Below the pieces are notes generated by a model, which did not search any database, was not told the DNA's origin, and was given only the letters and a program-made list of their open reading frames with translations. A stretch of DNA of 64,000 nucleotides from Candidatus Gastranaerophilales bacterium (lineage in GTDB: Bacteria; Cyanobacteriota; Vampirovibrionia; Gastranaerophilales; Gastranaerophilaceae), in contig CANQOQ010000011.1 of NCBI GenBank assembly GCA_947625495.1, forward strand, positions 1-64,000, written 5' to 3'. This document shows, piece by piece, positions 1 to 64,000 of this stretch. Position 1 is the first letter of the stretch. Each line of letters starts with the position of its first letter. Position numbers and translations under genes: made by a program.

Positions 1-140
1 CAGGTATTAATAATCAATAAATCGGCTTCTTTTTCATTATCCGTTTCGACATAATCAAAATGCGAAAGAATACCCGCTATTCTTTCACTATCAGATTTAT
101 TCATCTGGCAGCCCATTGTTTCTATATACAATTTCTTCAT
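1..140 (-). CDS. miaB: MiaB-like tRNA methylthiotransferase, N-terminal fragment
   Basis: Only the first 46 codons lie in the window; the gene runs off the left edge. The start is the reverse-strand ATG at 138-140. The translation begins [20 protein letters not shown] and continues to a NTC motif, which matches the N-terminal UPF0004 domain of the MiaB/MtaB family: the Cys of GCQMN and the Cys of NTC are two of the three ligands of the auxiliary 4Fe-4S cluster. The family adds a methylthio group to tRNA A37. The GCQMN form favours MiaB over RimO or MtaB, but the radical SAM and TRAM domains are not visible, so the subfamily is probable rather than proven. Confidence 0.85.
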
Positions 141-338
141 AAATTAATTATAATTGAAACATTTTATTTATAAAGAATTTGCATTTTTCGGATTATATTT
201 AGATACATCAAATTTTTATCTGAAAATAATATTGTTGAAGATATAGCTTTCAAAAATAGTAAAATTTTTTTGTCTTAAAATTGTTTAATATAAATAAACA
301 TGGTATACTTTGTAAGTCCGATAAAAAAGGGAGAAAAA

Positions 339-623
339 ATGACTACTTATGTAAAAGCAAGCCATATACTTGTAAAAACGGAAGAAGAAGCAACAAAACT
401 GAAAAAAGAGATATCAGAAGGAAAAGATTTTGCCAGTGCTGCAAAAGAAGTATCTCTTTGCCCGTCAGGACAAAACGGCGGTGATTTGGGTTATTTTACA
501 AGAGGGCAAATGGTTAAAGAATTTGAAGATGCAGCTTTCTCTATGAATGTCGGCGATATTTCTAATCCCATAAAAACTCAATTCGGTTATCACTTAATTT
601 ATTTAACAGATAAAAAAGATTAA
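339..623 (+). CDS. ppiC: Single-domain parvulin-type peptidyl-prolyl isomerase (PpiC-like), cytoplasmic
   Basis: A 94-residue protein consisting of one rotamase/parvulin domain and nothing else, the same size as E. coli PpiC. Family motifs are present: ASHILVK near the start, CPSGQNGGDLGYF in the middle and QFGYHLI at the C-terminus. No signal peptide is seen, so a cytoplasmic location is expected. An in-frame ATG lies upstream at 300, but the purine-rich AAGGGAG at about 328-334 sits just before the ATG at 339 and the upstream residues do not match the family, so 339 is chosen. Its TAA overlaps the ATG of the next gene by one base, implying translational coupling to a proline-specific peptidase. 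An exported paralogue lies at 15134. Confidence 0.93.
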   Translation: MTTYVKASHILVKTEEEATKLKKEISEGKDFASAAKEVSLCPSGQNGGDLGYFTRGQMVKEFEDAAFSMNVGDISNPIKTQFGYHLIYLTDKKD

Positions 624-2284
624 TGGATACTAATTTAATTGAATATTTAAAAGAATTTTTGTCAAAAAATGATATTGACGGAATGATAATTAATTCAACA
701 AATGAATTTCTTGTTGAGTATAATATGCTGGAATTAAATTCAAGATATCATCTTACGGAATTTACAGGCTCAACCGGTGATGTTTTATTCACTCCCGATA
801 AAATATACTTGTTTGTTGATACAAGATATCACGAACAAGCAGATAATCAGGTTGACCACGATTATATAGAAGTGGTAAAAATGCCGTTATCTCAATCTTT
901 TTTATCAGCGTTAACCCAGATAATTCCTTCGTATTTTAAACTTGGAATTGTTTCTAAAAAAACTTCCAAAAAGTTTTACGATAACCTTTTGCTGAATTTG
1001 CAGCAAAAGAACTCAACAATAAAATTACTGCATACAGACCCTGTTATTGATTATAAAAAAATTACGATTAAAGAGCCGAAATATAACATATTCAAAGTTA
1101 ATAAAGAGATAACAGGCTTAAGTGCGGATGAAAAATATCTGCAATTGAAAGAATATGCAGGTGAAAAATTTTATATAATTGTGACTTCTCTTGAAGATAT
1201 TGCTTATTTTACAAATCTTCGTTCATACGATTTTGAATATTCTTCAGTATTTCCGGCAAAAGCAATTATAAATGAAAAAGAAGTAAGAATTTATACAAAT
1301 TGTACTCTGCCTGAAATTGGCGAATACTATAAAATATACGATATTTCAGACTTTGATTCGGATTTAATGTCGATAGAAAATTCCGAAGTATTTATAGACG
1401 ATTCTATGCTGTCTATATCTGACTACAGATTACTTGACAAAACAAATATTTTAAAAACAAGTCATATAAAATTATTTAAGACCGTAAAGAACGAAGCGGA
1501 AATTAATCACTTAAAATCTTGTTTTAAGCGTTCGGATGAGGCTTTAAAAGTAATATATGATATGATAAATTCAGAAAAGATATATTCCGAATATGACTAT
1601 TATGAAGCACTTATAAAATCATTAAAAGAAAATGGTGCAATGTCTTTAAGTTTTAAACCGATAGTAGCCGCAGGAACAAACAGTTCAATAATACACTATT
1701 CAATACCGTCAAGGGAGAAAATGGTTCAAAACGGCGATTTTCTGCTTATTGATTACGGCGGATATTATGAAGGCGGATATGCTACAGACACTACCAGAAC
1801 TTTTCTGAAAGGAGAACCATCCCAAGAACAAAAAATAGTATATACAAGTGTTCTAAAAGCATTTCTAAACGCCTATTATAATAAATACAACAAAAAATCG
1901 TCATATTATAATATAGATAAAATTGCAAGAGAAACAATAGAAAAATCAGCACCTGAAGGATACAGTTTTGCACATTCAACAGGACATGGAGTCGGAATTT
2001 CAGTTCATGAAAATCCGCCAAGAGTTTCTTGTAATGACATTTCAAAAACTAAAATTTTAGAAAATACTGTATTTTCAATTGAACCAGGAGTTTATAAAGA
2101 AGGAACAAACGGAGTTCGCCTTGAAAACACAGTCTATGCCTCTATACTTGAAGAAGACAATACTATAGTTATGAATTCGCTCTCTCATTTCCCGTTTGAA
2201 ATTAAAATGGTTGATTTATCAATGCTAAATGATTATGAAAAATATTACTATATGAAGTGGCAGGCTAATGCATGCATTCTATAG
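623..2284 (+). CDS. pepP: Xaa-Pro aminopeptidase, M24 family
   Basis: A 553-residue metallopeptidase that removes an N-terminal residue preceding proline. The C-terminal pita-bread domain has the expected metal ligands: the Asp of LLIDYGG and of YATDTTRTF (about residues 375-392), the His of HSTGHGVG, the Glu of SIEPGVY and the Glu of GVRLENT. The N-terminal part (residues 1-290) looks like the two creatinase-type domains of the long XPNPEP1-like form, longer than the 440-residue E. coli PepP. The start overlaps the stop of the parvulin gene (TAATG) and the 3' end overlaps the following methyltransferase gene by 13 nt, so the three probably form one operon. Both of the first two enzymes act at proline bonds. 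Confidence 0.9.
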   Translation: MDTNLIEYLKEFLSKNDIDGMIINSTNEFLVEYNMLELNSRYHLTEFTGSTGDVLFTPDKIYLFVDTRYHEQADNQVDHDYIEVVKMPLSQSFLSALTQIIPSYFKLGIVSKKTSKKFYDNLLLNLQQKNSTIKLLHTDPVIDYKKITIKEPKYNIFKVNKEITGLSADEKYLQLKEYAGEKFYIIVTSLEDIAYFTNLRSYDFEYSSVFPAKAIINEKEVRIYTNCTLPEIGEYYKIYDISDFDSDLMSIENSEVFIDDSMLSISDYRLLDKTNILKTSHIKLFKTVKNEAEINHLKSCFKRSDEALKVIYDMINSEKIYSEYDYYEALIKSLKENGAMSLSFKPIVAAGTNSSIIHYSIPSREKMVQNGDFLLIDYGGYYEGGYATDTTRTFLKGEPSQEQKIVYTSVLKAFLNAYYNKYNKKSSYYNIDKIARETIEKSAPEGYSFAHSTGHGVGISVHENPPRVSCNDISKTKILENTVFSIEPGVYKEGTNGVRLENTVYASILEEDNTIVMNSLSHFPFEIKMVDLSMLNDYEKYYYMKWQANACIL

Positions 2285-3006
2285 TTAAACTTTCTGCTAA
2301 TAAAATAAAAGAAATTAAAAAACTTCACCAGAAGAAATACAGGGATGAATCCGATTTATTTATTGCTGAAGGTGAAAAGGCGGTTAATGAACTTATTAAA
2401 ACTAAAATTGAAGTTATAGAAATTTATTCAACTGATAGAAACTCCAATTACACAATAATTTCTGAAGATGATATGAAAAAAATTTCAACTACAGCTTCCG
2501 CTTGTACTATTTTAGCAATTGCAAAAAAAAGGAAAATATCCGTTGAGGATATAAAAAACGAGAATAAAATAATATTATTGGATTCTATATCAGATCCCGG
2601 GAATTTAGGTACAATTATAAGAAGCTCTGCTGCATTTAATATTAATGCCATTATACTATATGGCAATTGCACGGAATTATATTCACCTAAAGTTATAAGG
2701 TCTTGCGCCGGTAATTTTTTTAAAACTCCAATTGTGCATATAGCTTCTATATCCGACATTGAAAAGAACTTACCTGACCATATTAAAATATCAACCGCTT
2801 TAGGTAAAAAAAATAATACAGACATTTATAATTATGAAAAGTTTATTATTATGTTTGGCTCGGAAGCGAAAGGATTATCTGAAGAACTTATAAATATCTG
2901 CCAAAAAAATATAAAAATAGATATGTCTAAAAATGTCGAATCTCTTAATGTTGCCGTCTGCTGTTCCATTATTTTATATGAAATTTTTAAATTTAACAGA
3001 ATATAA
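2272..3006 (+). CDS. TrmH/SpoU-family RNA 2'-O-methyltransferase
   Basis: A 244-residue SPOUT methyltransferase. The three SpoU motifs are present: SDPGNLGTIIRSSAAF (motif 1, about residues 107-122), MFGSEAKGLSEEL (motif 2) and ESLNVAVCCSIILYEI (motif 3, forming the trefoil knot that binds S-adenosylmethionine). The first 80 residues, with KEIKKLHQKKYRDESDLFIAEGEKAV, resemble the substrate-binding N-domain of RlmB/MRM3-type rRNA methyltransferases. The exact target nucleotide cannot be told from sequence. The start lies inside the end of the peptidase gene, indicating translational coupling. Confidence 0.9.
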   Translation: MHSIVKLSANKIKEIKKLHQKKYRDESDLFIAEGEKAVNELIKTKIEVIEIYSTDRNSNYTIISEDDMKKISTTASACTILAIAKKRKISVEDIKNENKIILLDSISDPGNLGTIIRSSAAFNINAIILYGNCTELYSPKVIRSCAGNFFKTPIVHIASISDIEKNLPDHIKISTALGKKNNTDIYNYEKFIIMFGSEAKGLSEELINICQKNIKIDMSKNVESLNVAVCCSIILYEIFKFNRI

Positions 3007-3067
3007 GAGTTTATATAATGTCCAACCGTGGTATTAATTATTTAAAAGAAAAAACACAGAGGAAATC

Positions 3068-3220
3068 ATGAAAACCGAAACAACTCTTGAGAATGATACA
3101 TTTGAAAGATTAAGATATTTGCTGAACAATTTTAATTCTCTTGAATGTCAAATTGACATCTATTCTCAATACATAAAAAATACTCTTATGAAAGACAGCG
3201 AAGAAAAAATTAATAAATAA
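3068..3220 (+). CDS. Small hypothetical protein, 50 residues
   Basis: A short gene between rRNA methyltransferase and argS. It starts at an ATG preceded by AGAGGAAATC, a good ribosome binding site, and encodes a 50-residue charged, probably helical peptide rich in Leu, Asn, Glu and Lys (for example FERLRYLLNNF) ending EEKINK. No domain is recognised. It fills most of the gap before argS and ends about 30 bases before the argS -10 box. The RBS and the clean open frame support it, but a protein this short could be a chance frame. Confidence 0.5.
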   Translation: MKTETTLENDTFERLRYLLNNFNSLECQIDIYSQYIKNTLMKDSEEKINK

Positions 3221-3243
3221 ATCATTTTTTTGCTATTATTAAT

Positions 3244-3253
3244 GTTGTATAAC
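3244..3253 (+). promoter_or_regulatory. Extended -10 promoter element for argS
   Basis: TATAAC at 3248-3253 preceded by TG at 3244 and again just before the box (GTTGTATAAC) gives an extended-type -10 element 17 bases before the argS ATG. No convincing -35 at 17 bp spacing is seen. Inferred from sequence only. Confidence 0.45.
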
Positions 3254-3270
3254 ATTATGAGAGCAAAAAT

Positions 3271-5040
3271 ATGTTAAGAGAGTATTTTTTAGAAAAAGTT
3301 ACAAAATCGGTAAATAACTTAATTAAGAATAAAGCTTTAGGTCAGATGAGTGAAAATGATAATTTTTCACTTAATGTAGAAGTGCCAAAAAATACACAAT
3401 TCGGGGACTTCGCAGTTAATGTATCATCTCTTTCAAGATACACAAAACTGCCGCCCGTAAAAACAGCCGAGATTATCGCTCAAAATATAGATAATACTGA
3501 TTTTGACATTAATATAACGGCAGGATTTATTAACTTTAGACTTAAAAATACAGCTTTCAATAAAATTGTTTCAGAAATTCTTGATAAAAAAGAAGAATAC
3601 GGAAGAAATAATAAAGGAGAGAATAAAAAGGTAATTCTTGAATATGTAAGTGCTAATCCGACAGGTCCTTTTCATATAGGACACGGAAGATGGGCTGCAA
3701 TGGGAAGCGCATTGGCTAATGTTATGAAGTACTCGGGCTATGACGTTTATCAGGAATTTTATATTAATGATGCGGGAAGCCAGATTCAAAAGCTAGGCAA
3801 GTCTCTTTACATAAGAATTTTAAAAGAATTAAATTTTAACGTTGATTTTCCCTCCGATGAAGAAGAAGCAAAAAATTATTATACGGGTGAATATCTAATT
3901 CCGATTGCAAAAGATTTTATAAAAGAAGAAAAAGAAAAAACAGAACAAATAAAAAAAGATTATAACGACTCTTTTAACCCTGAACATTTAAAATACATTT
4001 CAAAATATGCACGGTTAAAAATGCTCAATCTTCAAAAAAAATTACTCGAAAACTTCCATACACATTTTGATAATTATTTTTCGGAACTGACTTTACACGA
4101 ATCAGGTAAGGTAGAAGAGTGCATAAAAAAACTTAATGACCTCGGAGTTTTATATGAAAAAGACGGAGCACTTTGGTTTGCCTCATCAAAATACGGGGAT
4201 GATCAGGACAGAGTAATTAAAAAATCAGACGGAGCATATACCTACCTGACAGCAGATATTGCATACCACTTTAATAAACTGCAAAGAGGTTTTGATATTC
4301 TTTTAAATATCTGGGGAGCAGACCACCATGGTTATATACCGAGAATGAAAGCAGCTATTGAAGTTCTGGGATACAATCCCGATTCACTCGAGGTGCTTTT
4401 AGGTCAGCTTGTAAACCTTGTTATGAACGGCGAACAGGTCAGAATGGGCAAACGTACAAAAATGATTACCCTTGATGATTTAATAGAAGATGTAGGCGTT
4501 GATGCTACAAGGTATTGGATGATTATGAGAAGCATTGACACGACATTGGATTTTGATATAGATTTAGCAAAATCAAAAACAGACGAAAACCCCGTTTTCT
4601 ATGTACAATATGCCCATGCAAGAGCCTGCTCGATTTTAAGACATGCTGCAGGTGAAAAGGTTGACGTGGTTGAAGGTCAGCAAATACAATCAAATCTAAA
4701 AGATATAGAACAAAAAATCCAAAACTTAAAGCAGGATGATTTTAATATTCTGTGGGATGTTAAAGACGAAAAAGCGGAAGAAATTACAAAAAAACTTATA
4801 TTAAAACTGGAAGAATATAAACATATAGTTATTACTGCGGCATTAAACAGAACTCCTTATATTATAACCAAATATTTGCAGGAATTATCTCAAACATTCC
4901 ACCAATTTTATACTTTTTCAAAAGTGTTGGTGGATGATGAAAAACTTATGCTCTCAAGACTAGCCATTGTAAAATCGGTTACAATTATATTAAAATCAGC
5001 AATGAATCTTATAGCGGTTACAGCCCCCGAGAGAATGTAG
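3271..5040 (+). CDS. argS: Arginyl-tRNA synthetase
   Basis: A 589-residue class I aminoacyl-tRNA synthetase charging tRNA-Arg. The HIGH motif is seen in SANPTGPFHIGHGRWAAMG (about residues 125-143). The KMSKS loop is replaced by MGKRTKM, a variant common in ArgRS, followed by TLDDLI. The N-terminal Add-1 domain (residues 1-100, with QFGDFAVN) and the C-terminal DALR anticodon-binding domain ending APERM are both complete. Length is normal for bacterial ArgRS. It has its own likely promoter and is followed by a 98-base gap holding the accD promoter. Confidence 0.98.
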   Translation: MLREYFLEKVTKSVNNLIKNKALGQMSENDNFSLNVEVPKNTQFGDFAVNVSSLSRYTKLPPVKTAEIIAQNIDNTDFDINITAGFINFRLKNTAFNKIVSEILDKKEEYGRNNKGENKKVILEYVSANPTGPFHIGHGRWAAMGSALANVMKYSGYDVYQEFYINDAGSQIQKLGKSLYIRILKELNFNVDFPSDEEEAKNYYTGEYLIPIAKDFIKEEKEKTEQIKKDYNDSFNPEHLKYISKYARLKMLNLQKKLLENFHTHFDNYFSELTLHESGKVEECIKKLNDLGVLYEKDGALWFASSKYGDDQDRVIKKSDGAYTYLTADIAYHFNKLQRGFDILLNIWGADHHGYIPRMKAAIEVLGYNPDSLEVLLGQLVNLVMNGEQVRMGKRTKMITLDDLIEDVGVDATRYWMIMRSIDTTLDFDIDLAKSKTDENPVFYVQYAHARACSILRHAAGEKVDVVEGQQIQSNLKDIEQKIQNLKQDDFNILWDVKDEKAEEITKKLILKLEEYKHIVITAALNRTPYIITKYLQELSQTFHQFYTFSKVLVDDEKLMLSRLAIVKSVTIILKSAMNLIAVTAPERM

Positions 5041-5059
5041 AAAAAGGATTGTAAAGGAT

Positions 5060-5087
5060 TTTACTAAGATAATATTTGTTGTATAAT
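5060..5087 (+). promoter_or_regulatory. Probable sigma-70 promoter for accD operon
   Basis: TTTACT at 5060-5065, a 16-base spacer and TATAAT at 5082-5087 with an upstream TG (TTGTATAATG). It lies about 50 bases before the accD ATG, in the gap after argS. The -10 is consensus; the -35 is weaker. Confidence 0.6.
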
Positions 5088-5138
5088 GAATTTATTAAAA
5101 AAGTGCAAAGCACTGTAGATTAGCGGAGGAAGTCTTTT

Positions 5139-6002
5139 ATGACAATAAAGGATTGGTTCGAACAAAGAAAAGAAATGCAAATTGCAAGAAGAGCCAAAGA
5201 AACGCAAATAGATGACAGTATCGGCAAATTATGGGTCAAATGTTATAACTGTAATACACAACTATTAAAAAAAGACGTTGAAGAAAATCTCGAAGTATGT
5301 CCAAAATGTAACTACCATTTTAGAATCAACGCAAGAACAAGAATAAATCAGCTCTTTGATGAAGGAACATTTGAAGAAATGTTCTCTGATATTACAACCG
5401 CAGACCCTTTAAATTTTAAAGATACCGAGCCTTATAAAAAAAGAATAGCTCAGGCAAAAGCAAAAACGAACATGAATGAAGCCGTTATATCGGGCGTAGG
5501 TAAAATTGACGGCAATGAAGTAGCTGCAGCCATTATGGATTTTGAATTTATGGGCGGTTCCATGGGAAGCGTAGTCGGCGAAAAAGTCACTCTTGCAATG
5601 GAAGAAGCACTCAAGAGGAAAATCCCGATGTTAGCTGTAACGGCATCAGGCGGAGCAAGAATGCAGGAAAGTATTTTAAGCCTTATGCAAATGGCAAAAA
5701 CAAGCTGTGCGGTTGCCAAACTAAATGAAGCGGGTCTTTTATATATAACGGTACTGACAGAACCCACATTCGGCGGTGTAACAGCAAGTTTTGCAACATT
5801 AGGCGACATAATTATTGCCGAGCAGGATGCGAGAATAGGTTTTGCAGGCAGAAGAGTCATTGAACAAACCATAAGACAAAGTCTTCCTGCTGATTTCCAA
5901 ACCGCCAATTACTTAATGAAATACGGTCAAATAGATATGATTTCATCAAGAGCGGAATTAAAATCCACTATATCAAAACTTATTAATCTGCACAAAAGGT
6001 AG
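5139..6002 (+). CDS. accD: Acetyl-CoA carboxylase carboxyltransferase subunit beta
   Basis: A 287-residue beta subunit of the heterotetrameric carboxyltransferase that moves the carboxyl group from biotin to acetyl-CoA, the first step of fatty acid synthesis. The N-terminal zinc ribbon is visible as CYNC (near residue 35) and CPKC (near residue 54). The crotonase-like core has the oxyanion-hole glycine stretch TASGGARMQE and the PTFGGVTASFA motif. A strong RBS (GGAGGAAG) precedes the ATG. accA follows after 8 bases, the alpha-beta pairing expected for one complex in one operon. Confidence 0.98.
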   Translation: MTIKDWFEQRKEMQIARRAKETQIDDSIGKLWVKCYNCNTQLLKKDVEENLEVCPKCNYHFRINARTRINQLFDEGTFEEMFSDITTADPLNFKDTEPYKKRIAQAKAKTNMNEAVISGVGKIDGNEVAAAIMDFEFMGGSMGSVVGEKVTLAMEEALKRKIPMLAVTASGGARMQESILSLMQMAKTSCAVAKLNEAGLLYITVLTEPTFGGVTASFATLGDIIIAEQDARIGFAGRRVIEQTIRQSLPADFQTANYLMKYGQIDMISSRAELKSTISKLINLHKR

Positions 6003-6010
6003 GAGATTGT

Positions 6011-6961
6011 ATGGCTATTTTAGATTTTGAAAAACCCTTATATGAAATAGAAGAAAAAATACAAGAATTAAAGGAAATAAGTGAATCGTCAGGTATGGAT
6101 GTAACGGAACAAATAGAAACATTTGAAAAACAGGCAAAAGAATATAAGAAAGAGTTATATGCAAATTTAACTCCGGCTCAAAGACTTCAAATAGCAAGAC
6201 ATCCCGATCGCCCCTCTTTTCTTGATTACGTCAAATTAATTACCACGGATTTTATAGAACTCCACGGAGACAGAGAAGGCACGGATGATAGAGCCATAAT
6301 AGGCGGTATTGCCAAGATTGACGGTCAGAGCGTTGTTATTATAGGTACGCAAAAAGGTAAAACAACTAAAGAAAATCTTGTATATAACTTCGGAATGCCT
6401 CAGCCTCAAGGCTACAGAAAAGCATTAAGGCTTTTTTACCACGCAAATAAATTTAAAATGCCGATTGTAACTTTAATAGATACTCCGGGGGCATACCCCG
6501 GTATGAAAGCCGAAGAAACGGCACAGGGAACTGCAATTGCGGTTAATTTAAGAGAAATGGCAAAAATGGAAGTTCCCATTATAGCAGTTATAACAGGTGA
6601 AGGCTGCTCGGGAGGCGCTTTAGGTTTAGCCGTAGCGGATAAAGTATTTATGCTTGAACACTCATATTATACGGTAATTTCACCGGAAGGCTGTGCTTCC
6701 ATATTGTGGCGTGATGCTTCAAAGGCGGATATTGCAGCTGAAGCTCTCAAAATTACAAGTGAAGACCTCTTAAAACTTGAAATTATAGACGGAATTATAA
6801 AAGAACCTTTAGGAGGAGCCCACTGCGATTATGAAGCAATAGGAAAAGATTTAAAAAATACCGTTATGGAATCCATTAAAGAACTTGAAAAAATTAAACC
6901 CGATAAACTTAAAGAAAACAGATATAATAAATTTAGGAAAATGGGTGTATTTTGTCAGTAA
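6011..6961 (+). CDS. accA: Acetyl-CoA carboxylase carboxyltransferase subunit alpha
   Basis: A 316-residue alpha subunit, normal length. It carries the AccA N-terminal helix region (FEKPLYEIEEKIQELKEI), then HPDRPSFLDYV, the HGDREGTDDRAIIGG stretch, TLIDTPGAYPG and GEGCSGGALG, which form the carboxybiotin-binding side of the active site. RBS GGAG precedes the ATG eight bases after accD. The 3' end overlaps the TTG start of prmA by ten bases. Confidence 0.98.
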   Translation: MAILDFEKPLYEIEEKIQELKEISESSGMDVTEQIETFEKQAKEYKKELYANLTPAQRLQIARHPDRPSFLDYVKLITTDFIELHGDREGTDDRAIIGGIAKIDGQSVVIIGTQKGKTTKENLVYNFGMPQPQGYRKALRLFYHANKFKMPIVTLIDTPGAYPGMKAEETAQGTAIAVNLREMAKMEVPIIAVITGEGCSGGALGLAVADKVFMLEHSYYTVISPEGCASILWRDASKADIAAEALKITSEDLLKLEIIDGIIKEPLGGAHCDYEAIGKDLKNTVMESIKELEKIKPDKLKENRYNKFRKMGVFCQ

Positions 6962-7875
6962 TTGATAAAACATATTGGGAATTATGTATTCAAATAAATC
7001 CGATTTGCTCTGATATCGTTTGTGATATCGTTCAATCGGAGTTTGAATGTGAAGGTATTATTACCGCCGAAGAAAAATATAAGAACCTTGAGCTCATAGA
7101 AACGAGTGAAAACGTAATTAAAGCTTATATTACAGCTGAAAACATTAATTTGGACGAAATAAAAAACTTCTTTAAATTAAAAAGACAAGAACTTATTGAT
7201 AAAGAGATTTTTAAAGAAGATGTAGGTTCATGGGATGTAAGTATAAAAAAAGAAGAAATTGTTGATTGGTCAAAAAAGTGGAAGGAACACTGGAAGCCGT
7301 CTAAGATATCCGATAGAATAGTAATTTGCCCGACATGGGAAAGTTATAAGCCTAAAGATAATGAAATAATCGTATATATAGATCCAGGGAATGCTTTTGG
7401 CACGGGAACACACGCAACAACCCAGCTGTGCGTTAAAGCGGCAGAAAAATATATGGAAATAAATTCAACCGTAGCCGATATCGGGACAGGCTCAGGCATA
7501 CTTTCAATATGCGCTAAAAAACTCGGTGCAAAAAGTGCCGATGCCGTTGATAATGATGAAACAGCGGTTGAAACGGAAAAAATAAACGCTAAAGTTAATA
7601 AAGAAGAAGATATAAACTTTCAAACCGCAATATCTGAATCACTTCCATCCAATCACTATGATTTTGTATTTGCAAATATTCTGCATAATGTATTAGCCCA
7701 AATCATGCCCGACTTAAAAAGAATAATGAAAAAAGGCGCAAAAATTGTTTTAAGCGGTATACTTGAAGGTAAAGAAGAAGTAGTTTTAAAAGCGATTAAA
7801 GAAAATAATTTAATATTAAAAGAAGAGATGAGACAAAAAGAGTGGATAGCTTTTGTTGTTCAAAAGGAGAGTTAA
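6952..7875 (+). CDS. prmA: Ribosomal protein L11 methyltransferase
   Basis: A 307-residue S-adenosylmethionine-dependent protein lysine methyltransferase for L11. The N-terminal substrate-recognition domain (residues 1-100) is followed by the Rossmann core with the signature PGNAFGTGTHATTQLC, the SAM-binding VADIGTGSGILSI, and FANILHNVL. The only start giving the family N-terminus is TTG at 6952, inside the end of accA, so it is translationally coupled. Length is typical. Confidence 0.95.
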   Translation: MSVIDKTYWELCIQINPICSDIVCDIVQSEFECEGIITAEEKYKNLELIETSENVIKAYITAENINLDEIKNFFKLKRQELIDKEIFKEDVGSWDVSIKKEEIVDWSKKWKEHWKPSKISDRIVICPTWESYKPKDNEIIVYIDPGNAFGTGTHATTQLCVKAAEKYMEINSTVADIGTGSGILSICAKKLGAKSADAVDNDETAVETEKINAKVNKEEDINFQTAISESLPSNHYDFVFANILHNVLAQIMPDLKRIMKKGAKIVLSGILEGKEEVVLKAIKENNLILKEEMRQKEWIAFVVQKES

Positions 7876-8607
7876 ATGTCAAAGACAGCAATAATAATAC
7901 CTGCTAGATACAATTCAAAAAGACTTCAAGGTAAGCCCCTTATAAAAGTATGCAATAAACCCATAATTCAATGGGTATGGGAAAGAGCCGTTCAGGTTAA
8001 ATCAGCCGATATGGTAATAATTGCAACGGATAATCAGGAAATTTTTGATACCGCAAAGGCATTTGGGGCAAATGTAGAAATGACATCCGAAAACCATAAA
8101 TGCGGAAGTGACAGAATAGTAGAAGTTGCTAAGAAATACCCTGATATTTCTTATATAATTAACCTTCAGGGTGATGAACCAATGATAAATACGAATTGCG
8201 TAGAAGAAGTTATAAGACTAATTAAAGAGGATGACACGGCTGATATATCAACTCTTTTATCAGAAATTAAAGAAGATGAAGACTTAGAAGACCCCAACAT
8301 GGTTAAATGCGTAGTCGATAAAAACGGATATGCCCTGTATTTTTCACGTTCAAAAATTCCTTACGAAAGAAATTACGGAATAGCAAAATTTTATAAACAT
8401 ATAGGTATTTACGGTTATAAAAGAAAGTCTTTATTCAAAATGACACAGTTTGAGCAGCCCGAAATTGAGAGAGCCGAAAGTTTAGAACAGTTAAGAGCTT
8501 TATATAACGGGATGAAAATTAAAACTTCGGTAGTTGAATATAATTCTATAGGAATAGATACATTAGAAGATTTAAACGCATTTAAAAAATTAGCAGAGAC
8601 AAAATAA
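7876..8607 (+). CDS. kdsB: CMP-3-deoxy-D-manno-octulosonate cytidylyltransferase
   Basis: A 243-residue nucleotidyltransferase that activates Kdo with CTP for lipid A-core synthesis. Motifs include IIPARYNSKRLQGKPL at the N-terminus (CTP-binding loop), VIIATDN, the LQGDEPMI stretch (magnesium-binding Asp) and YFSRSKIPYER. The ATG follows the prmA stop directly, with AAAGGAGAG as RBS. Its presence implies a Kdo-containing LPS and hence an outer membrane. Confidence 0.96.
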   Translation: MSKTAIIIPARYNSKRLQGKPLIKVCNKPIIQWVWERAVQVKSADMVIIATDNQEIFDTAKAFGANVEMTSENHKCGSDRIVEVAKKYPDISYIINLQGDEPMINTNCVEEVIRLIKEDDTADISTLLSEIKEDEDLEDPNMVKCVVDKNGYALYFSRSKIPYERNYGIAKFYKHIGIYGYKRKSLFKMTQFEQPEIERAESLEQLRALYNGMKIKTSVVEYNSIGIDTLEDLNAFKKLAETK

Positions 8608-8608
8608 A

Positions 8609-9271
8609 ATGGAAAACACGGATAAAATATTAACATCTGTTCAAAAAGAAAGAAAAATGCTGCTTGTAATAATATTTACTATTTTTGCAATGGCGGTTGA
8701 AATATTTTTCGGTTATATAACAAAATCTATGTCGCTTTTGGCAGAGGGCGTTCACATGAGCGTTCACGTTTTGACTCTCGGATTAACTTATATAGCTTAT
8801 ATTGCGGCAAGAAAATTAAAGGATTCCCTGCATTTTAAGAAGGGAACAGGTAAAATAGGAGTGCTTGCAGGCTATACAAGTGCCATATTTTTGGCTCTTA
8901 CGGGGCTTGGCATTTTTATTGAATCCGTTAAAAGATTTATTACCCCTGAAGATATTCAATTTAATGAAGCAATATATGTTGCAATATTTGCCCTTGTTAT
9001 CAATTATATTTGTATATCAATAATGGAAGGAAACCTGAAACTCCACAATCACGATAAAAACGATAAAGATTATAACTATAAAGCCGCATATTACCACATA
9101 CTATCAGATTTACTCGTGTCTATATTAACGATATTTGCACTTGTTATCGGTAAATTTACTGGTTTCATCCACTTAGATGCGGTAACGGGAGTTTTCGGAG
9201 CCGTTTTAATATTTGTCTGGTCTGTAAAATTAATAAGAAATACAGTAAAAATTCTAATAGATATGAATTAA
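8609..9271 (+). CDS. Short cation diffusion facilitator (CDF) family transporter
   Basis: A 220-residue integral membrane protein with about six hydrophobic segments and the CDF pattern: LLAEGVHMSVHV in TM2 and AAYYHILSDLL in TM5, holding the membrane metal-binding site. In TM2 the usual HxxxD appears as HxxxH (His of EGVH and of SVH), which could change metal preference. The protein ends right after TM6, so the C-terminal cytoplasmic dimerisation domain of YiiP-type CDFs is absent, as in some short CDFs. A His/Asp-rich stretch (LHNHDKNDKD) lies in the loop before TM5. It probably exports zinc, cobalt or similar; the substrate is not known. Confidence 0.82.
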   Translation: MENTDKILTSVQKERKMLLVIIFTIFAMAVEIFFGYITKSMSLLAEGVHMSVHVLTLGLTYIAYIAARKLKDSLHFKKGTGKIGVLAGYTSAIFLALTGLGIFIESVKRFITPEDIQFNEAIYVAIFALVINYICISIMEGNLKLHNHDKNDKDYNYKAAYYHILSDLLVSILTIFALVIGKFTGFIHLDAVTGVFGAVLIFVWSVKLIRNTVKILIDMN

Positions 9272-9529
9272 CTACATATACTGTTCTTCTTGAATAGCGA
9301 CAGCACATATTTGTGTTGATTGAATGCAGACCCTTTTAACAGGTCCAAGCGTATTTTTTTCTATAAGTTTAGGAGTTTGAGAATTCAATTTTAATATTTG
9401 CGTAAGTTCGTCATATAGTTCCAAAGGATTTTCTACATATAAAACTATCGGAGCAGTAGTTCCTTTAAGAAAAACCAATACAGATAATCTTTTTTTTACT
9501 TGCGTTCCCTGATTAAACGGCTGCGGCAT
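9272..9529 (-). CDS. Conserved-looking hypothetical protein, 85 residues
   Basis: An 85-residue protein with no recognised domain. Reverse-strand ATG is preceded by AAAAAGGAGTTTAAT, a strong RBS. The sequence alternates short hydrophobic strands (RLSVLVFLKGTTAPIVLYV, ICAVAIQEEQYM), which suggests a small alpha/beta fold rather than a membrane protein. Its stop directly abuts the stop of the convergent CDF gene. It may be the last gene of a minus-strand unit with the SGNH protein 46 bases upstream. Function unknown. Confidence 0.7.
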   Translation of the reverse strand: MPQPFNQGTQVKKRLSVLVFLKGTTAPIVLYVENPLELYDELTQILKLNSQTPKLIEKNTLGPVKRVCIQSTQICAVAIQEEQYM

Positions 9530-9575
9530 ATTAAACTCCTTTTTATTAAAATATTAATAAATTCAGCAATAAAAA

Positions 9576-10517
9576 TCAAGATTTAATTAATTTTTTTCGG
9601 GCAATAGCATCAACAATGACATTCCATGCCGCTCCTCTGGGATGAGTGTCATTTTTAAAATGGTATATTTCATCTTCGAGATTAATTTTTTCGTCTAATA
9701 ATTCATCCGTTTGATAGTATTTCCAGCCGGCATTTTCAACCATTTTTTTAAATTCTTCAGAATGAGTTTCGTTATAAGCAATAAATATAAAATTACAGTT
9801 AGGATAACGCCTTATTAAAATATCGTGACTTTCTTTTAATATTTCAGACATTAAAATACAATTATTTTTATAATTACTTTTGGAATTTTTGATTTTATCT
9901 GCTATATTATGAAATGTTTTAAAAATATAAAATCCATGAATAAAATCAGGTTTGGTATTTGCAACTTTTAAAGTATTATTTTTAACATAAATATATCTGA
10001 AATTAATAACATTAAAAAAAATATTTCCCCAATAAAAATTATTCAATCGGTTTAAATGGTCATTTATAAAGATATAAATGACTGTATTTATGTCTTTATC
10101 GGGTATTGAGGAAATATTTAAATCGGTATCCGTTTCTTTTAATTGCATTAGCATATTTTGAAGTCCCCACCCCGAAAATGCTCTATTATATACTTTAGCA
10201 TTAAATTTATTCGCCAATTTATAAGAAAAAGTCTCATTTTCATTTAAAGAAGCACCATAAACATAAGAACAGCCGAACAAAAGAATTTTATTTTTTACAA
10301 TACCATTGGTAGGAAGGGCAACTGGTCTTAAAAAAGATGAATTAAAATAATTTTTAAATAATCTGCACCGAAAATTGTATTTTACATCCTTATTAAAATC
10401 AAAATCAGAAGTTGAAATCTGTTTAAAATAAGAATATTTATTAATTTTATAAAATGAAAATTCAATAGCAGCAATTACTAATAAAAAAACAAATATTATA
10501 AAGCATGTTTTTTTCAT
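9576..10517 (-). CDS. Membrane-anchored SGNH-fold hydrolase/acyltransferase-like protein
   Basis: A 313-residue protein with an N-terminal hydrophobic segment (residues 4-20, FIIFVFLLVIAAIEF) followed by an SGNH domain facing the periplasm. Block I is LLFGCSYVYGASL with the probable nucleophile Ser84; Gly in block II is in NRAFSGWGLQN; block III is IFINDH (Asn152); the C-terminal dyad is NDTHPRGAAW (Asp290, His292), a DTH arrangement like that of alginate O-acetyltransferases AlgX/AlgJ. It may add or remove acyl groups on an exported glycan. The gene is nine bases downstream of a small gene. A paralogue lacking the serine is at 47912. Confidence 0.75.
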   Translation of the reverse strand: MKKTCFIIFVFLLVIAAIEFSFYKINKYSYFKQISTSDFDFNKDVKYNFRCRLFKNYFNSSFLRPVALPTNGIVKNKILLFGCSYVYGASLNENETFSYKLANKFNAKVYNRAFSGWGLQNMLMQLKETDTDLNISSIPDKDINTVIYIFINDHLNRLNNFYWGNIFFNVINFRYIYVKNNTLKVANTKPDFIHGFYIFKTFHNIADKIKNSKSNYKNNCILMSEILKESHDILIRRYPNCNFIFIAYNETHSEEFKKMVENAGWKYYQTDELLDEKINLEDEIYHFKNDTHPRGAAWNVIVDAIARKKLIKS

Positions 10518-10526
10518 AAAATTTTC

Positions 10527-10754
10527 TTATAAATCAAGTATTGCTTCTATTTTATCATATTTATTAATTATACTACAAATCATACGTTTAAGTATAATTA
10601 CAAGGTTTTCCGTATCAATTCTGTTTACGTCTGAATCTTCACTGATACATTTATTTAAAACATTAATAAGACTTTCAATAATAGTAAGATCAATACCTAC
10701 AGATTGGATTTTGGATTCAAGTTGTTCAATATTGTTAATTTTATTTTCTTTCAT
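10527..10754 (-). CDS. Small hypothetical helical protein, 75 residues
   Basis: A 75-residue acidic, probably all-helical protein (for example NNIEQLESKIQSVGIDLTII) with no recognised domain. The start is supported by a near-consensus RBS, TTAAAGGAGGCAAA, directly before the ATG. It is the first gene of a minus-strand unit with the SGNH protein. Nothing in the sequence tells its role. Confidence 0.65.
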   Translation of the reverse strand: MKENKINNIEQLESKIQSVGIDLTIIESLINVLNKCISEDSDVNRIDTENLVIILKRMICSIINKYDKIEAILDL

Positions 10755-10835
10755 TTTGCCTCCTTTAATTTTATATTAAAATACTAACATATTTTCCAAT
10801 TTAATACAACTAATATTTTTTATTTAAGTTTTTTG

Positions 10836-10841
10836 TATAAT
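10836..10841 (+). promoter_or_regulatory. -10 element for dapB
   Basis: TATAAT at 10836-10841 with TG just before it (TTTTGTATAATAAAT), 23 bases before the dapB ATG. The AGAGAGGT ribosome binding site lies between. No clear -35 is seen. Confidence 0.5.
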
Positions 10842-10864
10842 AAATAAAAAAAGAGAGGTAAATA

Positions 10865-11662
10865 ATGATAAAAATAGGAGTAGTTGGTGCGCTTGGGAAA
10901 ATGGGCAGAGAGGTCGTTAAAGCAGTTTTAAATGCCGATGACACTGAATTAGTTATGGCTGTTGATATAACAGGTGAAGGAACAGACATCGGAGTTGCTG
11001 CAACAGGAAAAGCATGCAATGTAGTAATTGAAACGGATTTAGAAAATGCAATGAAAACAAAAAATCCTGATATCGTAATTGATTTCACGCAGCCTTCAAC
11101 AATATATGAACACACTCTTACCTATATTAAAAACCACATAAAATCAGTAATAGGAACAACAGGTTTAAAAGATAAAGAGATTGAAGAATTAAGAAAATTA
11201 TCAAAAGAAAATAATACGGGCTGCTTAATTGCACCTAATTTTTCAACGGGAGCCGTATTACTTATGATGTTTGCAAAACAAGCTGCAAAATATTTTAACA
11301 ATGCTGAAATAATAGAACTGCATCATAATCAGAAAAAAGATGCACCATCAGGAACAGCCATTAAAACAGCTCAATTAATGGCGGAATCAAATCCCGATTT
11401 TACACTTGGGAACTGCAAAGAAACAGAATTACTGGAAGGTGCCAGAGGCGCTAAATCAGAAGCCAATATTCATATACATTCAGTCAGAATGCCGGGGTAT
11501 ATAGCATCAGAGGAAGTAATATTCGGAGCCTCGGGGCAGATATTAAAACTAGCTCATCACACAATGGAGCGCTCCTGCTATATGGCAGGTATACTTCTTG
11601 CCGTCAGATATTTAAATGATAACAATGAATTTATATACGGGCTTGACAATATAATGCAATAA
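10865..11662 (+). CDS. dapB: 4-hydroxy-tetrahydrodipicolinate reductase
   Basis: A 265-residue enzyme that reduces hydroxytetrahydrodipicolinate in lysine and meso-diaminopimelate synthesis. The dinucleotide-binding loop is GVVGALGKMGREV at the N-terminus. The substrate-binding ELHHNQKKDAPSGTAIKTA stretch (about residues 155-173) carries the catalytic His-His and Lys. The C-terminal HSVRMPGYIASEEVIFG and HHTMERSCY are also typical. It pairs functionally with the LL-diaminopimelate aminotransferase at 20876. A hairpin terminator follows. Confidence 0.97.
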   Translation: MIKIGVVGALGKMGREVVKAVLNADDTELVMAVDITGEGTDIGVAATGKACNVVIETDLENAMKTKNPDIVIDFTQPSTIYEHTLTYIKNHIKSVIGTTGLKDKEIEELRKLSKENNTGCLIAPNFSTGAVLLMMFAKQAAKYFNNAEIIELHHNQKKDAPSGTAIKTAQLMAESNPDFTLGNCKETELLEGARGAKSEANIHIHSVRMPGYIASEEVIFGASGQILKLAHHTMERSCYMAGILLAVRYLNDNNEFIYGLDNIMQ

Positions 11663-11691
11663 AAAGAGAGGCATTTAGCCTCTCTTTTTTT
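11661..11691. terminator. Intrinsic terminator between convergent dapB and ilvC
   Basis: Inverted repeat AAAAAGAGAGGC / GCCTCTCTTTTTTT with a five-base ATTTA loop. The A- and T-runs on both sides let it work in both directions, ending dapB and ilvC. It is the only clear terminator found at a convergent junction in the window. Confidence 0.9.
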
Positions 11692-11707
11692 AATTAATAA
11701 TATTTAA

Positions 11708-12721
<1,014 letters not shown>

Positions 12722-12751
12722 TTAACAATTTTGTTTATTTAAGCTCTTTTT

Positions 12752-12780
12752 AGTGTAAACCTCACAAAAAACATAGTCAA
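12752..12780 (-). promoter_or_regulatory. Sigma-70 promoter of ilvC
   Basis: On the minus strand, TTGACT (12780-12775), a 17-base spacer and TACACT (12757-12752), a near-consensus promoter 46 bases before the ilvC ATG. Back to back with the ilvB promoter. Confidence 0.8.
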
Positions 12781-12814
12781 TAATTTATAAATATAAATAT
12801 TTATGACTAAAAAT

Positions 12815-12843
12815 TTGCACTAAAATTTTTATGCGGTTACAAT
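12815..12843 (+). promoter_or_regulatory. Sigma-70 promoter of ilvBN
   Basis: TTGCAC (12815-12820), exactly 17 bases, then TACAAT (12838-12843), 28 bases before the ilvB ATG. The leader is too short to hold a peptide-based attenuator. The 34 bases between this and the ilvC promoter are AT-rich (ATAAATATAAATATTTAT) and could bind a shared regulator; that is inference. Confidence 0.8.
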
Positions 12844-12870
12844 TTAAATAATACAAAAATGGAGAAAAAT

Positions 12871-14616
12871 ATGACTGCCGAGCAAATTCAAAAAACCGAG
12901 AAAATGACAGGAGCAAGGATGTTTTTGGAGTGCCTCAGAAAAGAAGGGGTGGATAAAATTTTCGGTTACCCGGGAGGTGTCATTCTCCATATATATGATG
13001 AACTATATAAGTGCGATTTTATAAAACATTATCTTGTAAGACATGAACAAGCTGCCGTACACGCAGCAGAAGGTTATGCAAGAATAACGGGGAAACCGGG
13101 AGTAGTTCTGGTTACGTCAGGCCCCGGAGCCTGTAACACCATAACAGGAATCGCAAACGCATACTATGACAGTTACCCGCTGGTAGTTTTCACGGGGCAG
13201 GTAGATTCTAAATTAATAGGGAACGATGCTTTTCAAGAATCAGATATAGTAGGTATTACCCGTACATGCTGCAAGCATAACTATTTGGTAAAAAATATAA
13301 GTGAACTGCCGAGAGTAATAAAAGAATCATTCCATATCGCAAGTACAGGGAAACCGGGCCCCGTTGTAGTATCACTTCCTAAAGATGTATTAACGGCAAA
13401 AACAGATTTTAATTATCCCGATAAAGTAGTACTTCCGGGGTATAATCCGACTTATGAAGGACACCCGATACAATGCAGACGTGCCTTAAAACTGCTTTGC
13501 GAAGCTCAAAGACCTGTTATAATTTCAGGGGGCGGGGTTATTCATTCCAATGCTTGGATGGAGATAAGGGAACTTGCGAAAAAATTAAACATACCGACGG
13601 CTACAACACTAATGGGTATAGGAACATATCCTCAGGATGATGAACTTTCACTAGGTATGCTCGGTATGCACGGAAATTACTGGGCCAATCTTGCCGTAAG
13701 TAATTGTGATGTACTGTTTGCAGTAGGAACAAGATTTAATGACCGTATTACGGGATGTTTAAAACGTTTTTGTAAAGACGCTCAGGTAATTCATATTGAT
13801 ATAGACCCATGCTCAATCAGTAAAAATGTACACGTTGATATCCCGATAGTAGGCGATGCCAAAAATGTATTAAATGTTATGTTAAATGAATTTAATACGG
13901 GAAAATATACTTATAATCAGGACTTAAGAAAATTTTGGATAAAACAAATTGATTCTTGGAAAGAAAAAAGAGTAATAAGAGCTGTTGAAAACGGTATAAT
14001 GAGTCCTCAATCGGTTATAGAACATATTTATAAAAAGACAAAAGATATGAACCCGATAATAGCAACAGAAGTCGGGCAGCACCAGATGTGGACGGCACAG
14101 TTATTTAAATTCAATAAGCCCAGACAACTTGTAACATCAGGCGGTTTAGGCACAATGGGATTTGGATTTCCCGCTGCAATGGGAGCACAAATTGCTGATA
14201 AAGACAGACTTGTATTTAACATTGCAGGCGATGGCAGTATTCAAATGAATATTCAGGAGCTTATGACCTGCGTAGACTACAAAATTCCAGTTAAAATAGC
14301 CGTAATTAACAACGGTTATTTAGGAATGGTAAGACAGTGGCAGGAAAAACTTTTTGATAAACATTACTCGCAAACTCACATATCATCACCTGATTATGTA
14401 AAGCTTGCAGAAGCTTACGGAATATTAGGTATACGAGTAACGGAAGAATCAAAAATAGATGAAGCGCTTGATAAAGCAATAGCTTATGACGGTCCCGTTA
14501 TTTTGGACTTTATAGTTGAACCGTTTGAAATGGTTTATCCATGGGTATTAGCAGGTCAGCCGTTAAATGAAGTGCTTATGTCAAACAATGCTCCTGAAAC
14601 AGAGAGGAGAGACTAG
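12871..14616 (+). CDS. ilvB: Acetolactate synthase, large (catalytic) subunit
   Basis: A 581-residue thiamine-diphosphate enzyme making acetolactate and acetohydroxybutyrate. The N-terminal PYR domain has the catalytic Glu in RHEQAAVHAAEGYAR; the central domain binds FAD (GTRFNDRITG); the C-terminal domain has the ThDP motif GDGSIQMNIQEL through NNGYLGMVRQWQ. An in-frame ATG at 12859 would add four residues, but GGAG at 12861-12864 is placed 6 bases before the ATG at 12871, so that start is chosen. Followed after two bases by ilvN. Confidence 0.97.
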   Translation: MTAEQIQKTEKMTGARMFLECLRKEGVDKIFGYPGGVILHIYDELYKCDFIKHYLVRHEQAAVHAAEGYARITGKPGVVLVTSGPGACNTITGIANAYYDSYPLVVFTGQVDSKLIGNDAFQESDIVGITRTCCKHNYLVKNISELPRVIKESFHIASTGKPGPVVVSLPKDVLTAKTDFNYPDKVVLPGYNPTYEGHPIQCRRALKLLCEAQRPVIISGGGVIHSNAWMEIRELAKKLNIPTATTLMGIGTYPQDDELSLGMLGMHGNYWANLAVSNCDVLFAVGTRFNDRITGCLKRFCKDAQVIHIDIDPCSISKNVHVDIPIVGDAKNVLNVMLNEFNTGKYTYNQDLRKFWIKQIDSWKEKRVIRAVENGIMSPQSVIEHIYKKTKDMNPIIATEVGQHQMWTAQLFKFNKPRQLVTSGGLGTMGFGFPAAMGAQIADKDRLVFNIAGDGSIQMNIQELMTCVDYKIPVKIAVINNGYLGMVRQWQEKLFDKHYSQTHISSPDYVKLAEAYGILGIRVTEESKIDEALDKAIAYDGPVILDFIVEPFEMVYPWVLAGQPLNEVLMSNNAPETERRD

Positions 14617-14618
14617 TT

Positions 14619-15122
14619 ATGAAACATACAATTTCCGTACTTGTTAAAAATGAAGCAGGTATTCTCTCCAGTGTTTGCGATTTGTTTTCCACAAGAGGAT
14701 TTAATATTGAAAGTTTAACGGTCGCAGCTACAATTGACCCTACATTTTCACGTATAACCATTGTTACAAATGGTGATGACGTTGTAATAGAACAAATTTG
14801 CAAGCAGTTAAACAGATTAATTAATACAATAAAAGTTGTAGAACTTCCAAAATCAGCCGATAAATGTATAGATAGAGAATTGATTCTTTGCAAAGTTACT
14901 GCTAAAGATGATGCAAGGTCTGAAATTCTCAGGATTTCTGAAATTTTCGGAGCCAAAATAATTGATGTATCACCTGATACATACACTCTTGAATACAGCG
15001 GTGATAACAGGCAGGTAATGGCTATAATTGCACTTCTAAGACCGCTCGGCGTAAAAGAGCTGGTTCGTTCGGGTATGGTTGCTATAACCAGAGAAAATCA
15101 ATTTATTAATTTGCATAAATAA
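14619..15122 (+). CDS. ilvN: Acetolactate synthase, small (regulatory) subunit
   Basis: A 167-residue regulatory subunit (IlvH/IlvN type). It has an N-terminal ACT domain (HTISVLVKNEAGILSSVCDLFS, valine-binding site, here spanning the first 25 residues) and a C-terminal ALS-ss-C domain with ELILCKVTA and GVKELVRSGMVAITR. RBS AGAGGAGA lies within the end of ilvB. It confers valine feedback control and full activity on IlvB. Confidence 0.97.
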   Translation: MKHTISVLVKNEAGILSSVCDLFSTRGFNIESLTVAATIDPTFSRITIVTNGDDVVIEQICKQLNRLINTIKVVELPKSADKCIDRELILCKVTAKDDARSEILRISEIFGAKIIDVSPDTYTLEYSGDNRQVMAIIALLRPLGVKELVRSGMVAITRENQFINLHK

Positions 15123-15133
15123 AAGGAGTAATT

Positions 15134-15541
15134 ATGAAAAAAATATTTTCTTTGATAATTGCATTAATTGCAATTTTTAGTATTTCTTTTGTTGATTTTA
15201 ATTCGACAACAATAGTAAATAATAGAGTTGAAGCAAAAGAAGTCCAGCAGGTTAGAGCGCTTCATATACTTGTACCAACTCAAGAGCAAGCACTTGAAAT
15301 TAGAAAAGAAATAATGACGGGACAAAATCAGCAAGAAATCTTTGAAAATTTTATGAATGCCGCAAAAAAATATTCTAAATGCCCCTCAGGTAAAGACGGC
15401 GGAATATTAGGCTGGTTCTCAAAAGGAGAAATGGTTCCTGAATTTGAACAGGCCGCATTTAATCTTCCTAACGGTCAGGTATCAGAACCCGTTAAAACCC
15501 AATTCGGCTGGCATTTAATTTATGTTATTTCAAAAAAATAA
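15134..15541 (+). CDS. Exported parvulin-type peptidyl-prolyl isomerase
   Basis: A 135-residue protein with an N-terminal signal peptide or membrane anchor (IFSLIIALIAIFSISFV, residues 4-20) and a parvulin domain from about residue 42 (RALHILVPT, CPSGKDGGILGWF, QFGWHLIYV). It closely parallels the cytoplasmic protein at 339 but has the export signal, so it probably assists folding of periplasmic or outer-membrane proteins. The end overlaps the convergent phosphopantetheinyl transferase gene by 17 bases, with no terminator seen. Confidence 0.9.
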   Translation: MKKIFSLIIALIAIFSISFVDFNSTTIVNNRVEAKEVQQVRALHILVPTQEQALEIRKEIMTGQNQQEIFENFMNAAKKYSKCPSGKDGGILGWFSKGEMVPEFEQAAFNLPNGQVSEPVKTQFGWHLIYVISKK

Positions 15542-15983
15542 TATTTAAGTTTATATCCTGTTTTTTATTTGATACAACAGATATCATGTAATCATCGGAA
15601 AAGACTTGAGAGATAAAAGATTGGACTTTGCCTTGGAGTTTATAAGAAGCTTCATACAAAGTCCATTTTTTATAAAATTCTTCTATTGTATTTTCTTTTA
15701 ACTGAAAATTCATTCTTTTTGCAATGGCAATATAATCTCTTTTTTTTATTTTTTCTATGTCAAAGCCGACTATAGATGAATCAAAACACACTGCTGCTAT
15801 ACATTCCGAGTGAGATATACTGAACTCAATATCTGAATACTTAAATTTAGGTTTATTATTTATTATTTCAAGTTCAGAATTTTTTATTTTATATAAATTT
15901 TTAGCTGCATATTCAATAATAAACCTGCTTTTTTCGTGCTGATTATTTTTTGAATTTTCGCAAATTGAATAAATTAAATCCAT
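15525..15983 (-). CDS. 4'-phosphopantetheinyl transferase (Sfp-like, short)
   Basis: A 152-residue protein with the 4'-PPTase motifs FSISHSE (about residue 53), SIVGFDIEKIKKRDY (Asp and Glu magnesium ligands) and FYKKWTLYEASYKLQG, the W-x-x-x-E-A-x-x-K signature. It attaches the phosphopantetheine arm of CoA to an acyl or peptidyl carrier protein. It is shorter than Sfp (about 220), lacking most of the N-terminal half-domain. It is the last gene of a three-gene minus-strand unit, starting one base after the endonuclease gene's stop. Confidence 0.8.
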   Translation of the reverse strand: MDLIYSICENSKNNQHEKSRFIIEYAAKNLYKIKNSELEIINNKPKFKYSDIEFSISHSECIAAVCFDSSIVGFDIEKIKKRDYIAIAKRMNFQLKENTIEEFYKKWTLYEASYKLQGKVQSFISQVFSDDYMISVVSNKKQDINLNIIFLK

Positions 15984-15984
15984 A

Positions 15985-16815
15985 CTATAAACTCATATAA
16001 TAATCTTTTAAAAGTTTTGTATCCTCTTCTATATTCGGGCTTTCACAGACAAGAACACCTTTAACATCAAAATCTTTTAAGGCTTTTAAAAGGTCTTTAT
16101 AATTCATGTCGCTTTCATTAAATATAAGATGATTTTTTTCACCCTTTTGCCCGTACTCAATACCTGCAGCGTGTATGTGCATATTATTTAAGATATCACT
16201 GCCCAGCTCTTTTGCGCAATAATCAAGCATTTTAGAAAAATCATCATAAGTGTTAAACCCTCCGTTAGAACGGGCATGGATATGAGCAAAATCAATACAG
16301 GGAAGAACCTGCTTAAAGTTTTTGGAAAGTTCAACAATTTCCTCTAATGTTCCCCACTGAGTCCCTTTACCCGTAGTTTCAGGGCGAACCCAAATATTAT
16401 TACCTTCTTCATCAAGTATCTTGCAGATTTTTTCCATTGAATTATAAACGGTTTTATAAACTTCATCAACAGGATTTTTCATATAAAATGCAGCATGGAA
16501 TGTAATACTGTATGCACCTATATTACTGCCCATACGTGCCGTTTCAAGTATTCTTATAATACTTGCGTCGATTTTTTCCTGTTCTTGAGAATTTAAATTT
16601 ATATAATACGGGCCATGACAGGTCAATTTTAAATTATTTTGAGCGGCAAAAGACTTTACAAGTTTTTGGTTTTGTTCCGTCATTCGTACACCATGTACAA
16701 ATTCAACTTCAAGTCCGTCAAGGTCCATATTTTTTATAATATCAAGCCCTTCTTTATACCCCTTGCCTTCACTTGATAAAGGGAGTCCTGCCGTTACGAA
16801 ATGAAGTTTATCCAT
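15985..16815 (-). CDS. nfo: Endonuclease IV-like AP endonuclease (TIM barrel)
   Basis: A 276-residue xylose-isomerase-like TIM barrel. The metal-binding and catalytic motifs of endonuclease IV are recognisable: TCHGPYYINL (near residue 84), ITFHAAFY, RPETTGKGTQWGTLEEIVEL, PCIDFAHIHARS, HIHAAGIEYGQKGEKNH and CESPNIEEDTK. The spacing fits the shorter archaeal-like EndoIV group, cleaving DNA at abasic sites. A sugar isomerase/epimerase of the same fold is the alternative, but the ETTGKG and CIDFAH motifs favour Nfo. It overlaps the upstream formyltransferase gene by eight bases. Confidence 0.78.
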   Translation of the reverse strand: MDKLHFVTAGLPLSSEGKGYKEGLDIIKNMDLDGLEVEFVHGVRMTEQNQKLVKSFAAQNNLKLTCHGPYYINLNSQEQEKIDASIIRILETARMGSNIGAYSITFHAAFYMKNPVDEVYKTVYNSMEKICKILDEEGNNIWVRPETTGKGTQWGTLEEIVELSKNFKQVLPCIDFAHIHARSNGGFNTYDDFSKMLDYCAKELGSDILNNMHIHAAGIEYGQKGEKNHLIFNESDMNYKDLLKALKDFDVKGVLVCESPNIEEDTKLLKDYYMSL

Positions 16816-17752
16816 TATTTAAGATTTCTCCTTTTTTAGGTTTAAGCCTGTCAATAAAATCCGAAGCGGAAGTAATAAAGAATCCCGCATACTGAACAGA
16901 TTCAATATCAATCATATCTTTTCCGCAGGCAACTCTAAAATGTTTTTTTGCTTCTACAATAGTACCTGCTTTAAAATTATGCTTTTTTTTGACAACAGAA
17001 GCCGAATTAATTCTCAGTAAAAAGCCCTTGTAAGAAGTAAAAGCGCCTATATATGGATTTAAAGCTCTGATAAATCTTTCAATATCTTCAGCGGGCGTAT
17101 TCCAGTCAATATAAACATTACCTTTTTCAAGAGAAAGCGCCTCCGCTTTTTTATAGTCATTATCTTTAGGCTGAGGCTTTCTCGGAAACTCATGGGTTTC
17201 ATAGTAATCAAGTGCTTCAAAAAGCATAGATGCGCACATTTCATTAGTTCTATAAAACAAAGTTCCCATTGTTTCATTTTCATCTATGGAAAATCTGTAT
17301 TGAGAAATAATATCACCGGTATCAAATTCTTCATCCATGTAATGAAGCGTAATAGCAGATTCTTCTTCACCATTCATAATAACGTGAGAATAAGGATTTG
17401 CGCCTCTATAATCAGGAAGTTTTGAAGGGTGAAGATTAATAAAACCGTCCTTTGTTAATGACAAAAGCTCTTTTGGAAATTTTTTATTATATGATGCAAC
17501 TACACCTATATCGGCATTTAAATCTCTGATTTTATCCAGAAACTCTTTATCTGATAAATCAAAGTCATAGTCAATTATGTTTAGATTTAATTTCTTAGCA
17601 AAATTAACCATTAAAGAATAAGAAGGATCATTTTTCGGAGGCGGAACAACAGCCGCCACGTTTATTCCTTTTGCGGTTAATTTATTTAAACAAACTAATG
17701 CCATATCAGGCATGCCTACAAATAATATTCTTTTTGTATAATTTTTTCCCAC
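16808..17752 (-). CDS. Formyltransferase (methionyl-tRNA formyltransferase-like)
   Basis: A 314-residue two-domain protein with a GTG start. The N-terminal domain has FVGMPDMALVCL and FINLHPSKLPDYRGANPYS, the Asn-x-His catalytic pair and SLLPxxRG-type loop; DEEFDTGDII supplies the third catalytic residue (Asp). The C-terminal domain (from about residue 205, with RALNPYIGAFTSYKG) resembles the Fmt/ArnA C-domain. It could be Fmt itself, formylating initiator Met-tRNA, or a sugar-N-formyltransferase; the NLHPSKLP form is seen in both. No other fmt lies in the window. Confidence 0.72.
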   Translation of the reverse strand: MGKNYTKRILFVGMPDMALVCLNKLTAKGINVAAVVPPPKNDPSYSLMVNFAKKLNLNIIDYDFDLSDKEFLDKIRDLNADIGVVASYNKKFPKELLSLTKDGFINLHPSKLPDYRGANPYSHVIMNGEEESAITLHYMDEEFDTGDIISQYRFSIDENETMGTLFYRTNEMCASMLFEALDYYETHEFPRKPQPKDNDYKKAEALSLEKGNVYIDWNTPAEDIERFIRALNPYIGAFTSYKGFLLRINSASVVKKKHNFKAGTIVEAKKHFRVACGKDMIDIESVQYAGFFITSASDFIDRLKPKKGEILNNG

Positions 17753-17848
17753 TCTGTTTTCCCTCGTAAGTAAATTATATCAAAAAATTACTTTTATTTT
17801 ATGCTTGTTTTTAATAAAATACAAAAGAGAGAATACGAGGTGAAAGTA

Positions 17849-19114
17849 ATGCTTGATATTAAAATAATCAGAGAAAATCCTGATAAAGTAAATGAACTTT
17901 TAAAAAGAAGAAATCCTGAACTTTCAATTGACCCGATAATTGCAATTGATACAAAAAGGAGACAAGTTCAAACAAAAGCCGATGAATTAAGAGCAAAAAG
18001 AAAGAATATGTCTCAAGAAATCGGGATGTTAAAAAAACAAGGGCAAAATACCGATAAAATTCAAGCCGAAGTTAAAGAAATGGGAGATGAAATAAAGGCT
18101 CTTGAAGAACAAGAACAACAGCTTGATTTGGAGCAAAGGAACCTTCTTCTTTCAACACCAAATATACCTGATGAAACAACTCCTATAGGATTATCGGAAG
18201 ATGACAACGTTGAAATAAAAAGAGTAGGCGAACCGAAAAAAGTTAATTTTGAGCAAAAACCTCACTGGGATATTTGTACACAAAAAGATATAGTTGATTT
18301 TGAAAGAGGAGTTAAACTTTCTCAATCAAGATTTTCGCTTTATAAAGGAAAAGGCGCACAGCTTGAACGTGCAATAATAAACTTTTTCCTCGATGTTCAC
18401 ACTCAAGAACACGGATATCAGGAAATTATGCCGCCTGTAATGGTAAACGCTGCAGCTATGACAGGAACAGGTCAGCTTCCTAAATTTGCTCAAGATATGT
18501 ATAAATGTGAAAATGAAGATTTATACTTAATACCTACGGCAGAAGTTCCCGTAACAAATATATATTCGGGCGAAATATTAAATGAAGATGATCTTCCCAT
18601 GTATATGACGGCATATACACCATGCTTCAGAAGAGAAGCAGGCTCGGCTGGTAAAGATACAAGAGGTTTAATCCGCCAGCACCAATTTAATAAAGTAGAA
18701 CTTGTTAAATTAACAACGCCAGAAACAAGTGTTGAAGAACATGAAAAATTAACAAGAAACGCTGAAAGAATCCTTGAACTTCTTGAACTTCCATACAGAA
18801 GAGTAGCACTGTCAACGGGAGATATAGGATTTTCGGCAAGAAAATGCTTTGACCTTGAAGTTTGGCTTCCTTCTTATAACTCATACAAAGAAATTTCAAG
18901 CTGTTCTAACTTTGGAGATTTTCAGGCAAGAAGAGCCAATATAAGATACCGTTCAAAAGAAACAGGCAAACCTGTTTTTGTTCATACACTAAACGGGTCG
19001 GGACTTGCTGTCGGAAGAACTTTTGCAGCAATACTCGAAAACTTCCAGAATGAGGACGGAACTGTTACCATACCTAAAGTATTAAGGAAATATACGGGCT
19101 GGGATATATTATAA
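17849..19114 (+). CDS. serS: Seryl-tRNA synthetase
   Basis: A 421-residue class II synthetase. It starts [14 protein letters not shown], the family N-terminus, preceded by GAGGTGAAAGTA; an in-frame ATG at 17801 would add 16 residues that do not match and is rejected. An N-terminal antiparallel coiled coil (about residues 30-105) binds the tRNA-Ser variable arm. Class II motifs 2 ([24 protein letters not shown]) and 3 ([20 protein letters not shown]) are intact; these are cited as key residues rather than full blocks. It heads a long run of overlapping genes to 26794. Confidence 0.97.
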
Positions 19115-19743
19115 TGGAAAAAGGACTGTTTATAACATTTGAAGGAACTGACGGCTGCGGGAAAACAACTCAAATTAATAAAGTTAAATCATTCTTAACT
19201 TCAAAAGGCTATGAAGTTGTTGTAACAAGAGAACCCGGGGCATTAGATATCGGACAAAAAATACGAGATATCCTGCTTTATCATGAAGGAACAGTCTCCG
19301 ACAGATGTGAAATGTTCTTGTTTCTGGCAGACAGAAGCCAGCATGTAGATACTTTTATAAAACCGTATTTGGAAGCAGGCAAAATTGTACTATGCGACAG
19401 GTATACAGATTCGACCATAGCCTATCAAGGATTCGGCAGAGAACGTGATATTAATCTGTTAAAAGAACTTAACGATATTGCTACCGGAAAATTAATGCCT
19501 GATTTGACTTTTTTATATGATGTTTCAATTGAAACCGCACAAAAAAGACTGGGCGATGAAAGAGACAGAATGGAATCCATAGGTACTGATTTTGATTTAA
19601 AAGTAAGAAACGGATATAAAAGGCTAAGCGAAGAAAATCCTGACAGAATAAAAATGATTAATGCAGAACAACCTATTGAAAAAGTTTATGAAGAAACAAT
19701 ATCAATAATATCTGAATTACTGGATAAAAGGAGTAATAAATGA
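19114..19743 (+). CDS. tmk: Thymidylate kinase
   Basis: A 209-residue dTMP kinase. It has the P-loop FEGTDGCGKTTQ at residues 8-19, the dTMP-binding TREPGA and the DRYTDSTIAYQGFGR segment. The lid region follows with DERDRMES, a form without extra arginines like that in many Gram-positive-type TMKs. The ATG overlaps the serS stop by one base (TAATG), so translation is coupled. Confidence 0.96.
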   Translation: MEKGLFITFEGTDGCGKTTQINKVKSFLTSKGYEVVVTREPGALDIGQKIRDILLYHEGTVSDRCEMFLFLADRSQHVDTFIKPYLEAGKIVLCDRYTDSTIAYQGFGRERDINLLKELNDIATGKLMPDLTFLYDVSIETAQKRLGDERDRMESIGTDFDLKVRNGYKRLSEENPDRIKMINAEQPIEKVYEETISIISELLDKRSNK

Positions 19744-20078
19744 GCGAGAACAGACGTTGGTACGATGATGACCCCATATTAAAAGAGGCGCTTGAATTGT
19801 TAAAACTTCAAACCGATGACAAGAAAACGGCTGCTGCCGATTTCATTATTTCACTGCAAGAACAGGTTGCTCAAGATGTTATTGAAAGGATTTATGAAAT
19901 AACAAAGGAATTTGCAGGAAAAGGAAATCGCTGGTATGATTCAGATCCTGTTATGATTAAAGCAATTGAATTATTAAGGGCAGCACCGCCTAAAACTCAA
20001 AGAATTGCAGCTTTGAAACTTCTGCTTGCCATTGAAAATAATACGCTGGATGAATTGGATAAAGATGAAAACGACTGA
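19740..20078 (+). CDS. Hypothetical protein with duplicated RWYDxDP motif
   Basis: A 112-residue acidic, helical protein made of two similar halves: the first begins RRWYDDDPILKEALELLK (residues 5-22) and the second NRWYDSDPVMIKAIELLR (about residues 63-80). Each half has the RWYDxDP motif followed by an amphipathic helix, suggesting an internal duplication. It overlaps tmk by four bases (ATGA) and folE2 by 14, so it is made with them. No known domain is recognised; function unknown. Confidence 0.82.
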   Translation: MSENRRWYDDDPILKEALELLKLQTDDKKTAAADFIISLQEQVAQDVIERIYEITKEFAGKGNRWYDSDPVMIKAIELLRAAPPKTQRIAALKLLLAIENNTLDELDKDEND

Positions 20079-20862
20079 TAATCTAAAAGATATTCAAAAT
20101 CAAAATGACAAAAGGGGTATTGATATTCAAAAAGTCGGAGTCAACGGAGTTGAAGTGCCTCTTATAATTCAGCGCAAAAATGCAGACAGTCAAATAGTTT
20201 CGGCTAAAGCACGCTTAAGTGTTACGCTTCCTCATAACTACAGAGGAACTCACATGTCAAGATTTATAGAAATTTTGAGTGACTACTCAAGCAAAAATAT
20301 CTTAGGCATTGATATTAAAGCACTTCTGGTTGATGTTCAAAAAAAACTCAATTCAAAATCAAGTCATGTAAAATTTGAATTTAAATATTTTATAAATAAA
20401 AAAGCTCCCGTAAGTAAAATTGAATTTCCCGTAGGTTATGACTGTTCTTTTCAAGGGGATTTAACTGGTAATGATTACAGGTTTATATTGGGAGTTAAAG
20501 TTCCCGTCACTACGCTTTGTCCTTGTTCAAAAGAAATATCAAAGTATTCCGCTCACAATCAAAGAACAATGATAAAAGTAAAGGTAAGCTATGATGAAAA
20601 TGATATAATCTGGATTGAAGATTTGGTGGATATGATAGAATCAACGGGTTCAAGCAAAATATATTCAATTTTAAAAAGAAGCGATGAAAAATATGTAACG
20701 GAAAAAGCTTATGAAAATCCTAAATTTGTGGAAGATGTTTTACGGGATTTAATATGCCTTTTAAAAGGAAATGACAAAATAAAATTTTATGAAGCGGAAG
20801 TTGAAGCACAAGAAAGTATCCATAACCACAATGCTTGGGCTTGGCAGTCGGAACAAAAATAA
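20065..20862 (+). CDS. folE2: GTP cyclohydrolase FolE2
   Basis: A 265-residue type IB GTP cyclohydrolase, producing dihydroneopterin triphosphate for folate or queuosine. The family features are VSLP-type SVTLPHNYRGTHMSRF, the active-site Cys in TTLCPCSKEIS (zinc ligand), AHNQRT and AEVEAQESIHNHNAWA near the C-terminus. The ATG at 20065 gives the usual length; an upstream ATG at 20026 would overlap the previous gene further without matching the family. The enzyme uses several metals and replaces FolE under zinc limitation in some bacteria. Confidence 0.95.
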   Translation: MKTTDNLKDIQNQNDKRGIDIQKVGVNGVEVPLIIQRKNADSQIVSAKARLSVTLPHNYRGTHMSRFIEILSDYSSKNILGIDIKALLVDVQKKLNSKSSHVKFEFKYFINKKAPVSKIEFPVGYDCSFQGDLTGNDYRFILGVKVPVTTLCPCSKEISKYSAHNQRTMIKVKVSYDENDIIWIEDLVDMIESTGSSKIYSILKRSDEKYVTEKAYENPKFVEDVLRDLICLLKGNDKIKFYEAEVEAQESIHNHNAWAWQSEQK

Positions 20863-20875
20863 TTGGAGATAAGAA

Positions 20876-22120
20876 ATGAAAGAACTATTTAACGATTACG
20901 TACAATCACTTGAAACATATATAATGATTCAAATAAAAATGGATACCGCAAGATTAGCGCCCGAACTAACGGCAAAAAACAGAGCGCCGATTTCACTTGC
21001 AATGGGAGCGCCCGTTGAAAAACCTCCTCAATTGGTTACGGATAAAATCAGAGAATATGCACTTGCTGACGGTATGCACACTTATACTATCGTAAAAGGT
21101 GAATCTTATTTGCTTGAATCCATTGCACAAAATATGAAAAAACGTACAGGTGTTGATTTTGATTCTAAATCAGAAATTTGTGCATTAATCGGTTCAAAAG
21201 AGGGAATTGCAAACCTTATAAGGGCTTTAATTAACCCTAAAAAGGAGATGAAAGACAGAGATATAATATTGATTCCAGACCCGGGGTATGCTTCATATAA
21301 AGAAATGGTAAAAGTTTCAGGCGGTATGAGCTACGGTATACCTTTAACACCTGAAAACAACTACATGCCTGACTTGGATGAAGTTATGAATAACCTTGAA
21401 AAAGACGGCTATGACAAGAATAAAGTAAAAGCTTTAATTATAAACTATCCGAATAACCCGTTAGGCGCAATATGTACTAAAGAATATCTGAAAAAAACGG
21501 TGGATTTCTGCAAAAAACATAAAATTCTTTTAATCTCGGATGCCGCATATATTGATTTAACGTTTGAAGGTGCGCCAAAGGCTCACAGCGTATTTGAAAT
21601 TGAAGGAGCAAAAGATGTTGCGGTTGAATTTTTCAGTTTTTCAAAACCATATTCAATGACAGGCTGGAGAATCGGCTGGGTTTGCGGTAATGCTGATGCA
21701 GTCGGAATTTTAGGCAAATTAAAATCAACAATAGATACAGGTATATATAAACCCATTCAAAAAGCTGCTGCAGATATTTTAAACTCACAAGAAGGCGATA
21801 AATATATTGTTGAAGCAAATCACAGATTTGAAAGAAAACAAAAAATAGTAGTTGACGGATTTAAAGAACTGGGCTGGCCCATGGATAAGATTAATCCGCC
21901 AAGAGCTACGTTTTATTTGTGGCTTCCGATTCCTCCGAAGTACAAAACATCAAAAGAATTTACCGATGCGGTTCTTCATAAATCAGGTATTGTACTGGTT
22001 CCGGGTAACGGATTCGGAAATAACGGCGAGGGCTGGTTCAGAATGTCTATTGTCGCAAGTGAAGACGATATGAAAGAAGTTATAAGAAGACTTAAAGAAG
22101 ACGGGTTCTATTTTGAGTAA
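20876..22120 (+). CDS. dapL: LL-diaminopimelate aminotransferase-like, class I/II PLP enzyme
   Basis: A 414-residue fold-type I aminotransferase. PLP-binding features: NYPNNPLGA (substrate carboxylate site), ISDAAYIDLTFEG (Asp and Tyr contacting the cofactor) and FSFSKPYSMTGWRIGW, with the Schiff-base Lys and the phosphate-binding Arg. The sequence resembles LL-DAP aminotransferases that convert tetrahydrodipicolinate directly to LL-diaminopimelate, complementing dapB at 10865, but other alpha-aminotransferases share these motifs. RBS GGAGATAAGA precedes the ATG. The end overlaps the hisH TTG start by eight bases. Confidence 0.8.
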   Translation: MKELFNDYVQSLETYIMIQIKMDTARLAPELTAKNRAPISLAMGAPVEKPPQLVTDKIREYALADGMHTYTIVKGESYLLESIAQNMKKRTGVDFDSKSEICALIGSKEGIANLIRALINPKKEMKDRDIILIPDPGYASYKEMVKVSGGMSYGIPLTPENNYMPDLDEVMNNLEKDGYDKNKVKALIINYPNNPLGAICTKEYLKKTVDFCKKHKILLISDAAYIDLTFEGAPKAHSVFEIEGAKDVAVEFFSFSKPYSMTGWRIGWVCGNADAVGILGKLKSTIDTGIYKPIQKAAADILNSQEGDKYIVEANHRFERKQKIVVDGFKELGWPMDKINPPRATFYLWLPIPPKYKTSKEFTDAVLHKSGIVLVPGNGFGNNGEGWFRMSIVASEDDMKEVIRRLKEDGFYFE

Positions 22121-22703
22121 GGTTATAATAGTTGACTATGATGCCGGAAATATAAGAAGCATAGCTAATATGCTTTCTTTTCTTAATACAGATTATGAAA
22201 TTACTTCAGAAAAGGATAAAATATTAACTGCAGATAAAATTATTTTTCCGGGGCAAGGACATTTTAAGCAGGCAATGGAGAATTTAGAAAAGAAAAATTT
22301 AATTCCCGTTATAAAAGAATGCTGTCAAAATAATGTTCCGTTTCTCGGTATATGTCTCGGGCTTCAAATTTTATTTGAGAAAAGTGAAGAAGCTCCAAAT
22401 ATTGAGGGGCTGGGTATTTTTAAAGGTGAAGTAAAACGCTTCACAAAAGGAAAAATTCCTCAAATCGGCTGGAATAAAATTATTACAACAAACAATAATT
22501 ATTATTTATCTGATGATTATTTCTATTTTGTAAATTCATATTACGTAAAACCTGATAATGACTCAATTATAAGTTCATACTGTGATTATAACGGTCAATT
22601 TTGCGCTTCTGTAGAACAAAATAATATTACGGCAGTACAATTCCATCCTGAAAAAAGTTCAACGGCAGGTTTAAACTTTTTTAAAAAGTGGATAGGAGAA
22701 TAA
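22113..22703 (+). CDS. hisH: Imidazole glycerol phosphate synthase, glutamine amidotransferase subunit
   Basis: A 196-residue class I glutaminase. The nucleophile is Cys in FLGICLGLQILF (near residue 83), the catalytic His and Glu are in VQFHPEKSS, and IFPGQGHF is the oxyanion region. HisH-type segments GEVKRF, IPQIGWN and YFVNSYYV are present; the usual HSYY is NSYY. The start is TTG, inside the end of dapL. HisF, its partner, is not in the window, and the next genes are a glycosyltransferase and radical SAM enzymes, so a role in sugar amidation (as for HisH-like proteins of some LPS loci) cannot be excluded. Confidence 0.83.
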   Translation: MSKVIIVDYDAGNIRSIANMLSFLNTDYEITSEKDKILTADKIIFPGQGHFKQAMENLEKKNLIPVIKECCQNNVPFLGICLGLQILFEKSEEAPNIEGLGIFKGEVKRFTKGKIPQIGWNKIITTNNNYYLSDDYFYFVNSYYVKPDNDSIISSYCDYNGQFCASVEQNNITAVQFHPEKSSTAGLNFFKKWIGE

Positions 22704-22705
22704 GT

Positions 22706-23479
22706 ATGGAAAATAAAATTTCAATTGTTATAAATACTTATAACTGCGAAAAAACTTTTAAAGAGTGTCTTGAATCGGTTAAAGATTTTGATGAAATTGT
22801 TGTATGTGATATGTATTCAACAGATAAAACTCTTGAAATTGCAAAAGAATATAATTGCAAAATTATAATGCATGAAAATATAGGCTACGCTGACCCTGCA
22901 AGAAATTATGCAATTTCAAATGCTTCAAACGAATGGGTTTTCGTAATTGATTCAGATGAGGTTGTTCCAAAAGAACTAAGAGAATATTTATATGAATTTA
23001 TAAAATCCCCTTCACAATATACGGGAGTTGCCATGCCAAGAATCACATACGGCTGGAATGAACCGCTTGAAGTTCTTTACCCTGACATAATAGTAAGGTT
23101 CTTTAAACGCAACCTTGTAATCTATCCGCCTCAAGTCCATGGTACACCTTATGTTAAAGAAGGTAAAATATATTATATAGATAAGAAGCGAAAAGACCTT
23201 GCAATAATTCATATACAAAACAGAACAATTTCAGGCTGGCTCAAAATTATCGACACATATACCGATTGGGAAATCGAAAAGCTGAAAGAAAAAAACAAAG
23301 ATATTAATTTTTTCTATCATACATGGAAAAGTCTTTGGATTTTCATAGAAAAGTTCTTTTTTAAAGGCGGAATTAAGAACGGAATCAGAGGTTTTATTAT
23401 ATGCGTATTAATGTTTAGTTTATATAAATTCATTGTAGGCTGTAAATGGTGGGAATATAAACTCAAGGGAAATAAATAA
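22706..23479 (+). CDS. Glycosyltransferase family 2
   Basis: A 257-residue GT2 enzyme. The GT-A fold begins ISIVINTYNCEKTFKECLESV, and the metal-binding DxD is in FVIDSDEVVP (about residue 78). It resembles the WaaE/KdtX group of LPS-core or surface-glycan transferases. The chosen ATG follows GGAGAATAAGT; a GTG at 22688 in the same frame would add six residues. A hydrophobic region near residues 225-245 (FIICVLMFSLYKFIVG) may attach it to the inner membrane. Its TAA overlaps the ATG of the next radical SAM gene. Confidence 0.88.
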   Translation: MENKISIVINTYNCEKTFKECLESVKDFDEIVVCDMYSTDKTLEIAKEYNCKIIMHENIGYADPARNYAISNASNEWVFVIDSDEVVPKELREYLYEFIKSPSQYTGVAMPRITYGWNEPLEVLYPDIIVRFFKRNLVIYPPQVHGTPYVKEGKIYYIDKKRKDLAIIHIQNRTISGWLKIIDTYTDWEIEKLKEKNKDINFFYHTWKSLWIFIEKFFFKGGIKNGIRGFIICVLMFSLYKFIVGCKWWEYKLKGNK

Positions 23480-24519
23480 TGTTCGATAAATTAAAATCAT
23501 TTTTTACAAAAAAGCAGAAAAAAATAAAATATGTAAGCTGTGAATATGTGCAGCACGGGTTTAACGTTGACTATGAGGATATAAAAATGTGCTGTTTTAA
23601 TTGCCACGAAGGCGGAGGCAGACAGATTCTCATAGATAATTACCATGGTGAAATGATTGATTGGAACAAATTTTTCAAAGAGAAACGCAAAATGCGTGAA
23701 TTGAATAAAAAAGGAATTATATTAGAACGCTGTAAAGGATGTATATTTCTTAAAGAGCGAGAATGGGATGATGAAGACTATATAAATTATATGGTATTTA
23801 ATCATTGGACACAGTGCAACTGTAAATGTAAATATTGTTTTACCAATGAGCAATCGGACTATTTTAATGCACGCAAAAACTATAATATGTATCCGGTAAT
23901 AAAAAAACTTGCGGATATGGGAAAAATAAGAGGCGGAGGAGAAATCGGATTTGGAGGCGGAGAACCTGCTTTGCTTCCTGAATTTGAACCGCTTTTAAAT
24001 TTATTGCTTGACTCAGGGTGTGACAATATCAGAGTCCATTCCTCGGGGGTAAAATATTCAAAAGCAATAGAAAGAGGACTGGCAGAGGGTAAAGTTACTC
24101 TTGTTGTCTCTGTTGATTCGGGCACAAGTGAAACTTACACAAATATTAAAAGAGTTAATCATTTTAATAAAGTGTGGGAAAATCTTAAACAATATGCAGA
24201 CAGTCAGACATTTGACAAATATAAAGCAAAAACTAAATATATAATCTATCCGGGATTTAACGATAAAAAAGAGGAACTGGACAAGTGGTTTGATTTAACC
24301 GTTAAATCAGGTATAAGAAGTGTGGTGCTTGATGTTGAAGGCGGTTATTATGAAAATAATAAATATAATATTCCCAATGAATTATATGAACTGCTTGAAT
24401 ATGCCGAAAAAAGAACAAAAGAACTCGATATGAAAAATGTTGAATTTTATGACAGAGCAAAACACATGCGTTTGCATAAAGAAGAATATAAAAAATTGAG
24501 AGAAAATGCACAAGAATAA
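23479..24519 (+). CDS. Radical SAM protein, class A (N-terminal Cys-rich region)
   Basis: A 346-residue radical SAM enzyme. Cys21, Cys38, Cys39, Cys42 and the pair Cys85/Cys88 (ERCKGC) form a Cys-rich N-terminal region; the canonical CX3CX2C is Cys113, Cys117, Cys120 in CNCKCKYC. The GGEP motif (FGGGEPALL), HSSGVKYSKAIERGL, SVDSGTSETY and a C-terminal Y-I-x-x-P-x-x-N-D segment follow. These motifs recur in the other paralogues of the window and define the family. The extra Cys suggest an auxiliary Fe-S cluster. Substrate unknown; translational coupling to a glycosyltransferase and to the transporter fusion downstream suggests a glycan or glycoconjugate. Confidence 0.88.
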   Translation: MFDKLKSFFTKKQKKIKYVSCEYVQHGFNVDYEDIKMCCFNCHEGGGRQILIDNYHGEMIDWNKFFKEKRKMRELNKKGIILERCKGCIFLKEREWDDEDYINYMVFNHWTQCNCKCKYCFTNEQSDYFNARKNYNMYPVIKKLADMGKIRGGGEIGFGGGEPALLPEFEPLLNLLLDSGCDNIRVHSSGVKYSKAIERGLAEGKVTLVVSVDSGTSETYTNIKRVNHFNKVWENLKQYADSQTFDKYKAKTKYIIYPGFNDKKEELDKWFDLTVKSGIRSVVLDVEGGYYENNKYNIPNELYELLEYAEKRTKELDMKNVEFYDRAKHMRLHKEEYKKLRENAQE

Positions 24520-26794
24520 ATATATAAGCTGTGACAGACTTATTAACGGTATAGATTTTGAAATAGATAATATTGAATTATGCTGCTTCAGATGCCATAA
24601 AGGCGGCGGGATTATTCCTCTTTGTGAAGTTAAAAACGGCAATATAGATTTTGATTCTTTTTTCTCTGCCAGAGATAAATATATTAAGGAAAATAAAGCA
24701 GGAAAAATAAACCCAAAATGTGAAGGATGTCTTAATCTTGAGAAAAAAGAATGGAACGAAAAACCTGTCATAAAATATATTCATTTTAACCATTGGACTC
24801 ACTGCAACTCCAACTGCGAATATTGTTATACAAAAAAAGACCCAAAATATAAAGGAGGAGTTCAGCACTATAATGCCCTGCCGATTTTAAAAGAAATATT
24901 ATCAAAAATTGAATTTTCGCCCTCAGGCGAAATAACGTTTGCAGGCGGAGAACCCGCTTTACTTGACGAGTTTGATGACATTATAGATTATCTTCTTGAT
25001 ATAGGTGCTAAAAAAATCATTATTCACTCTTCGGGCATAAAATATTCAAAAGCAATTGAAAGAGGTTTAAAGGAAAATAAAATTCAGCTTGTTATCTCTC
25101 ATGATTCAGGCAGCAGTGAAATTTATGAAAAAATTAAAAACACTTATACTTATGATGAGGTTTGGAAAAATACTGCAGAATATGCAAAGATATCAAGCAA
25201 AAATGTTTATTCAAAGTATATTATTATCCCCAAAGTCAATGATAATAAAGAAGAAATAAAAAAATGGCTGAATAAAGCGCATGAATGTTCGATTAAAACA
25301 ATAATAGCGGATATTGAACATGATTTTTATAATCAAAACAAAAATAACTTTAGAGAATGCCTTAGAATATTATCACTTTGTGAATATATAAAGAATGCGG
25401 CAAAATCACTCGGCATTGAAGTTGAGTTTTACAACAGCGCAATATATCTATATGAAAAATATAAATTATTTATACCCCTTTTTAAATACAGATATTATTT
25501 TCTGGAACTGTTAATACTGGCTTTTCCGCTTTTAATAGGCAATTTAGGACATATATTAATTGGCGGAACGGATATATTAATTGTATCCAAGTATAATATA
25601 AACTCGCTTGCGGCAATAAGTATAGCTAATTCCATACTGTTTACCATATTTATATTCGGACTCGGCATACTGGATGCAATAACAATAATTCTCTCAAATA
25701 AACTGGGGCAAAGGGAGCATATAAAAGGTTATTTACTGTCAAGTTTAATATTTTCGGCTTTTCTGGCGGTAATTTTCACTCTTTTATGCTATAGTTCAAT
25801 ATTTCTTGTTGACAGATTATCATTTGAAACTCATCTTGTGCCTTTAATAAAGCAGTATATCAAAATAGTGTCATTCTCAATGTTCGGAATGTTTTTGTAT
25901 CAGGGAGTAAAAGTATTTCTGCAGGCGTATGAAATTGTAAAATTTCCTAATCTTCTATTATTAGGTGCCGTTATAGTAAATTTGATATTCGATATAGTTT
26001 TTGTTTTCGGATTTTTCGGACTTCCCGCAATGGGTTCAAAAGGGGCAGCAATTGCGACATTATGCGTACGTTCTTTAATGGGAATAGCTATGCTTGTATA
26101 CATATTTAAGTCAATTAATTTCAAGTCAAAGATTGATTTATCGTATATGAAACAGATATTAAAGATAGGAATACCAATCGGGACGGCATTGTTACTGGAA
26201 TTTTTGGCATTTAATATAATAACAATACTTGTAGGTAGAGATTCGGGAATTTTATCGGCGGCTCATAATATATTAATGCTTATCCCGTCTACGACATTTA
26301 CGGTGCCGCTTGCCATAGCAACTGCCGTTGCGATTAAGGTGTCTTATTATTACGGTGCAAAAAAATGCAAAGAAGTTAAAAATTACTCCTATGCCGGAGT
26401 TATTATGGGAGTGTCTTTTATGGCATTTTGCTCATTGATACTATCTCTGTTTCCGGCTCAAATAATAAAATTATTTACTGATAACGCTCAGGTCTTAAAT
26501 ATTTCACTGCCGCTTATATTAATAGCAGCGATGTATCAGGTATTCGACGGATTTCAGGTTATAACAGGCGGTATTTTAAAAGGATTTAAAATGACTAAAG
26601 TTGTTTCTTCCACAGTTTTATGCGGGTATTGGGTTATTGGTATGCCTGTTGCATTTATTCTTGTGAGATATTTTAATTATTCCTTAAAAGGTTATTGGAT
26701 AGCTCTTGCGGTTGCTTTATTTTCAATGGGAATGATTCAGGCATTAATTGCAAAATATAAGTTCAACAAATTTAAAAAAACATGCCAGGATTAA
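24506..26794 (+). CDS. Radical SAM (class A) - MATE transporter fusion protein
   Basis: A 762-residue two-part protein in one uninterrupted frame. Residues 1 to about 315 are a class A radical SAM enzyme: Cys9, Cys26, Cys27, Cys30, Cys72, Cys75, then CX3CX2C at Cys100, Cys104, Cys107, GGEP near residue 147 and NDNKEEIKKW. From about residue 325 to 755 comes a full-length MATE/MOP-type transporter with about twelve membrane segments (opening LELLILAFPLLIGNLGHILI). The gene overlaps the preceding radical SAM gene by 14 bases. The fusion suggests that the enzyme's product, or something carrying it, is exported. No frameshift or internal stop is seen. Confidence 0.9.
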   Translation: MHKNKYISCDRLINGIDFEIDNIELCCFRCHKGGGIIPLCEVKNGNIDFDSFFSARDKYIKENKAGKINPKCEGCLNLEKKEWNEKPVIKYIHFNHWTHCNSNCEYCYTKKDPKYKGGVQHYNALPILKEILSKIEFSPSGEITFAGGEPALLDEFDDIIDYLLDIGAKKIIIHSSGIKYSKAIERGLKENKIQLVISHDSGSSEIYEKIKNTYTYDEVWKNTAEYAKISSKNVYSKYIIIPKVNDNKEEIKKWLNKAHECSIKTIIADIEHDFYNQNKNNFRECLRILSLCEYIKNAAKSLGIEVEFYNSAIYLYEKYKLFIPLFKYRYYFLELLILAFPLLIGNLGHILIGGTDILIVSKYNINSLAAISIANSILFTIFIFGLGILDAITIILSNKLGQREHIKGYLLSSLIFSAFLAVIFTLLCYSSIFLVDRLSFETHLVPLIKQYIKIVSFSMFGMFLYQGVKVFLQAYEIVKFPNLLLLGAVIVNLIFDIVFVFGFFGLPAMGSKGAAIATLCVRSLMGIAMLVYIFKSINFKSKIDLSYMKQILKIGIPIGTALLLEFLAFNIITILVGRDSGILSAAHNILMLIPSTTFTVPLAIATAVAIKVSYYYGAKKCKEVKNYSYAGVIMGVSFMAFCSLILSLFPAQIIKLFTDNAQVLNISLPLILIAAMYQVFDGFQVITGGILKGFKMTKVVSSTVLCGYWVIGMPVAFILVRYFNYSLKGYWIALAVALFSMGMIQALIAKYKFNKFKKTCQD

Positions 26795-26804
26795 GGATTT
26801 AATG

Positions 26805-26810
26805 TATAAT
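26805..26810 (+). promoter_or_regulatory. -10 element for pyrH-frr-cdsA-rnc-rpe-nagA
   Basis: Extended -10 TGTATAAT ending at 26810, 37 bases before the pyrH ATG and after the stop of the transporter fusion. It separates the pyrH operon from the serS-to-MATE run. No clear -35. Confidence 0.55.
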
Positions 26811-26847
26811 TAGTTTATCGTTATTACAGATGTTTGAATAGGTTTAT

Positions 26848-27573
26848 ATGGAAGATAAGTTAAAATATAAAAGAATTCTGCTTAAATTATCTGGTGAAGC
26901 ACTTCTTGGCAGTCAAGAGTTTGGAATAGATCAAAAACCGTTGGAAATGATAGCTAACGAAATAAAAGAGGCATATAATTTAGGTGCTGAGATAGCAATA
27001 GTAGTCGGCGGCGGAAACATATTCAGGGGCGTTAAGAACTCTGCTAAATACGGTATGGATCAGGCAACAGGCGACTATATAGGAATGCTTGCTACCGTTA
27101 TGAATGCTCTGGCTCTTCAAAGTGCATTAAGAAAACTTGATGTTCAATGCAGAGTTCAAACTGCAATAGATATGAACAAAATAGCAGAACCGTATATAAG
27201 ATTTAAAGCAATAAGACATCTTGAAAAATCAAGAGTAGTAATATTTGCAGCAGGTACGGGAAACCCGTTTTTTACGACAGATACGGCAGCTGCTCTAAGA
27301 GCATCCGAAATAGGAGCTCAGGCTATGTTAATGGCTAAAAACGGAGTTGACGGTGTATACTCTGATGACCCGAGAATTAATCCTAATGCTAAAAAATATA
27401 AAAATATTACATACGATGATATCATAATTAAAGGTCTAAAAGTAATGGATACCGCTTCTTGCGCATTATGTAAACAAAATTCCATACCCATTGTGGTATT
27501 TGATTTTGCGGCAAAAGGAAGCATTATAAAGATATTAAAAGGCGAAGAAACAGGAACATACGTAGGAGGTTAA
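26848..27573 (+). CDS. pyrH: Uridylate kinase
   Basis: A 241-residue hexameric UMP kinase of the amino acid kinase family. It has RILLKLSGEALLG at the N-terminus, IVVGGGNIFRG, the ATVMNALALQSAL helix and GTGNPFFTTDTAAALRA. A likely first gene of the pyrH-frr-cdsA-rnc-rpe-nagA unit, a conserved order in many bacteria. Confidence 0.98.
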   Translation: MEDKLKYKRILLKLSGEALLGSQEFGIDQKPLEMIANEIKEAYNLGAEIAIVVGGGNIFRGVKNSAKYGMDQATGDYIGMLATVMNALALQSALRKLDVQCRVQTAIDMNKIAEPYIRFKAIRHLEKSRVVIFAAGTGNPFFTTDTAAALRASEIGAQAMLMAKNGVDGVYSDDPRINPNAKKYKNITYDDIIIKGLKVMDTASCALCKQNSIPIVVFDFAAKGSIIKILKGEETGTYVGG

Positions 27574-27574
27574 A

Positions 27575-28135
27575 ATGACAACAGATGCAATGTTTGCGTC
27601 AGGTACAGACAAAATGGAAAAAGCAATTAATCAGATGAAGAAAGAATTTGTTTCTATCAGAACAGGAAGAGCAAATCCTATGATTCTTGATAAAGTTTTG
27701 GTTGAATACTATGGAGTTCCGACTCCTTTAAGACAGCTTTCTCAGGTAAGCGTACAGGACGGCACAACAATTGTTATCGCTCCTTATGATAAAACAATAT
27801 TAAAAGAAGTTGAAAAAGCCATATCAAAAGCAGATTTGGGTATTAATCCCAACAGCGACGGAATTGTAGTTCGTTTAGTTTTCCCTCCGCTTACTTCCGA
27901 TAAAAGAAAAGAAATTTGTAAAGACGTTAAAAAAGTTTGTGAAGATACTAAAGTTGCTATTCGTAATATCAGAAGAGATATGACCGATGAACTTAAAAAA
28001 ATCGAAAAAGCTGAAAATCTGCCAGAAGACTCTGTTAAAGATAATCAGGATAAAATTCAGAAATTAACCGATAAATATATTAAAATATCTGATGATTTGG
28101 CAGCAGAAAAAGAAAAAGAGGTTTTAACAGTATAG
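27575..28135 (+). CDS. frr: Ribosome recycling factor
   Basis: A 186-residue tRNA-mimicking factor that splits post-termination ribosomes with EF-G. Typical stretches: SIRTGRANPMILDKV, IAPYDKTILKEVEKAI, VRLVFPPLTSDKRKEI, and the C-terminal helix. Starts one base after pyrH. RBS TAGGAGGT. Confidence 0.98.
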   Translation: MTTDAMFASGTDKMEKAINQMKKEFVSIRTGRANPMILDKVLVEYYGVPTPLRQLSQVSVQDGTTIVIAPYDKTILKEVEKAISKADLGINPNSDGIVVRLVFPPLTSDKRKEICKDVKKVCEDTKVAIRNIRRDMTDELKKIEKAENLPEDSVKDNQDKIQKLTDKYIKISDDLAAEKEKEVLTV

Positions 28136-29031
28136 TGGCTGTTTTAAATTCACTTTTAAAAAACAGAATAATAACGGGATTCACAATAGGAGCTTTAGTT
28201 TTTGCCTGCATAATACTCGGAGGCAAATGGCTTTTGTGTTTGTTGTTATTATTCATAATTATGGCATCAAAGGAATATGTTGATATATTAAAAAACAAAG
28301 GATTTCTGCCGTTTTTTAAAGTGATTTTAATAATTTCAGTCGCAATGGTTCTGGTATCCGCATCAGGTTATGACAATTTAATTCCGGGAGTATTACTGGT
28401 AGGGGTTATAGGTTCTTTTTTAGCTGTATTATTTAGAGGAAGACAACCCTATATTGCAAATGTAGCTACTACGATATTGGGATTTTTAATAGCTTGGATG
28501 CCATGCCATGTATGTCTCATAAGGCAAATGGGGGATGATGTTTCACTGTTTAATATAACTTTTAAGCAGGGGCTTTATTTTCTGTTGTTTATATTTTTCG
28601 TTATTTTATTAACCGACATAGCTGCTTATTTTTTCGGTATAAGATTCGGAAAACATAAATTATCTCCCGTAATCAGTCCTAAAAAAACGGTAGAAGGTGC
28701 ATTGGCAGGCGGTTTCTTTGCTGTTGTAACGGGTTTAATTATCGGTAAATTAATCGGAATAAGTTTTTATCAATCATTCATTCTTAGTTTAATAATAACT
28801 GTTATGGCACAGCTCGGTGATTTATCGGAATCATTAATAAAACGTGATGCGGGAGTTAAGGACTCCGGGCATTCCCTTCCCGGGCATGGCGGCTTCTTAG
28901 ACAGAGCAGACAGCTATCTGTTCTCGGTTCCGGTTGCATATTATTATATTAAATATTTTATTCTATCGGATATTAATTTCCCGCTAATTTCCGATTTTTT
29001 AGAGAAAGTTTTACATGTTATCTCAAGCTAG
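28135..29031 (+). CDS. cdsA: Phosphatidate cytidylyltransferase
   Basis: A 298-residue polytopic inner-membrane enzyme making CDP-diacylglycerol. The CDS signature is present as SLIKRDAGVKDSGHSLPGHGG followed by FLDRADS near residues 235-262. About eight hydrophobic segments are visible. The start is GTG at 28135, overlapping the frr stop by one base. The C-terminus overlaps rnc by 17 bases. Confidence 0.96.
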   Translation: MAVLNSLLKNRIITGFTIGALVFACIILGGKWLLCLLLLFIIMASKEYVDILKNKGFLPFFKVILIISVAMVLVSASGYDNLIPGVLLVGVIGSFLAVLFRGRQPYIANVATTILGFLIAWMPCHVCLIRQMGDDVSLFNITFKQGLYFLLFIFFVILLTDIAAYFFGIRFGKHKLSPVISPKKTVEGALAGGFFAVVTGLIIGKLIGISFYQSFILSLIITVMAQLGDLSESLIKRDAGVKDSGHSLPGHGGFLDRADSYLFSVPVAYYYIKYFILSDINFPLISDFLEKVLHVISS

Positions 29032-29740
29032 AAAAAATACTATTTTAAAATTATTAACGGATTTAGACGTTCAAGTTGAAGATATTGAACTGATTGATGA
29101 AGCCCTTACCCATCCTTCTTTTAATTTTGAAGAAAACAGAGTTGCACCTGACTACGAAAGATTGGAATTTCTCGGTGATTCGGTTTTAAGATTATCCGTA
29201 AGCACTTTGTTATTTGATAAATATCCTGCTTGGGATGAAGGAAAACTCACAAAATTAAGAAGCTATCTCGTAAGTGATGAGTTTTTATCTAAAATTGCCG
29301 TTGGTATTAATTTAAATAGCTACATAAATATAGGATTGCATGAAGAAAAAGACGGAGGACGGGATAAAGAATCCATTATAGCCTGTGCTATGGAGGCTTT
29401 TCTCGGGGCATTATATAAATCTAAAGGTTTTAATTATACAAAAGATTTTATATACAAGATTTATAACAGTATTGAAATTAATTATAATGAAATTTTTATG
29501 ATATATAATTCAAAAGAACTGCTGCAGCAATACACTCAAGGCAGAAATAAAGACCTTCCCGAATACAAAATAATTAAAGAATCAGGAAGCGCACATAAGA
29601 AAATATATGAAACGGCAGTATTTTATGAAGGAAAAGAGTTGGGAAGGGGAGTATCTAAAACAAAAAAAGAAGCAGAAAAGCTTGCAGCATTAAATGCACT
29701 TAAGACTCTTAATATTTTAGGAGATGAAAATAATGAGTGA
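29015..29740 (+). CDS. rnc: Ribonuclease III
   Basis: A 241-residue double-strand-specific endoribonuclease. The catalytic signature is ERLEFLGDSVLRL (about residues 49-61); the C-terminal acidic residue is in ACAMEAFLGALY. A double-stranded RNA-binding domain covers about residues 160-232 and ends KTKKEAEKLAALNALKTL. Given the many tail-to-tail mRNA overlaps in this genome, RNase III is well placed to process antisense duplexes (inference). Confidence 0.97.
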   Translation: MLSQARKNTILKLLTDLDVQVEDIELIDEALTHPSFNFEENRVAPDYERLEFLGDSVLRLSVSTLLFDKYPAWDEGKLTKLRSYLVSDEFLSKIAVGINLNSYINIGLHEEKDGGRDKESIIACAMEAFLGALYKSKGFNYTKDFIYKIYNSIEINYNEIFMIYNSKELLQQYTQGRNKDLPEYKIIKESGSAHKKIYETAVFYEGKELGRGVSKTKKEAEKLAALNALKTLNILGDENNE

Positions 29741-30368
29741 AATAATAATAGCACCTTCAATTTTATCGGGCGATTTTGCTAACCTTGAAAAAGACATAAA
29801 AAATCTTGAAAAATCAGGTGCGGATTGGATTCATATAGATGTTATGGATGGTCACTTTGTGCCTAATCTTACAATCGGGGCACCTGTTGTAAAAGCCTTA
29901 AGAAAAGTTACTTCTATACCTTTAGATGTTCATCTTATGATTGATAACCCCGAAAAATACATACAAGATTTTATAAAGGCAGGTTCTGATATTATAACTT
30001 TTCATTATGAAGCTTCAAAAAATAATACGCTAAATCTCATAAAAGAAATTCAATCTCACGGAATAAAAGCAGGTTTATCAATAAAGCCGAAAACAAAAGT
30101 TAAAGAAATTATTCCTTTTTTAAAAATGCTGGATTTAGTATTGATAATGACGGTAGAACCGGGATTCGGCGGTCAGAAGTTTATGGATGAGTGCGCATTA
30201 AAAATAAAAGAATTAACGGACTATAAAAATCTGATAATTGAAGTAGACGGCGGAATTAACGATAAAACCGCTAAAATTTGTACAAATTATGGTGCTAACG
30301 CTCTTGTAGCAGGCAATTATGTATTTTCAAGCAGCAGTATGAAAGAAGCAATTGCTTCATTGAGGTAA
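29733..30368 (+). CDS. rpe: Ribulose-phosphate 3-epimerase
   Basis: A 211-residue TIM-barrel metalloenzyme of the pentose phosphate pathway. Motifs: APSILSGDFANLEKDI, HIDVMDGHFVPNLTIG, DVHLMI, TVEPGFGGQKFM and EVDGGIN. An in-frame ATG at 29724 would add three residues, but GGAG at 29720-29723 is better spaced for the ATG at 29733. It overlaps rnc by eight bases. Confidence 0.97.
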   Translation: MSEIIIAPSILSGDFANLEKDIKNLEKSGADWIHIDVMDGHFVPNLTIGAPVVKALRKVTSIPLDVHLMIDNPEKYIQDFIKAGSDIITFHYEASKNNTLNLIKEIQSHGIKAGLSIKPKTKVKEIIPFLKMLDLVLIMTVEPGFGGQKFMDECALKIKELTDYKNLIIEVDGGINDKTAKICTNYGANALVAGNYVFSSSSMKEAIASLR

Positions 30369-30369
30369 T

Positions 30370-31296
30370 ATGATTAAATCTGAAGGAATAGTAGAACAAC
30401 ATATACACGGAGCTTTTGGAATTGATTTTATGAAATGCAGCGTTTCAGATATTCTTGAAGTGGCAAAATATCTGACAGAAAACGGGGTATGTGCTTTTTT
30501 CCCGACCGTAATGACTGATGATTTAGAAATTATAAAAGAAAGAATTGAAATAATAAAAGAAGCGAAACAAAAACAGGATAAAAAATCAGCTCAAATTATA
30601 GGTATTCACTTAGAAGGTCCTTTTATTAACTCATTAAAATCCGGTATTCATGAAACAAAATATATTCAACCTTTAGATGCGGAAATATTTAAGAAAATAG
30701 AAGATGATATTATTAAAATTGTCACGCTTAGTCCCGAACTTGATATAACAGGTGAATTTATAAAATATTTAAAATCAAAAAATATTAAACTTTCTTTAGG
30801 GCACAGCGAGAGCAGTAATATTGAAGGAATGGACCAAATTACGCATTTATATAATGCAATGGGAACTTTTCACCACAGAAATCCTTCCGTTATTGTAAAT
30901 GCTTTAAATTCAAATGAAATTTATACAGAAATTATTGCTGATTCAATGCATGTAAATGATGAAGTATTAAAACTTACATTTAAGTATAGACCGCTTGAAA
31001 AAATTATACTTATAAGTGATGCACTTCCGTTAGCTCACAGCAGCAAAAAGGAGCATATTTTTGCAGGGCAGACAATATACAATAAAAACGGCAAGCTTGT
31101 TAACTCAGACGGAACAATTGCAGGAAGTTCCATGCTCCTTATAGATATTATTAAAAATCTTGCGGATAAAAAAATACTAAGAATAGAAGACGCAATTAAA
31201 TGCGCATCAGATAATCCGCTTAAATATCACAACATTAACAGCAATATAAATCTATATTGGAATTCAAATAATATAGAAAAGATAGAGTTTATTTAA
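30370..31296 (+). CDS. nagA: N-acetylglucosamine-6-phosphate deacetylase-like amidohydrolase
   Basis: A 308-residue metal-dependent amidohydrolase. NagA landmarks: EQHIHGAFGIDF (metal His-x-His), FPTVMT, GIHLEGPFIN (metal Glu), SLGHSES (metal His), THLYNAM (metal His), LISDALP (catalytic Asp) and DGTIAGSSM. It is shorter than E. coli NagA (382) because the N-terminal beta-sandwich is mostly missing, so it starts directly with the barrel. It probably salvages cell-wall amino sugar. It overlaps the convergent HTH gene by four bases. Confidence 0.87.
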   Translation: MIKSEGIVEQHIHGAFGIDFMKCSVSDILEVAKYLTENGVCAFFPTVMTDDLEIIKERIEIIKEAKQKQDKKSAQIIGIHLEGPFINSLKSGIHETKYIQPLDAEIFKKIEDDIIKIVTLSPELDITGEFIKYLKSKNIKLSLGHSESSNIEGMDQITHLYNAMGTFHHRNPSVIVNALNSNEIYTEIIADSMHVNDEVLKLTFKYRPLEKIILISDALPLAHSSKKEHIFAGQTIYNKNGKLVNSDGTIAGSSMLLIDIIKNLADKKILRIEDAIKCASDNPLKYHNINSNINLYWNSNNIEKIEFI

Positions 31297-31817
31297 AACA
31301 ATTGGTTATCGTTTGAAGTCTTAGCATAAAAACCAAACGGTACTTTTTTAAATGAATTAATTTCTTTTTTAAGTTTATAATTTTCTTTATTTAATTCATT
31401 AATTCTAAAGCGCATGGTTTCGTTTTCAGTTTTAACTCTGATAAGTTCCATAACAACATCGTCCATACCGTCAAGTTTTTCATCAAGGATATCAGACATT
31501 CTTTGAGTCATATTCTTTTCGATATTATTAAGCGTATCCATTAATTTAAGTACGGAAGAAGAAGAAAGAGTATTACTTCCTTGGAAAACAGTTTTTGCGG
31601 GAAGTTTAGTAACCTCTCTTTTAATAAATTTAGCATTGGAAAGAGCTTTAGCATCATCTTGAGTAAAGTATGTAAGACCTTTTTCATTTCTTTTAAGCTT
31701 AATATCAGCAGCTTTGCATAATTGTTGAATTTGAGAATTATCCATGCCTAACATTTCACGTATCTCTTTAGGCGTATAATTTTTATTTTCACTTTTTTCC
31801 GCTGTAGAAGCACTCAT
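31293..31817 (-). CDS. HTH (MerR-like) protein with C-terminal coiled coil
   Basis: A 174-residue protein. Residues about 15-75 look like a MerR-type winged helix (YTPKEIREMLGM, then IQQLCKAADIKLKRN, LTYFTQDDAKALSNA). A linker rich in Ser follows, then a long helix/coiled coil (about residues 105-155, including ETMRFRINELNKENYKLKKEI). An upstream ATG at 31832 is in frame, but GAGGGGA lies directly before the ATG at 31817, which is chosen. It may be a transcription regulator or a nucleoid or division-associated DNA-binding protein; target unknown. Transcribed divergently from manC. Confidence 0.72.
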   Translation of the reverse strand: MSASTAEKSENKNYTPKEIREMLGMDNSQIQQLCKAADIKLKRNEKGLTYFTQDDAKALSNAKFIKREVTKLPAKTVFQGSNTLSSSSVLKLMDTLNNIEKNMTQRMSDILDEKLDGMDDVVMELIRVKTENETMRFRINELNKENYKLKKEINSFKKVPFGFYAKTSNDNQLF

Positions 31818-31918
31818 AAAAAATCCCCTCAACTAAGCATAATATCGCTAAGATTATTATATATTGTTTTTTATTTATTTGTCTAAGTTGTAAAAGTATC
31901 TTTACATATCTTTTCATT

Positions 31919-31947
31919 TTGTCATTAAAATTATTAGGATATACAAT
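31919..31947 (+). promoter_or_regulatory. Sigma-70 promoter of manC
   Basis: TTGTCA (31919-31924), 17-base spacer, TACAAT (31942-31947), 33 bases before the manC ATG. CTCGGAGAAAT provides the ribosome binding site. It is among the best promoters in the window. Confidence 0.8.
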
Positions 31948-31980
31948 TAAAAAGACAAAGTTTTTACTCGGAGAAATTAC

Positions 31981-33366
31981 ATGAAGTGCATATTGCTTGT
32001 AGGGGGAAATGGTGAAAGGTTATGGCCTGTTTCCAGAGATTTATATCCAAAATCACTACTAAAATTGAACGGTTCTGATTCACTTTTTATGAATACTTAT
32101 AATTTAGCTAAGGAAATATCAAGTGAAAAAAATATAATTACAATAACAAATATAAAACAATTATCGGATATAAATTTGCAGCTAAATAAAAATAACAGTT
32201 CATCAATTGTACTGTCAGAGCCCATGTCTAAAAATACAGCACCCGCTGTTGCTTCTGTATTAAATTATTTAGAAGATACAAAAGATGAAATATTAGTTAT
32301 CCTGCCCGTTGATTTTACGATTGAAGATAAAGATATATTCAAACAAACAATAAAAAAAGCTGTTGAAACCGCAAAATCTGATTATATTGTTGCACTTGGC
32401 GTAAAACCTTTATATCCGGAATCCGGCTACGGGTATATACAAGCTAAAGAAAAAATTAAAAACGCCAGAAAAATAGTTAAATTTATTGAAAAACCTTCTG
32501 ACGAAGAAATTGAAAAGTATTATAACAATAAAGATTATTTCTGGAATTGCGGAATTTATGTCGCCAAAGCATCAGTTTTAACAAGTGCTTTTAATAAATA
32601 TGCAAAAGAAATAATTTCAGGCATGTCTATTGATATGTTTGATGAGAATAATAAGATAAAATATGAATATTATGAAAAATTACCGTCTATATCAATAGAT
32701 TATGCAATTATGGAAAAAACCGACAAACTGGCATTTATTGAATTAGAAACAAATTGGTATGATTTTGGCTCTTGGCAATCAATATACAACAATAAAGAAA
32801 AAGATAATAAAAATAATGTTATCCAAGGAAATGTTGTATTAGACAAAGTACAAGATTCATTTATATATTCATCAAAAGAGCTTGTGGCAGTTTCGGGTAT
32901 GAAAAATACTGTTGTTATAGAAACGGAAGATGCAGTACTCGTTTGCGACAAAGACAAAGCAAAAAATATAAATAAACTGGTAAAAGAATTAAAAAATAAA
33001 CACAGTGAAGCAACTCATGTACATAAGACGGTATTCAGACCTTGGGGATTTTATACCTGTTTAAATGAAGGAAAGGGCTGGCTTACAAAAATAATAACAG
33101 TTTCCCCCGGACATAAATTATCGCTTCAATCGCACAATCATCGTTCGGAGCACTGGGTTGTTCTGGAAGGAAATGCAACCGTTGTTCTTAATGAAAAAAA
33201 ATATACACTGCATAAAAGGCAAAGCATAAATATACCATTACAAGCAAAGCATTCATTACAAAATCATTCAAAAGAGCCTTTAAAAATTTTAGAGGTGCAG
33301 AAGGGCAGCTATATTTCAGAGGATGATATTGTAAGATATGAAGATATGTACGGAAGAATAAAATAG
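31981..33366 (+). CDS. manC: Mannose-1-phosphate guanylyltransferase / mannose-6-phosphate isomerase
   Basis: A 461-residue type II (bifunctional) enzyme. The N-terminal pyrophosphorylase motif is LVGGNGERLWPVSRDLYPKS (residues 5-24); EKP appears in KFIEKPS. The C-terminal cupin domain, from about residue 345, carries FRPWGFYTCL, SLQSHNHRSEHWVVLEG and the metal-binding His residues of a type II phosphomannose isomerase. It makes GDP-mannose, the substrate of the Gmd at 60916 and of the polyprenyl-P-mannose-type transferase at 39352. It has its own promoter. Confidence 0.94.
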   Translation: MKCILLVGGNGERLWPVSRDLYPKSLLKLNGSDSLFMNTYNLAKEISSEKNIITITNIKQLSDINLQLNKNNSSSIVLSEPMSKNTAPAVASVLNYLEDTKDEILVILPVDFTIEDKDIFKQTIKKAVETAKSDYIVALGVKPLYPESGYGYIQAKEKIKNARKIVKFIEKPSDEEIEKYYNNKDYFWNCGIYVAKASVLTSAFNKYAKEIISGMSIDMFDENNKIKYEYYEKLPSISIDYAIMEKTDKLAFIELETNWYDFGSWQSIYNNKEKDNKNNVIQGNVVLDKVQDSFIYSSKELVAVSGMKNTVVIETEDAVLVCDKDKAKNINKLVKELKNKHSEATHVHKTVFRPWGFYTCLNEGKGWLTKIITVSPGHKLSLQSHNHRSEHWVVLEGNATVVLNEKKYTLHKRQSINIPLQAKHSLQNHSKEPLKILEVQKGSYISEDDIVRYEDMYGRIK

Positions 33367-33396
33367 CATTACATACTTAAATTAGAAATTTAATGG

Positions 33397-33402
33397 TATA
33401 AT
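33397..33402 (+). promoter_or_regulatory. -10 element for ftsH
   Basis: TATAAT at 33397-33402 in the 70-base gap between manC and ftsH, 34 bases before the ftsH ATG; AAAGGAATT is the RBS. No strong -35 is seen. Confidence 0.5.
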
Positions 33403-33436
33403 TTCTATATTAGACAATGCTTATAAAGGAATTAAA

Positions 33437-35308
33437 ATGAATAAAAATCAAACAACGGGAATATGGCTGATAGTAGGTATTCTGGTAATAGCGTTAGCCT
33501 CAATGCTTTTTGCAGGACCTACAACATCTACAAAAATACTTTCATATACTGAATTTCTTGAAAAAGTAAAAAAATCGGAAATAAAAGAAGTTGTAATAGA
33601 AAATGACACGGCAACGGCAGTTCCTTATGATGAGGATATAAAAACAAATATAGACGGAAAAGAAACCGTTACCGCATCATTAAGATACAGAGTTAATCTT
33701 CCCGCTAACGATACTTCCTTATATCCAATGTTAGAACAAAATAATGTTAATGTTGAAATAAAAAAATCAAATGAGACTTCATCAATAATGGGAATAATGG
33801 GAACAGCATTTCCTATTCTGTTAATTATTGTATTTTTCATAATTTTGGCAAAAATAATACAAACCGGCGGTTCTCAAGCATTGTCGTTCGGAAAGAGCAA
33901 AGCCAAAATGATGCTTGACAGCAAAGTTAAAACAACATTTAAAGATGTTGCAGGTATTGATGAAGAAAAACAGGAACTTGAAGAAATAGTAGATTTTTTA
34001 AAGAACGGAGAAAAATACTTAAAGCTTGGTGCAAAAATACCTAAAGGCGTGCTTCTGGTGGGTGCACCCGGAACAGGTAAAACACTTATGGCAAAAGCTG
34101 TTGCCGGTGAAGCAGGCGTTCCGTTCTTTTCAATAAGCGGTTCTGATTTCGTTGAGATGTTCGTAGGTGTTGGTGCATCAAGAGTCAGAGATTTATTTGA
34201 ACAGGCAAAAAAGCATCAGCCTTGCATAGTATTTATTGATGAAATAGATGCAGTCGGAAGACAAAGGGGTGCAGGTTTAGGCGGAGGCCACGATGAAAGA
34301 GAGCAGACTCTAAACCAGCTTCTTGTTGAAATGGACGGTTTTGACGGAAATACAAACATTATAATTCTGGCAGCTACAAACAGACCCGACATCTTAGATA
34401 ATGCTCTATTGCGTCCCGGAAGATTTGACAGACAAATTATGGTAAGTCTGCCCGATGTTAAAGGCAGAGAAAAAATTCTTGCGGTTCACGCTAAAGGAAA
34501 ACCGCTTGACAAAGACGTTGATTTAAAAGTATTGGCAAAACGCACACCGGGATTTACGGGTGCTGACCTTCAAAGCCTTTTAAATGAATCCGCTCTTTTG
34601 GCTGCAAGAAGAAATAAAAACGTTATTAATATGTCTGAAATTGATGATGCAATAGATAGGGTCATTGCGGGTATTGAAAAGAAAAGCAAAGTTATGACTG
34701 ATGAGGATAAAGAAATAACTTCATACCATGAAGTCGGTCACGCTCTGTTAGCAAAACTGCTTAAAGATTGTGATGAACTTCATAAGGTCACTATTATACC
34801 GAGAGGCTATGCTCTTGGTATTACATGGACAAAACCCGAAGACAACAAAGTACATGTCAGCAAGGCAAAACTTTTAGACCAAATTACAATGACTTTAGGC
34901 GGCAGAGCTGCTGAAGAAATAGTTTACGGTATTGATAAAATATCAACGGGCGCTTCATCAGATTTAGAAAAGGTAACTGAGACTGCAAGAAAAATGGTTA
35001 CTCAGTGGGGAATGTCCGAAAAAATGGGAACTATGACATACGGTAAATCTCAAGAACACGTATTTATGGGCAGAGATTTCGGTACAACAAGAGATTTCTC
35101 GGAAGAATTTGCTGCTGATATAGACAGTGAAGTTAAAAAAATAATAGATGACAGATATCAAACAGCAAAACAGCTTCTCAGTGATAACAGAGATTTACTT
35201 GAAGCTATATCAAAAGAACTTCTTGAAAAAGAAACTCTTGACGATAACGACGTTACAAATATTATTATAAAGGTTAAAGGCGAAGATTTTAATGACAGGA
35301 TATGCTAA
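33437..35308 (+). CDS. ftsH: ATP-dependent zinc metalloprotease FtsH
   Basis: A 623-residue membrane AAA+ protease. Two membrane segments flank a periplasmic domain (residues 8-27 and about 117-137). The AAA domain has Walker A GAPGTGKT, Walker [13 protein letters not shown] and the second region of homology [20 protein letters not shown]. The peptidase zinc site is HEVGHAL, HExxH type. It degrades misfolded membrane proteins and short-lived regulators. Its stop overlaps the uvrB stop by four bases. Confidence 0.98.
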
Positions 35309-37290
35309 AAAGTCATATTCCTTAACTTTTTAATCTGATTTCTTATTTCGGCAGCCCGTTCAAAATCAAGAATAGAGGCTGCTTTTTTCATCGCTTTTTC
35401 TAAATTATCAAGAAGTTTAGGCAAGTCTTTTTCCGTTATGTTGTTCTCAACCATTTCTTCTGCAACAATATCTTCAATATTTCTGTAGCTTGCAACAAGC
35501 TGAAGAAGATTGTTTTCAATGGGTTTCTTAATGGTTTGAGGTGTTATATTATGTATTTTATTGTATTCAAGCTGGAGTTTTCTTCTTCTCTCCGTTTCTT
35601 TAATAGCTTTATCCATACTGTCTGTTATTTTATCGGCATACATAATGACTTTGGAACATACGTTTCTCGCTGCACGTCCTATTGTCTGTATTAAACTTGT
35701 TTCTGACCTTAAGAAGCCTTCTTTATCGGCATCCATTATGGCTACAAGAGATACTTCAGGTATATCAAGCCCCTCTCTTAAAAGGTTTACACCGACTAAG
35801 ACATCAAAAACCCCCAGCCTTAAATCTCTAAGAATTTCAACACGCTCTATAGAAGTTATTTCACTGTGCAGATATCTTACTCTTATTCCCAATTGCCTCA
35901 AGTAATCAGTTAAGTCTTCCGCCATTTTTTTAGTCAAAGTTGTAGTAAGCACTCTTTCTTTTTTATCAGTTGTCTTTTTGATTTCGCTTATTAAGTCATC
36001 CACCTGATTCAAAGTAGGACGTACAAAAATTTCAGGGTCAACAAGCCCCGTCGGCCTTATTATCTGTTCAACCAATTGGGATGATGTTGTGCGTTCAAAT
36101 TCAGAAGGAGTAGCTGAAACATATATCTTCTGCCCGACTTTAGACCAAAATTCTTCTATTTTTAAAGGTCTGTTATCTTTAGCGCTCGGAAGCCTGAATC
36201 CATAGTCCACAAGTACTGTTTTTCTTGCCTGATCTCCATTATACATCGCTTTTAACTGCGGTATGGAAACGTGTGATTCATCTATAACAAGAAGAAAATC
36301 ATCATTGAAATAGTCAAGCAAAGTAGCAGGCGCACTGCCTTTTGGACGTCTTTCTATTATTCGTGAATAATTTTCTATCCCGCTGCAATATCCCATTTCT
36401 TTTATCATTTCGATATCATAATTTGTTCTCTGCGCTATTCTTTGAGCTTCTATAAGTTTATTTTCAAACTCAAATTTTCTGACCTGTTCATTTAATTCCT
36501 GCCTTATTAATCTTATGGTTTCTTCTTTATCTTCATCACCCGAAATATAGTGAACGGCAGGAAAAATAACCGTTGTATTTAAATCTTCTATTATCTCGCC
36601 CGAAACAGGATTAATCCTTGAAATCTTTTCAACTTCATCCCCAAATAAATAAATTCTCGTAACCATTTTTTCATAGGCAGGCATGATTTCAATAATATCG
36701 CCTCTGGGTCTAAAAGTGGAGCGCTCAAGCTCTAAATCATTTCTTGTATACTGAATATCAACAAGCGCTCTTAAAAAAGCGTTTCTGTCTATTTCGTCAC
36801 CAACCTCTATTTTCAAAGCACCTTTAAAATATTCTTCAGGCAAGCCTAAACCGTAAATACAGCTTACTGAAGCAACCACAATAACATCATTTCTTTCATA
36901 CAAACTTCTTGTTGTATTGTGCCTTAATCTGTCGATTTCATCATTTATTGTAGCTGACTTTTCAATATATGTATCACTTCTCGGAATATATGCCTCAGGC
37001 TGGTAGTAATCATAATAGGAAATAAAATATTCAACTGCATTATTGGGAAAAAGTTCTTTAAATTCATTATATAATTGAGCCGCAAGAGTTTTATTATGTG
37101 CGATAACAAGAGTCTGCTTCTGCATTTTCTCAATAACATTTGCAATTGTATAAGTTTTCCCTGACCCTGTAATCCCTAACAGTGTCTGAGAGTCATATCC
37201 TTTTTTTAAACCGTCAACAAGCTGTTCAATAGCCTTTGGCTGGTCTCCCGAAGGTTTATATTTTGATACTATCTCAAATTGTTTCTCCAT
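35305..37290 (-). CDS. uvrB: Excinuclease ABC subunit B
   Basis: A 661-residue damage-recognition helicase of nucleotide excision repair. The Walker A is GITGSGKT (about residue 43), the beta-hairpin region contains [12 protein letters not shown], and motif VI is QTIGRAARN. The C-terminal UvrC-binding coiled-coil domain (about residues 620-660) is intact. No clear SOS/LexA box can be recognised in the 112 bases upstream. Divergent from the TPR gene. Confidence 0.98.
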
Positions 37291-37390
37291 AATATTATTT
37301 TATATTAATTTATTTTTATTTTAAATAAATTAATCAAATCATTTATCTTTTTGATTAATAAACTTTCTTTACTAATTTATTCATTAAAAA

Positions 37391-37396
37391 TATAAT
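37391..37396 (+). promoter_or_regulatory. TATAAT box six bases before the TPR gene start (leaderless)
   Basis: Perfect TATAAT at 37391-37396, then GGTTAT, then ATG at 37403. With normal spacing, transcription would begin at or next to the start codon, leaving no leader. No ribosome binding site is seen. The same geometry occurs at 45857/45880 and 58833. Confidence 0.6.
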
Positions 37397-37402
37397 GGTT
37401 AT

Positions 37403-39169
37403 ATGAATGACATAAGAGAATATTTGAAAAAAGCATTTGAGTTAAAGGCAGAAGGTTTATACAAAGAAGCATTGGATTATCTATATAAAGCTTTTGCAAT
37501 AGATAATTCAAGCATAGAAATAATGAGTGAATTGGCTTTTCTTTATACCAAGTTAAAGCAATATGAAAGAGCATCTAATTTTTATGAACAAATCCTTGAA
37601 TCCCACTCAAATGATGATAAAACAATATATAACTATGCACTTTTATGTAAACAAAATAAAGATTTAAACAAAGCAAAAGAACTATTAATTAAACTTTTCA
37701 ATAAAGAATTTGAACTTATAAAAATTAGTGAAACCTTATTTAATATCCTATATGAACAAAACAGTTTTGAAGAAATAATTGAATTATATTTAAAAAAAGC
37801 AAACAAACTTAAATCAGCAATTTTATATTATTATATAGCGCAGGCATATTCAAAAAACGGGCAGGAATCCATTGCTCAAGAATTTTTCAAAAAATCGTTT
37901 GAAGCAGATGAAAATAATATAGAATCAGGCTGTAAAATAGCCCAAATGCTTATAGAACAAGAAAAATATCAAGAGGCAGAATCTATACTTAAAAAATTAC
38001 TCAAACATTCGGAAAATGATAAAATTTATTTTCTTTTTGCAGAAATTTATTCCGTTAAATCCGATGTTGAAAATGCAATGAAATACTATAGTATGGCTAT
38101 CAGACTGAACGATAAAAACCCGCAATACTTTTATAAATTAGGTATTATATATTCGCTTAAAGGTTTTCTTAAAGAGGCACAGGATATGTTTAAAAGAGCA
38201 GTCGATATAGAACATGATAACCTTTTATATAACTACACTCTTGCTTATTCATATTTTGTTAATAACGAATTAAACTATGCACAAAAAATAATAAATTATA
38301 TATTGGTATTAAACAATGAATACCTGCCTGCATTAGCTCTGCAGTTAATAATTTCAACAGAACAAAATGATATATCTTCTGCAAAAAAAACGGCAGAATC
38401 AATATTAAACCGTTCGGATAAAGATGATTATACATATTATGCCATTTCAAAATACTATTTAAAATTAAATTTATATAATAAAGCTTATGATAATATAATA
38501 AAAGCTGTTAACCACACCCCCGGCTCAATTGAATATAATTATGAATTTGCAAAATGCTGTTATAAATTAAAAGACTATAAAAAAGCTCTGGATACTTGTA
38601 ACTACATAAATACATTGAATAATAAATTTATAAATTCTTATATCCTTTCGGCTAAAATTTATTATGAACAAGAAAACTATAATCAAGCTCAATTAAATAT
38701 AAAAAAAGTTTTAAACCTTGATATTAATATGGCAGAAGCATATTTTATAAAAGGAAATATTGAACAAAAATTATTAAAATTAAAAGAAGCTGAAGAAAGT
38801 TACAAAACAGCAATTTCCATTTCACCAAATAATCATTTATATTATGCTTCATTAGGACAGCTTTATTATGACAGCCAAGACTACAAGAGTGCTTATCTGT
38901 ATTATAAAGAAGCTGCTGACATAGATGTTATAAATCCCGAATATAAATATTTTATGGCAAAATGTTCTGAATATAATGATGATTCTGAAAATGCTCTTGT
39001 TAATTATTCGTTTGTAAAAAGACTGGCACCATATAATGAAAATTATTTGTCTGAGTATATAAAGTATTTATGCAAACTGGGGAAAAAGAAACAGGCATTA
39101 AAAATAATAAAATCATCATCGAAATATTTTGAAAATACCGTTATAGCGAGATTAAGAACTATAGTATAA
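37403..39169 (+). CDS. Tetratricopeptide repeat protein
   Basis: A 588-residue protein built almost entirely of TPR-type helix pairs, about fourteen by eye (repeated A-x-x-x-Y/F-x-x-A and L-G/Y-x-x-Y patterns, such as KEALDYLYKAFAIDNSS and KEAEESYKTAISISPNN). No signal peptide or catalytic domain is seen, so a cytoplasmic scaffold is likely. There is no obvious partner beside it; a tRNA gene follows. The start lies six bases after a perfect TATAAT box; a second in-frame ATG is four bases further on but out of frame. Confidence 0.88.
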   Translation: MNDIREYLKKAFELKAEGLYKEALDYLYKAFAIDNSSIEIMSELAFLYTKLKQYERASNFYEQILESHSNDDKTIYNYALLCKQNKDLNKAKELLIKLFNKEFELIKISETLFNILYEQNSFEEIIELYLKKANKLKSAILYYYIAQAYSKNGQESIAQEFFKKSFEADENNIESGCKIAQMLIEQEKYQEAESILKKLLKHSENDKIYFLFAEIYSVKSDVENAMKYYSMAIRLNDKNPQYFYKLGIIYSLKGFLKEAQDMFKRAVDIEHDNLLYNYTLAYSYFVNNELNYAQKIINYILVLNNEYLPALALQLIISTEQNDISSAKKTAESILNRSDKDDYTYYAISKYYLKLNLYNKAYDNIIKAVNHTPGSIEYNYEFAKCCYKLKDYKKALDTCNYINTLNNKFINSYILSAKIYYEQENYNQAQLNIKKVLNLDINMAEAYFIKGNIEQKLLKLKEAEESYKTAISISPNNHLYYASLGQLYYDSQDYKSAYLYYKEAADIDVINPEYKYFMAKCSEYNDDSENALVNYSFVKRLAPYNENYLSEYIKYLCKLGKKKQALKIIKSSSKYFENTVIARLRTIV

Positions 39170-39221
39170 AAATAAATGTTGATTTTTTTTTATGACATGA
39201 TATTATGAGTAAGTAATCCGA

Positions 39222-39294
39222 GGGGGATTAGCTCAGTTGGTAGAGCGCCTGCTTTGCACGCAGGATGTCAGGAGTTCGAGTCTCCTATCCTCCA
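39222..39294 (+). tRNA. tRNA-Ala (anticodon TGC)
   Basis: A 73-base tRNA with no encoded CCA. The acceptor stem pairs GGGGGAT with ATCCTCC (one G-U), the D-arm is GCTC AGTTGGTA GAGC, the anticodon stem-loop is CCTGC-TTTGCAC-GCAGG with TGC reading GCN codons, and the T-arm is AGGAG-TTCGAGT-CTCCT. An isolated gene at the left edge of the glycan island. Confidence 0.97.
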
Positions 39295-39304
39295 GTTTAA
39301 AAGG

Positions 39305-39336
39305 CTCATCCGAACACTATAGGATGAGTTTTTTTA
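39305..39336 (+). terminator. Intrinsic terminator after tRNA-Ala
   Basis: CTCATCC (39305-39311), ten-base loop, GGATGAG (39322-39328), then a run of T. It ends the tRNA transcript; the glycosyltransferase ATG follows 16 bases later. Confidence 0.88.
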
Positions 39337-39351
39337 TAACAGGAAATTATT

Positions 39352-40053
39352 ATGAATCATCTGCTTGTTGTTCCAACCTATAATGAAATTGAAAATATCG
39401 AAAAACTTGTTAAAACTGTATTTGAACTGTATCCTCAAATAAGTATACTTATTGTTGATGATTCATCGCCCGATAAAACGGCTGATAAGGTAAAAAAACT
39501 TCAAAATGAATATAAAAATTTATTTTTACTTGAAAGAAAATCGAAAACAGGTTTAGCAAGCGCATATATAGACGGATTTAATTGGGGATTGGATAAAGGT
39601 TTTGATTTATTTACTACCTGTGATGCCGATTTTTCGCATAATCCTAAATATATCCAAACGGCTATTGATAAAATAAATGAAGGTTATGATTTAGCTGTAG
39701 GCTCAAGACTTATCAAGGGCGGTGATACCAATGAAAAAAATTATTTCAGAAACATACTTACAAGAGGAGGTAATATTTGGGCTAATTTAATTCTGGGCAC
39801 AAATATTTCAGACTTATTGGAAGGATTTAATACTTATACAAAATCTGCTCTTTTAAAAATTGATTTAAATAAAGTGAGTGCAAAAGGTTTTATTTTTCAG
39901 GCGGAAATGAAATATAGAGCGATTAAAGCAGGTTGTAAAATTTTTGAATTTCCTATATTTTTTGAAATAAGAAGAGAAGGAAAGTCAAAAATGAACTCTT
40001 TTATTATATTTGAAGCACTTTTTCAAGTTATTAAATTAAGATTTTCTAAATAA
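39352..40053 (+). CDS. Polyprenyl-phosphate mannosyltransferase-like GT2 (DPM1 type)
   Basis: A 233-residue GT2 enzyme closely patterned on dolichol-phosphate mannose synthases: LLVVPTYNEIENIEKLV, ILIVDDSSPDKTADKV, the DxD in TCDADFSHNPKYI and the LLEGFNTY and FQAEMKYRAIKAG stretches. It likely transfers a hexose (mannose, given manC) to a polyprenyl phosphate. No membrane domain is fused. Such lipid-linked sugars usually feed GT-C transferases at the outer face of the inner membrane; two candidates lie at 53966 and 55685. It overlaps the convergent aminotransferase gene by 18 bases. Confidence 0.85.
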   Translation: MNHLLVVPTYNEIENIEKLVKTVFELYPQISILIVDDSSPDKTADKVKKLQNEYKNLFLLERKSKTGLASAYIDGFNWGLDKGFDLFTTCDADFSHNPKYIQTAIDKINEGYDLAVGSRLIKGGDTNEKNYFRNILTRGGNIWANLILGTNISDLLEGFNTYTKSALLKIDLNKVSAKGFIFQAEMKYRAIKAGCKIFEFPIFFEIRREGKSKMNSFIIFEALFQVIKLRFSK

Positions 40054-41166
40054 ATCTTTTATTTTGTCTGATATGTATTCAAGTTTAGAATCAGTTAGTG
40101 TTAGCCCCATAGGGATGTAAAACCCTTTTTCATATATATTTTCACTTACAGGTCTTTTTATATTATCAAGTACTCCCATCTTTTGTAAAACAGGCTGTTT
40201 ATGCATAGGATAAAAGAAAGGACGAGTTTCTATATTTGCTTGTGCCAGTTTATTTTGAGCATACTTAGCGTCAAATTTCACATCATTATTCAGTACAACG
40301 CCAAAAATCCAATAGTGGTTTTGCGCATATTCCGTTTTCGGACAAGATAAATGAGCAGGAATATTTTTTAAAAGCTCCTGATATTTACTGCCAAGTTCAA
40401 TTTTTGTTTTGAGGGTTTCATCTATTTTTTCAAACTGTGCATAAGCAACCGCCGCTTGAAGATTCGTCATTCTGTAATTCCAGCCTAAATCATTATGAAT
40501 AAATTTATCTTTAGTAAAACATAAATTTTTATAATAATTAACCTTATCTAAAATTTCTTCATTTGAAGTAAGTATAATTCCTCCTTCGCCAGAGGCTATA
40601 TGTTTATTGGTAAAGAAAGAAAATACAGAGATATCAGAGAAACTTCCGCATTTTTTATTGTAATATGTTTGACCGTGGGCTTGCGCTGCATCTTCTATTA
40701 CTTTTAAATTATATTTCTTGGCTATATCTAAAATAGGGTTTATATCACAAGGAAGTCCGTATATATGCACCAATATAATTGCCCTTGTTTTTTTTGTAAT
40801 GACTTCTTCTATTTTATTTATGTCTATATTCCACGTTCTATCCTCAGCATCGACAAATACCGGTTTTAATTTATTATAAATACAGCTCTGGGCAGATGAT
40901 ATTATATTAAATGACGGTATTATGACTTCAGAGAAATCTTCCCATTTATATAAATCTTTTAATGCCCGTAATGTAATATCCAATCCCCCTGAGGCACTGG
41001 AAACACAAGATCCGTACTTTTGAGAACAAAACAGTGAAAATTCATCTTCTAATTTTTTTACAAAAGGTCCGTTAGCTCCTATCCAGCCTGAATCTATACA
41101 TTGCATAAGATATTTCTTTTCATTGCCGTTTAGTTTTGGTTCAAATACAGGTATAAATTCACTCAT
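40036..41166 (-). CDS. DegT/DnrJ/EryC1-family sugar aminotransferase
   Basis: A 376-residue PLP enzyme of the sugar nucleotide aminotransferase family. SSASGGLDITLRAL binds the cofactor phosphate, VIEDAAQAHGQTYYNKKCG has the Asp over the pyridine ring, and FSFFTNKHIASGEGGIIL carries the Schiff-base Lys. These aminate 3- or 4-keto sugars. With Gmd at 60916 producing GDP-4-keto-6-deoxymannose, it could be the perosamine-forming enzyme; this is inference because the genes are 20 kb apart. It starts eight bases inside the end of the upstream cupin gene. Confidence 0.86.
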   Translation of the reverse strand: MSEFIPVFEPKLNGNEKKYLMQCIDSGWIGANGPFVKKLEDEFSLFCSQKYGSCVSSASGGLDITLRALKDLYKWEDFSEVIIPSFNIISSAQSCIYNKLKPVFVDAEDRTWNIDINKIEEVITKKTRAIILVHIYGLPCDINPILDIAKKYNLKVIEDAAQAHGQTYYNKKCGSFSDISVFSFFTNKHIASGEGGIILTSNEEILDKVNYYKNLCFTKDKFIHNDLGWNYRMTNLQAAVAYAQFEKIDETLKTKIELGSKYQELLKNIPAHLSCPKTEYAQNHYWIFGVVLNNDVKFDAKYAQNKLAQANIETRPFFYPMHKQPVLQKMGVLDNIKRPVSENIYEKGFYIPMGLTLTDSKLEYISDKIKDLFRKS

Positions 41167-41590
41167 TAATTATAACCTTTTCATCTTCAATTTCTTTAAA
41201 ACGAACTTTATCATTCTCTTTCAAATAAGGTCCCTGTTTAACTTCAATCATCTCAACATCATCAAGACATTTAATTCCATGCCCGCCCGATGCAAGAAAT
41301 ATTATATCCCCTTCATTTAATATACAACTTTCAAGATATTTTTTCTCTTGAGTATATAAATCAATCCTAATTTTTCCTTTCTTTAAAATTAGAACTTCCT
41401 GTGTAATTGTAACTGTTCTGTCTATTTTATTATGAACATGAGCAAGTACTTTAGAACCTTTTTTATGCGTCATATAAGCAATCTGTTCAGGAAAATCTTC
41501 AGGCGTAAAAAAATTAATTCCGTCTTTTTTATAATTGCTTCTTATTACAATCGCTATTAAATCTTTATCATTATAAAATTCTTTAATCAT
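41159..41590 (-). CDS. Cupin-fold protein of surface-polysaccharide loci (WbuC-like)
   Basis: A 143-residue single cupin domain: the first motif has KVLAHVHNKIDRTVT and the second GDIIFLASGGHGIKCLDD, giving possible metal-binding His residues. Proteins of this kind occur in LPS and capsule gene clusters, with unclear function (sugar isomerase or small-molecule binding). It overlaps the DegT aminotransferase gene, so the pair are probably coupled. No ribosome binding site stands out before its ATG. Confidence 0.7.
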   Translation of the reverse strand: MIKEFYNDKDLIAIVIRSNYKKDGINFFTPEDFPEQIAYMTHKKGSKVLAHVHNKIDRTVTITQEVLILKKGKIRIDLYTQEKKYLESCILNEGDIIFLASGGHGIKCLDDVEMIEVKQGPYLKENDKVRFKEIEDEKVIINE

Positions 41591-41647
41591 ATAATGATTT
41601 TATCAAAAATGGAGTAAATTTTAAATTATTATGATAACATTTTAACT

Positions 41648-43036
41648 ATGAAAGTACTTTATGTTATACCTAATTTTAACTCTTATGTATTAGCTCCGCC
41701 GCTTGGCGTATTATATCTGTCATCATACATAAAGAAATATACAAATGCTAATGTTGTTATAGTTGAAGCATTAAGAGATAACTTATCTGATGAACAAATT
41801 TTAAATATAATTGAAAAAGAGAATCCCGACTTAATAGGCATTCACTGTTTAACTGCATTTTATAAACAAGCCGTTACTTTGTGCAAAAAAATAAAATCGA
41901 TGCAAAAAAAGTATAAAGTGCATCTGGGAGGAGTTCATCCTACTTTTATGCCTTATACAACATTAAAAGACTCTGAGGCTGATTTTGTTGTAGTTGGTGA
42001 AGGTGAAATACCTATAAAGAAAATAATTGATAATAATCTATCTACAAAAGGTATACAAGGAGTTTATACACTTAATGATTTAAAAAATGATGAAACTCAA
42101 GCGGACGGAACCCCTGTAAAAAAAGCTGAAACGGTTATGGATTTAGATACAATTCCATTTCCGGATTGGGAAATGCTTCCGCCGATTTCATATCCGCATT
42201 CACCTCATGCTGTTATTGCAAGAGGTAATCCAATCGGAATAATTATGACATCCAGAGGCTGCCCAAGCAGATGCACCTTTTGTTCTTCCAATAATTTTTA
42301 CAAAGGTATCAGACAGCGTTCCGTTAATAATGTTATTGAAGAAGTCAAGTTTCAAATAAAAAATCTCGGTATTAAAGAGCTTCAATTTACCGATGATAAT
42401 TTAACTCTAAAAAAAGATTATATAATTGAACTTTGTAATGCACTTTTGGAAAATAATATTAAAATCCCATGGTCTACACCTAATGGTGTCAGAGCAGATA
42501 AAGTTGATAAAGAAGTCCTTAATTTAATGAAAAAGTCGGGCTGTTATTTAATTGACTTCGGTATAGAATCAGCAAATAATCAAATTTTAAAAAATATCAG
42601 AAAAGGCGAAACAATAGAACAAATTGATTATTCCATAAATTTAGCTTCTGAAACAGGTATGATAACACAGGGCAATTTTATATTCGGACTTCCGGGTGAA
42701 ACTAAAGAAACAATTCAAGAAACTATTAACTATGCCGTTAATTCAAAATTAGACAGAGCAGGCTTTTTTGCTTTAAGGCTTCTTCCCGGGTCTGATTTAT
42801 CAAAAAAATTGAAAAATAAATATACACTTAATATTAATAACTCCTTTATTTCTAAACCTGATTGGCTGCCTGAGGGCTTAACGGAAGAATATATTTTAAG
42901 AGCTATCCAAAAAGTATACTGGCAGTTTTATTTCAGACCCAAAAGATTATGGAATCTTTTAAATGACATTCCCATCTCTCAAGTAAAATATATAATAAAA
43001 TGTATGATTAATTATCACTTATTTAAATTGTGGTGA
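41648..43036 (+). CDS. Cobalamin-binding-type radical SAM protein
   Basis: A 462-residue protein with an N-terminal B12-binding-like Rossmann domain (residues 1-130, APPLGVLYLSSYI and LGGVHPTFMP, EADFVVVGEGE) and a radical SAM domain with CX3CX2C at Cys205, Cys209, Cys212 (RGCPSRCTFCSS). The C-terminal part includes QGNFIFGLPGETKETI. It belongs to the BchE/HpnJ-like group, which perform methylations, cyclisations or other C-H chemistry on lipids and sugars. The base-off DxHxxG motif is not seen, so cobalamin use needs testing. It is a different radical SAM family from the fifteen paralogues. Confidence 0.85.
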   Translation: MKVLYVIPNFNSYVLAPPLGVLYLSSYIKKYTNANVVIVEALRDNLSDEQILNIIEKENPDLIGIHCLTAFYKQAVTLCKKIKSMQKKYKVHLGGVHPTFMPYTTLKDSEADFVVVGEGEIPIKKIIDNNLSTKGIQGVYTLNDLKNDETQADGTPVKKAETVMDLDTIPFPDWEMLPPISYPHSPHAVIARGNPIGIIMTSRGCPSRCTFCSSNNFYKGIRQRSVNNVIEEVKFQIKNLGIKELQFTDDNLTLKKDYIIELCNALLENNIKIPWSTPNGVRADKVDKEVLNLMKKSGCYLIDFGIESANNQILKNIRKGETIEQIDYSINLASETGMITQGNFIFGLPGETKETIQETINYAVNSKLDRAGFFALRLLPGSDLSKKLKNKYTLNINNSFISKPDWLPEGLTEEYILRAIQKVYWQFYFRPKRLWNLLNDIPISQVKYIIKCMINYHLFKLW

Positions 43037-43859
43037 TTATATTAATCAATTCGTTTTTTTGTCTTTCATCTAAATCTTTAATATTATCAAACAATTTAAC
43101 ATCAAAATCAAAAAAAGTTTTATGTAAAAGATTAAACAATTTATCAAGATTGTTTTCTTTAGAATACTTTAAAACATCAGCAATTCCCTTTACGTGGTGG
43201 AATACAGTTTTTGAATTTAATGAAAATAAATTAGAAGAATCTCTATGTATATAAGATATAAAATCAGCTGCATAGAATTTCTCCGCTTTATTCATTATTC
43301 TTACAAAAAAAGGAGGATCTTGGTATCGTAAGTATGCAGGGAAATAAATATTGTTTTCTTTTATAAGATTTGTGTTATACATAAAACACCAGTACCACCA
43401 AGGGAATTGGTAATCTTTATATTTTACAATTTTATTACAGAAGAATTCATCAATATTTCCGTAATTAAAATAAGGCTCTTCAAAACATCCGTTTTTATTT
43501 AAAATTAAATGTTTAGCCCCTGAAATCTTAACTTTTTCGCTTAGTTTTAATGTATATAGTTTTTCAAGTACGTTAGAATCAGGAAAAAAGTCATCCGAGT
43601 CAAGAAACATTATATTTTCTCCCTTTGCTGACTTAATACCTAAATTTCTGCTTTCGCCGGAACCTGAATGCTCTTTTTTTATAAGTTTTATTCTTGAATC
43701 TATTTTTTCTATATCAAAAACATATTTCTCATCCGACCCGTCATCTACGCATATTATTTCAATATCACTCAAAGTTTGATTAAGAACAGAATAAATTGCC
43801 TGCTCTAACAATATTTTTTCTTGGTTATAAAAAGGAATTATTACACTTACTTTATACAT
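43023..43859 (-). CDS. Glycosyltransferase family 2
   Basis: A 278-residue GT2 enzyme starting MYKVSVIIPFYNQEK, with ICVDDGSD and the DxD in IMFLDSDDFFPD. The start at 43859 is chosen because the long frame starting at 44015 would overlap the divergent radical SAM gene and add 52 unrelated residues. TAGAAT lies 7 bases before this ATG on the minus strand, again a short- or no-leader arrangement. The 53-base gap to the divergent radical SAM gene must hold both promoters. Substrate unknown. Confidence 0.85.
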   Translation of the reverse strand: MYKVSVIIPFYNQEKILLEQAIYSVLNQTLSDIEIICVDDGSDEKYVFDIEKIDSRIKLIKKEHSGSGESRNLGIKSAKGENIMFLDSDDFFPDSNVLEKLYTLKLSEKVKISGAKHLILNKNGCFEEPYFNYGNIDEFFCNKIVKYKDYQFPWWYWCFMYNTNLIKENNIYFPAYLRYQDPPFFVRIMNKAEKFYAADFISYIHRDSSNLFSLNSKTVFHHVKGIADVLKYSKENNLDKLFNLLHKTFFDFDVKLFDNIKDLDERQKNELINIITTI

Positions 43860-43912
43860 AAACTTTATTCTATCACATAATATGATATTATATGAAATAT
43901 GAGGAATAAATA

Positions 43913-44869
43913 ATGAAATATAAAAGCTGTCATTTATTGGAACATGGACTCTGTTTTTACAATCATAATTTATGTTCCTGTTGCTATGCACCTCAAGACT
44001 CATACACAAGAGCACCGTATTTAAGTTTTTTATACTTGGGTCAAAAAATAAAAAAAGAACAGCTTTTTAATAAGATAAATAAAAGAAGAGAAGAACAAAA
44101 AAAAGGCAATTTCATAATAAGCTGCAATAATTGTTTTAAGCTTGAAGAAAAAGACTGGGATGAAGACAATTATATAGATCAAATTTATATTACGCATTTT
44201 GAACAGTGTAATCTTAATTGCATTTATTGTATTACGGACTTGTCTCCCAAAGAAAGAGCAAAAGAAACATATAAAATTATTCCTGTTCTTGATAATTTAA
44301 AAGAACAGGGTATATTAAGACAAGGCTGTGAATTTCATATCGGAGGAGGAGAATTCTCTATTTATCCTGAATGTGATGAAATAATTGAAAAATATATTCT
44401 TTCAGGATTTTCTAAATTTTTGGCTATCGCAACAAATGCAGTTGTATATAAAGAATCTGTATTTAATGCAATGGATAAAGGAAAAGCCTGTATTATTGTC
44501 TCCGTTGACTCGGGTTCAAAAAATATGTATAAAAAGATAAAAAGAGTTGATGCTTTTGATAAATTAATCGAAAATTTAAAGTTATACTCAAGAACCGAAA
44601 GCTCACGGGCAAATACGTTTTTAAAATATATCGTTATACCGAAAATAAACGATAATAAAAGAGAATTCGATAAGTTTTTAAATTTAGCAAATAAATTAAA
44701 CATAAAAGGCATAAAAATTGATGTTGACGGCAATTATGCCAGAAATAATTTATATAAACTTAACGATAAAATAAATAATTTCCTTACCTGGACAGTGGAC
44801 AGAGCTAAATCTAAAGGATTTGACGTAGAAATCTTTAGTTTTTACAAGCAATGTCTAAATTCTATTTAA
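43913..44869 (+). CDS. Radical SAM protein, class A
   Basis: A 318-residue member of the radical SAM set. N-terminal Cys6, Cys14, Cys21, Cys23, Cys24 and the CNNC pair (Cys71, Cys74) precede CX3CX2C at Cys99, Cys103, Cys106 (CNLNCIYC). The GGEP motif is altered to GGGEFSIYPE, keeping the Glu but losing Pro. SVDSGSKNMYKKIKRVD and KYIVIPKINDNKREF are family motifs. RBS GAGGAATAAATA precedes the ATG. The end overlaps the convergent radical SAM gene by eight bases. Confidence 0.86.
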   Translation: MKYKSCHLLEHGLCFYNHNLCSCCYAPQDSYTRAPYLSFLYLGQKIKKEQLFNKINKRREEQKKGNFIISCNNCFKLEEKDWDEDNYIDQIYITHFEQCNLNCIYCITDLSPKERAKETYKIIPVLDNLKEQGILRQGCEFHIGGGEFSIYPECDEIIEKYILSGFSKFLAIATNAVVYKESVFNAMDKGKACIIVSVDSGSKNMYKKIKRVDAFDKLIENLKLYSRTESSRANTFLKYIVIPKINDNKREFDKFLNLANKLNIKGIKIDVDGNYARNNLYKLNDKINNFLTWTVDRAKSKGFDVEIFSFYKQCLNSI

Positions 44870-45857
44870 CAGAATATCCTTTTTCCAGTACTTTTGTTGT
44901 ATAAGGCGGAATGCCAAGTATAATAGAATTTTTCTTGCAAACTTCTTTTGCATACTTAACTATCTCATAGTAATGCTTAGGTATAGTATATGCTTTATCT
45001 ATTATATCTCTATAATCTATATCTAATACAATAATTTTTACATTCAGCTCAATCATTAAATTAATAAATTTACCGAATTCATCTATATTATCATTAAATC
45101 CTTCAACCAATATATATTTGATTATAATAGAATCATTACCGGCAGATTCAATATAACGCCTGATATTCTCAACAGACTTGTCAAATTTATCAACTTGTTT
45201 AATTTTAAAATAAGTTTCCTTTGTTCCTGAGTCTAATGCCGTACACATTTCACCTTTTTTCAACTTTAAAAGTTTTTCAATTACAGGCATATAAATTATA
45301 TTATTTGTCGGGATATATATAGTTCCGACACCTCGTTTTAAAAAAGTATTTATAATTTCTTCATGGTTTTTCAGGCAAGAAATATTACCGCCTTGAAAAT
45401 CAATATAAAGCTTTTCTTTATCTATTAAATCATTATCATACAGTTCATTAATGAATTTAAGGACATCATATAAAACAGGTTTATTTTCATCCTCTTTGAT
45501 TTTTTCAAGACTTCTGTTACCCTGAGTACAGTATATACATGCACAATTACACTGTGTATAATGGTTAAGCGTTATTTTATCTATTTTAAAATTATCTGTC
45601 GGTTTATAATCTGTCAAATGTACGCAATTTTGACAATTTTTGGGAATTCTTCCTTTTTTTAACAGATTAATTATTTTCTTTTTTCTATTTATAAATTCTT
45701 TTATAGATTCTTTTTTAGACAAATTACTTACAAGAGAAGGACCTATATTTGCACTGCAGCATGGTTCCAATGTATCTCTTGAAGCAAAATGCAGGTTAGT
45801 GTTTAACAAGGGACACATATATGAGTGATTATTCTTAAATAAATTTAAAATATTCAT
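44862..45857 (-). CDS. Radical SAM protein, class A' (QGG[ND] variant)
   Basis: A 331-residue protein. An upstream ATG at 45902 would overlap the divergent neighbour, so the start at 45857 (MNILNLFKNNHSYM) is chosen; it gives family length. Cys15, Cys33, Cys34 and NCQNC (Cys75, Cys78) precede CX3CX2C at Cys103, Cys107, Cys110 (CNCACIYC). In place of GGEP it has DFQGGNISCLK, with the SAM-contacting Glu replaced. ALDSGTKETYFKIKQVD and KYILVEGFNDNIDEF follow. It shares CC-x-x-x-x-GPS with the genes at 45880 and 59938, forming a subclass. Its -10 box is shared with the divergent gene at 45880. Confidence 0.84.
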   Translation of the reverse strand: MNILNLFKNNHSYMCPLLNTNLHFASRDTLEPCCSANIGPSLVSNLSKKESIKEFINRKKKIINLLKKGRIPKNCQNCVHLTDYKPTDNFKIDKITLNHYTQCNCACIYCTQGNRSLEKIKEDENKPVLYDVLKFINELYDNDLIDKEKLYIDFQGGNISCLKNHEEIINTFLKRGVGTIYIPTNNIIYMPVIEKLLKLKKGEMCTALDSGTKETYFKIKQVDKFDKSVENIRRYIESAGNDSIIIKYILVEGFNDNIDEFGKFINLMIELNVKIIVLDIDYRDIIDKAYTIPKHYYEIVKYAKEVCKKNSIILGIPPYTTKVLEKGYSVK

Positions 45858-45863
45858 AGAAGT

Positions 45864-45873
45864 ATTATATAAT
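45864..45873. promoter_or_regulatory. Symmetric bidirectional -10 box between two radical SAM genes
   Basis: The palindrome ATTATATAAT reads TATAAT on both strands (45868-45873 plus; 45869-45864 minus). Each TATAAT is followed by exactly six bases and then ATG (45880 plus, 45857 minus), so both transcripts would be leaderless. The intergenic gap is only 22 bases and no ribosome binding site is present for either gene. Confidence 0.65.
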
Positions 45874-45879
45874 GGATTT

Positions 45880-46872
45880 ATGAAAAAAAGGTACTTTTGC
45901 AAAAGATTAAATGAAACACTAAACTTTGATGCACTAAAAGTATTTTACTGCTGTGCAACAAGAACAGGACCTTCTATTGATGTGCCTGAACCTAAAAATG
46001 TAAAAGATATTATAAAAAAACGAAATTCAATTATCAAAATGCTTGATAAAGGAAAAATTCCTGAAGAATGCAAGGATTGTTTTGATTTAAGAGAAAAGGA
46101 AAATCCCAAACCTCTATTTTTAAGTTATTTTGAGAAAATGCCAAAGGCTAATCTTATTATAGTTAAACATTTTAAACAATGTGATTGCAGCTGTATTTAT
46201 TGCTGCGAGCAATATTTATCAAAAAGAAAAATTGTTTTAAAATCTAAAAAAAGCGATTACTATGACCTTTTACCCATAATAGAAGAACTTTATAAACAGG
46301 ATATAATTGATAAAAAAGAACTTGATGTACATTTTCAGGGCGGAAATGTTTCTGTTTTAGATGAATTTGAACCGTTAGTCGATATTTTTATTAAAAATGG
46401 AGTAAAACGTATTGAAATTGCTACTAACGGTATAAAATATCTTCCTAAAATAGCACAAATTGCTAATAAAACATTTGTTGATGTTAATATTTCAATTGAT
46501 TCAGGTTCAAGAGAAACTTTTAAAAAGATTAAAACCGTTGATAAATTTGATGATGTTATAGAAAATCTGAAAAAATATGTTAAATTACCTATCCTTTTAA
46601 GACTTAAATATATTCTGGTAAGAGGAGTAAATGATAATATTGAAGAACTTACTAAATATATAGAATTAATGCATAAAATCGGAATAACTAACTCGGAACT
46701 TATGATTGATCAGTGTGACAATGAATTTATTTCTGAAGGTGAATTTAAAATTCCTGACTATTATTATGATTTATTTAAATTTTATAAAGATAAATGCAAG
46801 GAATACAATATTCAAGCAAATATATGGGAATACATTAAAGAAATATTAGATAAAGGTTCATTTTTTAAATAA
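45880..46872 (+). CDS. Radical SAM protein, class A' (QGG[ND] variant)
   Basis: A 330-residue protein with Cys7, Cys24, Cys25, ECKDC (Cys64, Cys67) and CX3CX2C at Cys101, Cys105, Cys108 (CDCSCIYC). The GGEP region reads HFQGGNVSVLDEFEP, the same Glu-to-Asn change as its divergent neighbour. SIDSGSRETFKKIKTVDKFD and KYILVRGVNDNIEEL match the family. The start is six bases after a TATAAT box. It overlaps the convergent class B gene by 15 bases. Confidence 0.86.
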   Translation: MKKRYFCKRLNETLNFDALKVFYCCATRTGPSIDVPEPKNVKDIIKKRNSIIKMLDKGKIPEECKDCFDLREKENPKPLFLSYFEKMPKANLIIVKHFKQCDCSCIYCCEQYLSKRKIVLKSKKSDYYDLLPIIEELYKQDIIDKKELDVHFQGGNVSVLDEFEPLVDIFIKNGVKRIEIATNGIKYLPKIAQIANKTFVDVNISIDSGSRETFKKIKTVDKFDDVIENLKKYVKLPILLRLKYILVRGVNDNIEELTKYIELMHKIGITNSELMIDQCDNEFISEGEFKIPDYYYDLFKFYKDKCKEYNIQANIWEYIKEILDKGSFFK

Positions 46873-47871
46873 TTTTTGCAAAATATTTTTATTCGGTTTT
46901 AATTTAAGCAGATAATCATTTACCTGGCAGGAATCCTCCTTAAATATCGGATTATTTAGTATTTTTACAAGTTTATTATAGTTTTTATGAGAAGGAAGTG
47001 AAATATCCAAATCCTTCTCTAAAGTATCAGAATCAATCTGTCTATGGTAATTAATAAAAAATGCTCTTGCCCCGAGACTTTTTGCAAATCGCGCAAAATC
47101 TATCATTTCTTTATAATTTAGTGATGTTACTACAAAATTTAATTGTAAATTATTAATTAGTCCCTGTTTTTTTAGCTCTGCAATATATTTAACATTTTCA
47201 ATTACTGCTTTAAAATTACCATGCTCAACAAGTTTATCATAAGTTCTTTCACTTATCGCATGCATTGATATGGTAACTGATTCCATTTTATCTTTCAGGT
47301 CAAGTTTTTCTATCATATCTTTAGTAAATAAAATACCGTTGGATATAATTCTAAACTTAATATCAGGATTGATATTAATAATTTTTTTAACAATTTCAAT
47401 CGAATGTCTGCTTGCAAATAATTCACCGGCAGAGTTTAGTTCAACTGTTTGGACCTTTTTTAATATAGGTGTAAATATAGAATCAAAATTTTCTTCAATT
47501 CTTTTCTCTTTTTGCCTGTTATATTCCTCTTCCTCTTTATTTTTTTCATTTCTGCAAAATATACAGCGGACATTACATCTTCTGTCATAACTAAATTCAA
47601 TCTGTTTGGGATATTCACAAACTAAATCCGCTTTGAAGTTATCATCAGATAGAAATGGCTCACATTCATTCAACTTACAATATTTAAATTGATTATCTAT
47701 AAACTGCTGTCTAAACTTCTTTGCTTTTTCACCATTCCATATTTCATCAAAAGACTCTTCAAAAATATTGCCGAATGAATAAAAATCCGTCCAATAGCAG
47801 CAGCAACAATATACCTCTCCCGTATTTTGTATTTGTATACTATTAAACGGATGTTTACATATTTTATTCAT
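46858..47871 (-). CDS. Radical SAM protein, class B (N-terminal SPASM-like domain)
   Basis: A 337-residue protein in which a SPASM-like module comes first: Cys5, a GEVYCCCC run (Cys22-25), FGNIFEESFDEIWNG (residues 33-47), Cys65 and Cys70, then the radical SAM domain with CX3CX2C at Cys99, Cys103, Cys106 (CNVRCIFC). SPASM usually follows the radical SAM domain, so this order is reversed; no C-terminal SPASM is seen. ISMHAISERTYDKLVEHGNF is characteristic of this class. It sits 40 bases downstream of the SGNH protein on the same strand, probably in one unit. Confidence 0.86.
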   Translation of the reverse strand: MNKICKHPFNSIQIQNTGEVYCCCCYWTDFYSFGNIFEESFDEIWNGEKAKKFRQQFIDNQFKYCKLNECEPFLSDDNFKADLVCEYPKQIEFSYDRRCNVRCIFCRNEKNKEEEEYNRQKEKRIEENFDSIFTPILKKVQTVELNSAGELFASRHSIEIVKKIININPDIKFRIISNGILFTKDMIEKLDLKDKMESVTISMHAISERTYDKLVEHGNFKAVIENVKYIAELKKQGLINNLQLNFVVTSLNYKEMIDFARFAKSLGARAFFINYHRQIDSDTLEKDLDISLPSHKNYNKLVKILNNPIFKEDSCQVNDYLLKLKPNKNILQKLFKK

Positions 47872-47911
47872 AACAGAATTTTATTATAATTTTTTTACTA
47901 AAGCAAAATAA

Positions 47912-48781
47912 TTACTTTTGTTTTAATTCTTTAGCAATATATGGAACCAATAATTTCCATGCTTCTTCTGTAGGATGTCCTATATCAGATCTATATTTTG
48001 AATCATTTAAATTCTCTTTTGTTAAATCTGAAACAGAAATTAATTTTATCCCTTTTTCTTCCATATTTTTAAATAATACAGGATAACCATTATATAAATC
48101 CCAATATACCAGAACAACTAATTTGATATTCGGATTTATCTTTTTTAATTCTTTATTTAATTTATCAAAATGAATTAATGTATTCTCTTCTATGGAAGGA
48201 GTAGTATCTTTTTTTATTTTTTCCACTAAATATTTATTAAAAATTCTATAAGCCGGATGTCCTTCAATAAATGTATGTTTTGTAGTATATAGTTGAAGTT
48301 CATTATCCTTATTTAATATAAACTTGGGATATAAATATTTATTATAAATAAAATATTTATCAAAATATGGACCGGGATAAACAGATAATCTAAAACTATC
48401 CTTTATAACAGGAAGAACATATATAACATATTCACTATTTTTAATAATATCATCCAATTGATGACTTTGAACTTGAATAATAGCGTGCTGGATATAATCT
48501 CCACCTTTACCTCTATTATAGACAGGTCTTTTCATATAATCTGACAATTGGGCAGCAAATGTCCGATTATCGTTAAGTCCGAGACCTTCTGCATATCCGC
48601 AGCCAAATATAATAATTGACTTTTTATTTTTATAGTCTAAACCGCTTGGTTCTCTATATTGTGTTGTTTTTATATAATTTTCTATTGAGAAATTTTTTAC
48701 ATTTATAGATGGGAAGATAACATAAAAACAGAGCAAAAATACTATTACAGCAACTGCTAAAATAGAAAATATTTTCTTCAT
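47912..48781 (-). CDS. Membrane-anchored SGNH-like protein lacking the catalytic serine
   Basis: A 289-residue protein, N-terminal anchor at residues 5-24 (FSILAVAVIVFLLCFYVIF). The fold blocks are readable: IIIFGCGYAEGLGLNDNRTF (block I), YNRGKGGDYIQHAI (block II), and DIGHPTEEAWKLL near the C-terminus (Asp-x-x-His). Compared with GCSYVYG of the paralogue at 9576, the nucleophile Ser position is Gly62 (codon GGA). It may be a non-catalytic glycan-binding form, or use another residue. First gene of a unit with the class B radical SAM downstream. Confidence 0.75.
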   Translation of the reverse strand: MKKIFSILAVAVIVFLLCFYVIFPSINVKNFSIENYIKTTQYREPSGLDYKNKKSIIIFGCGYAEGLGLNDNRTFAAQLSDYMKRPVYNRGKGGDYIQHAIIQVQSHQLDDIIKNSEYVIYVLPVIKDSFRLSVYPGPYFDKYFIYNKYLYPKFILNKDNELQLYTTKHTFIEGHPAYRIFNKYLVEKIKKDTTPSIEENTLIHFDKLNKELKKINPNIKLVVLVYWDLYNGYPVLFKNMEEKGIKLISVSDLTKENLNDSKYRSDIGHPTEEAWKLLVPYIAKELKQK

Positions 48782-48843
48782 AAAACTACCTCTTAATTAA
48801 AACTTATTTTATAATATAAAATATATCATAAAAGGGAATCAAA

Positions 48844-49836
48844 ATGAAATATATAAGTTGTTCTAATATACAAAACGGATTAAGATTTGAGTATAACAGT
48901 ATCAAGTTTTGCTGTTTTATGGGAACTGACACACCTGAACCTTTTTACATAAAGAAGGATTATTACGGAGAAAAACTTAACTGGGATGAACTTCTTGAAA
49001 ATATAAATACAGTAAGAAAAAACCAGAAATCCGGTATAATTGACCCGCACTGTAAAGGATGTTTCGGTTTAACGGAACAAGAATGGGATGACAATACAAA
49101 ATTTAAATGGATACAAATAGCGCACTGGGCTGATTGTAATTGTTTTTGTACATATTGTTATCGTTATCAAAGCGACTTTGAAAAGCCGAAAAAACGCTAT
49201 AAAATCATGCCTATAATAAAAGAACTTGACAGAATGGGGCTTATAGATTACAACGGAGAACTTGCATACTCAGGCGGAGAGCCCTCGTGTCTAAGAGAAT
49301 TTGATGAAATAACTAATTTCTTTATAAAGAAGCAAGAACGACTGATAATGGTACATACTAATGCAATAAAACCGGTAAAATCAGTATTAAACGGATTAAA
49401 AACAGATACTATGTCAGTAACTGTCAGTGTTGATTGCGGTGACAGGCAAAAATATAAAGAGATTAAGCGAATTGATGCCTATGATAAAGTTATGAATACC
49501 CTTAAAAAGTATGTTAAAGCGCAAGGTAATAATAAGAATATGGTAAGATCCAAATATATTCTTATTCCAAAAGTTAATGACAATAAAGAAGATATAAATA
49601 AATGGATTGAAGAAACTTTAAAAATAGGAATACAAACTGTTATTTTAGATTTTGAAGCTGATTGGCTAGCCAGAAATTCAAACAACATTCCTGAATATAT
49701 TGATGATTTGTATGAATATATTGTATCCGAAACAAAACAAAGAGGTTTAGAATTGCAGTTTTACGGAGTCGCTAATCAATACAGAACTATTATGGGAAAA
49801 GATTTAGACGGAATCGGACTTCATAACGGAGAATAA
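48844..49836 (+). CDS. Radical SAM protein, class A
   Basis: A 330-residue protein. Cys6, Cys23, Cys24 and HCKGC (Cys70, Cys73) precede CX3CX2C at Cys98, Cys102, Cys105 (CNCFCTYC), then YSGGEPSCLREF and SVDCGDRQKYKEIKRID, KYILIPKVNDNKEDI. TATAAT at about 48812-48817 and AAAAGGGAATC form its promoter and RBS. The end overlaps the convergent class B gene by 33 bases, the largest tail-to-tail overlap in the window. Confidence 0.87.
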   Translation: MKYISCSNIQNGLRFEYNSIKFCCFMGTDTPEPFYIKKDYYGEKLNWDELLENINTVRKNQKSGIIDPHCKGCFGLTEQEWDDNTKFKWIQIAHWADCNCFCTYCYRYQSDFEKPKKRYKIMPIIKELDRMGLIDYNGELAYSGGEPSCLREFDEITNFFIKKQERLIMVHTNAIKPVKSVLNGLKTDTMSVTVSVDCGDRQKYKEIKRIDAYDKVMNTLKKYVKAQGNNKNMVRSKYILIPKVNDNKEDINKWIEETLKIGIQTVILDFEADWLARNSNNIPEYIDDLYEYIVSETKQRGLELQFYGVANQYRTIMGKDLDGIGLHNGE

Positions 49837-50856
49837 TTTATTTTTTAATCTGTCTTTTAAAGATATAGGCTCTAACCCCGTAAAATATTCCCAGCCTTGA
49901 ATAACTATATCTTTTGAATTCATAAATTCGGACGAATGAACCGTTTTAATAAGTTTATTATAATCAGGGTGCATTGGATTTTGTATATTAATTTTTTTAT
50001 ATGTATCTTCACATCCCTTAGAACAATCTAACCCCAAAAATCTTATTTTTGCTCCGATATCCCTGACAAAATGCAGCATTGGAATCATTTCTTTATAATT
50101 AATACTTGTAACGGTATAGTGAATTTCAAAACGTTCAATTTTTCCTGTTTTTTTAAGTTCCGACAAATATTTAATATTTTCTATTACTTTTTTATAATTT
50201 CCGCCTCTTACAATTTGGTTATAAGTATCTTCATAAAATGCGTGTAAAGAAACCGTCATCATTGAGATTCTGCCCAAAAGATTCAATCCTTCAATATTTT
50301 CCTTTGTGCACTGTATACCGTTCGTTATAATTTCAAATTTAATATCGGGAAATTTATCTGCAATATTTTTAATCAAATCTCTTGAAATTTTACTTGCAAA
50401 AACTTCACCTACTGCATTTGTTTTAACATATTTTGCATTTTTAAGCCACGGAGTGAGGATTTCAAGCAGTTTATCTTTTTTATCCTCAGGAATTAGTTTT
50501 GTATCTATTTTATAATTTTCACTTCTGCAAAAAATACATTTTACGTCACAAAATTCATCCAAACCCAATAGTATACGCTCTGGCGGATTGGAAATTAATT
50601 TAGGTTCAGAAGAGTTAATTTCTTCAAGGATTTCAAGGTTTTGACACCCCGGGCAAAGCGAAAAATCGTTATCATAAAGTTTTTGTCTGAATTCACGTGC
50701 TTTTTCACCGTTCCAAATTTCTTCATAAGACTGTTCGAATATATTACCAAACGAATATCCCCTAATCCAGCCGCAGCTACAGGGATATACATTACCATAA
50801 GGCATTATTTCCGCCAGAATATATGGATTAGGACAATATATATGCTTATTTTCCAT
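49804..50856 (-). CDS. Radical SAM protein, class B (N-terminal SPASM-like domain)
   Basis: A 350-residue protein with the SPASM-like module first: Cys8, YPCSCGW (Cys26, Cys28), FGNIFEQSYEEIWNG (residues 36-50), Cys68 and Cys71, then CX3CX2C at Cys103, Cys107, Cys110 (CDVKCIFC). KTNAVGEVFAS replaces the GGEP region, as in class B generally. Last of three overlapping-spaced minus-strand genes (B-A-B order); one base separates it from the class A gene upstream. Confidence 0.86.
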   Translation of the reverse strand: MENKHIYCPNPYILAEIMPYGNVYPCSCGWIRGYSFGNIFEQSYEEIWNGEKAREFRQKLYDNDFSLCPGCQNLEILEEINSSEPKLISNPPERILLGLDEFCDVKCIFCRSENYKIDTKLIPEDKKDKLLEILTPWLKNAKYVKTNAVGEVFASKISRDLIKNIADKFPDIKFEIITNGIQCTKENIEGLNLLGRISMMTVSLHAFYEDTYNQIVRGGNYKKVIENIKYLSELKKTGKIERFEIHYTVTSINYKEMIPMLHFVRDIGAKIRFLGLDCSKGCEDTYKKINIQNPMHPDYNKLIKTVHSSEFMNSKDIVIQGWEYFTGLEPISLKDRLKNKLFSVMKSDSV

Positions 50857-50857
50857 C

Positions 50858-51841
50858 CTACCTGCCGTTATTTATATATCTTATTACATCCGTATAACCG
50901 CAGGTTGTTAAAATTTCTCTGTATGAGAGGTTGCATTTATGCTCATGAACATATTTAACAACCAGTTCAATATATTCTTTAACATTATCGGGACAATATT
51001 TATTTTTTTCATACCAGTGATGTTCAAGTTCAAGCTGTAAATTAGTTATGCCTAAATCTTTAACAATTTTAAGCCAGCTTTGAATTTCTTCTAAAGTATC
51101 ATTGTATCCGGGAATGAAAATAAATTTTAAGCCTATCAAACTGTTACGAATCGGATCTAAACCTTTTTGATATCTTTTTATGTTTTTAATAACTTTATTA
51201 AAGCAATCGGCATTTTTTATTTTTTTATATGTTTCTCTGGTTCCGGCATCAAGAGAAATTGTGGGAGCCGAGCGCTTAAGTTCGATGGCTTTTCTTATCC
51301 ACTTAGAATAATCAAAAGCCGCAGTATTTGTCATTATAAATATATTTGTTTTTTCCAGGAAAAATTTCATTAAATCAGGAAATTCTTTTAATACCGTGGG
51401 CTCGCCGCCTGTTATATTAACGTTTCCTTCATAGCTCAACATATTATTTTTAAGTGCGTCTTTTAAAACAGGAAGAATTTTCCATGGTTTCATTTTATTT
51501 AATTCTTTTTTACGTTCATGCGTATGGCAATATATACAATCTAACGGGCAATTTTCCCAGTGATTAATAAGAATATATTTAAGCTGCATATCTCCGGACC
51601 AGTCTTTAACTTTTAAACTGGGGCAGCCTTGGCAGATTGGAGGAATATCATTTTTTGCAAATCTGTCACGATATTCCTGTTTAATTTGTCTTATTTTATC
51701 CCAATCAAAAAGCTCACCTTTATAATCTTCAATTATTTTTATTGCTTCAAATTTCATGCACATTGAATACGAACATAAAACCGCCGCATCATATATAAAA
51801 CACATTCCGTTTTCTACAAACTCACAAGATAAATATGCCAT
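50858..51841 (-). CDS. Radical SAM protein, class A
   Basis: A 327-residue protein. Cys6, Cys14, Cys23, Cys28 and CQGC (Cys70, Cys73) precede CX3CX2C at Cys98, Cys102, Cys105 (CPLDCIYC). NITGGEPTVLKEF, SLDAGTRETYKKIKNAD and KFIFIPGYNDTLEEI follow. Middle gene of the B-A-B unit; it starts one base after the upstream gene stops, and its neighbours on both sides are class B, which suggests the two classes act together. Confidence 0.87.
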   Translation of the reverse strand: MAYLSCEFVENGMCFIYDAAVLCSYSMCMKFEAIKIIEDYKGELFDWDKIRQIKQEYRDRFAKNDIPPICQGCPSLKVKDWSGDMQLKYILINHWENCPLDCIYCHTHERKKELNKMKPWKILPVLKDALKNNMLSYEGNVNITGGEPTVLKEFPDLMKFFLEKTNIFIMTNTAAFDYSKWIRKAIELKRSAPTISLDAGTRETYKKIKNADCFNKVIKNIKRYQKGLDPIRNSLIGLKFIFIPGYNDTLEEIQSWLKIVKDLGITNLQLELEHHWYEKNKYCPDNVKEYIELVVKYVHEHKCNLSYREILTTCGYTDVIRYINNGR

Positions 51842-51842
51842 T

Positions 51843-52868
51843 TTATTTCCTCTTTATGTTTATAAAATTATTATATATTAAAGTTAAACTTTTTAAAAAA
51901 CTCCTCTTCTTCAACTTCAACATGTAAGAATTTATAGTACATTTATTTGTATGAAATACCGGATTTTTCATTATCCTTACAAAATTATTATATTCAGGAT
52001 GATTTTCATTGCAAATATTAAGCTCTTCAAAAACATCCTCATTAGTTTCAAGTTTTAGGAGTTCCAAAAATCCGACCGTAGCCCCCAATTCTTCTGCCAT
52101 TTTCAAATAGTCTGCCATCTCTTTGTAGTTATATGAAGTTACAACAAAATTTAATATAAATCTATCCAGTTTGCCAAGGCGTTTTAACTCGGAAAGAAAT
52201 TTTAAATTTTTCATTACTTTATCAAAATCGCCGTTTTTAACAAGTTTATCGTAAGTGGCTTTTTTTACGGCATGCAGTGAAATGGTTATAGATAACAATT
52301 TATCAATAATTCCCAGTTGTTTCAAATTTTCTTCATCACATAAAATTCCGTTAGAAATAAGTGAAAATTTAATATTAGGAAACATTTCGGATATTCGTTT
52401 TATTAATTTTCTTGAATGCGGGCTGAAAAGTGCTTCGCCTACACCTGATAAAACAACATTTTCAGCATTCTCCAGCATATCGGATATAATTTCATCCATA
52501 TGTTCATCAAAATAAGATAAATCTTGTTTCTCATTGCAGTTGCGGCAAAATATACATTTTACGTTACATGTTGAATCGTAGCAGAATATAAAAGTTTTAG
52601 GTTTTGGTGTTATTTCTGAAGGCATTATATTTTGAGAACAATCTTTAACACATAAATCCAAATTACAATATTTATAATCATTGTTAATAAATTGTCTGCG
52701 AAATTCTCTTGCCCTATCCCCGTTCCATATTTCATCAAAAGTTTGTTCATAAATATTACCGAAAGAATAATTATTGCACCAAGGCGGGCAGCATACATAT
52801 ACATCACCTTGCATGCTTATCTGTGCTGCATTAAACGGAAATGTACATATTGAATCTTTCTCTTTCAT
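51843..52868 (-). CDS. Radical SAM protein, class B (N-terminal SPASM-like domain)
   Basis: A 341-residue protein. SPASM-like part: Cys8, YVCCPPWC (Cys26, Cys27, Cys31), FGNIYEQTFDEIWNG (residues 36-50), Cys68, Cys73 and Cys77. Radical SAM CX3CX2C at Cys101, Cys105, Cys108 (CNVKCIFC). LSGVGEALFSPHSRK stands at the GGEP position. First gene of the B-A-B unit, with GTAAGAGGTATTT before its ATG. A basic C-terminus (KLKKRSFLKSL) may contact a membrane or nucleic acid (inference). Confidence 0.86.
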   Translation of the reverse strand: MKEKDSICTFPFNAAQISMQGDVYVCCPPWCNNYSFGNIYEQTFDEIWNGDRAREFRRQFINNDYKYCNLDLCVKDCSQNIMPSEITPKPKTFIFCYDSTCNVKCIFCRNCNEKQDLSYFDEHMDEIISDMLENAENVVLSGVGEALFSPHSRKLIKRISEMFPNIKFSLISNGILCDEENLKQLGIIDKLLSITISLHAVKKATYDKLVKNGDFDKVMKNLKFLSELKRLGKLDRFILNFVVTSYNYKEMADYLKMAEELGATVGFLELLKLETNEDVFEELNICNENHPEYNNFVRIMKNPVFHTNKCTINSYMLKLKKRSFLKSLTLIYNNFINIKRK

Positions 52869-52912
52869 AAATACCTCTTACTTAAAATATATAATAAAAT
52901 GCGATATTTTGG

Positions 52913-52918
52913 TATAAT
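52913..52918 (+). promoter_or_regulatory. -10 element for the radical SAM gene at 52940
   Basis: TATAAT at 52913-52918 in the 71-base divergent gap, 21 bases before the ATG, with AAAAGGAAGAAC as ribosome binding site between them. No -35 at the right spacing. Confidence 0.5.
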
Positions 52919-52939
52919 ATTTACAAAAGGAAGAACAAA

Positions 52940-53962
52940 ATGCAATATAAATGCTGCAATCACATATTAGGAAGTATTGATTTAAGTTTTAACGGTTTTA
53001 AATATTGCAATGAAGTATGGGAGGGTCCTGAATTTATCCCATATAATGAAGAAAATGCTTTCTTTAAGAATGAAAAAAGAAGGCTTGATATTATTGACAA
53101 TATGAAAAAAGGAATAATTCCGGAAAGATGCAAGCAGTGTCCTATGTTAGAAGAAAAAGACTGGAAAGAATTTGACGGTAAAATTTACAAAATTACGATT
53201 TTTAACTGGAAACACTGTAATGCCGCTTGCTTTTACTGTTCCGTACACTCTGAATATTCCGATAAAATAAAAAAAAGTTCTGATTATGATGCGCTCCCTA
53301 TCATAAAAAATTTAATAACAGAAGGAAGATTAAATTCAGATACATTTATAGCATTTATGGGAGGAGAACCTACTATGCTTGAAGAGTTCCCTGAACTTGT
53401 CAGATTGCTTCTTTCAAAAAATTGCCGTATGGAAGTTTTATCAAACGGAATAATATTTGAAAGCGCCATTGTCGATATGCTTAATGCCGATAATTACAAC
53501 TCTGTTTGTATATCCGTAGACTGTGGTTCTCGAGAAACATATAAAAAAATAAAAAAAGTTGATAAATTTGAAGATGTTAAATCCACTATAAAAAAATATG
53601 TTGAAAAAACAGGCAATAAATCAGACCGTGTTAAACTAAAATATATTGTTTTCCCAAATGTTAATGATAATAAAAAAGAAATAGATAATTTTTTTGCACT
53701 ATGTAATGAAACTGGCGTAAAGACTGCAGCAAGAGCTGTTAATCACCTTGAGAGTAAAATGAATACCAAAAATCAGGCAATTGAAAAATCAGTTATAAAG
53801 AGCTATGAATATTTTGCTTCTCAAGCATTAAAATATGGTATCACATTACAGCCTGAGCCTTGGGCTGATGCTATTATAGAAAATAAAGTTTATAATTGCA
53901 GAAAAATTCCCTTGCTGCTTCGCATTAAATCCGAACTGCATTTTCTTTTCGGTTTAAAGTAG
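52940..53962 (+). CDS. Radical SAM protein, class A
   Basis: A 340-residue protein. Cys5, Cys6, Cys23 and RCKQC (Cys64, Cys67) precede CX3CX2C at Cys93, Cys97, Cys100 (CNAACFYC), with AFMGGEPTMLEEF, SVDCGSRETYKKIKKVDKF and KYIVFPNVNDNKKEI. The middle Cys pair is reduced to one (KYCNE) compared with the sister genes. It ends three bases before the stop of the convergent membrane protein gene. Confidence 0.87.
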   Translation: MQYKCCNHILGSIDLSFNGFKYCNEVWEGPEFIPYNEENAFFKNEKRRLDIIDNMKKGIIPERCKQCPMLEEKDWKEFDGKIYKITIFNWKHCNAACFYCSVHSEYSDKIKKSSDYDALPIIKNLITEGRLNSDTFIAFMGGEPTMLEEFPELVRLLLSKNCRMEVLSNGIIFESAIVDMLNADNYNSVCISVDCGSRETYKKIKKVDKFEDVKSTIKKYVEKTGNKSDRVKLKYIVFPNVNDNKKEIDNFFALCNETGVKTAARAVNHLESKMNTKNQAIEKSVIKSYEYFASQALKYGITLQPEPWADAIIENKVYNCRKIPLLLRIKSELHFLFGLK

Positions 53963-53965
53963 TAG

Positions 53966-55576
53966 CTAATCCCCCAGCCCGTTAATATTATTAATATCCT
54001 GCTTTTCTATTAAGGAAAAGTCTAGTTTATCCAATTCATCTTGCGTTAATACCCCGCCATTTTTATAAAAATCATTTAAAGCCTCATCTATAGGCTTAAT
54101 TTTAACTGTGTAATCTAAAGGTATATTATTTTCAGTTTTTACAATATGGTAATATTTTAAAATATATCTTACATACAAAGGATATTTTTCTATTATGTAT
54201 TTTTTTCCTTCATAATTATTATTTTTAATATTCATAGGTATGTTATCATTCCAAACTGATAATATATTATTTGTAGTTTCTGCAGGTAGAATTGCTGTTT
54301 CATACCCGTGAGTATAGTAAAAAACTGCTAACTTGTCAGATATATATATGCTTTTCTTTTTATTAATATCTGAAAAATTTCTATTTTTATAATTATTAAA
54401 TATAAATATTAAACAAGGTACCAAAATTAAAATTAATAATATTACCTTTTTACTTTTGCTATTTTTTTGTATTAAAATTTTCCCTATCAAATATAATAAT
54501 AAACTATATAGTATTATTTGTATATTTAACAATATCATACTATATAATATCCAAAATTTTGCATATAAATAATGGTTATAATAGATATACGGAAATGTTT
54601 CACCTAAAAAATATAATGAAATAGAGAACAAAAGAATCCCCACGTATGTATAAATAAAATATTTAACTATTCGGTTTTTATTTTCTATGCTTAAAAACTT
54701 AATAATTGTAAGGCAAATAATTGATGGTATCCAAAGAAATAAATTTTTTATAAATACTATATTTATAAGCATCCTAAGAAAAATAGGAATTGTTTCAATA
54801 TTATAATATATTGATATATTCCAGGCATTAATTAAAGCTTGAGTTCCTACTGATTTATATGCTGTATATGCAGACATTAAGCATATAATAAGAGGATAAT
54901 ATATATATCCGTTTATTTTTACATTCTTATCCTTGATTTTTAATATAATATTTTCAATTAATAATATAGATAATAATATTAATGTAACAGCTGCAACTAT
55001 TTCATTTCCTGTTCCTGTCAATAATGCCAATATACACAATATAAATATATCTTTTTTTGTAGGACTCTTTTTTTCAACATAATAATCTGATATTTTCAGC
55101 CATAGAGGTATAAAAAATATAAATGGTACTATGAATCCGCTAAAAAACTGCATTGTTGAATATATTGTATTATCTCCGGTTGGAACAATAAATGAAAATA
55201 TAATAAAACAAGATAAAATGTATAATAAAAAGTTATATTTATTTAGATTTTCATCATGTCCTGAAAAACATTTTCCTATTATAAAAATTACGAATGTAAA
55301 TAGACCCGCTTTTGTTAATCCTTCTGATACAAATGCAAAATTTTGAATTGGTATATTTAACGTTTCCGGTATTGTTTTTATCATTAATATATTAAACAGT
55401 TCTGTAAAAAACCGACCATGATAAAAGCTATAAGAATCAACCAATATATCCAACATATCATCCCAAGAAACTATTGCATATCTTAATTTATATGCCATAT
55501 AAATAAAAATAAATATTAGGATAAGGAAATTCAAATATTTTATATTTTTTTTATTAAAAATTAATTCTTTTAGCAT
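53966..55576 (-). CDS. Polytopic membrane protein, GT-C-like glycosyltransferase candidate
   Basis: A 536-residue membrane protein with about eleven hydrophobic segments. After the first (residues 15-35) comes SWDDMLDILV (Asp39, Asp40) and, fourteen residues on, HGRFFTEL (Gly54, Arg55); such an acidic pair and GR motif in the first outer loop are typical of GT-C and GtrII/DUF6056-type transferases that use polyprenyl-P-sugars. The soluble tail ends PIDEALNDFYKNGGVLTQDE. It is a tandem paralogue of the gene at 55685, 108 bases upstream. The donor could come from the synthase at 39352. The enzyme role is inference. Confidence 0.75.
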   Translation of the reverse strand: MLKELIFNKKNIKYLNFLILIFIFIYMAYKLRYAIVSWDDMLDILVDSYSFYHGRFFTELFNILMIKTIPETLNIPIQNFAFVSEGLTKAGLFTFVIFIIGKCFSGHDENLNKYNFLLYILSCFIIFSFIVPTGDNTIYSTMQFFSGFIVPFIFFIPLWLKISDYYVEKKSPTKKDIFILCILALLTGTGNEIVAAVTLILLSILLIENIILKIKDKNVKINGYIYYPLIICLMSAYTAYKSVGTQALINAWNISIYYNIETIPIFLRMLINIVFIKNLFLWIPSIICLTIIKFLSIENKNRIVKYFIYTYVGILLFSISLYFLGETFPYIYYNHYLYAKFWILYSMILLNIQIILYSLLLYLIGKILIQKNSKSKKVILLILILVPCLIFIFNNYKNRNFSDINKKKSIYISDKLAVFYYTHGYETAILPAETTNNILSVWNDNIPMNIKNNNYEGKKYIIEKYPLYVRYILKYYHIVKTENNIPLDYTVKIKPIDEALNDFYKNGGVLTQDELDKLDFSLIEKQDINNINGLGD

Positions 55577-55684
55577 ATTTTAGATTTACCAATTCTTAAT
55601 TTTTTAATGATTATAATTTTTTTGCCCTGTTCAAAAAAGCAAGATTTAAATTTATATTAATTCTATATTTATTATATTTTTTTA

Positions 55685-57454
55685 CTATTTTATTAAATTA
55701 AAATCGACTTTATTCAATTCATCTTGAGTTAATACTCCGCCATTTTTATAAAAATCATCCAGTGCTTCATCTATAGGTTTAAATATCATTGCATAATATA
55801 TAGGTATATTAATCGGATTTATTTTATACGTTAATATATGATCCTGAAACTCATTAGGTTGTTTGGCATTCATATACATAACTATATATTTTAAAATTAT
55901 ATTTCTTTCATCAAATGACAAACTATCAAATATTTTTTTACTTATTACATTTTTATATTCTTTAAACATATAATCTGAATACACATAAATCTTTATATAT
56001 TGAATAAATATATTTGCATGTTCTTCAATATTATAATATTTTTTTACATATTGTATATAATGGGGATATTTAAATCCGTAGTATATTTTATCTTTATAAT
56101 TATTATTTTTAATATCAATAGGAAATAAATTATTAGATGTAGGAAGAATTATATCAATATTATCTGCCGGTAATATTGCTGTTTTACCTTGTTTGAAATA
56201 GAATACAGCAACTTTATCTGTTAAATATAAAGTTTGTTTTTTGTTTATATCCGAAATTTTCACATTGCTGTAATTATTAAATATAAACAGTAATGGTGGA
56301 ATCAGCATTATAATTAAAAAGATGTTCTTTTCTCTTTTACCGATTTCTTGTGTTATAAAAATCCCCGTTAAATACAATAATATACAATATAATACTATTC
56401 TTAAATCTAACAATAAAATTTTATATAATATCCAAAATCTTGGATATATATAATAGTTTTCATCCAGAGTATAATCATATGTCTCTCCAAAAAAATATAA
56501 TGAAAGATAAAAAATAACTATCCCTATATAAGTATATATCGCATATTTTATTATTTCGTTTTTATTCTCTATTTTTGAATATTTAATAAATACAAGACAA
56601 ATAATTGATGGTATCCAAAGAAATAAATTTTTTAAAAATACTATATTTATAAGCATCTTAAGAAAAATAGGAATTGTCTCTAATTTAAAATAAGCTTTAA
56701 TTCCCCAGTCTTCCAGAAGTTGTTGAGTTCCTGCTGCACTATATGCTATATATACTGCTATTAAGCATATTATAAGAGGATAATATATATATCCGTTTAT
56801 TTTTACATTCTTATCCTTTATTTTTAATATTATATTTTCTATTAATAATAAAGATAATAATACTAATGTAACAGCTGCAACTAATTCATTTCCCGTTCCC
56901 GTCAATAACGCGAATATACACAATATAAATATATCTTTTTTTGTAGGACTCTTTTTAAAAATATAGTAATCTGATATTCTAAGCCAAAGCGGTATAAAGA
57001 ATAGAAATGGTACTATATATCCGCAAAAAAACTGCATTGTATCAAATATTGAATTTAGTCCTTTTAATAAGGATACCAATAGAAAGAATGAGAAAATGTA
57101 TATTAAGAAATTATATTTATTTAGATTTTTAACTTGTCCTGAAAAACATTTTCCTATTATAAAAATTACGAATGTAAATAAACCCGCTTTTGTTAATCCC
57201 TCAGATACAAAAGCAAAATTCTGTACATGTATTTTTAATAATTCAGGAAGAGTTTTCACCATAAATACACTAAACAATTCCGTAAAATAACGTCCATGTA
57301 TAAATTTAACATTTCCAAGCAATATATCAGTTATATCGTCATTTACAACTATTGCATATCTTAACTTATATGCCATATATACAAAAATAAACACTAAAAC
57401 AAGGGAATTCAAATACTTTATATTTTTTTTATTAAAGATTAGTTCTTTCAGCAT
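55685..57454 (-). CDS. Polytopic membrane protein, GT-C-like glycosyltransferase candidate (paralogue)
   Basis: A 589-residue paralogue of the protein at 53966: the first 36 residues are almost the same (MLKELIFNKKNIKYLN), and NDD (Asp39, Asp40) with HGRYFTEL (Gly54, Arg55) are kept. It carries about fifty extra residues before the shared C-terminal PIDEALDDFYKNGGVLTQDE. Stretches of DNA in the middle of the two genes are nearly identical, so the duplication is recent or the copies recombine. Its start overlaps the end of the radical SAM gene at 57448 by seven bases, so they are coupled. Confidence 0.77.
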   Translation of the reverse strand: MLKELIFNKKNIKYLNSLVLVFIFVYMAYKLRYAIVVNDDITDILLGNVKFIHGRYFTELFSVFMVKTLPELLKIHVQNFAFVSEGLTKAGLFTFVIFIIGKCFSGQVKNLNKYNFLIYIFSFFLLVSLLKGLNSIFDTMQFFCGYIVPFLFFIPLWLRISDYYIFKKSPTKKDIFILCIFALLTGTGNELVAAVTLVLLSLLLIENIILKIKDKNVKINGYIYYPLIICLIAVYIAYSAAGTQQLLEDWGIKAYFKLETIPIFLKMLINIVFLKNLFLWIPSIICLVFIKYSKIENKNEIIKYAIYTYIGIVIFYLSLYFFGETYDYTLDENYYIYPRFWILYKILLLDLRIVLYCILLYLTGIFITQEIGKREKNIFLIIMLIPPLLFIFNNYSNVKISDINKKQTLYLTDKVAVFYFKQGKTAILPADNIDIILPTSNNLFPIDIKNNNYKDKIYYGFKYPHYIQYVKKYYNIEEHANIFIQYIKIYVYSDYMFKEYKNVISKKIFDSLSFDERNIILKYIVMYMNAKQPNEFQDHILTYKINPINIPIYYAMIFKPIDEALDDFYKNGGVLTQDELNKVDFNLIK

Positions 57455-58833
57455 ATTCTTATACCGTTTTTTAGTATTTTAAAAAAGTTAAAACCCGTCA
57501 GCTCAATTTTAGATTCGCTGGTTTTTAGTATTTCCTCAATGATTTTATTATTTTTATTTGTTTTAAAATTCAAATCAAACCCAAGTCTTAAAAGTGTCAA
57601 TGATTTTTGTTCAAAATCAGGTGATTTGGTAATATTTTTATATTTTGAGGTCAAGAATGCGGTTCTAAAAGGTGCAAATTTTTCACTTTGAACCAATTTG
57701 TCTATCTCATCCAATTGTTGTTTAGATAATTCATCAATATTTATATATACATTTTTATAAAAACTGTTATTATCAGCATTTTCTGTTATAAGATTTAAAT
57801 CCTTATATAGATTTTTATTTTTCAAATAGAAATCAATTTGAGAAGATTTTATTCTTTTTGCCCTGTTCATAAAAGCGATATTTGAATTTAGCGTAATATT
57901 ATATTGTTTTGCTTTATTTTCTGCATATTTTAGCATATTAAGAGTTCTGTTAATATATTTTTTATTTTCGCAGGTTTCGGAAGAGGAAACAGAGTGTTCT
58001 GCGTCAAATTGAACTTCCAAAATCCCCAAATTACTGCAATTTTTCAGCCACGAATCTATTTCACAGACTCTATCATTATAGCCTGTAAGCAGTATATATT
58101 TTAGAATAACAAAGTTTTTCAAACGGGAATGAGAAAGGTATATTTTCATATTTTTCATAACGATATCGAAAAATTTTGTACCTTTAATCTTTTCAAAAGT
58201 TTCTTTTGTACCGGAATCAACACTTGCGACGATAGCTGCGCTATTTACTTTTTCAAGAGCTTTACAAAGACTTTTTGACAGTTTTATTGCCGAGGTAGGA
58301 ACATATATTTCATCAACATTATTTTGAGAAAATAAATCTACGAGCCAATCAAATTCTTTAATCAAGGTAGGTTCTCCACCGACGAAGCGAAGAGAGCCGT
58401 CAAATTTAAGCAATTTTTTTTCAATAAGTTCTTCAATAACAGGTTTGATATCAAATTCTTGTTCTCTATCATGCCTTTCGGGGATTCTGCCTATCGAGCA
58501 GTAAATACATCTTGAATTACATTTCATAATATGGCCTGCAGTCAAGTGATTTATATAATCTTCATCATCCCAATTTTTTTCGGCAAGTTCAAAGCAGCCG
58601 TCACATTGCACGGGGTAAATTCCCTTTTTAGCATTTTCTCTTAACTTTCGTTTTTCTGAGAAAATATAGTCCCAATTTAATGCTTCTTTTTTTAAATCCT
58701 GATAGATATAAAGTCTGTCATGAAATTCCAAATGATCAGTATTACAGCAGTGACCTAAACATATCTGCTGAGTACCCGGGTCTTGATAAATATATATTCC
58801 GTGTTCTAATAACCTGCAGCTTTTATACTTCAT
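57448..58833 (-). CDS. Radical SAM protein, class A, with C-terminal extension
   Basis: A 461-residue protein: residues 1 to about 325 are class A (Cys6, Cys25, Cys29, Cys30, QCDGC at Cys77 and Cys80, CX3CX2C at Cys105, Cys109, Cys112 in CNSRCIYC, FVGGEPTLIKEF, SVDSGTKETFEKIKGTK). About 130 residues are added, mostly charged and helical, ending FNFFKILKNGIRIC, with no recognised domain. First gene of a unit with the two GT-C-like genes. TAATAT lies exactly six bases before the ATG, a leaderless arrangement. Confidence 0.86.
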   Translation of the reverse strand: MKYKSCRLLEHGIYIYQDPGTQQICLGHCCNTDHLEFHDRLYIYQDLKKEALNWDYIFSEKRKLRENAKKGIYPVQCDGCFELAEKNWDDEDYINHLTAGHIMKCNSRCIYCSIGRIPERHDREQEFDIKPVIEELIEKKLLKFDGSLRFVGGEPTLIKEFDWLVDLFSQNNVDEIYVPTSAIKLSKSLCKALEKVNSAAIVASVDSGTKETFEKIKGTKFFDIVMKNMKIYLSHSRLKNFVILKYILLTGYNDRVCEIDSWLKNCSNLGILEVQFDAEHSVSSSETCENKKYINRTLNMLKYAENKAKQYNITLNSNIAFMNRAKRIKSSQIDFYLKNKNLYKDLNLITENADNNSFYKNVYINIDELSKQQLDEIDKLVQSEKFAPFRTAFLTSKYKNITKSPDFEQKSLTLLRLGFDLNFKTNKNNKIIEEILKTSESKIELTGFNFFKILKNGIRIC

Positions 58834-58894
58834 AAATAAATATTAGCACTTAAAGATATTTCTTCCAAATTTTATAAATAGTTATATATCATGA

Positions 58895-58900
58895 TATAAT
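58895..58900 (+). promoter_or_regulatory. -10 element for the radical SAM pair at 58920-60927
   Basis: TATAAT at 58895-58900, then CTGATAGAGAGGTAAAAAT and the ATG. GAGAGGT serves as ribosome binding site. It lies in an 86-base divergent gap. Confidence 0.5.
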
Positions 58901-58919
58901 CTGATAGAGAGGTAAAAAT

Positions 58920-59930
58920 ATGGGAAAGATGTACAGATGCAGATATTTAGCGCATGGGCTTTATATACATTATGATTGTTTTCGGCATTGTCATCTTTCA
59001 ATTCATTCTCCGAAAGAGAGAGACAACAATTATATAATTCCATACACAGGTCCAAAAGACAGAGTTGACTGGGAAAGAGTATTTAAGATTAAGAATAAGC
59101 TTGTAAAAGAGATGAGGGAAGGTAATATTCCTGCATTTTGTCAAGGTTGTCATTGGATAGAGGAGTTTGATGAAAGTTCATCGGAGCAGTTTAATTCTGA
59201 CATGGATAATTATCTTGATATGTTGTGGATAGGTCATTCTAACGAGTGTAATGCCAATTGCATTTATTGTTTTTCATATCAGCAAATACATGAGCACAAA
59301 ACGATAAAGGGATATGATATATTTCCTTTGTTCAAAGAGCTTTTAGAGAAGAAGATATATAATATAGAGAAGAATCCTGATGCACATATTTCATTTGCCA
59401 TGGGTGAGCCTACTATATTAAAGAAATTTGACGATATTATCAAAATTTTTGAGAAATACGGCAATAAGTTTTTTGCGCTTTATACAAACGGAATCCATTA
59501 CAGTAAGATGACGCAGAAAGTTTTAGAGAATCCGGATGTTGAAATAAAAGTAGTCATTTCGCTGGATGCCGGTACTAAAGAGGTATTTAAGGAAGTAAAA
59601 AAAGTTGATAAATTTAAGGATGTATGTAATAACATCAAGAAATACGCACAAGCAGCAAAGAAGGCAAATCCTGTTGATTTAGGGGTAAAATACATTATCA
59701 TTCCGAATATCAATGATACAAAGGAAGAAATAGACAAGTGGTTTGATTTATGTGTAAATAAGCTTGGGGTCAAATATTTAATAGCGGATGTTGAGGAGAA
59801 GTGGTTTGTAAGGCAGAATGGGGAGGTTCCCGAATATGTAAAAGAGCTTCTCAGATACATTAGAGAGCGCTCAATTGATGCGGGGATTGAGTTTGAGTTT
59901 TATGACAGAGCTTTAGTATTAAATCTGTAA
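58920..59930 (+). CDS. Radical SAM protein, class A
   Basis: A 336-residue protein. Cys7, Cys20, Cys24 and FCQGC (Cys74, Cys77) precede CX3CX2C at Cys110, Cys114, Cys117 (CNANCIYC). The GGEP motif reads FAMGEPTILKKF, with the first Gly changed to Met. SLDAGTKEVFKEVKKVDKF and KYIIIPNINDTKEEI follow. Codon use is richer in AAG and GAG than in neighbours up to 57454, a sign of different origin or expression. Seven bases separate it from the next radical SAM gene. Confidence 0.86.
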   Translation: MGKMYRCRYLAHGLYIHYDCFRHCHLSIHSPKERDNNYIIPYTGPKDRVDWERVFKIKNKLVKEMREGNIPAFCQGCHWIEEFDESSSEQFNSDMDNYLDMLWIGHSNECNANCIYCFSYQQIHEHKTIKGYDIFPLFKELLEKKIYNIEKNPDAHISFAMGEPTILKKFDDIIKIFEKYGNKFFALYTNGIHYSKMTQKVLENPDVEIKVVISLDAGTKEVFKEVKKVDKFKDVCNNIKKYAQAAKKANPVDLGVKYIIIPNINDTKEEIDKWFDLCVNKLGVKYLIADVEEKWFVRQNGEVPEYVKELLRYIRERSIDAGIEFEFYDRALVLNL

Positions 59931-59937
59931 GGGAAAA

Positions 59938-60927
59938 ATGGGCAAGGAATATTTTTGTGACGAATTAAATAATGTATTATCCTGTTTTCATGACAGGATA
60001 ATGTCGTGTTGCAGCGGGCAGATAGGGCCTGTATATTATGAAAAATACAGGGGGCAGAAAATAGACTGGGATGCTTTCAGGAAAGTAAAAGAGGATGCAT
60101 TTAGTCTGTTAACTGAAGAAAATATAGATAAATCGCCTTGCAAGGGTTGTTTTTTTCTGAGGGAAAGAAGGCAGAGTGACAAAGTAAGTCCTAATTTTAA
60201 TATGCTGAACATAAGCCACTGGACACAATGTAACTGCGGATGTATATATTGTGCAAGGATGCTTGATTCTAAGGGCAGAATTGACTTAAAGCCAATGAAA
60301 AGCGAATATTATGACATGCTGCCTTTATTAAAGGAATTATACAGGGAGAATCTGTTAGACAGGGAAAATTTAACCGTATGTATTCAAGGTGGAGATATTT
60401 CCGTTTTAAAAGAGTTTGAACCGATGGTTAAAGAATTTTTAAAGCAAGGTGTAAAAAGATTTAATATATTATCAAATAACATTGTATATCAGCCGATAAT
60501 AAAGAAGCTTTTGAACAGGAATCTTGTTGATTATACAACTTCGCTGGATTGTGCAACGAGGGAAATTTATTATAAATTAAAGAGGGTTGATAAATTCAGG
60601 GAGTCGGTTAATAATTTAAGGAAATATGCAAAAGCTAAGTTTGGCGGATGTGTTACCGTTAAATATATAGTTATAGAGCATATCAACGATAATGTTGAAG
60701 AGGTAAAGAAGTTTGTAAATTTAATGGCGGATATCGGGATAAAGAGAATAGAGTTTATGATAGACAATAAATATGTACTCTTTACTGATTTAGAAAAGAC
60801 GCCTATACCAAAGCATTACAAGGAATTATATTTAACATTTAAGCATCTTTGCGAAGAAAAAGGGATAATACTTCAAGTTTGGGATAAGACGAAATATATT
60901 TTGGATAAATATGTTTTAGCCGTTTAA
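59938..60927 (+). CDS. Radical SAM protein, class A' (QGG[ND] variant)
   Basis: A 329-residue protein. Cys7, Cys16, Cys24, Cys25 and PCKGC (Cys68, Cys71) precede CX3CX2C at Cys98, Cys102, Cys105 (CNCGCIYC). The GGEP position is CIQGGDISVLKEFEP: the Glu is Asp here, Asn in the two genes at 44862 and 45880. SLDCATREIYYKLKRVDKF lacks the usual Gly after the Cys. KYIVIEHINDNVEEV follows. Codon use resembles the preceding gene. It overlaps the convergent gmd gene by 12 bases. Confidence 0.86.
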   Translation: MGKEYFCDELNNVLSCFHDRIMSCCSGQIGPVYYEKYRGQKIDWDAFRKVKEDAFSLLTEENIDKSPCKGCFFLRERRQSDKVSPNFNMLNISHWTQCNCGCIYCARMLDSKGRIDLKPMKSEYYDMLPLLKELYRENLLDRENLTVCIQGGDISVLKEFEPMVKEFLKQGVKRFNILSNNIVYQPIIKKLLNRNLVDYTTSLDCATREIYYKLKRVDKFRESVNNLRKYAKAKFGGCVTVKYIVIEHINDNVEEVKKFVNLMADIGIKRIEFMIDNKYVLFTDLEKTPIPKHYKELYLTFKHLCEEKGIILQVWDKTKYILDKYVLAV

Positions 60928-61941
60928 TTTTTCTTCAATCAGGTCTTGATTAACCATTTCTTTAATAATGTCATCGATTGAGTATTCTGTATGCCAGCCG
61001 AGGAGTTTTTGTGCTTTTGAGAAATCACCTATAGGATTCATTTTTTCAAGCGGGCGGGTGAACATAGGGTCAATATCAATAATGAGTTTACCCGTTTTAG
61101 CATCAAAAGCCTTTTCTTCTGTGCCTTCACCTTTAAAGACGAGGTCAATATCAAGTTCTTTAAAGGTTTTTTTGCAAAAGTCTCTAAGGCTGGTAGTTTT
61201 ACCGGTAGCGAAGACAAAATCTTGTGCTTGGGGGTACTGCATAGCGAGGTACATACCTCTTACGACATCTTTAGCGTGTCCCCAATCTCTTTTAACTGAG
61301 AGGTTGCCTAAAGAGAGTTTTTCCTGTTTTCCGAGTTTAATTCTAACGGCAGCTTTAGTAATTTTTCTTGTAACAAAAACGGCAGGGCGTCTTTTCGACT
61401 CATGTGCGAAAGCTATTCCGTTTACAATAAACATACCGTGCTGTCTCATACACTTTGCGAGAAGAAAGGCATAAGCTTTAGCGCAGGCATAAGGATTTAT
61501 GGGCTGCACCAGAGTATTTTCATTAAGTACTTCATCATCAACATTACCGAATATGTCAGAAGTAAGTGCCTGATATATTTTAACTTTTTGCCCCAAATCA
61601 AGAGCATTAACGGCATTTATCAAGCGTAAAAAGCCGACAGCGTTAACGTTTGTAGTATATTCCGAGAAATTAGAAGACAATCCGACGTGTGACTGTGCTG
61701 CGAGGTTATAGATTTCATCGGGGTTTGATGTTTTTACTGCTTTAAATATGCTTGCTTCATCTGTCATGTCGCCATAGAGTATATGCAGATTTTTATTGTT
61801 TAAAAGATGTTCAATTCTGTATTTATTGTTAACTGAGGACATTCTGACAAGCCCGTATACTTCATAATCTTTATCAAGTAACAGTTCAGCGAGGTAGCTT
61901 CCGTCTTGTCCCGTGATTCCGGTAATTAGTGCTTTTTTCAT
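60916..61941 (-). CDS. gmd: GDP-mannose 4,6-dehydratase-like SDR enzyme
   Basis: A 341-residue extended short-chain dehydrogenase. The NAD(P) motif is ITGITGQDGSYLAELL; AAQSHVG and the YACAKAYAF (Tyr-x-x-x-Lys) motif are the active site; AFAHESKRRPAVFVTRKITKAA is characteristic of GDP-mannose dehydratases. It would convert GDP-mannose (from manC) to GDP-4-keto-6-deoxymannose. SDIFGNVDDEVLNE replaces the usual SELYG, so a related hexose-nucleotide dehydratase is possible. Its ATG overlaps the stop of the upstream radical SAM gene by four bases (ATGA), so the two are translationally coupled. Confidence 0.88.
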   Translation of the reverse strand: MKKALITGITGQDGSYLAELLLDKDYEVYGLVRMSSVNNKYRIEHLLNNKNLHILYGDMTDEASIFKAVKTSNPDEIYNLAAQSHVGLSSNFSEYTTNVNAVGFLRLINAVNALDLGQKVKIYQALTSDIFGNVDDEVLNENTLVQPINPYACAKAYAFLLAKCMRQHGMFIVNGIAFAHESKRRPAVFVTRKITKAAVRIKLGKQEKLSLGNLSVKRDWGHAKDVVRGMYLAMQYPQAQDFVFATGKTTSLRDFCKKTFKELDIDLVFKGEGTEEKAFDAKTGKLIIDIDPMFTRPLEKMNPIGDFSKAQKLLGWHTEYSIDDIIKEMVNQDLIEEKLNG

Positions 61942-62954
61942 GACATTTTTTTCCCCAGTTTTGTGTATACATAGCCAATATTTGGGAAGAAAACATATTC
62001 AAGTTTATTTTTCAATGCTTCAGACTTAAAGAATTCAGCGAGTTGATATAAATTATTTAACAAATTTTCTTCATAATTCATTTCATTTAGAAGCTGGTTA
62101 TAGACGTTAACGGCGACGTGTGTAGCGCCATTTTTCTTTGATTGTTTAATAAATTCTGCTATTTCTTTTTTTGAGTCATTAACATTCGGCACTATTACAT
62201 ATTTTGTGCATAATTTTTTTGAATATTCTTTAGTTTTAGCTTTTGAGTATTTTTTAAAATTATGCCAAACTTTATCAAAAGATTTAACTCTTTTAACTTT
62301 TTCGTGCATTTTTTTTGAACCTGCATCTATTGATATCATAAGGCTTATTGCGTTTTGTTTTATACCTTTTGCAATGAGGTCGGAATATTGAATATTATTT
62401 GTATGAATAATAATATTGTTAAAATTATTTTCGAGTAAGAAATCAATAATTTGGTTAAATTTAGGGTACAAAGTAGGTTCACCGCCTGCGAAATCTATTT
62501 TTGCATTTTTATCCAAGATATTGCGGTCAGTCATATCTTTAAGGATTTTAATCATATCATAGGGTTCAACGAATTTTTTATAATCCTGATGATATCTTGG
62601 CGAGTTTGGATTTAAGGGTTCAACATGACCAAGGCAGTATATACAATTTGAGTTACAAATCTGCCACGGTGAAAGCAGTATATATTTAATTTTTCTGTCA
62701 TATTTATAATCGGATTCAATAATTTGCGGACAATTGAAACATTCTTTTCTCGGATTACCATTTTTAATATTTTCAATTTCTTTATCACGTTCAATAAAGA
62801 ATTTATCCCAATCAATATTTTGCCCGTCAAAGACTTCATCGGGAATTTTAGGCCAGCCAAGACCGTTTGAAGCATTAGTCAGTGTACAATAGGTAATACC
62901 TATTGAATATACGTTAAAACAAACAGATGTACAATAACTTTCGCAAATTTTCAC
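61938..62954 (-). CDS. Radical SAM protein, class A
   Basis: A 338-residue protein. Cys4, Cys8, Cys12, Cys23 and ECFNC (Cys72, Cys75) precede CX3CX2C at Cys100, Cys104, Cys107 (CNSNCIYC). DFAGGEPTLYPKF, SIDAGSKKMHEKVKRVKSF and KYVIVPNVNDSKKEI follow. It is four bases downstream of a small gene and overlaps gmd, giving an unknown-radical SAM-gmd unit. This is the clearest operon link between the radical SAM set and nucleotide-sugar chemistry in the window. Confidence 0.87.
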   Translation of the reverse strand: MKICESYCTSVCFNVYSIGITYCTLTNASNGLGWPKIPDEVFDGQNIDWDKFFIERDKEIENIKNGNPRKECFNCPQIIESDYKYDRKIKYILLSPWQICNSNCIYCLGHVEPLNPNSPRYHQDYKKFVEPYDMIKILKDMTDRNILDKNAKIDFAGGEPTLYPKFNQIIDFLLENNFNNIIIHTNNIQYSDLIAKGIKQNAISLMISIDAGSKKMHEKVKRVKSFDKVWHNFKKYSKAKTKEYSKKLCTKYVIVPNVNDSKKEIAEFIKQSKKNGATHVAVNVYNQLLNEMNYEENLLNNLYQLAEFFKSEALKNKLEYVFFPNIGYVYTKLGKKMS

Positions 62955-62957
62955 TGT

Positions 62958-63161
62958 TTATTCACTTTCAGCAACAACCGTAACAATTTGATTACCGTAG
63001 CTGTCGACGTGTCCGTCGGTTTTTTCGATAATATATCTTAAACCCTCTTTACCTTCAACTGCTTTTTGAGCGACTTCGAGAGCTTTTTCGAATTTGGAGT
63101 ATTCCCCTATTTGTTTTCTTGAAAACTCTGAATAATCTTTTTCGGTTATAACGTGAAACAT
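62958..63161 (-). CDS. Small hypothetical protein, 67 residues
   Basis: A 67-residue acidic protein of alpha/beta type with no recognised domain, starting MFHVITEKDYSEFSRKQIGE and ending IVTVVAESE. AAAAGGAGAATTTT is the ribosome binding site. It is first in the minus-strand unit with the radical SAM gene and gmd. It has no leader-core pattern, no repeated Cys and no Gly-Gly cleavage site, so it does not look like a RiPP precursor. Confidence 0.65.
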   Translation of the reverse strand: MFHVITEKDYSEFSRKQIGEYSKFEKALEVAQKAVEGKEGLRYIIEKTDGHVDSYGNQIVTVVAESE

Positions 63162-63195
63162 AAAATTCTCCTTTTAGTAATATGATACTACATAA

Positions 63196-63230
63196 AAAAG
63201 CTGTATGTAAATTAATACATACAGCTTTTA
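63196..63230 (-). terminator. Intrinsic terminator of the outer-membrane protein gene
   Basis: Inverted repeat around GCTGTATGTA (63200-63209) and TACATACAGC (63216-63225) with a six-base loop and a T-run on the minus strand (complement of 63194-63199). It ends the gene finishing at 63244 and lies 34 bases before the next minus-strand ATG. Confidence 0.88.
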
Positions 63231-63243
63231 TTTTATATTTTAA

Positions 63244-64000
63244 CTATTTCTTTTTGAATAGTTTTATGAATTTAATGTAAGTGTTGTGAGTACCGTCTGA
63301 AATAGTGTTAACGGCATTTGAAATTCCTCTGCCCGTAGCTTTAGCGCCTGTAGCTATGGCGTTGCCTGTTGCCTTGGAAGCGGTAACGATTCCTCTGCCT
63401 GTAGCTTTAGCACCAGTAGCTATTGCGTTACCTGTTGCTTTTGAAGCGGTAACAATTCCGTCGCCCGTAGCTTTAGCACCAGTTGCTATTGCATTTCCTG
63501 TTGCTTTGGAAGCGGTAACAATTCCGTCACCTGTAGCTTTAGCGCCAGTAGCTATTGCGTTACCTGTTGCTTTTGAAGCGGTAACGATTCCGTCGCCCGT
63601 AGCTTTAGCGCCTGTAGCTATTGCGTTACCTGTTGCTTTGGAGGCAGTGACTATTCCGTCGCCCGTAGCTTTAGCGCCAGTTGCTATTGCATTTCCTGTT
63701 GCTTTGGAAGCGGTAACAATTCCGTCGCCTGTAGCTTTAGCGCCTGTTGCAATTGCATTTCCTGTTGCTTTGGAGGCGGTAACAATTCCGTCGCCTGTAG
63801 CTTTAGCACCTTTTGCTATTCCTCTGCCTGCTGCTTTTGTTCCGTTCTTTACATTTGCAACTGTATCATTTAAGTCAAACAGATAATTTATACCTGCCTG
63901 AAATCCGATACCGTTTATACCTGCATTACGTACATTAACTTGTCCGTAGGCAGCAAGTCTATCGTTCCAAACTTTTGTACCGCCTATTCCGTATTGCAGA
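63244..64000 (-). CDS. Outer-membrane beta-barrel protein with C-terminal 11-residue repeats (partial)
   Basis: The C-terminal 252 codons of a minus-strand gene that continues beyond the right edge. The first visible part (IGGTKVWNDRLAAYG, NGIGFQAGINYLFD) has the alternating strand pattern and terminal aromatic of an outer-membrane or autotransporter-type barrel. After it come sixteen tandem 11-residue units of the form G-[DNR]-[GA]-I-[VA]-x-[AG]-[AS]-K-A-T, then a basic tail (YIKFIKLFKKK). The barrel is therefore not at the very C-terminus, which is unusual. The plus-strand frame across the repeats is a shadow. Family assignment of the barrel is tentative. Confidence 0.75.
   Translation of the reverse strand, partial: LQYGIGGTKVWNDRLAAYGQVNVRNAGINGIGFQAGINYLFDLNDTVANVKNGTKAAGRGIAKGAKATGDGIVTASKATGNAIATGAKATGDGIVTASKATGNAIATGAKATGDGIVTASKATGNAIATGAKATGDGIVTASKATGNAIATGAKATGDGIVTASKATGNAIATGAKATGDGIVTASKATGNAIATGAKATGRGIVTASKATGNAIATGAKATGRGISNAVNTISDGTHNTYIKFIKLFKKK
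63301..63828 (-). repeat. Sixteen tandem 33-bp units (eight 66-bp pairs) coding an 11-residue motif
   Basis: 528 bases of in-frame tandem repeats. Read on the minus strand the protein alternates GDGIVTASKAT with GNAIATGAKAT, giving a 66-bp DNA period and a 33-bp half period; end units are degenerate (GRGIAKGAKAT, GRGISNAVNTI). Third-base differences between copies show that they are not freshly made. Non-interspersed and coding, so not a CRISPR. Confidence 0.92.

Follow-up and report, generated by a model that had tools for sequence, protein, structure and literature searches.

Many diverged copies of an undescribed radical SAM family in a Gastranaerophilales genome, probably acting on the cell envelope

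A run of thirteen radical SAM genes between positions 43913 and 62954 of the window, the 64,000-nucleotide stretch of Candidatus Gastranaerophilales DNA analysed here, raises the question of what so many related enzymes do in one place. Every one of the thirteen open reading frames named in a preliminary description lies where it was placed, and each encoded protein contains the CX3CX2C motif exactly once. We assigned ten of them to one family (fam-1) and three to another (fam-2) (Table 1). Two more fam-1 genes lie outside the main array at 23479–26794; both had been reported as radical SAM genes and both are present, but the second (24506–26794) is actually a radical SAM–MATE fusion. The motif, which had been described as common to the set, is found in 15/15 array and core proteins, and the separate gene at 41648 does encode a B12-binding radical SAM protein, as had been proposed. 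The array is real, but the picture of a single locus is not: it is one among several in the 1.88-Mb source genome, which holds ~37 fam-1 genes spread over several arrays and single sites. Across this genome, PF04055 gives 80 matches, 75 of which are above cut-off.

Table 1. Positions of the radical SAM genes and their companions in the window
Feature	Position	Strand	Details
Second SGNH-like protein, GCS motif intact	9576..10517	-	away from array
R23, core fam-1 radical SAM (OG0)	23479..24519	+	CX3CX2C at residue 113
R24, fam-1 radical SAM–MATE fusion	24506..26794	+	Radical_SAM ~95-255, MATE 341-731
Glycan-type companions	39352..43036		GT2 (39352), DegT aminotransferase (40036), WbuC-like cupin (41159), B12 radical SAM (41648)
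GT2 glycosyltransferase	43023..44015	-	PF00535 87 bits
fam-1 radical SAM (OG25)	43913..44869	+	PF04055 58 bits; orthologues in G049, G307
fam-1 radical SAM (OG14)	44862..45902	-	PF04055 43.8 bits; orthologues in 3 congeners
fam-1 radical SAM (OG24)	45880..46872	+	PF04055 51 bits; orthologues in 3 congeners
fam-2 radical SAM, N-terminal SPASM	46858..47871	-	SPASM 5-70, Radical_SAM 97-262
Membrane-anchored SGNH-like protein	47912..48781	-	alignment of 31 homologues: Gly here for Ser; HP..W block kept
R48, fam-1 radical SAM (OG9)	48844..49836	+	PF04055 62.5 bits; AlphaFold2 model
fam-2 radical SAM, N-terminal SPASM	49804..50856	-	SPASM 8-72
fam-1 radical SAM (OG13)	50858..51841	-	PF04055 64.6 bits; adjoins fam-2 genes in four genomes
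fam-2 radical SAM, N-terminal SPASM	51843..52868	-	SPASM 8-69
fam-1 radical SAM (OG17)	52940..53962	+	PF04055 66.5 bits
Two paralogous polytopic membrane proteins	53966-55576, 55685-57454 (53966..57454)	-	67% mutual identity
fam-1 radical SAM, ~130-aa C-terminal extension (OG23)	57448..58833	-	PF04055 48.8 bits; 437-479 aa orthologues in 3 congeners
fam-1 radical SAM (OG20)	58920..59930	+	PF04055 59.6 bits
fam-1 radical SAM (OG16)	59938..60927	+	PF04055 44.9 bits
GDP-mannose 4,6-dehydratase (gmd)	60916..61941	-	PF16363 370 bits
fam-1 radical SAM (OG19)	61938..62954	-	PF04055 60.3 bits

The array and core proteins score 41–68 bits against PF04055 (41–66 for the thirteen array proteins), for which the Pfam cut-off is 29.5. 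Alignment, which the preliminary description had suggested as a check, resolves two families: the fam-1 proteins (the ten array members with those encoded at 23479 and 24506) share 25–41% pairwise identity, and the three fam-2 proteins (46858, 49804 and 51843) are 40–43% identical to one another. Pfam SPASM (PF13186) matches the N terminus of fam-2 at 53–57 bits (cut-off, 21.5) and matches no fam-1 protein, despite four conserved N-terminal cysteines in that family. The N-terminal Cys regions do vary, as had been noted, but fam-1 has four common invariant residues, C6, C23, C70 and C73 in the numbering of the 48844 protein (R48), kept in at least 166/169 homologues; each Cys of the CX3CX2C core is kept in 168/169. 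An AlphaFold2 model of R48 (pLDDT 90.1) adopts the radical SAM fold. Motif, profile and fold agree on a radical SAM barrel that holds the CX3CX2C core, with an extra set of cysteines at the N terminus. When the R48 model was compared with known structures, the best Foldseek matches were the RiPP maturases SuiB, SkfB and CteB, with BlsE also among the best (as it was in the profile comparisons), and VIA-align returned a Z of 14.7 for the PFL-activating enzyme (PFL-AE), with PFL-AE, SkfB, Mmp10, SuiB and BlsE all within 1 Z unit. Because these five tie, structural neighbours are uninformative on substrate, and assigning a substrate from them was dropped.

The proteins might have belonged to a well-characterised family, as the preliminary description had allowed; no well-characterised family matched above its curated cut-off. 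N_Twi_rSAM (NF033640) resembles fam-1 and fam-2 in having a Cys-bearing twitch/SPASM-like segment ahead of the radical SAM core rather than behind it, but its cut-off of 170 bits is not reached (52–60 bits at best for fam-2; 28–45 bits for fam-1 where matched); to our knowledge, no function has been assigned to it and it is not expanded in arrays. SuiB, SkfB, CteB and anSME share the barrel and an auxiliary Fe–S cluster region with fam-1. SPASM RiPP maturases, however, have a C-terminal SPASM and a precursor peptide, whereas the extra cysteines of fam-1 are N-terminal and no precursor was found. BlsE, DesII and BtrN have the same core and provide earlier examples of radical SAM chemistry with sugar substrates, but they are single enzymes of antibiotic pathways with another auxiliary-cluster layout, and their identity to fam-1 in structural alignment is 12–17%. 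Prokaryotic viperins (pVip) match partially, over ~130–180 core residues (best PADLOC E, 3e-17), but the best score of 53 bits falls far below the NF038283 cut-off of 180 bits; fam-1 differs in its extra N-terminal Cys domain and has no defence context, and identity as a defence viperin was rejected, the matches being partial and confined to the core. Against MoaA (GTP 3′,8-cyclase), the best score is 64 bits versus curated cut-offs of 231–325. A radical SAM gene lies inside a Campylobacter jejuni HS:19 cluster that has been assigned to methylation/capsule biosynthesis (PMC8743553), but there it is one gene, whereas fam-1 is a genome-wide paralogue family. No Pfam, NCBIfam or PADLOC family describes fam-1, and no description of its expansion was found in the open-licence literature. 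Fam-1 is an undescribed radical SAM family, present in numerous copies that are diverged and individually conserved, many of which are arrayed.

Because ~29 one-to-one fam-1 orthogroups are found among relatives and are under purifying selection (approximate dN/dS ~0.04–0.26 between congeners, with dS near saturation; window-array members included, at 0.04–0.26), the expansion is, as judged from the sequences, an old and maintained diversification with distinct maintained functions. Although the loci have been rearranged, each of the four congeners compared retains most window orthogroups; the gene order fam-2–OG13–fam-2–OG9 is conserved in G000, G049 and G103, and single-copy fam-1 orthologues persist throughout the genus, which shares a core set with two other genera. 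Among 146 sampled genomes, an R23 orthologue is present at E ≤ 1e-90 in 11/11 with the expansion and in 0/135 others. The R23 orthologues are 79–97% identical and occupy the same hisH–pyrH site in most Gastranaerophilales loci found; one rumen relative has an orthologue at 58% identity. The wider homologue search of genome contigs used a single-protein query that recovers close relatives only, and fam-1 may occur in other phyla. Many fam-1 genes stand alone, each at the end of a housekeeping operon. Recent tandem duplication was ruled out by the paralogue identity of 25–43% and the old orthogroups. Phage or plasmid origin was likewise rejected: R23 had no match in phages and plasmids, a fam-2 protein had none in phages, and R48 had none in viral contigs in a pattern-based scan that finds close relatives only.

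The preliminary description set the array among sugar genes, and locally the interleaving is real (gmd, DegT, WbuC-like cupin, GT2 and SGNH). The same mix recurs, with gmd, DegT, cupin and GT2-type genes adjoining arrays in three species (G000, G049 and G103), but the coupling is not fixed, as the same orthogroups are arrayed in G307 without any sugar-nucleotide or GT2 gene. The companions at 39352–43036, the B12 radical SAM gene among them, have relatives that adjoin arrays of G049 and G103 but not of G307. The array-linked gmd orthologue was found only in G000, G049 and G103; two fam-1 carriers, G077 and G142, lack gmd, and 42/135 genomes without the expansion have it. This distribution rules out an obligatory GDP-sugar pathway: the fam-1 system can do without gmd, and gmd also occurs apart from it. 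Nor are GT2 genes clearly enriched, with 2 of the genome's 23 in ~24 kb here and 0 in the G307 arrays. Given the G307 arrays and the gmd distribution, a stable association of glycan genes with radical SAM arrays was not found across genomes, and the surface-glycan reading is supported only in part.

Stronger links than those to glycan genes are provided by a MATE partner and an SGNH expansion, both of which travel with the system. The R24-type radical SAM–MATE fusion is also present in G049, G307, L009, L026–L028, L031, L038 and L041, a plain MATE gene follows R23 in G103, and G018 has an operon R23–OG2–OG4–MATE; G012 has no MATE after R23. The MATE-linked fam-1 members are R23, OG2/OG4 and the fused member only. 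The MATE domain also matches the model of the tryglysin exporter WgkD, with a score under the cut-off, and the usual exports of MATE transporters are small molecules. The membrane-anchored SGNH family has 2–14 copies in 11/11 expansion genomes, one copy in 3/135 genomes outside the expansion and none in G123, the carriers being related genera and the SGNH identity resting on motifs. The Ser of the block I GxS motif is kept in 28/31 homologues and the C-terminal His in 29/31; the family has no SGNH Pfam match and matches NF047474 weakly (20–22 of 300 bits). In a hand count, physical adjacency of SGNH and radical SAM genes was close to random expectation; the link holds at the genome level. SGNH proteins had been described as part of the array, which is true of one (47912) but not of the second (9576), which lies outside. 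Protein 47912 is possibly inactive, as predicted from its motif, because the nucleophile position reads GCG instead of GCS. SGNH enzymes mostly acylate or deacylate cell-surface carbohydrates (PMC9487903).

Fam-1 enzymes probably modify some cell-envelope component. The explanation that we favour, which we place somewhat short of an even chance, is that they and the fam-2 proteins are anaerobic radical SAM enzymes, each modifying its own cell-envelope (glycan or lipid-linked) substrate. The CX3CX2C cluster would cleave SAM to give a 5′-deoxyadenosyl radical, and the N-terminal Cys set would hold an auxiliary Fe–S cluster for accepting or giving back an electron, in the manner of SPASM/twitch enzymes. 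Within one shared and very heterogeneous product, each paralogue would make one C–H-activated change (epimerisation, dehydrogenation or dehydration) to a position or building block of its own. Because MATE adjoins or is fused to a core member and SGNH is expanded in the same genomes, this product is most likely exported from the cytoplasm to the cell envelope. It would most plausibly be a glycan or lipid-linked glycan that is then acylated or deacylated by the SGNH enzymes, with the dehydratase, aminotransferase and GT2 genes close by acting as optional local suppliers. The intact motif, the ~29 orthogroups, the distribution of R23 and SGNH, the MATE link, the local sugar genes and the lack of a precursor argue for this envelope-glycan reading; the G307 arrays, the gmd distribution, an SGNH link at the genome level only, the peptide-maturase folds, the usual MATE cargo and G012 argue against it. 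A fuller version is doubtful: in it, dozens of stably kept paralogues of an undescribed system each serve one site of a shared envelope polymer or pool of building blocks, around an R23–MATE core and in company with an expanded set of membrane-anchored SGNH enzymes.

Peptide maturation is a common role of radical SAM enzymes that have an auxiliary cluster, and fam-1 and fam-2 might likewise act on peptides or proteins, each enzyme with its own unlinked target for epimerisation, cross-linking or oxidation and MATE exporting a small peptide. The Foldseek ranking and the sub-cut-off match to WgkD are consistent with this, but the VIA-align tie does not single out maturases, all NCBIfam maturase models score far below cut-off, and the gaps between genes, mostly <100 bp, leave almost no space for a precursor. 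A precursor peptide gene had been envisaged from the start as an alternative; the conserved small-ORF scan around fam-1 genes found none, the only conserved small ORF beside them encoding a 67-aa protein that adjoins OG19, and a RiPP locus with its precursor was rejected for lack of a conserved small ORF. Moreover, ~37 enzymes without a recognisable precursor family would be exceptional, and we consider peptide or protein maturation unlikely.

That the enzymes make a family of diffusible small molecules from nucleosides or sugars, in the manner of BlsE or viperin, for export by MATE is distinctly unlikely; the SGNH expansion would then be an independent lineage trait. The MATE adjoining or fused to core members fits such a role, as does the partial similarity of the core to BlsE, viperin and MoaA, but the corresponding models match far below curated cut-offs and in the barrel only, the conserved neighbourhoods are without tailoring, kinase or biosynthetic cluster genes, many members stand alone in housekeeping operons, and the MATE link is confined to the few members listed above. 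Copy number could also be mostly neutral, the family spreading and persisting near operon ends around a functional core of ~10 genes, with accessory copies of little consequence. Dispersed single insertions at housekeeping-operon ends and lineage-specific copies, especially in C6-type arrays, would be expected from such a process; purifying selection on window-array members, nearly invariant catalytic and auxiliary Cys, retention of most window orthogroups despite rearrangement, and the lack of mobile-element or phage homologues in the R23, fam-2 and R48 scans all speak against it, and we regard it as very improbable.

The source genome spends ~2% of its length on one undescribed radical SAM family, and the reasons for which so small a genome keeps so many oxygen-sensitive enzymes are worth knowing. 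Fam-1 could add new substrates to those known for radical SAM enzymes. Its orthogroup tree offers enzymology a ready set of ~30 paralogous specificities, and G123, a congener without the system, is a natural contrast for glycan or metabolite chemistry. If the fuller version of the envelope reading is true, some uncultured gut Gastranaerophilales would have unusually complex surface chemistry.

The annotated starts of 44862–45902 (TTG) and 43023–44015 (GTG) are probably too long, because both overlap a neighbouring gene; the true start of 44862–45902 is probably internal. The proteins that had been called GT-C-like have no Pfam or NCBIfam match, and an AlphaFold model built from two sequences was discarded (pLDDT 35). 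The polytopic proteins encoded at 53966 and 55685 have relatives only in G103 among the 146 genomes, and they alone look recently duplicated. The C6 array also contains TPR genes and more polytopic proteins.

The preliminary description had placed thirteen radical SAM open reading frames in the array; all were found, each with one CX3CX2C motif and each over the Pfam Radical_SAM cut-off (the window takes in positions 1-64000 of the 65,240-base contig; source assembly 1.88 Mb, 97% complete). In an all-against-all BLAST, ten array proteins grouped with the core protein R23 and with a radical SAM domain fused to MATE (fam-1, four N-terminal cysteines), separately from three proteins with an N-terminal SPASM domain (fam-2). 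The two family profiles align over nearly their full length (hhalign probability 97%, E 7e-11). The B12 radical SAM gene that had been set apart does belong to a different, B12-binding subfamily. Genome-wide, 80 Radical_SAM matches were obtained, 75 over cut-off. The genome also has approximately 37 fam-1 genes: some in the window, others arrayed on contigs C6, C23 and C5 or standing singly. Small TPR proteins (~100 aa) are interleaved in C6-type fam-1 arrays in two species.

Among 169 homologues, conservation reaches at least 93% at cysteines C6, C23, C70 and C73, the three core cysteines, and Y104, G144, G145, D197, K208, Y223, K237 and N245 (numbering of R48, an array fam-1 protein). The additional N-terminal cysteines would form an auxiliary cluster, and each paralogue may carry out one C-H change. 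No library family more specific than the superfamily passed its cut-off for either family except the SPASM domain of fam-2, and the match to a well-characterised family that the preliminary description had named as grounds against its reading was not found. The enzymes are a new family within a known enzyme kind.

The expansion is present in 11 of 146 genomes of the sampled family (genera g1, g19 and g13). At E<=1e-90, R23 has an orthologue in all of these 11 and in none of the other 135. Fam-1 gene counts are 37, 31 and 41-42 in the congeners G049, G103 and G307, and 18 and 10 in G018 and G012 from other genera. In another congener, G123 (pyrH 92% identical), R23 is missing at the pyrH site, and no fam-1, fam-2 or SGNH matches were obtained at the thresholds applied. 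R23 orthologues, mostly 79-97% identical, lie in Candidatus Gastranaerophilales MAGs, many apparently from gut or rumen samples; the search beyond the phylum covered close relatives of R23 only. FastTree and reciprocal best hits on draft MAGs gave approximately 29 fam-1 orthogroups common to at least two species, with a single gene per species. Congener orthologues are mostly 57-91% identical and paralogues 25-43%. That the copies are largely neutral is improbable: dN/dS is ~0.04-0.26, which points to purifying selection and, because synonymous sites are near saturation, to nothing further. The unusual aspect is the size and maintenance of the paralogue set, and a search of open-licence papers found no description of this expansion.

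Coordinates of selected features
Feature	Sequence	Position	Strand	Remark
SGNH-like gene	window	9576-10517	-	membrane-anchored family
R23 (OG0)	window	23479-24519	+	core fam-1 gene
Radical SAM-MATE fusion	window	24506
B12 radical SAM gene	window	41648
SGNH-like gene	window	47912-48781	-	same family, in array; GCG, Gly at nucleophile position vs Ser in 28/31 homologues
R48 (OG9)	window	48844-49836	+	fam-1
Two polytopic membrane protein genes	window	53966-57454	-	recent duplicates; lowest-GC stretch of window (21-23%)
67-aa ORF	window	62958-63161	-	beside OG19
Autotransporter-like gene	L001	1244-3238	-	window ~63244-64000; contig end
TPR genes	L002	10775-11113, 14238-14540		also in L102
DUF1796 gene	L110	4688-5410
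DUF1796 gene	L119	7840-8550
Tat-like radical SAM gene	L049	15899-16864	+
Tat-like radical SAM gene	L084	13845-14807	-

Coupling to glycan genes, claimed previously, holds for the arrays of the window, G049 and G103 (gmd, DegT aminotransferase, WbuC-like cupin and GT2 genes nearby) and fails for G307, where arrays of the same orthogroups are bordered by genes of the peptidase, chemotaxis and translation types, and one polytopic membrane protein is the sole candidate glycan gene. The B12 gene neighbours the arrays in the source genome and G103. Two carriers of the expansion (G077, G142) lack gmd, which is present in 42 of 135 non-carriers. The constant partners of array genes are fellow array genes, as in the conserved order fam-2, OG13, fam-2, OG9. 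Fam-1 singletons stand at the ends of housekeeping operons (glmU-prs, ribH, rpmA and recJ, for example, as named from sequence). In two other genera, a DUF1796 gene (putative papain-like peptidase) lies immediately 3′ of fam-1 OG1.

The structure model of R48 (mean pLDDT 90) shows the radical SAM fold and bears on a role in modifying peptides or proteins, which we consider unlikely. Foldseek places RiPP maturases on top, whereas VIA-align ties PFL-activating enzyme, SkfB, Mmp10, SuiB and BlsE (Z 14-15), so the predicted fold names no substrate. Less probable still is the production of exported small molecules, on which the linkage of R23 to MATE bears. R23 is flanked by hisH and pyrH in most genomes, with a GT2 gene 5′ in some only. 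The MATE gene that follows carries a second radical SAM domain as a fusion in the source genome, G049, G307 and others, is unfused in G103, and belongs to a single operon (R23, OG2, OG4, MATE) in G018; in G012 an apparent alpha/beta hydrolase gene stands in its place.

We tentatively favour action on an envelope glycan or lipid-linked substrate, with a product destined for the cell envelope, mainly because SGNH enzymes commonly transfer or remove acyl groups on carbohydrates (PMC9487903); what probability remains falls to something other than these four readings. Every one of the 11 carriers encodes 2-14 members of the membrane-anchored SGNH-like family, and 3 of 135 other genomes encode one. 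This co-distribution is suggestive rather than independent evidence, since the carriers are related to one another. The genes are dispersed or in short tandems, and physical linkage is not established, because 5 of 29 lie within 3 kb of a fam-1 or fam-2 gene (hand count, five carriers with complete fam-1 lists) against ~3 expected from the genome share within that distance. In two congeners, the place of the SGNH gene is occupied by a radical SAM protein with a Tat-like twin-arginine N terminus (MKRRDFLCGASCL...); an exported radical SAM enzyme, as this hints, would be odd. Just past the array, the 67-aa ORF, which also adjoins OG19 in G307 and G103 (91-97% identity), is far better conserved than the neighbouring radical SAM gene, and the autotransporter-like beta-barrel protein ends in an array of 22-residue repeats (KATGDGIVTASKATGNAIATGA; DNA unit 66 bp).
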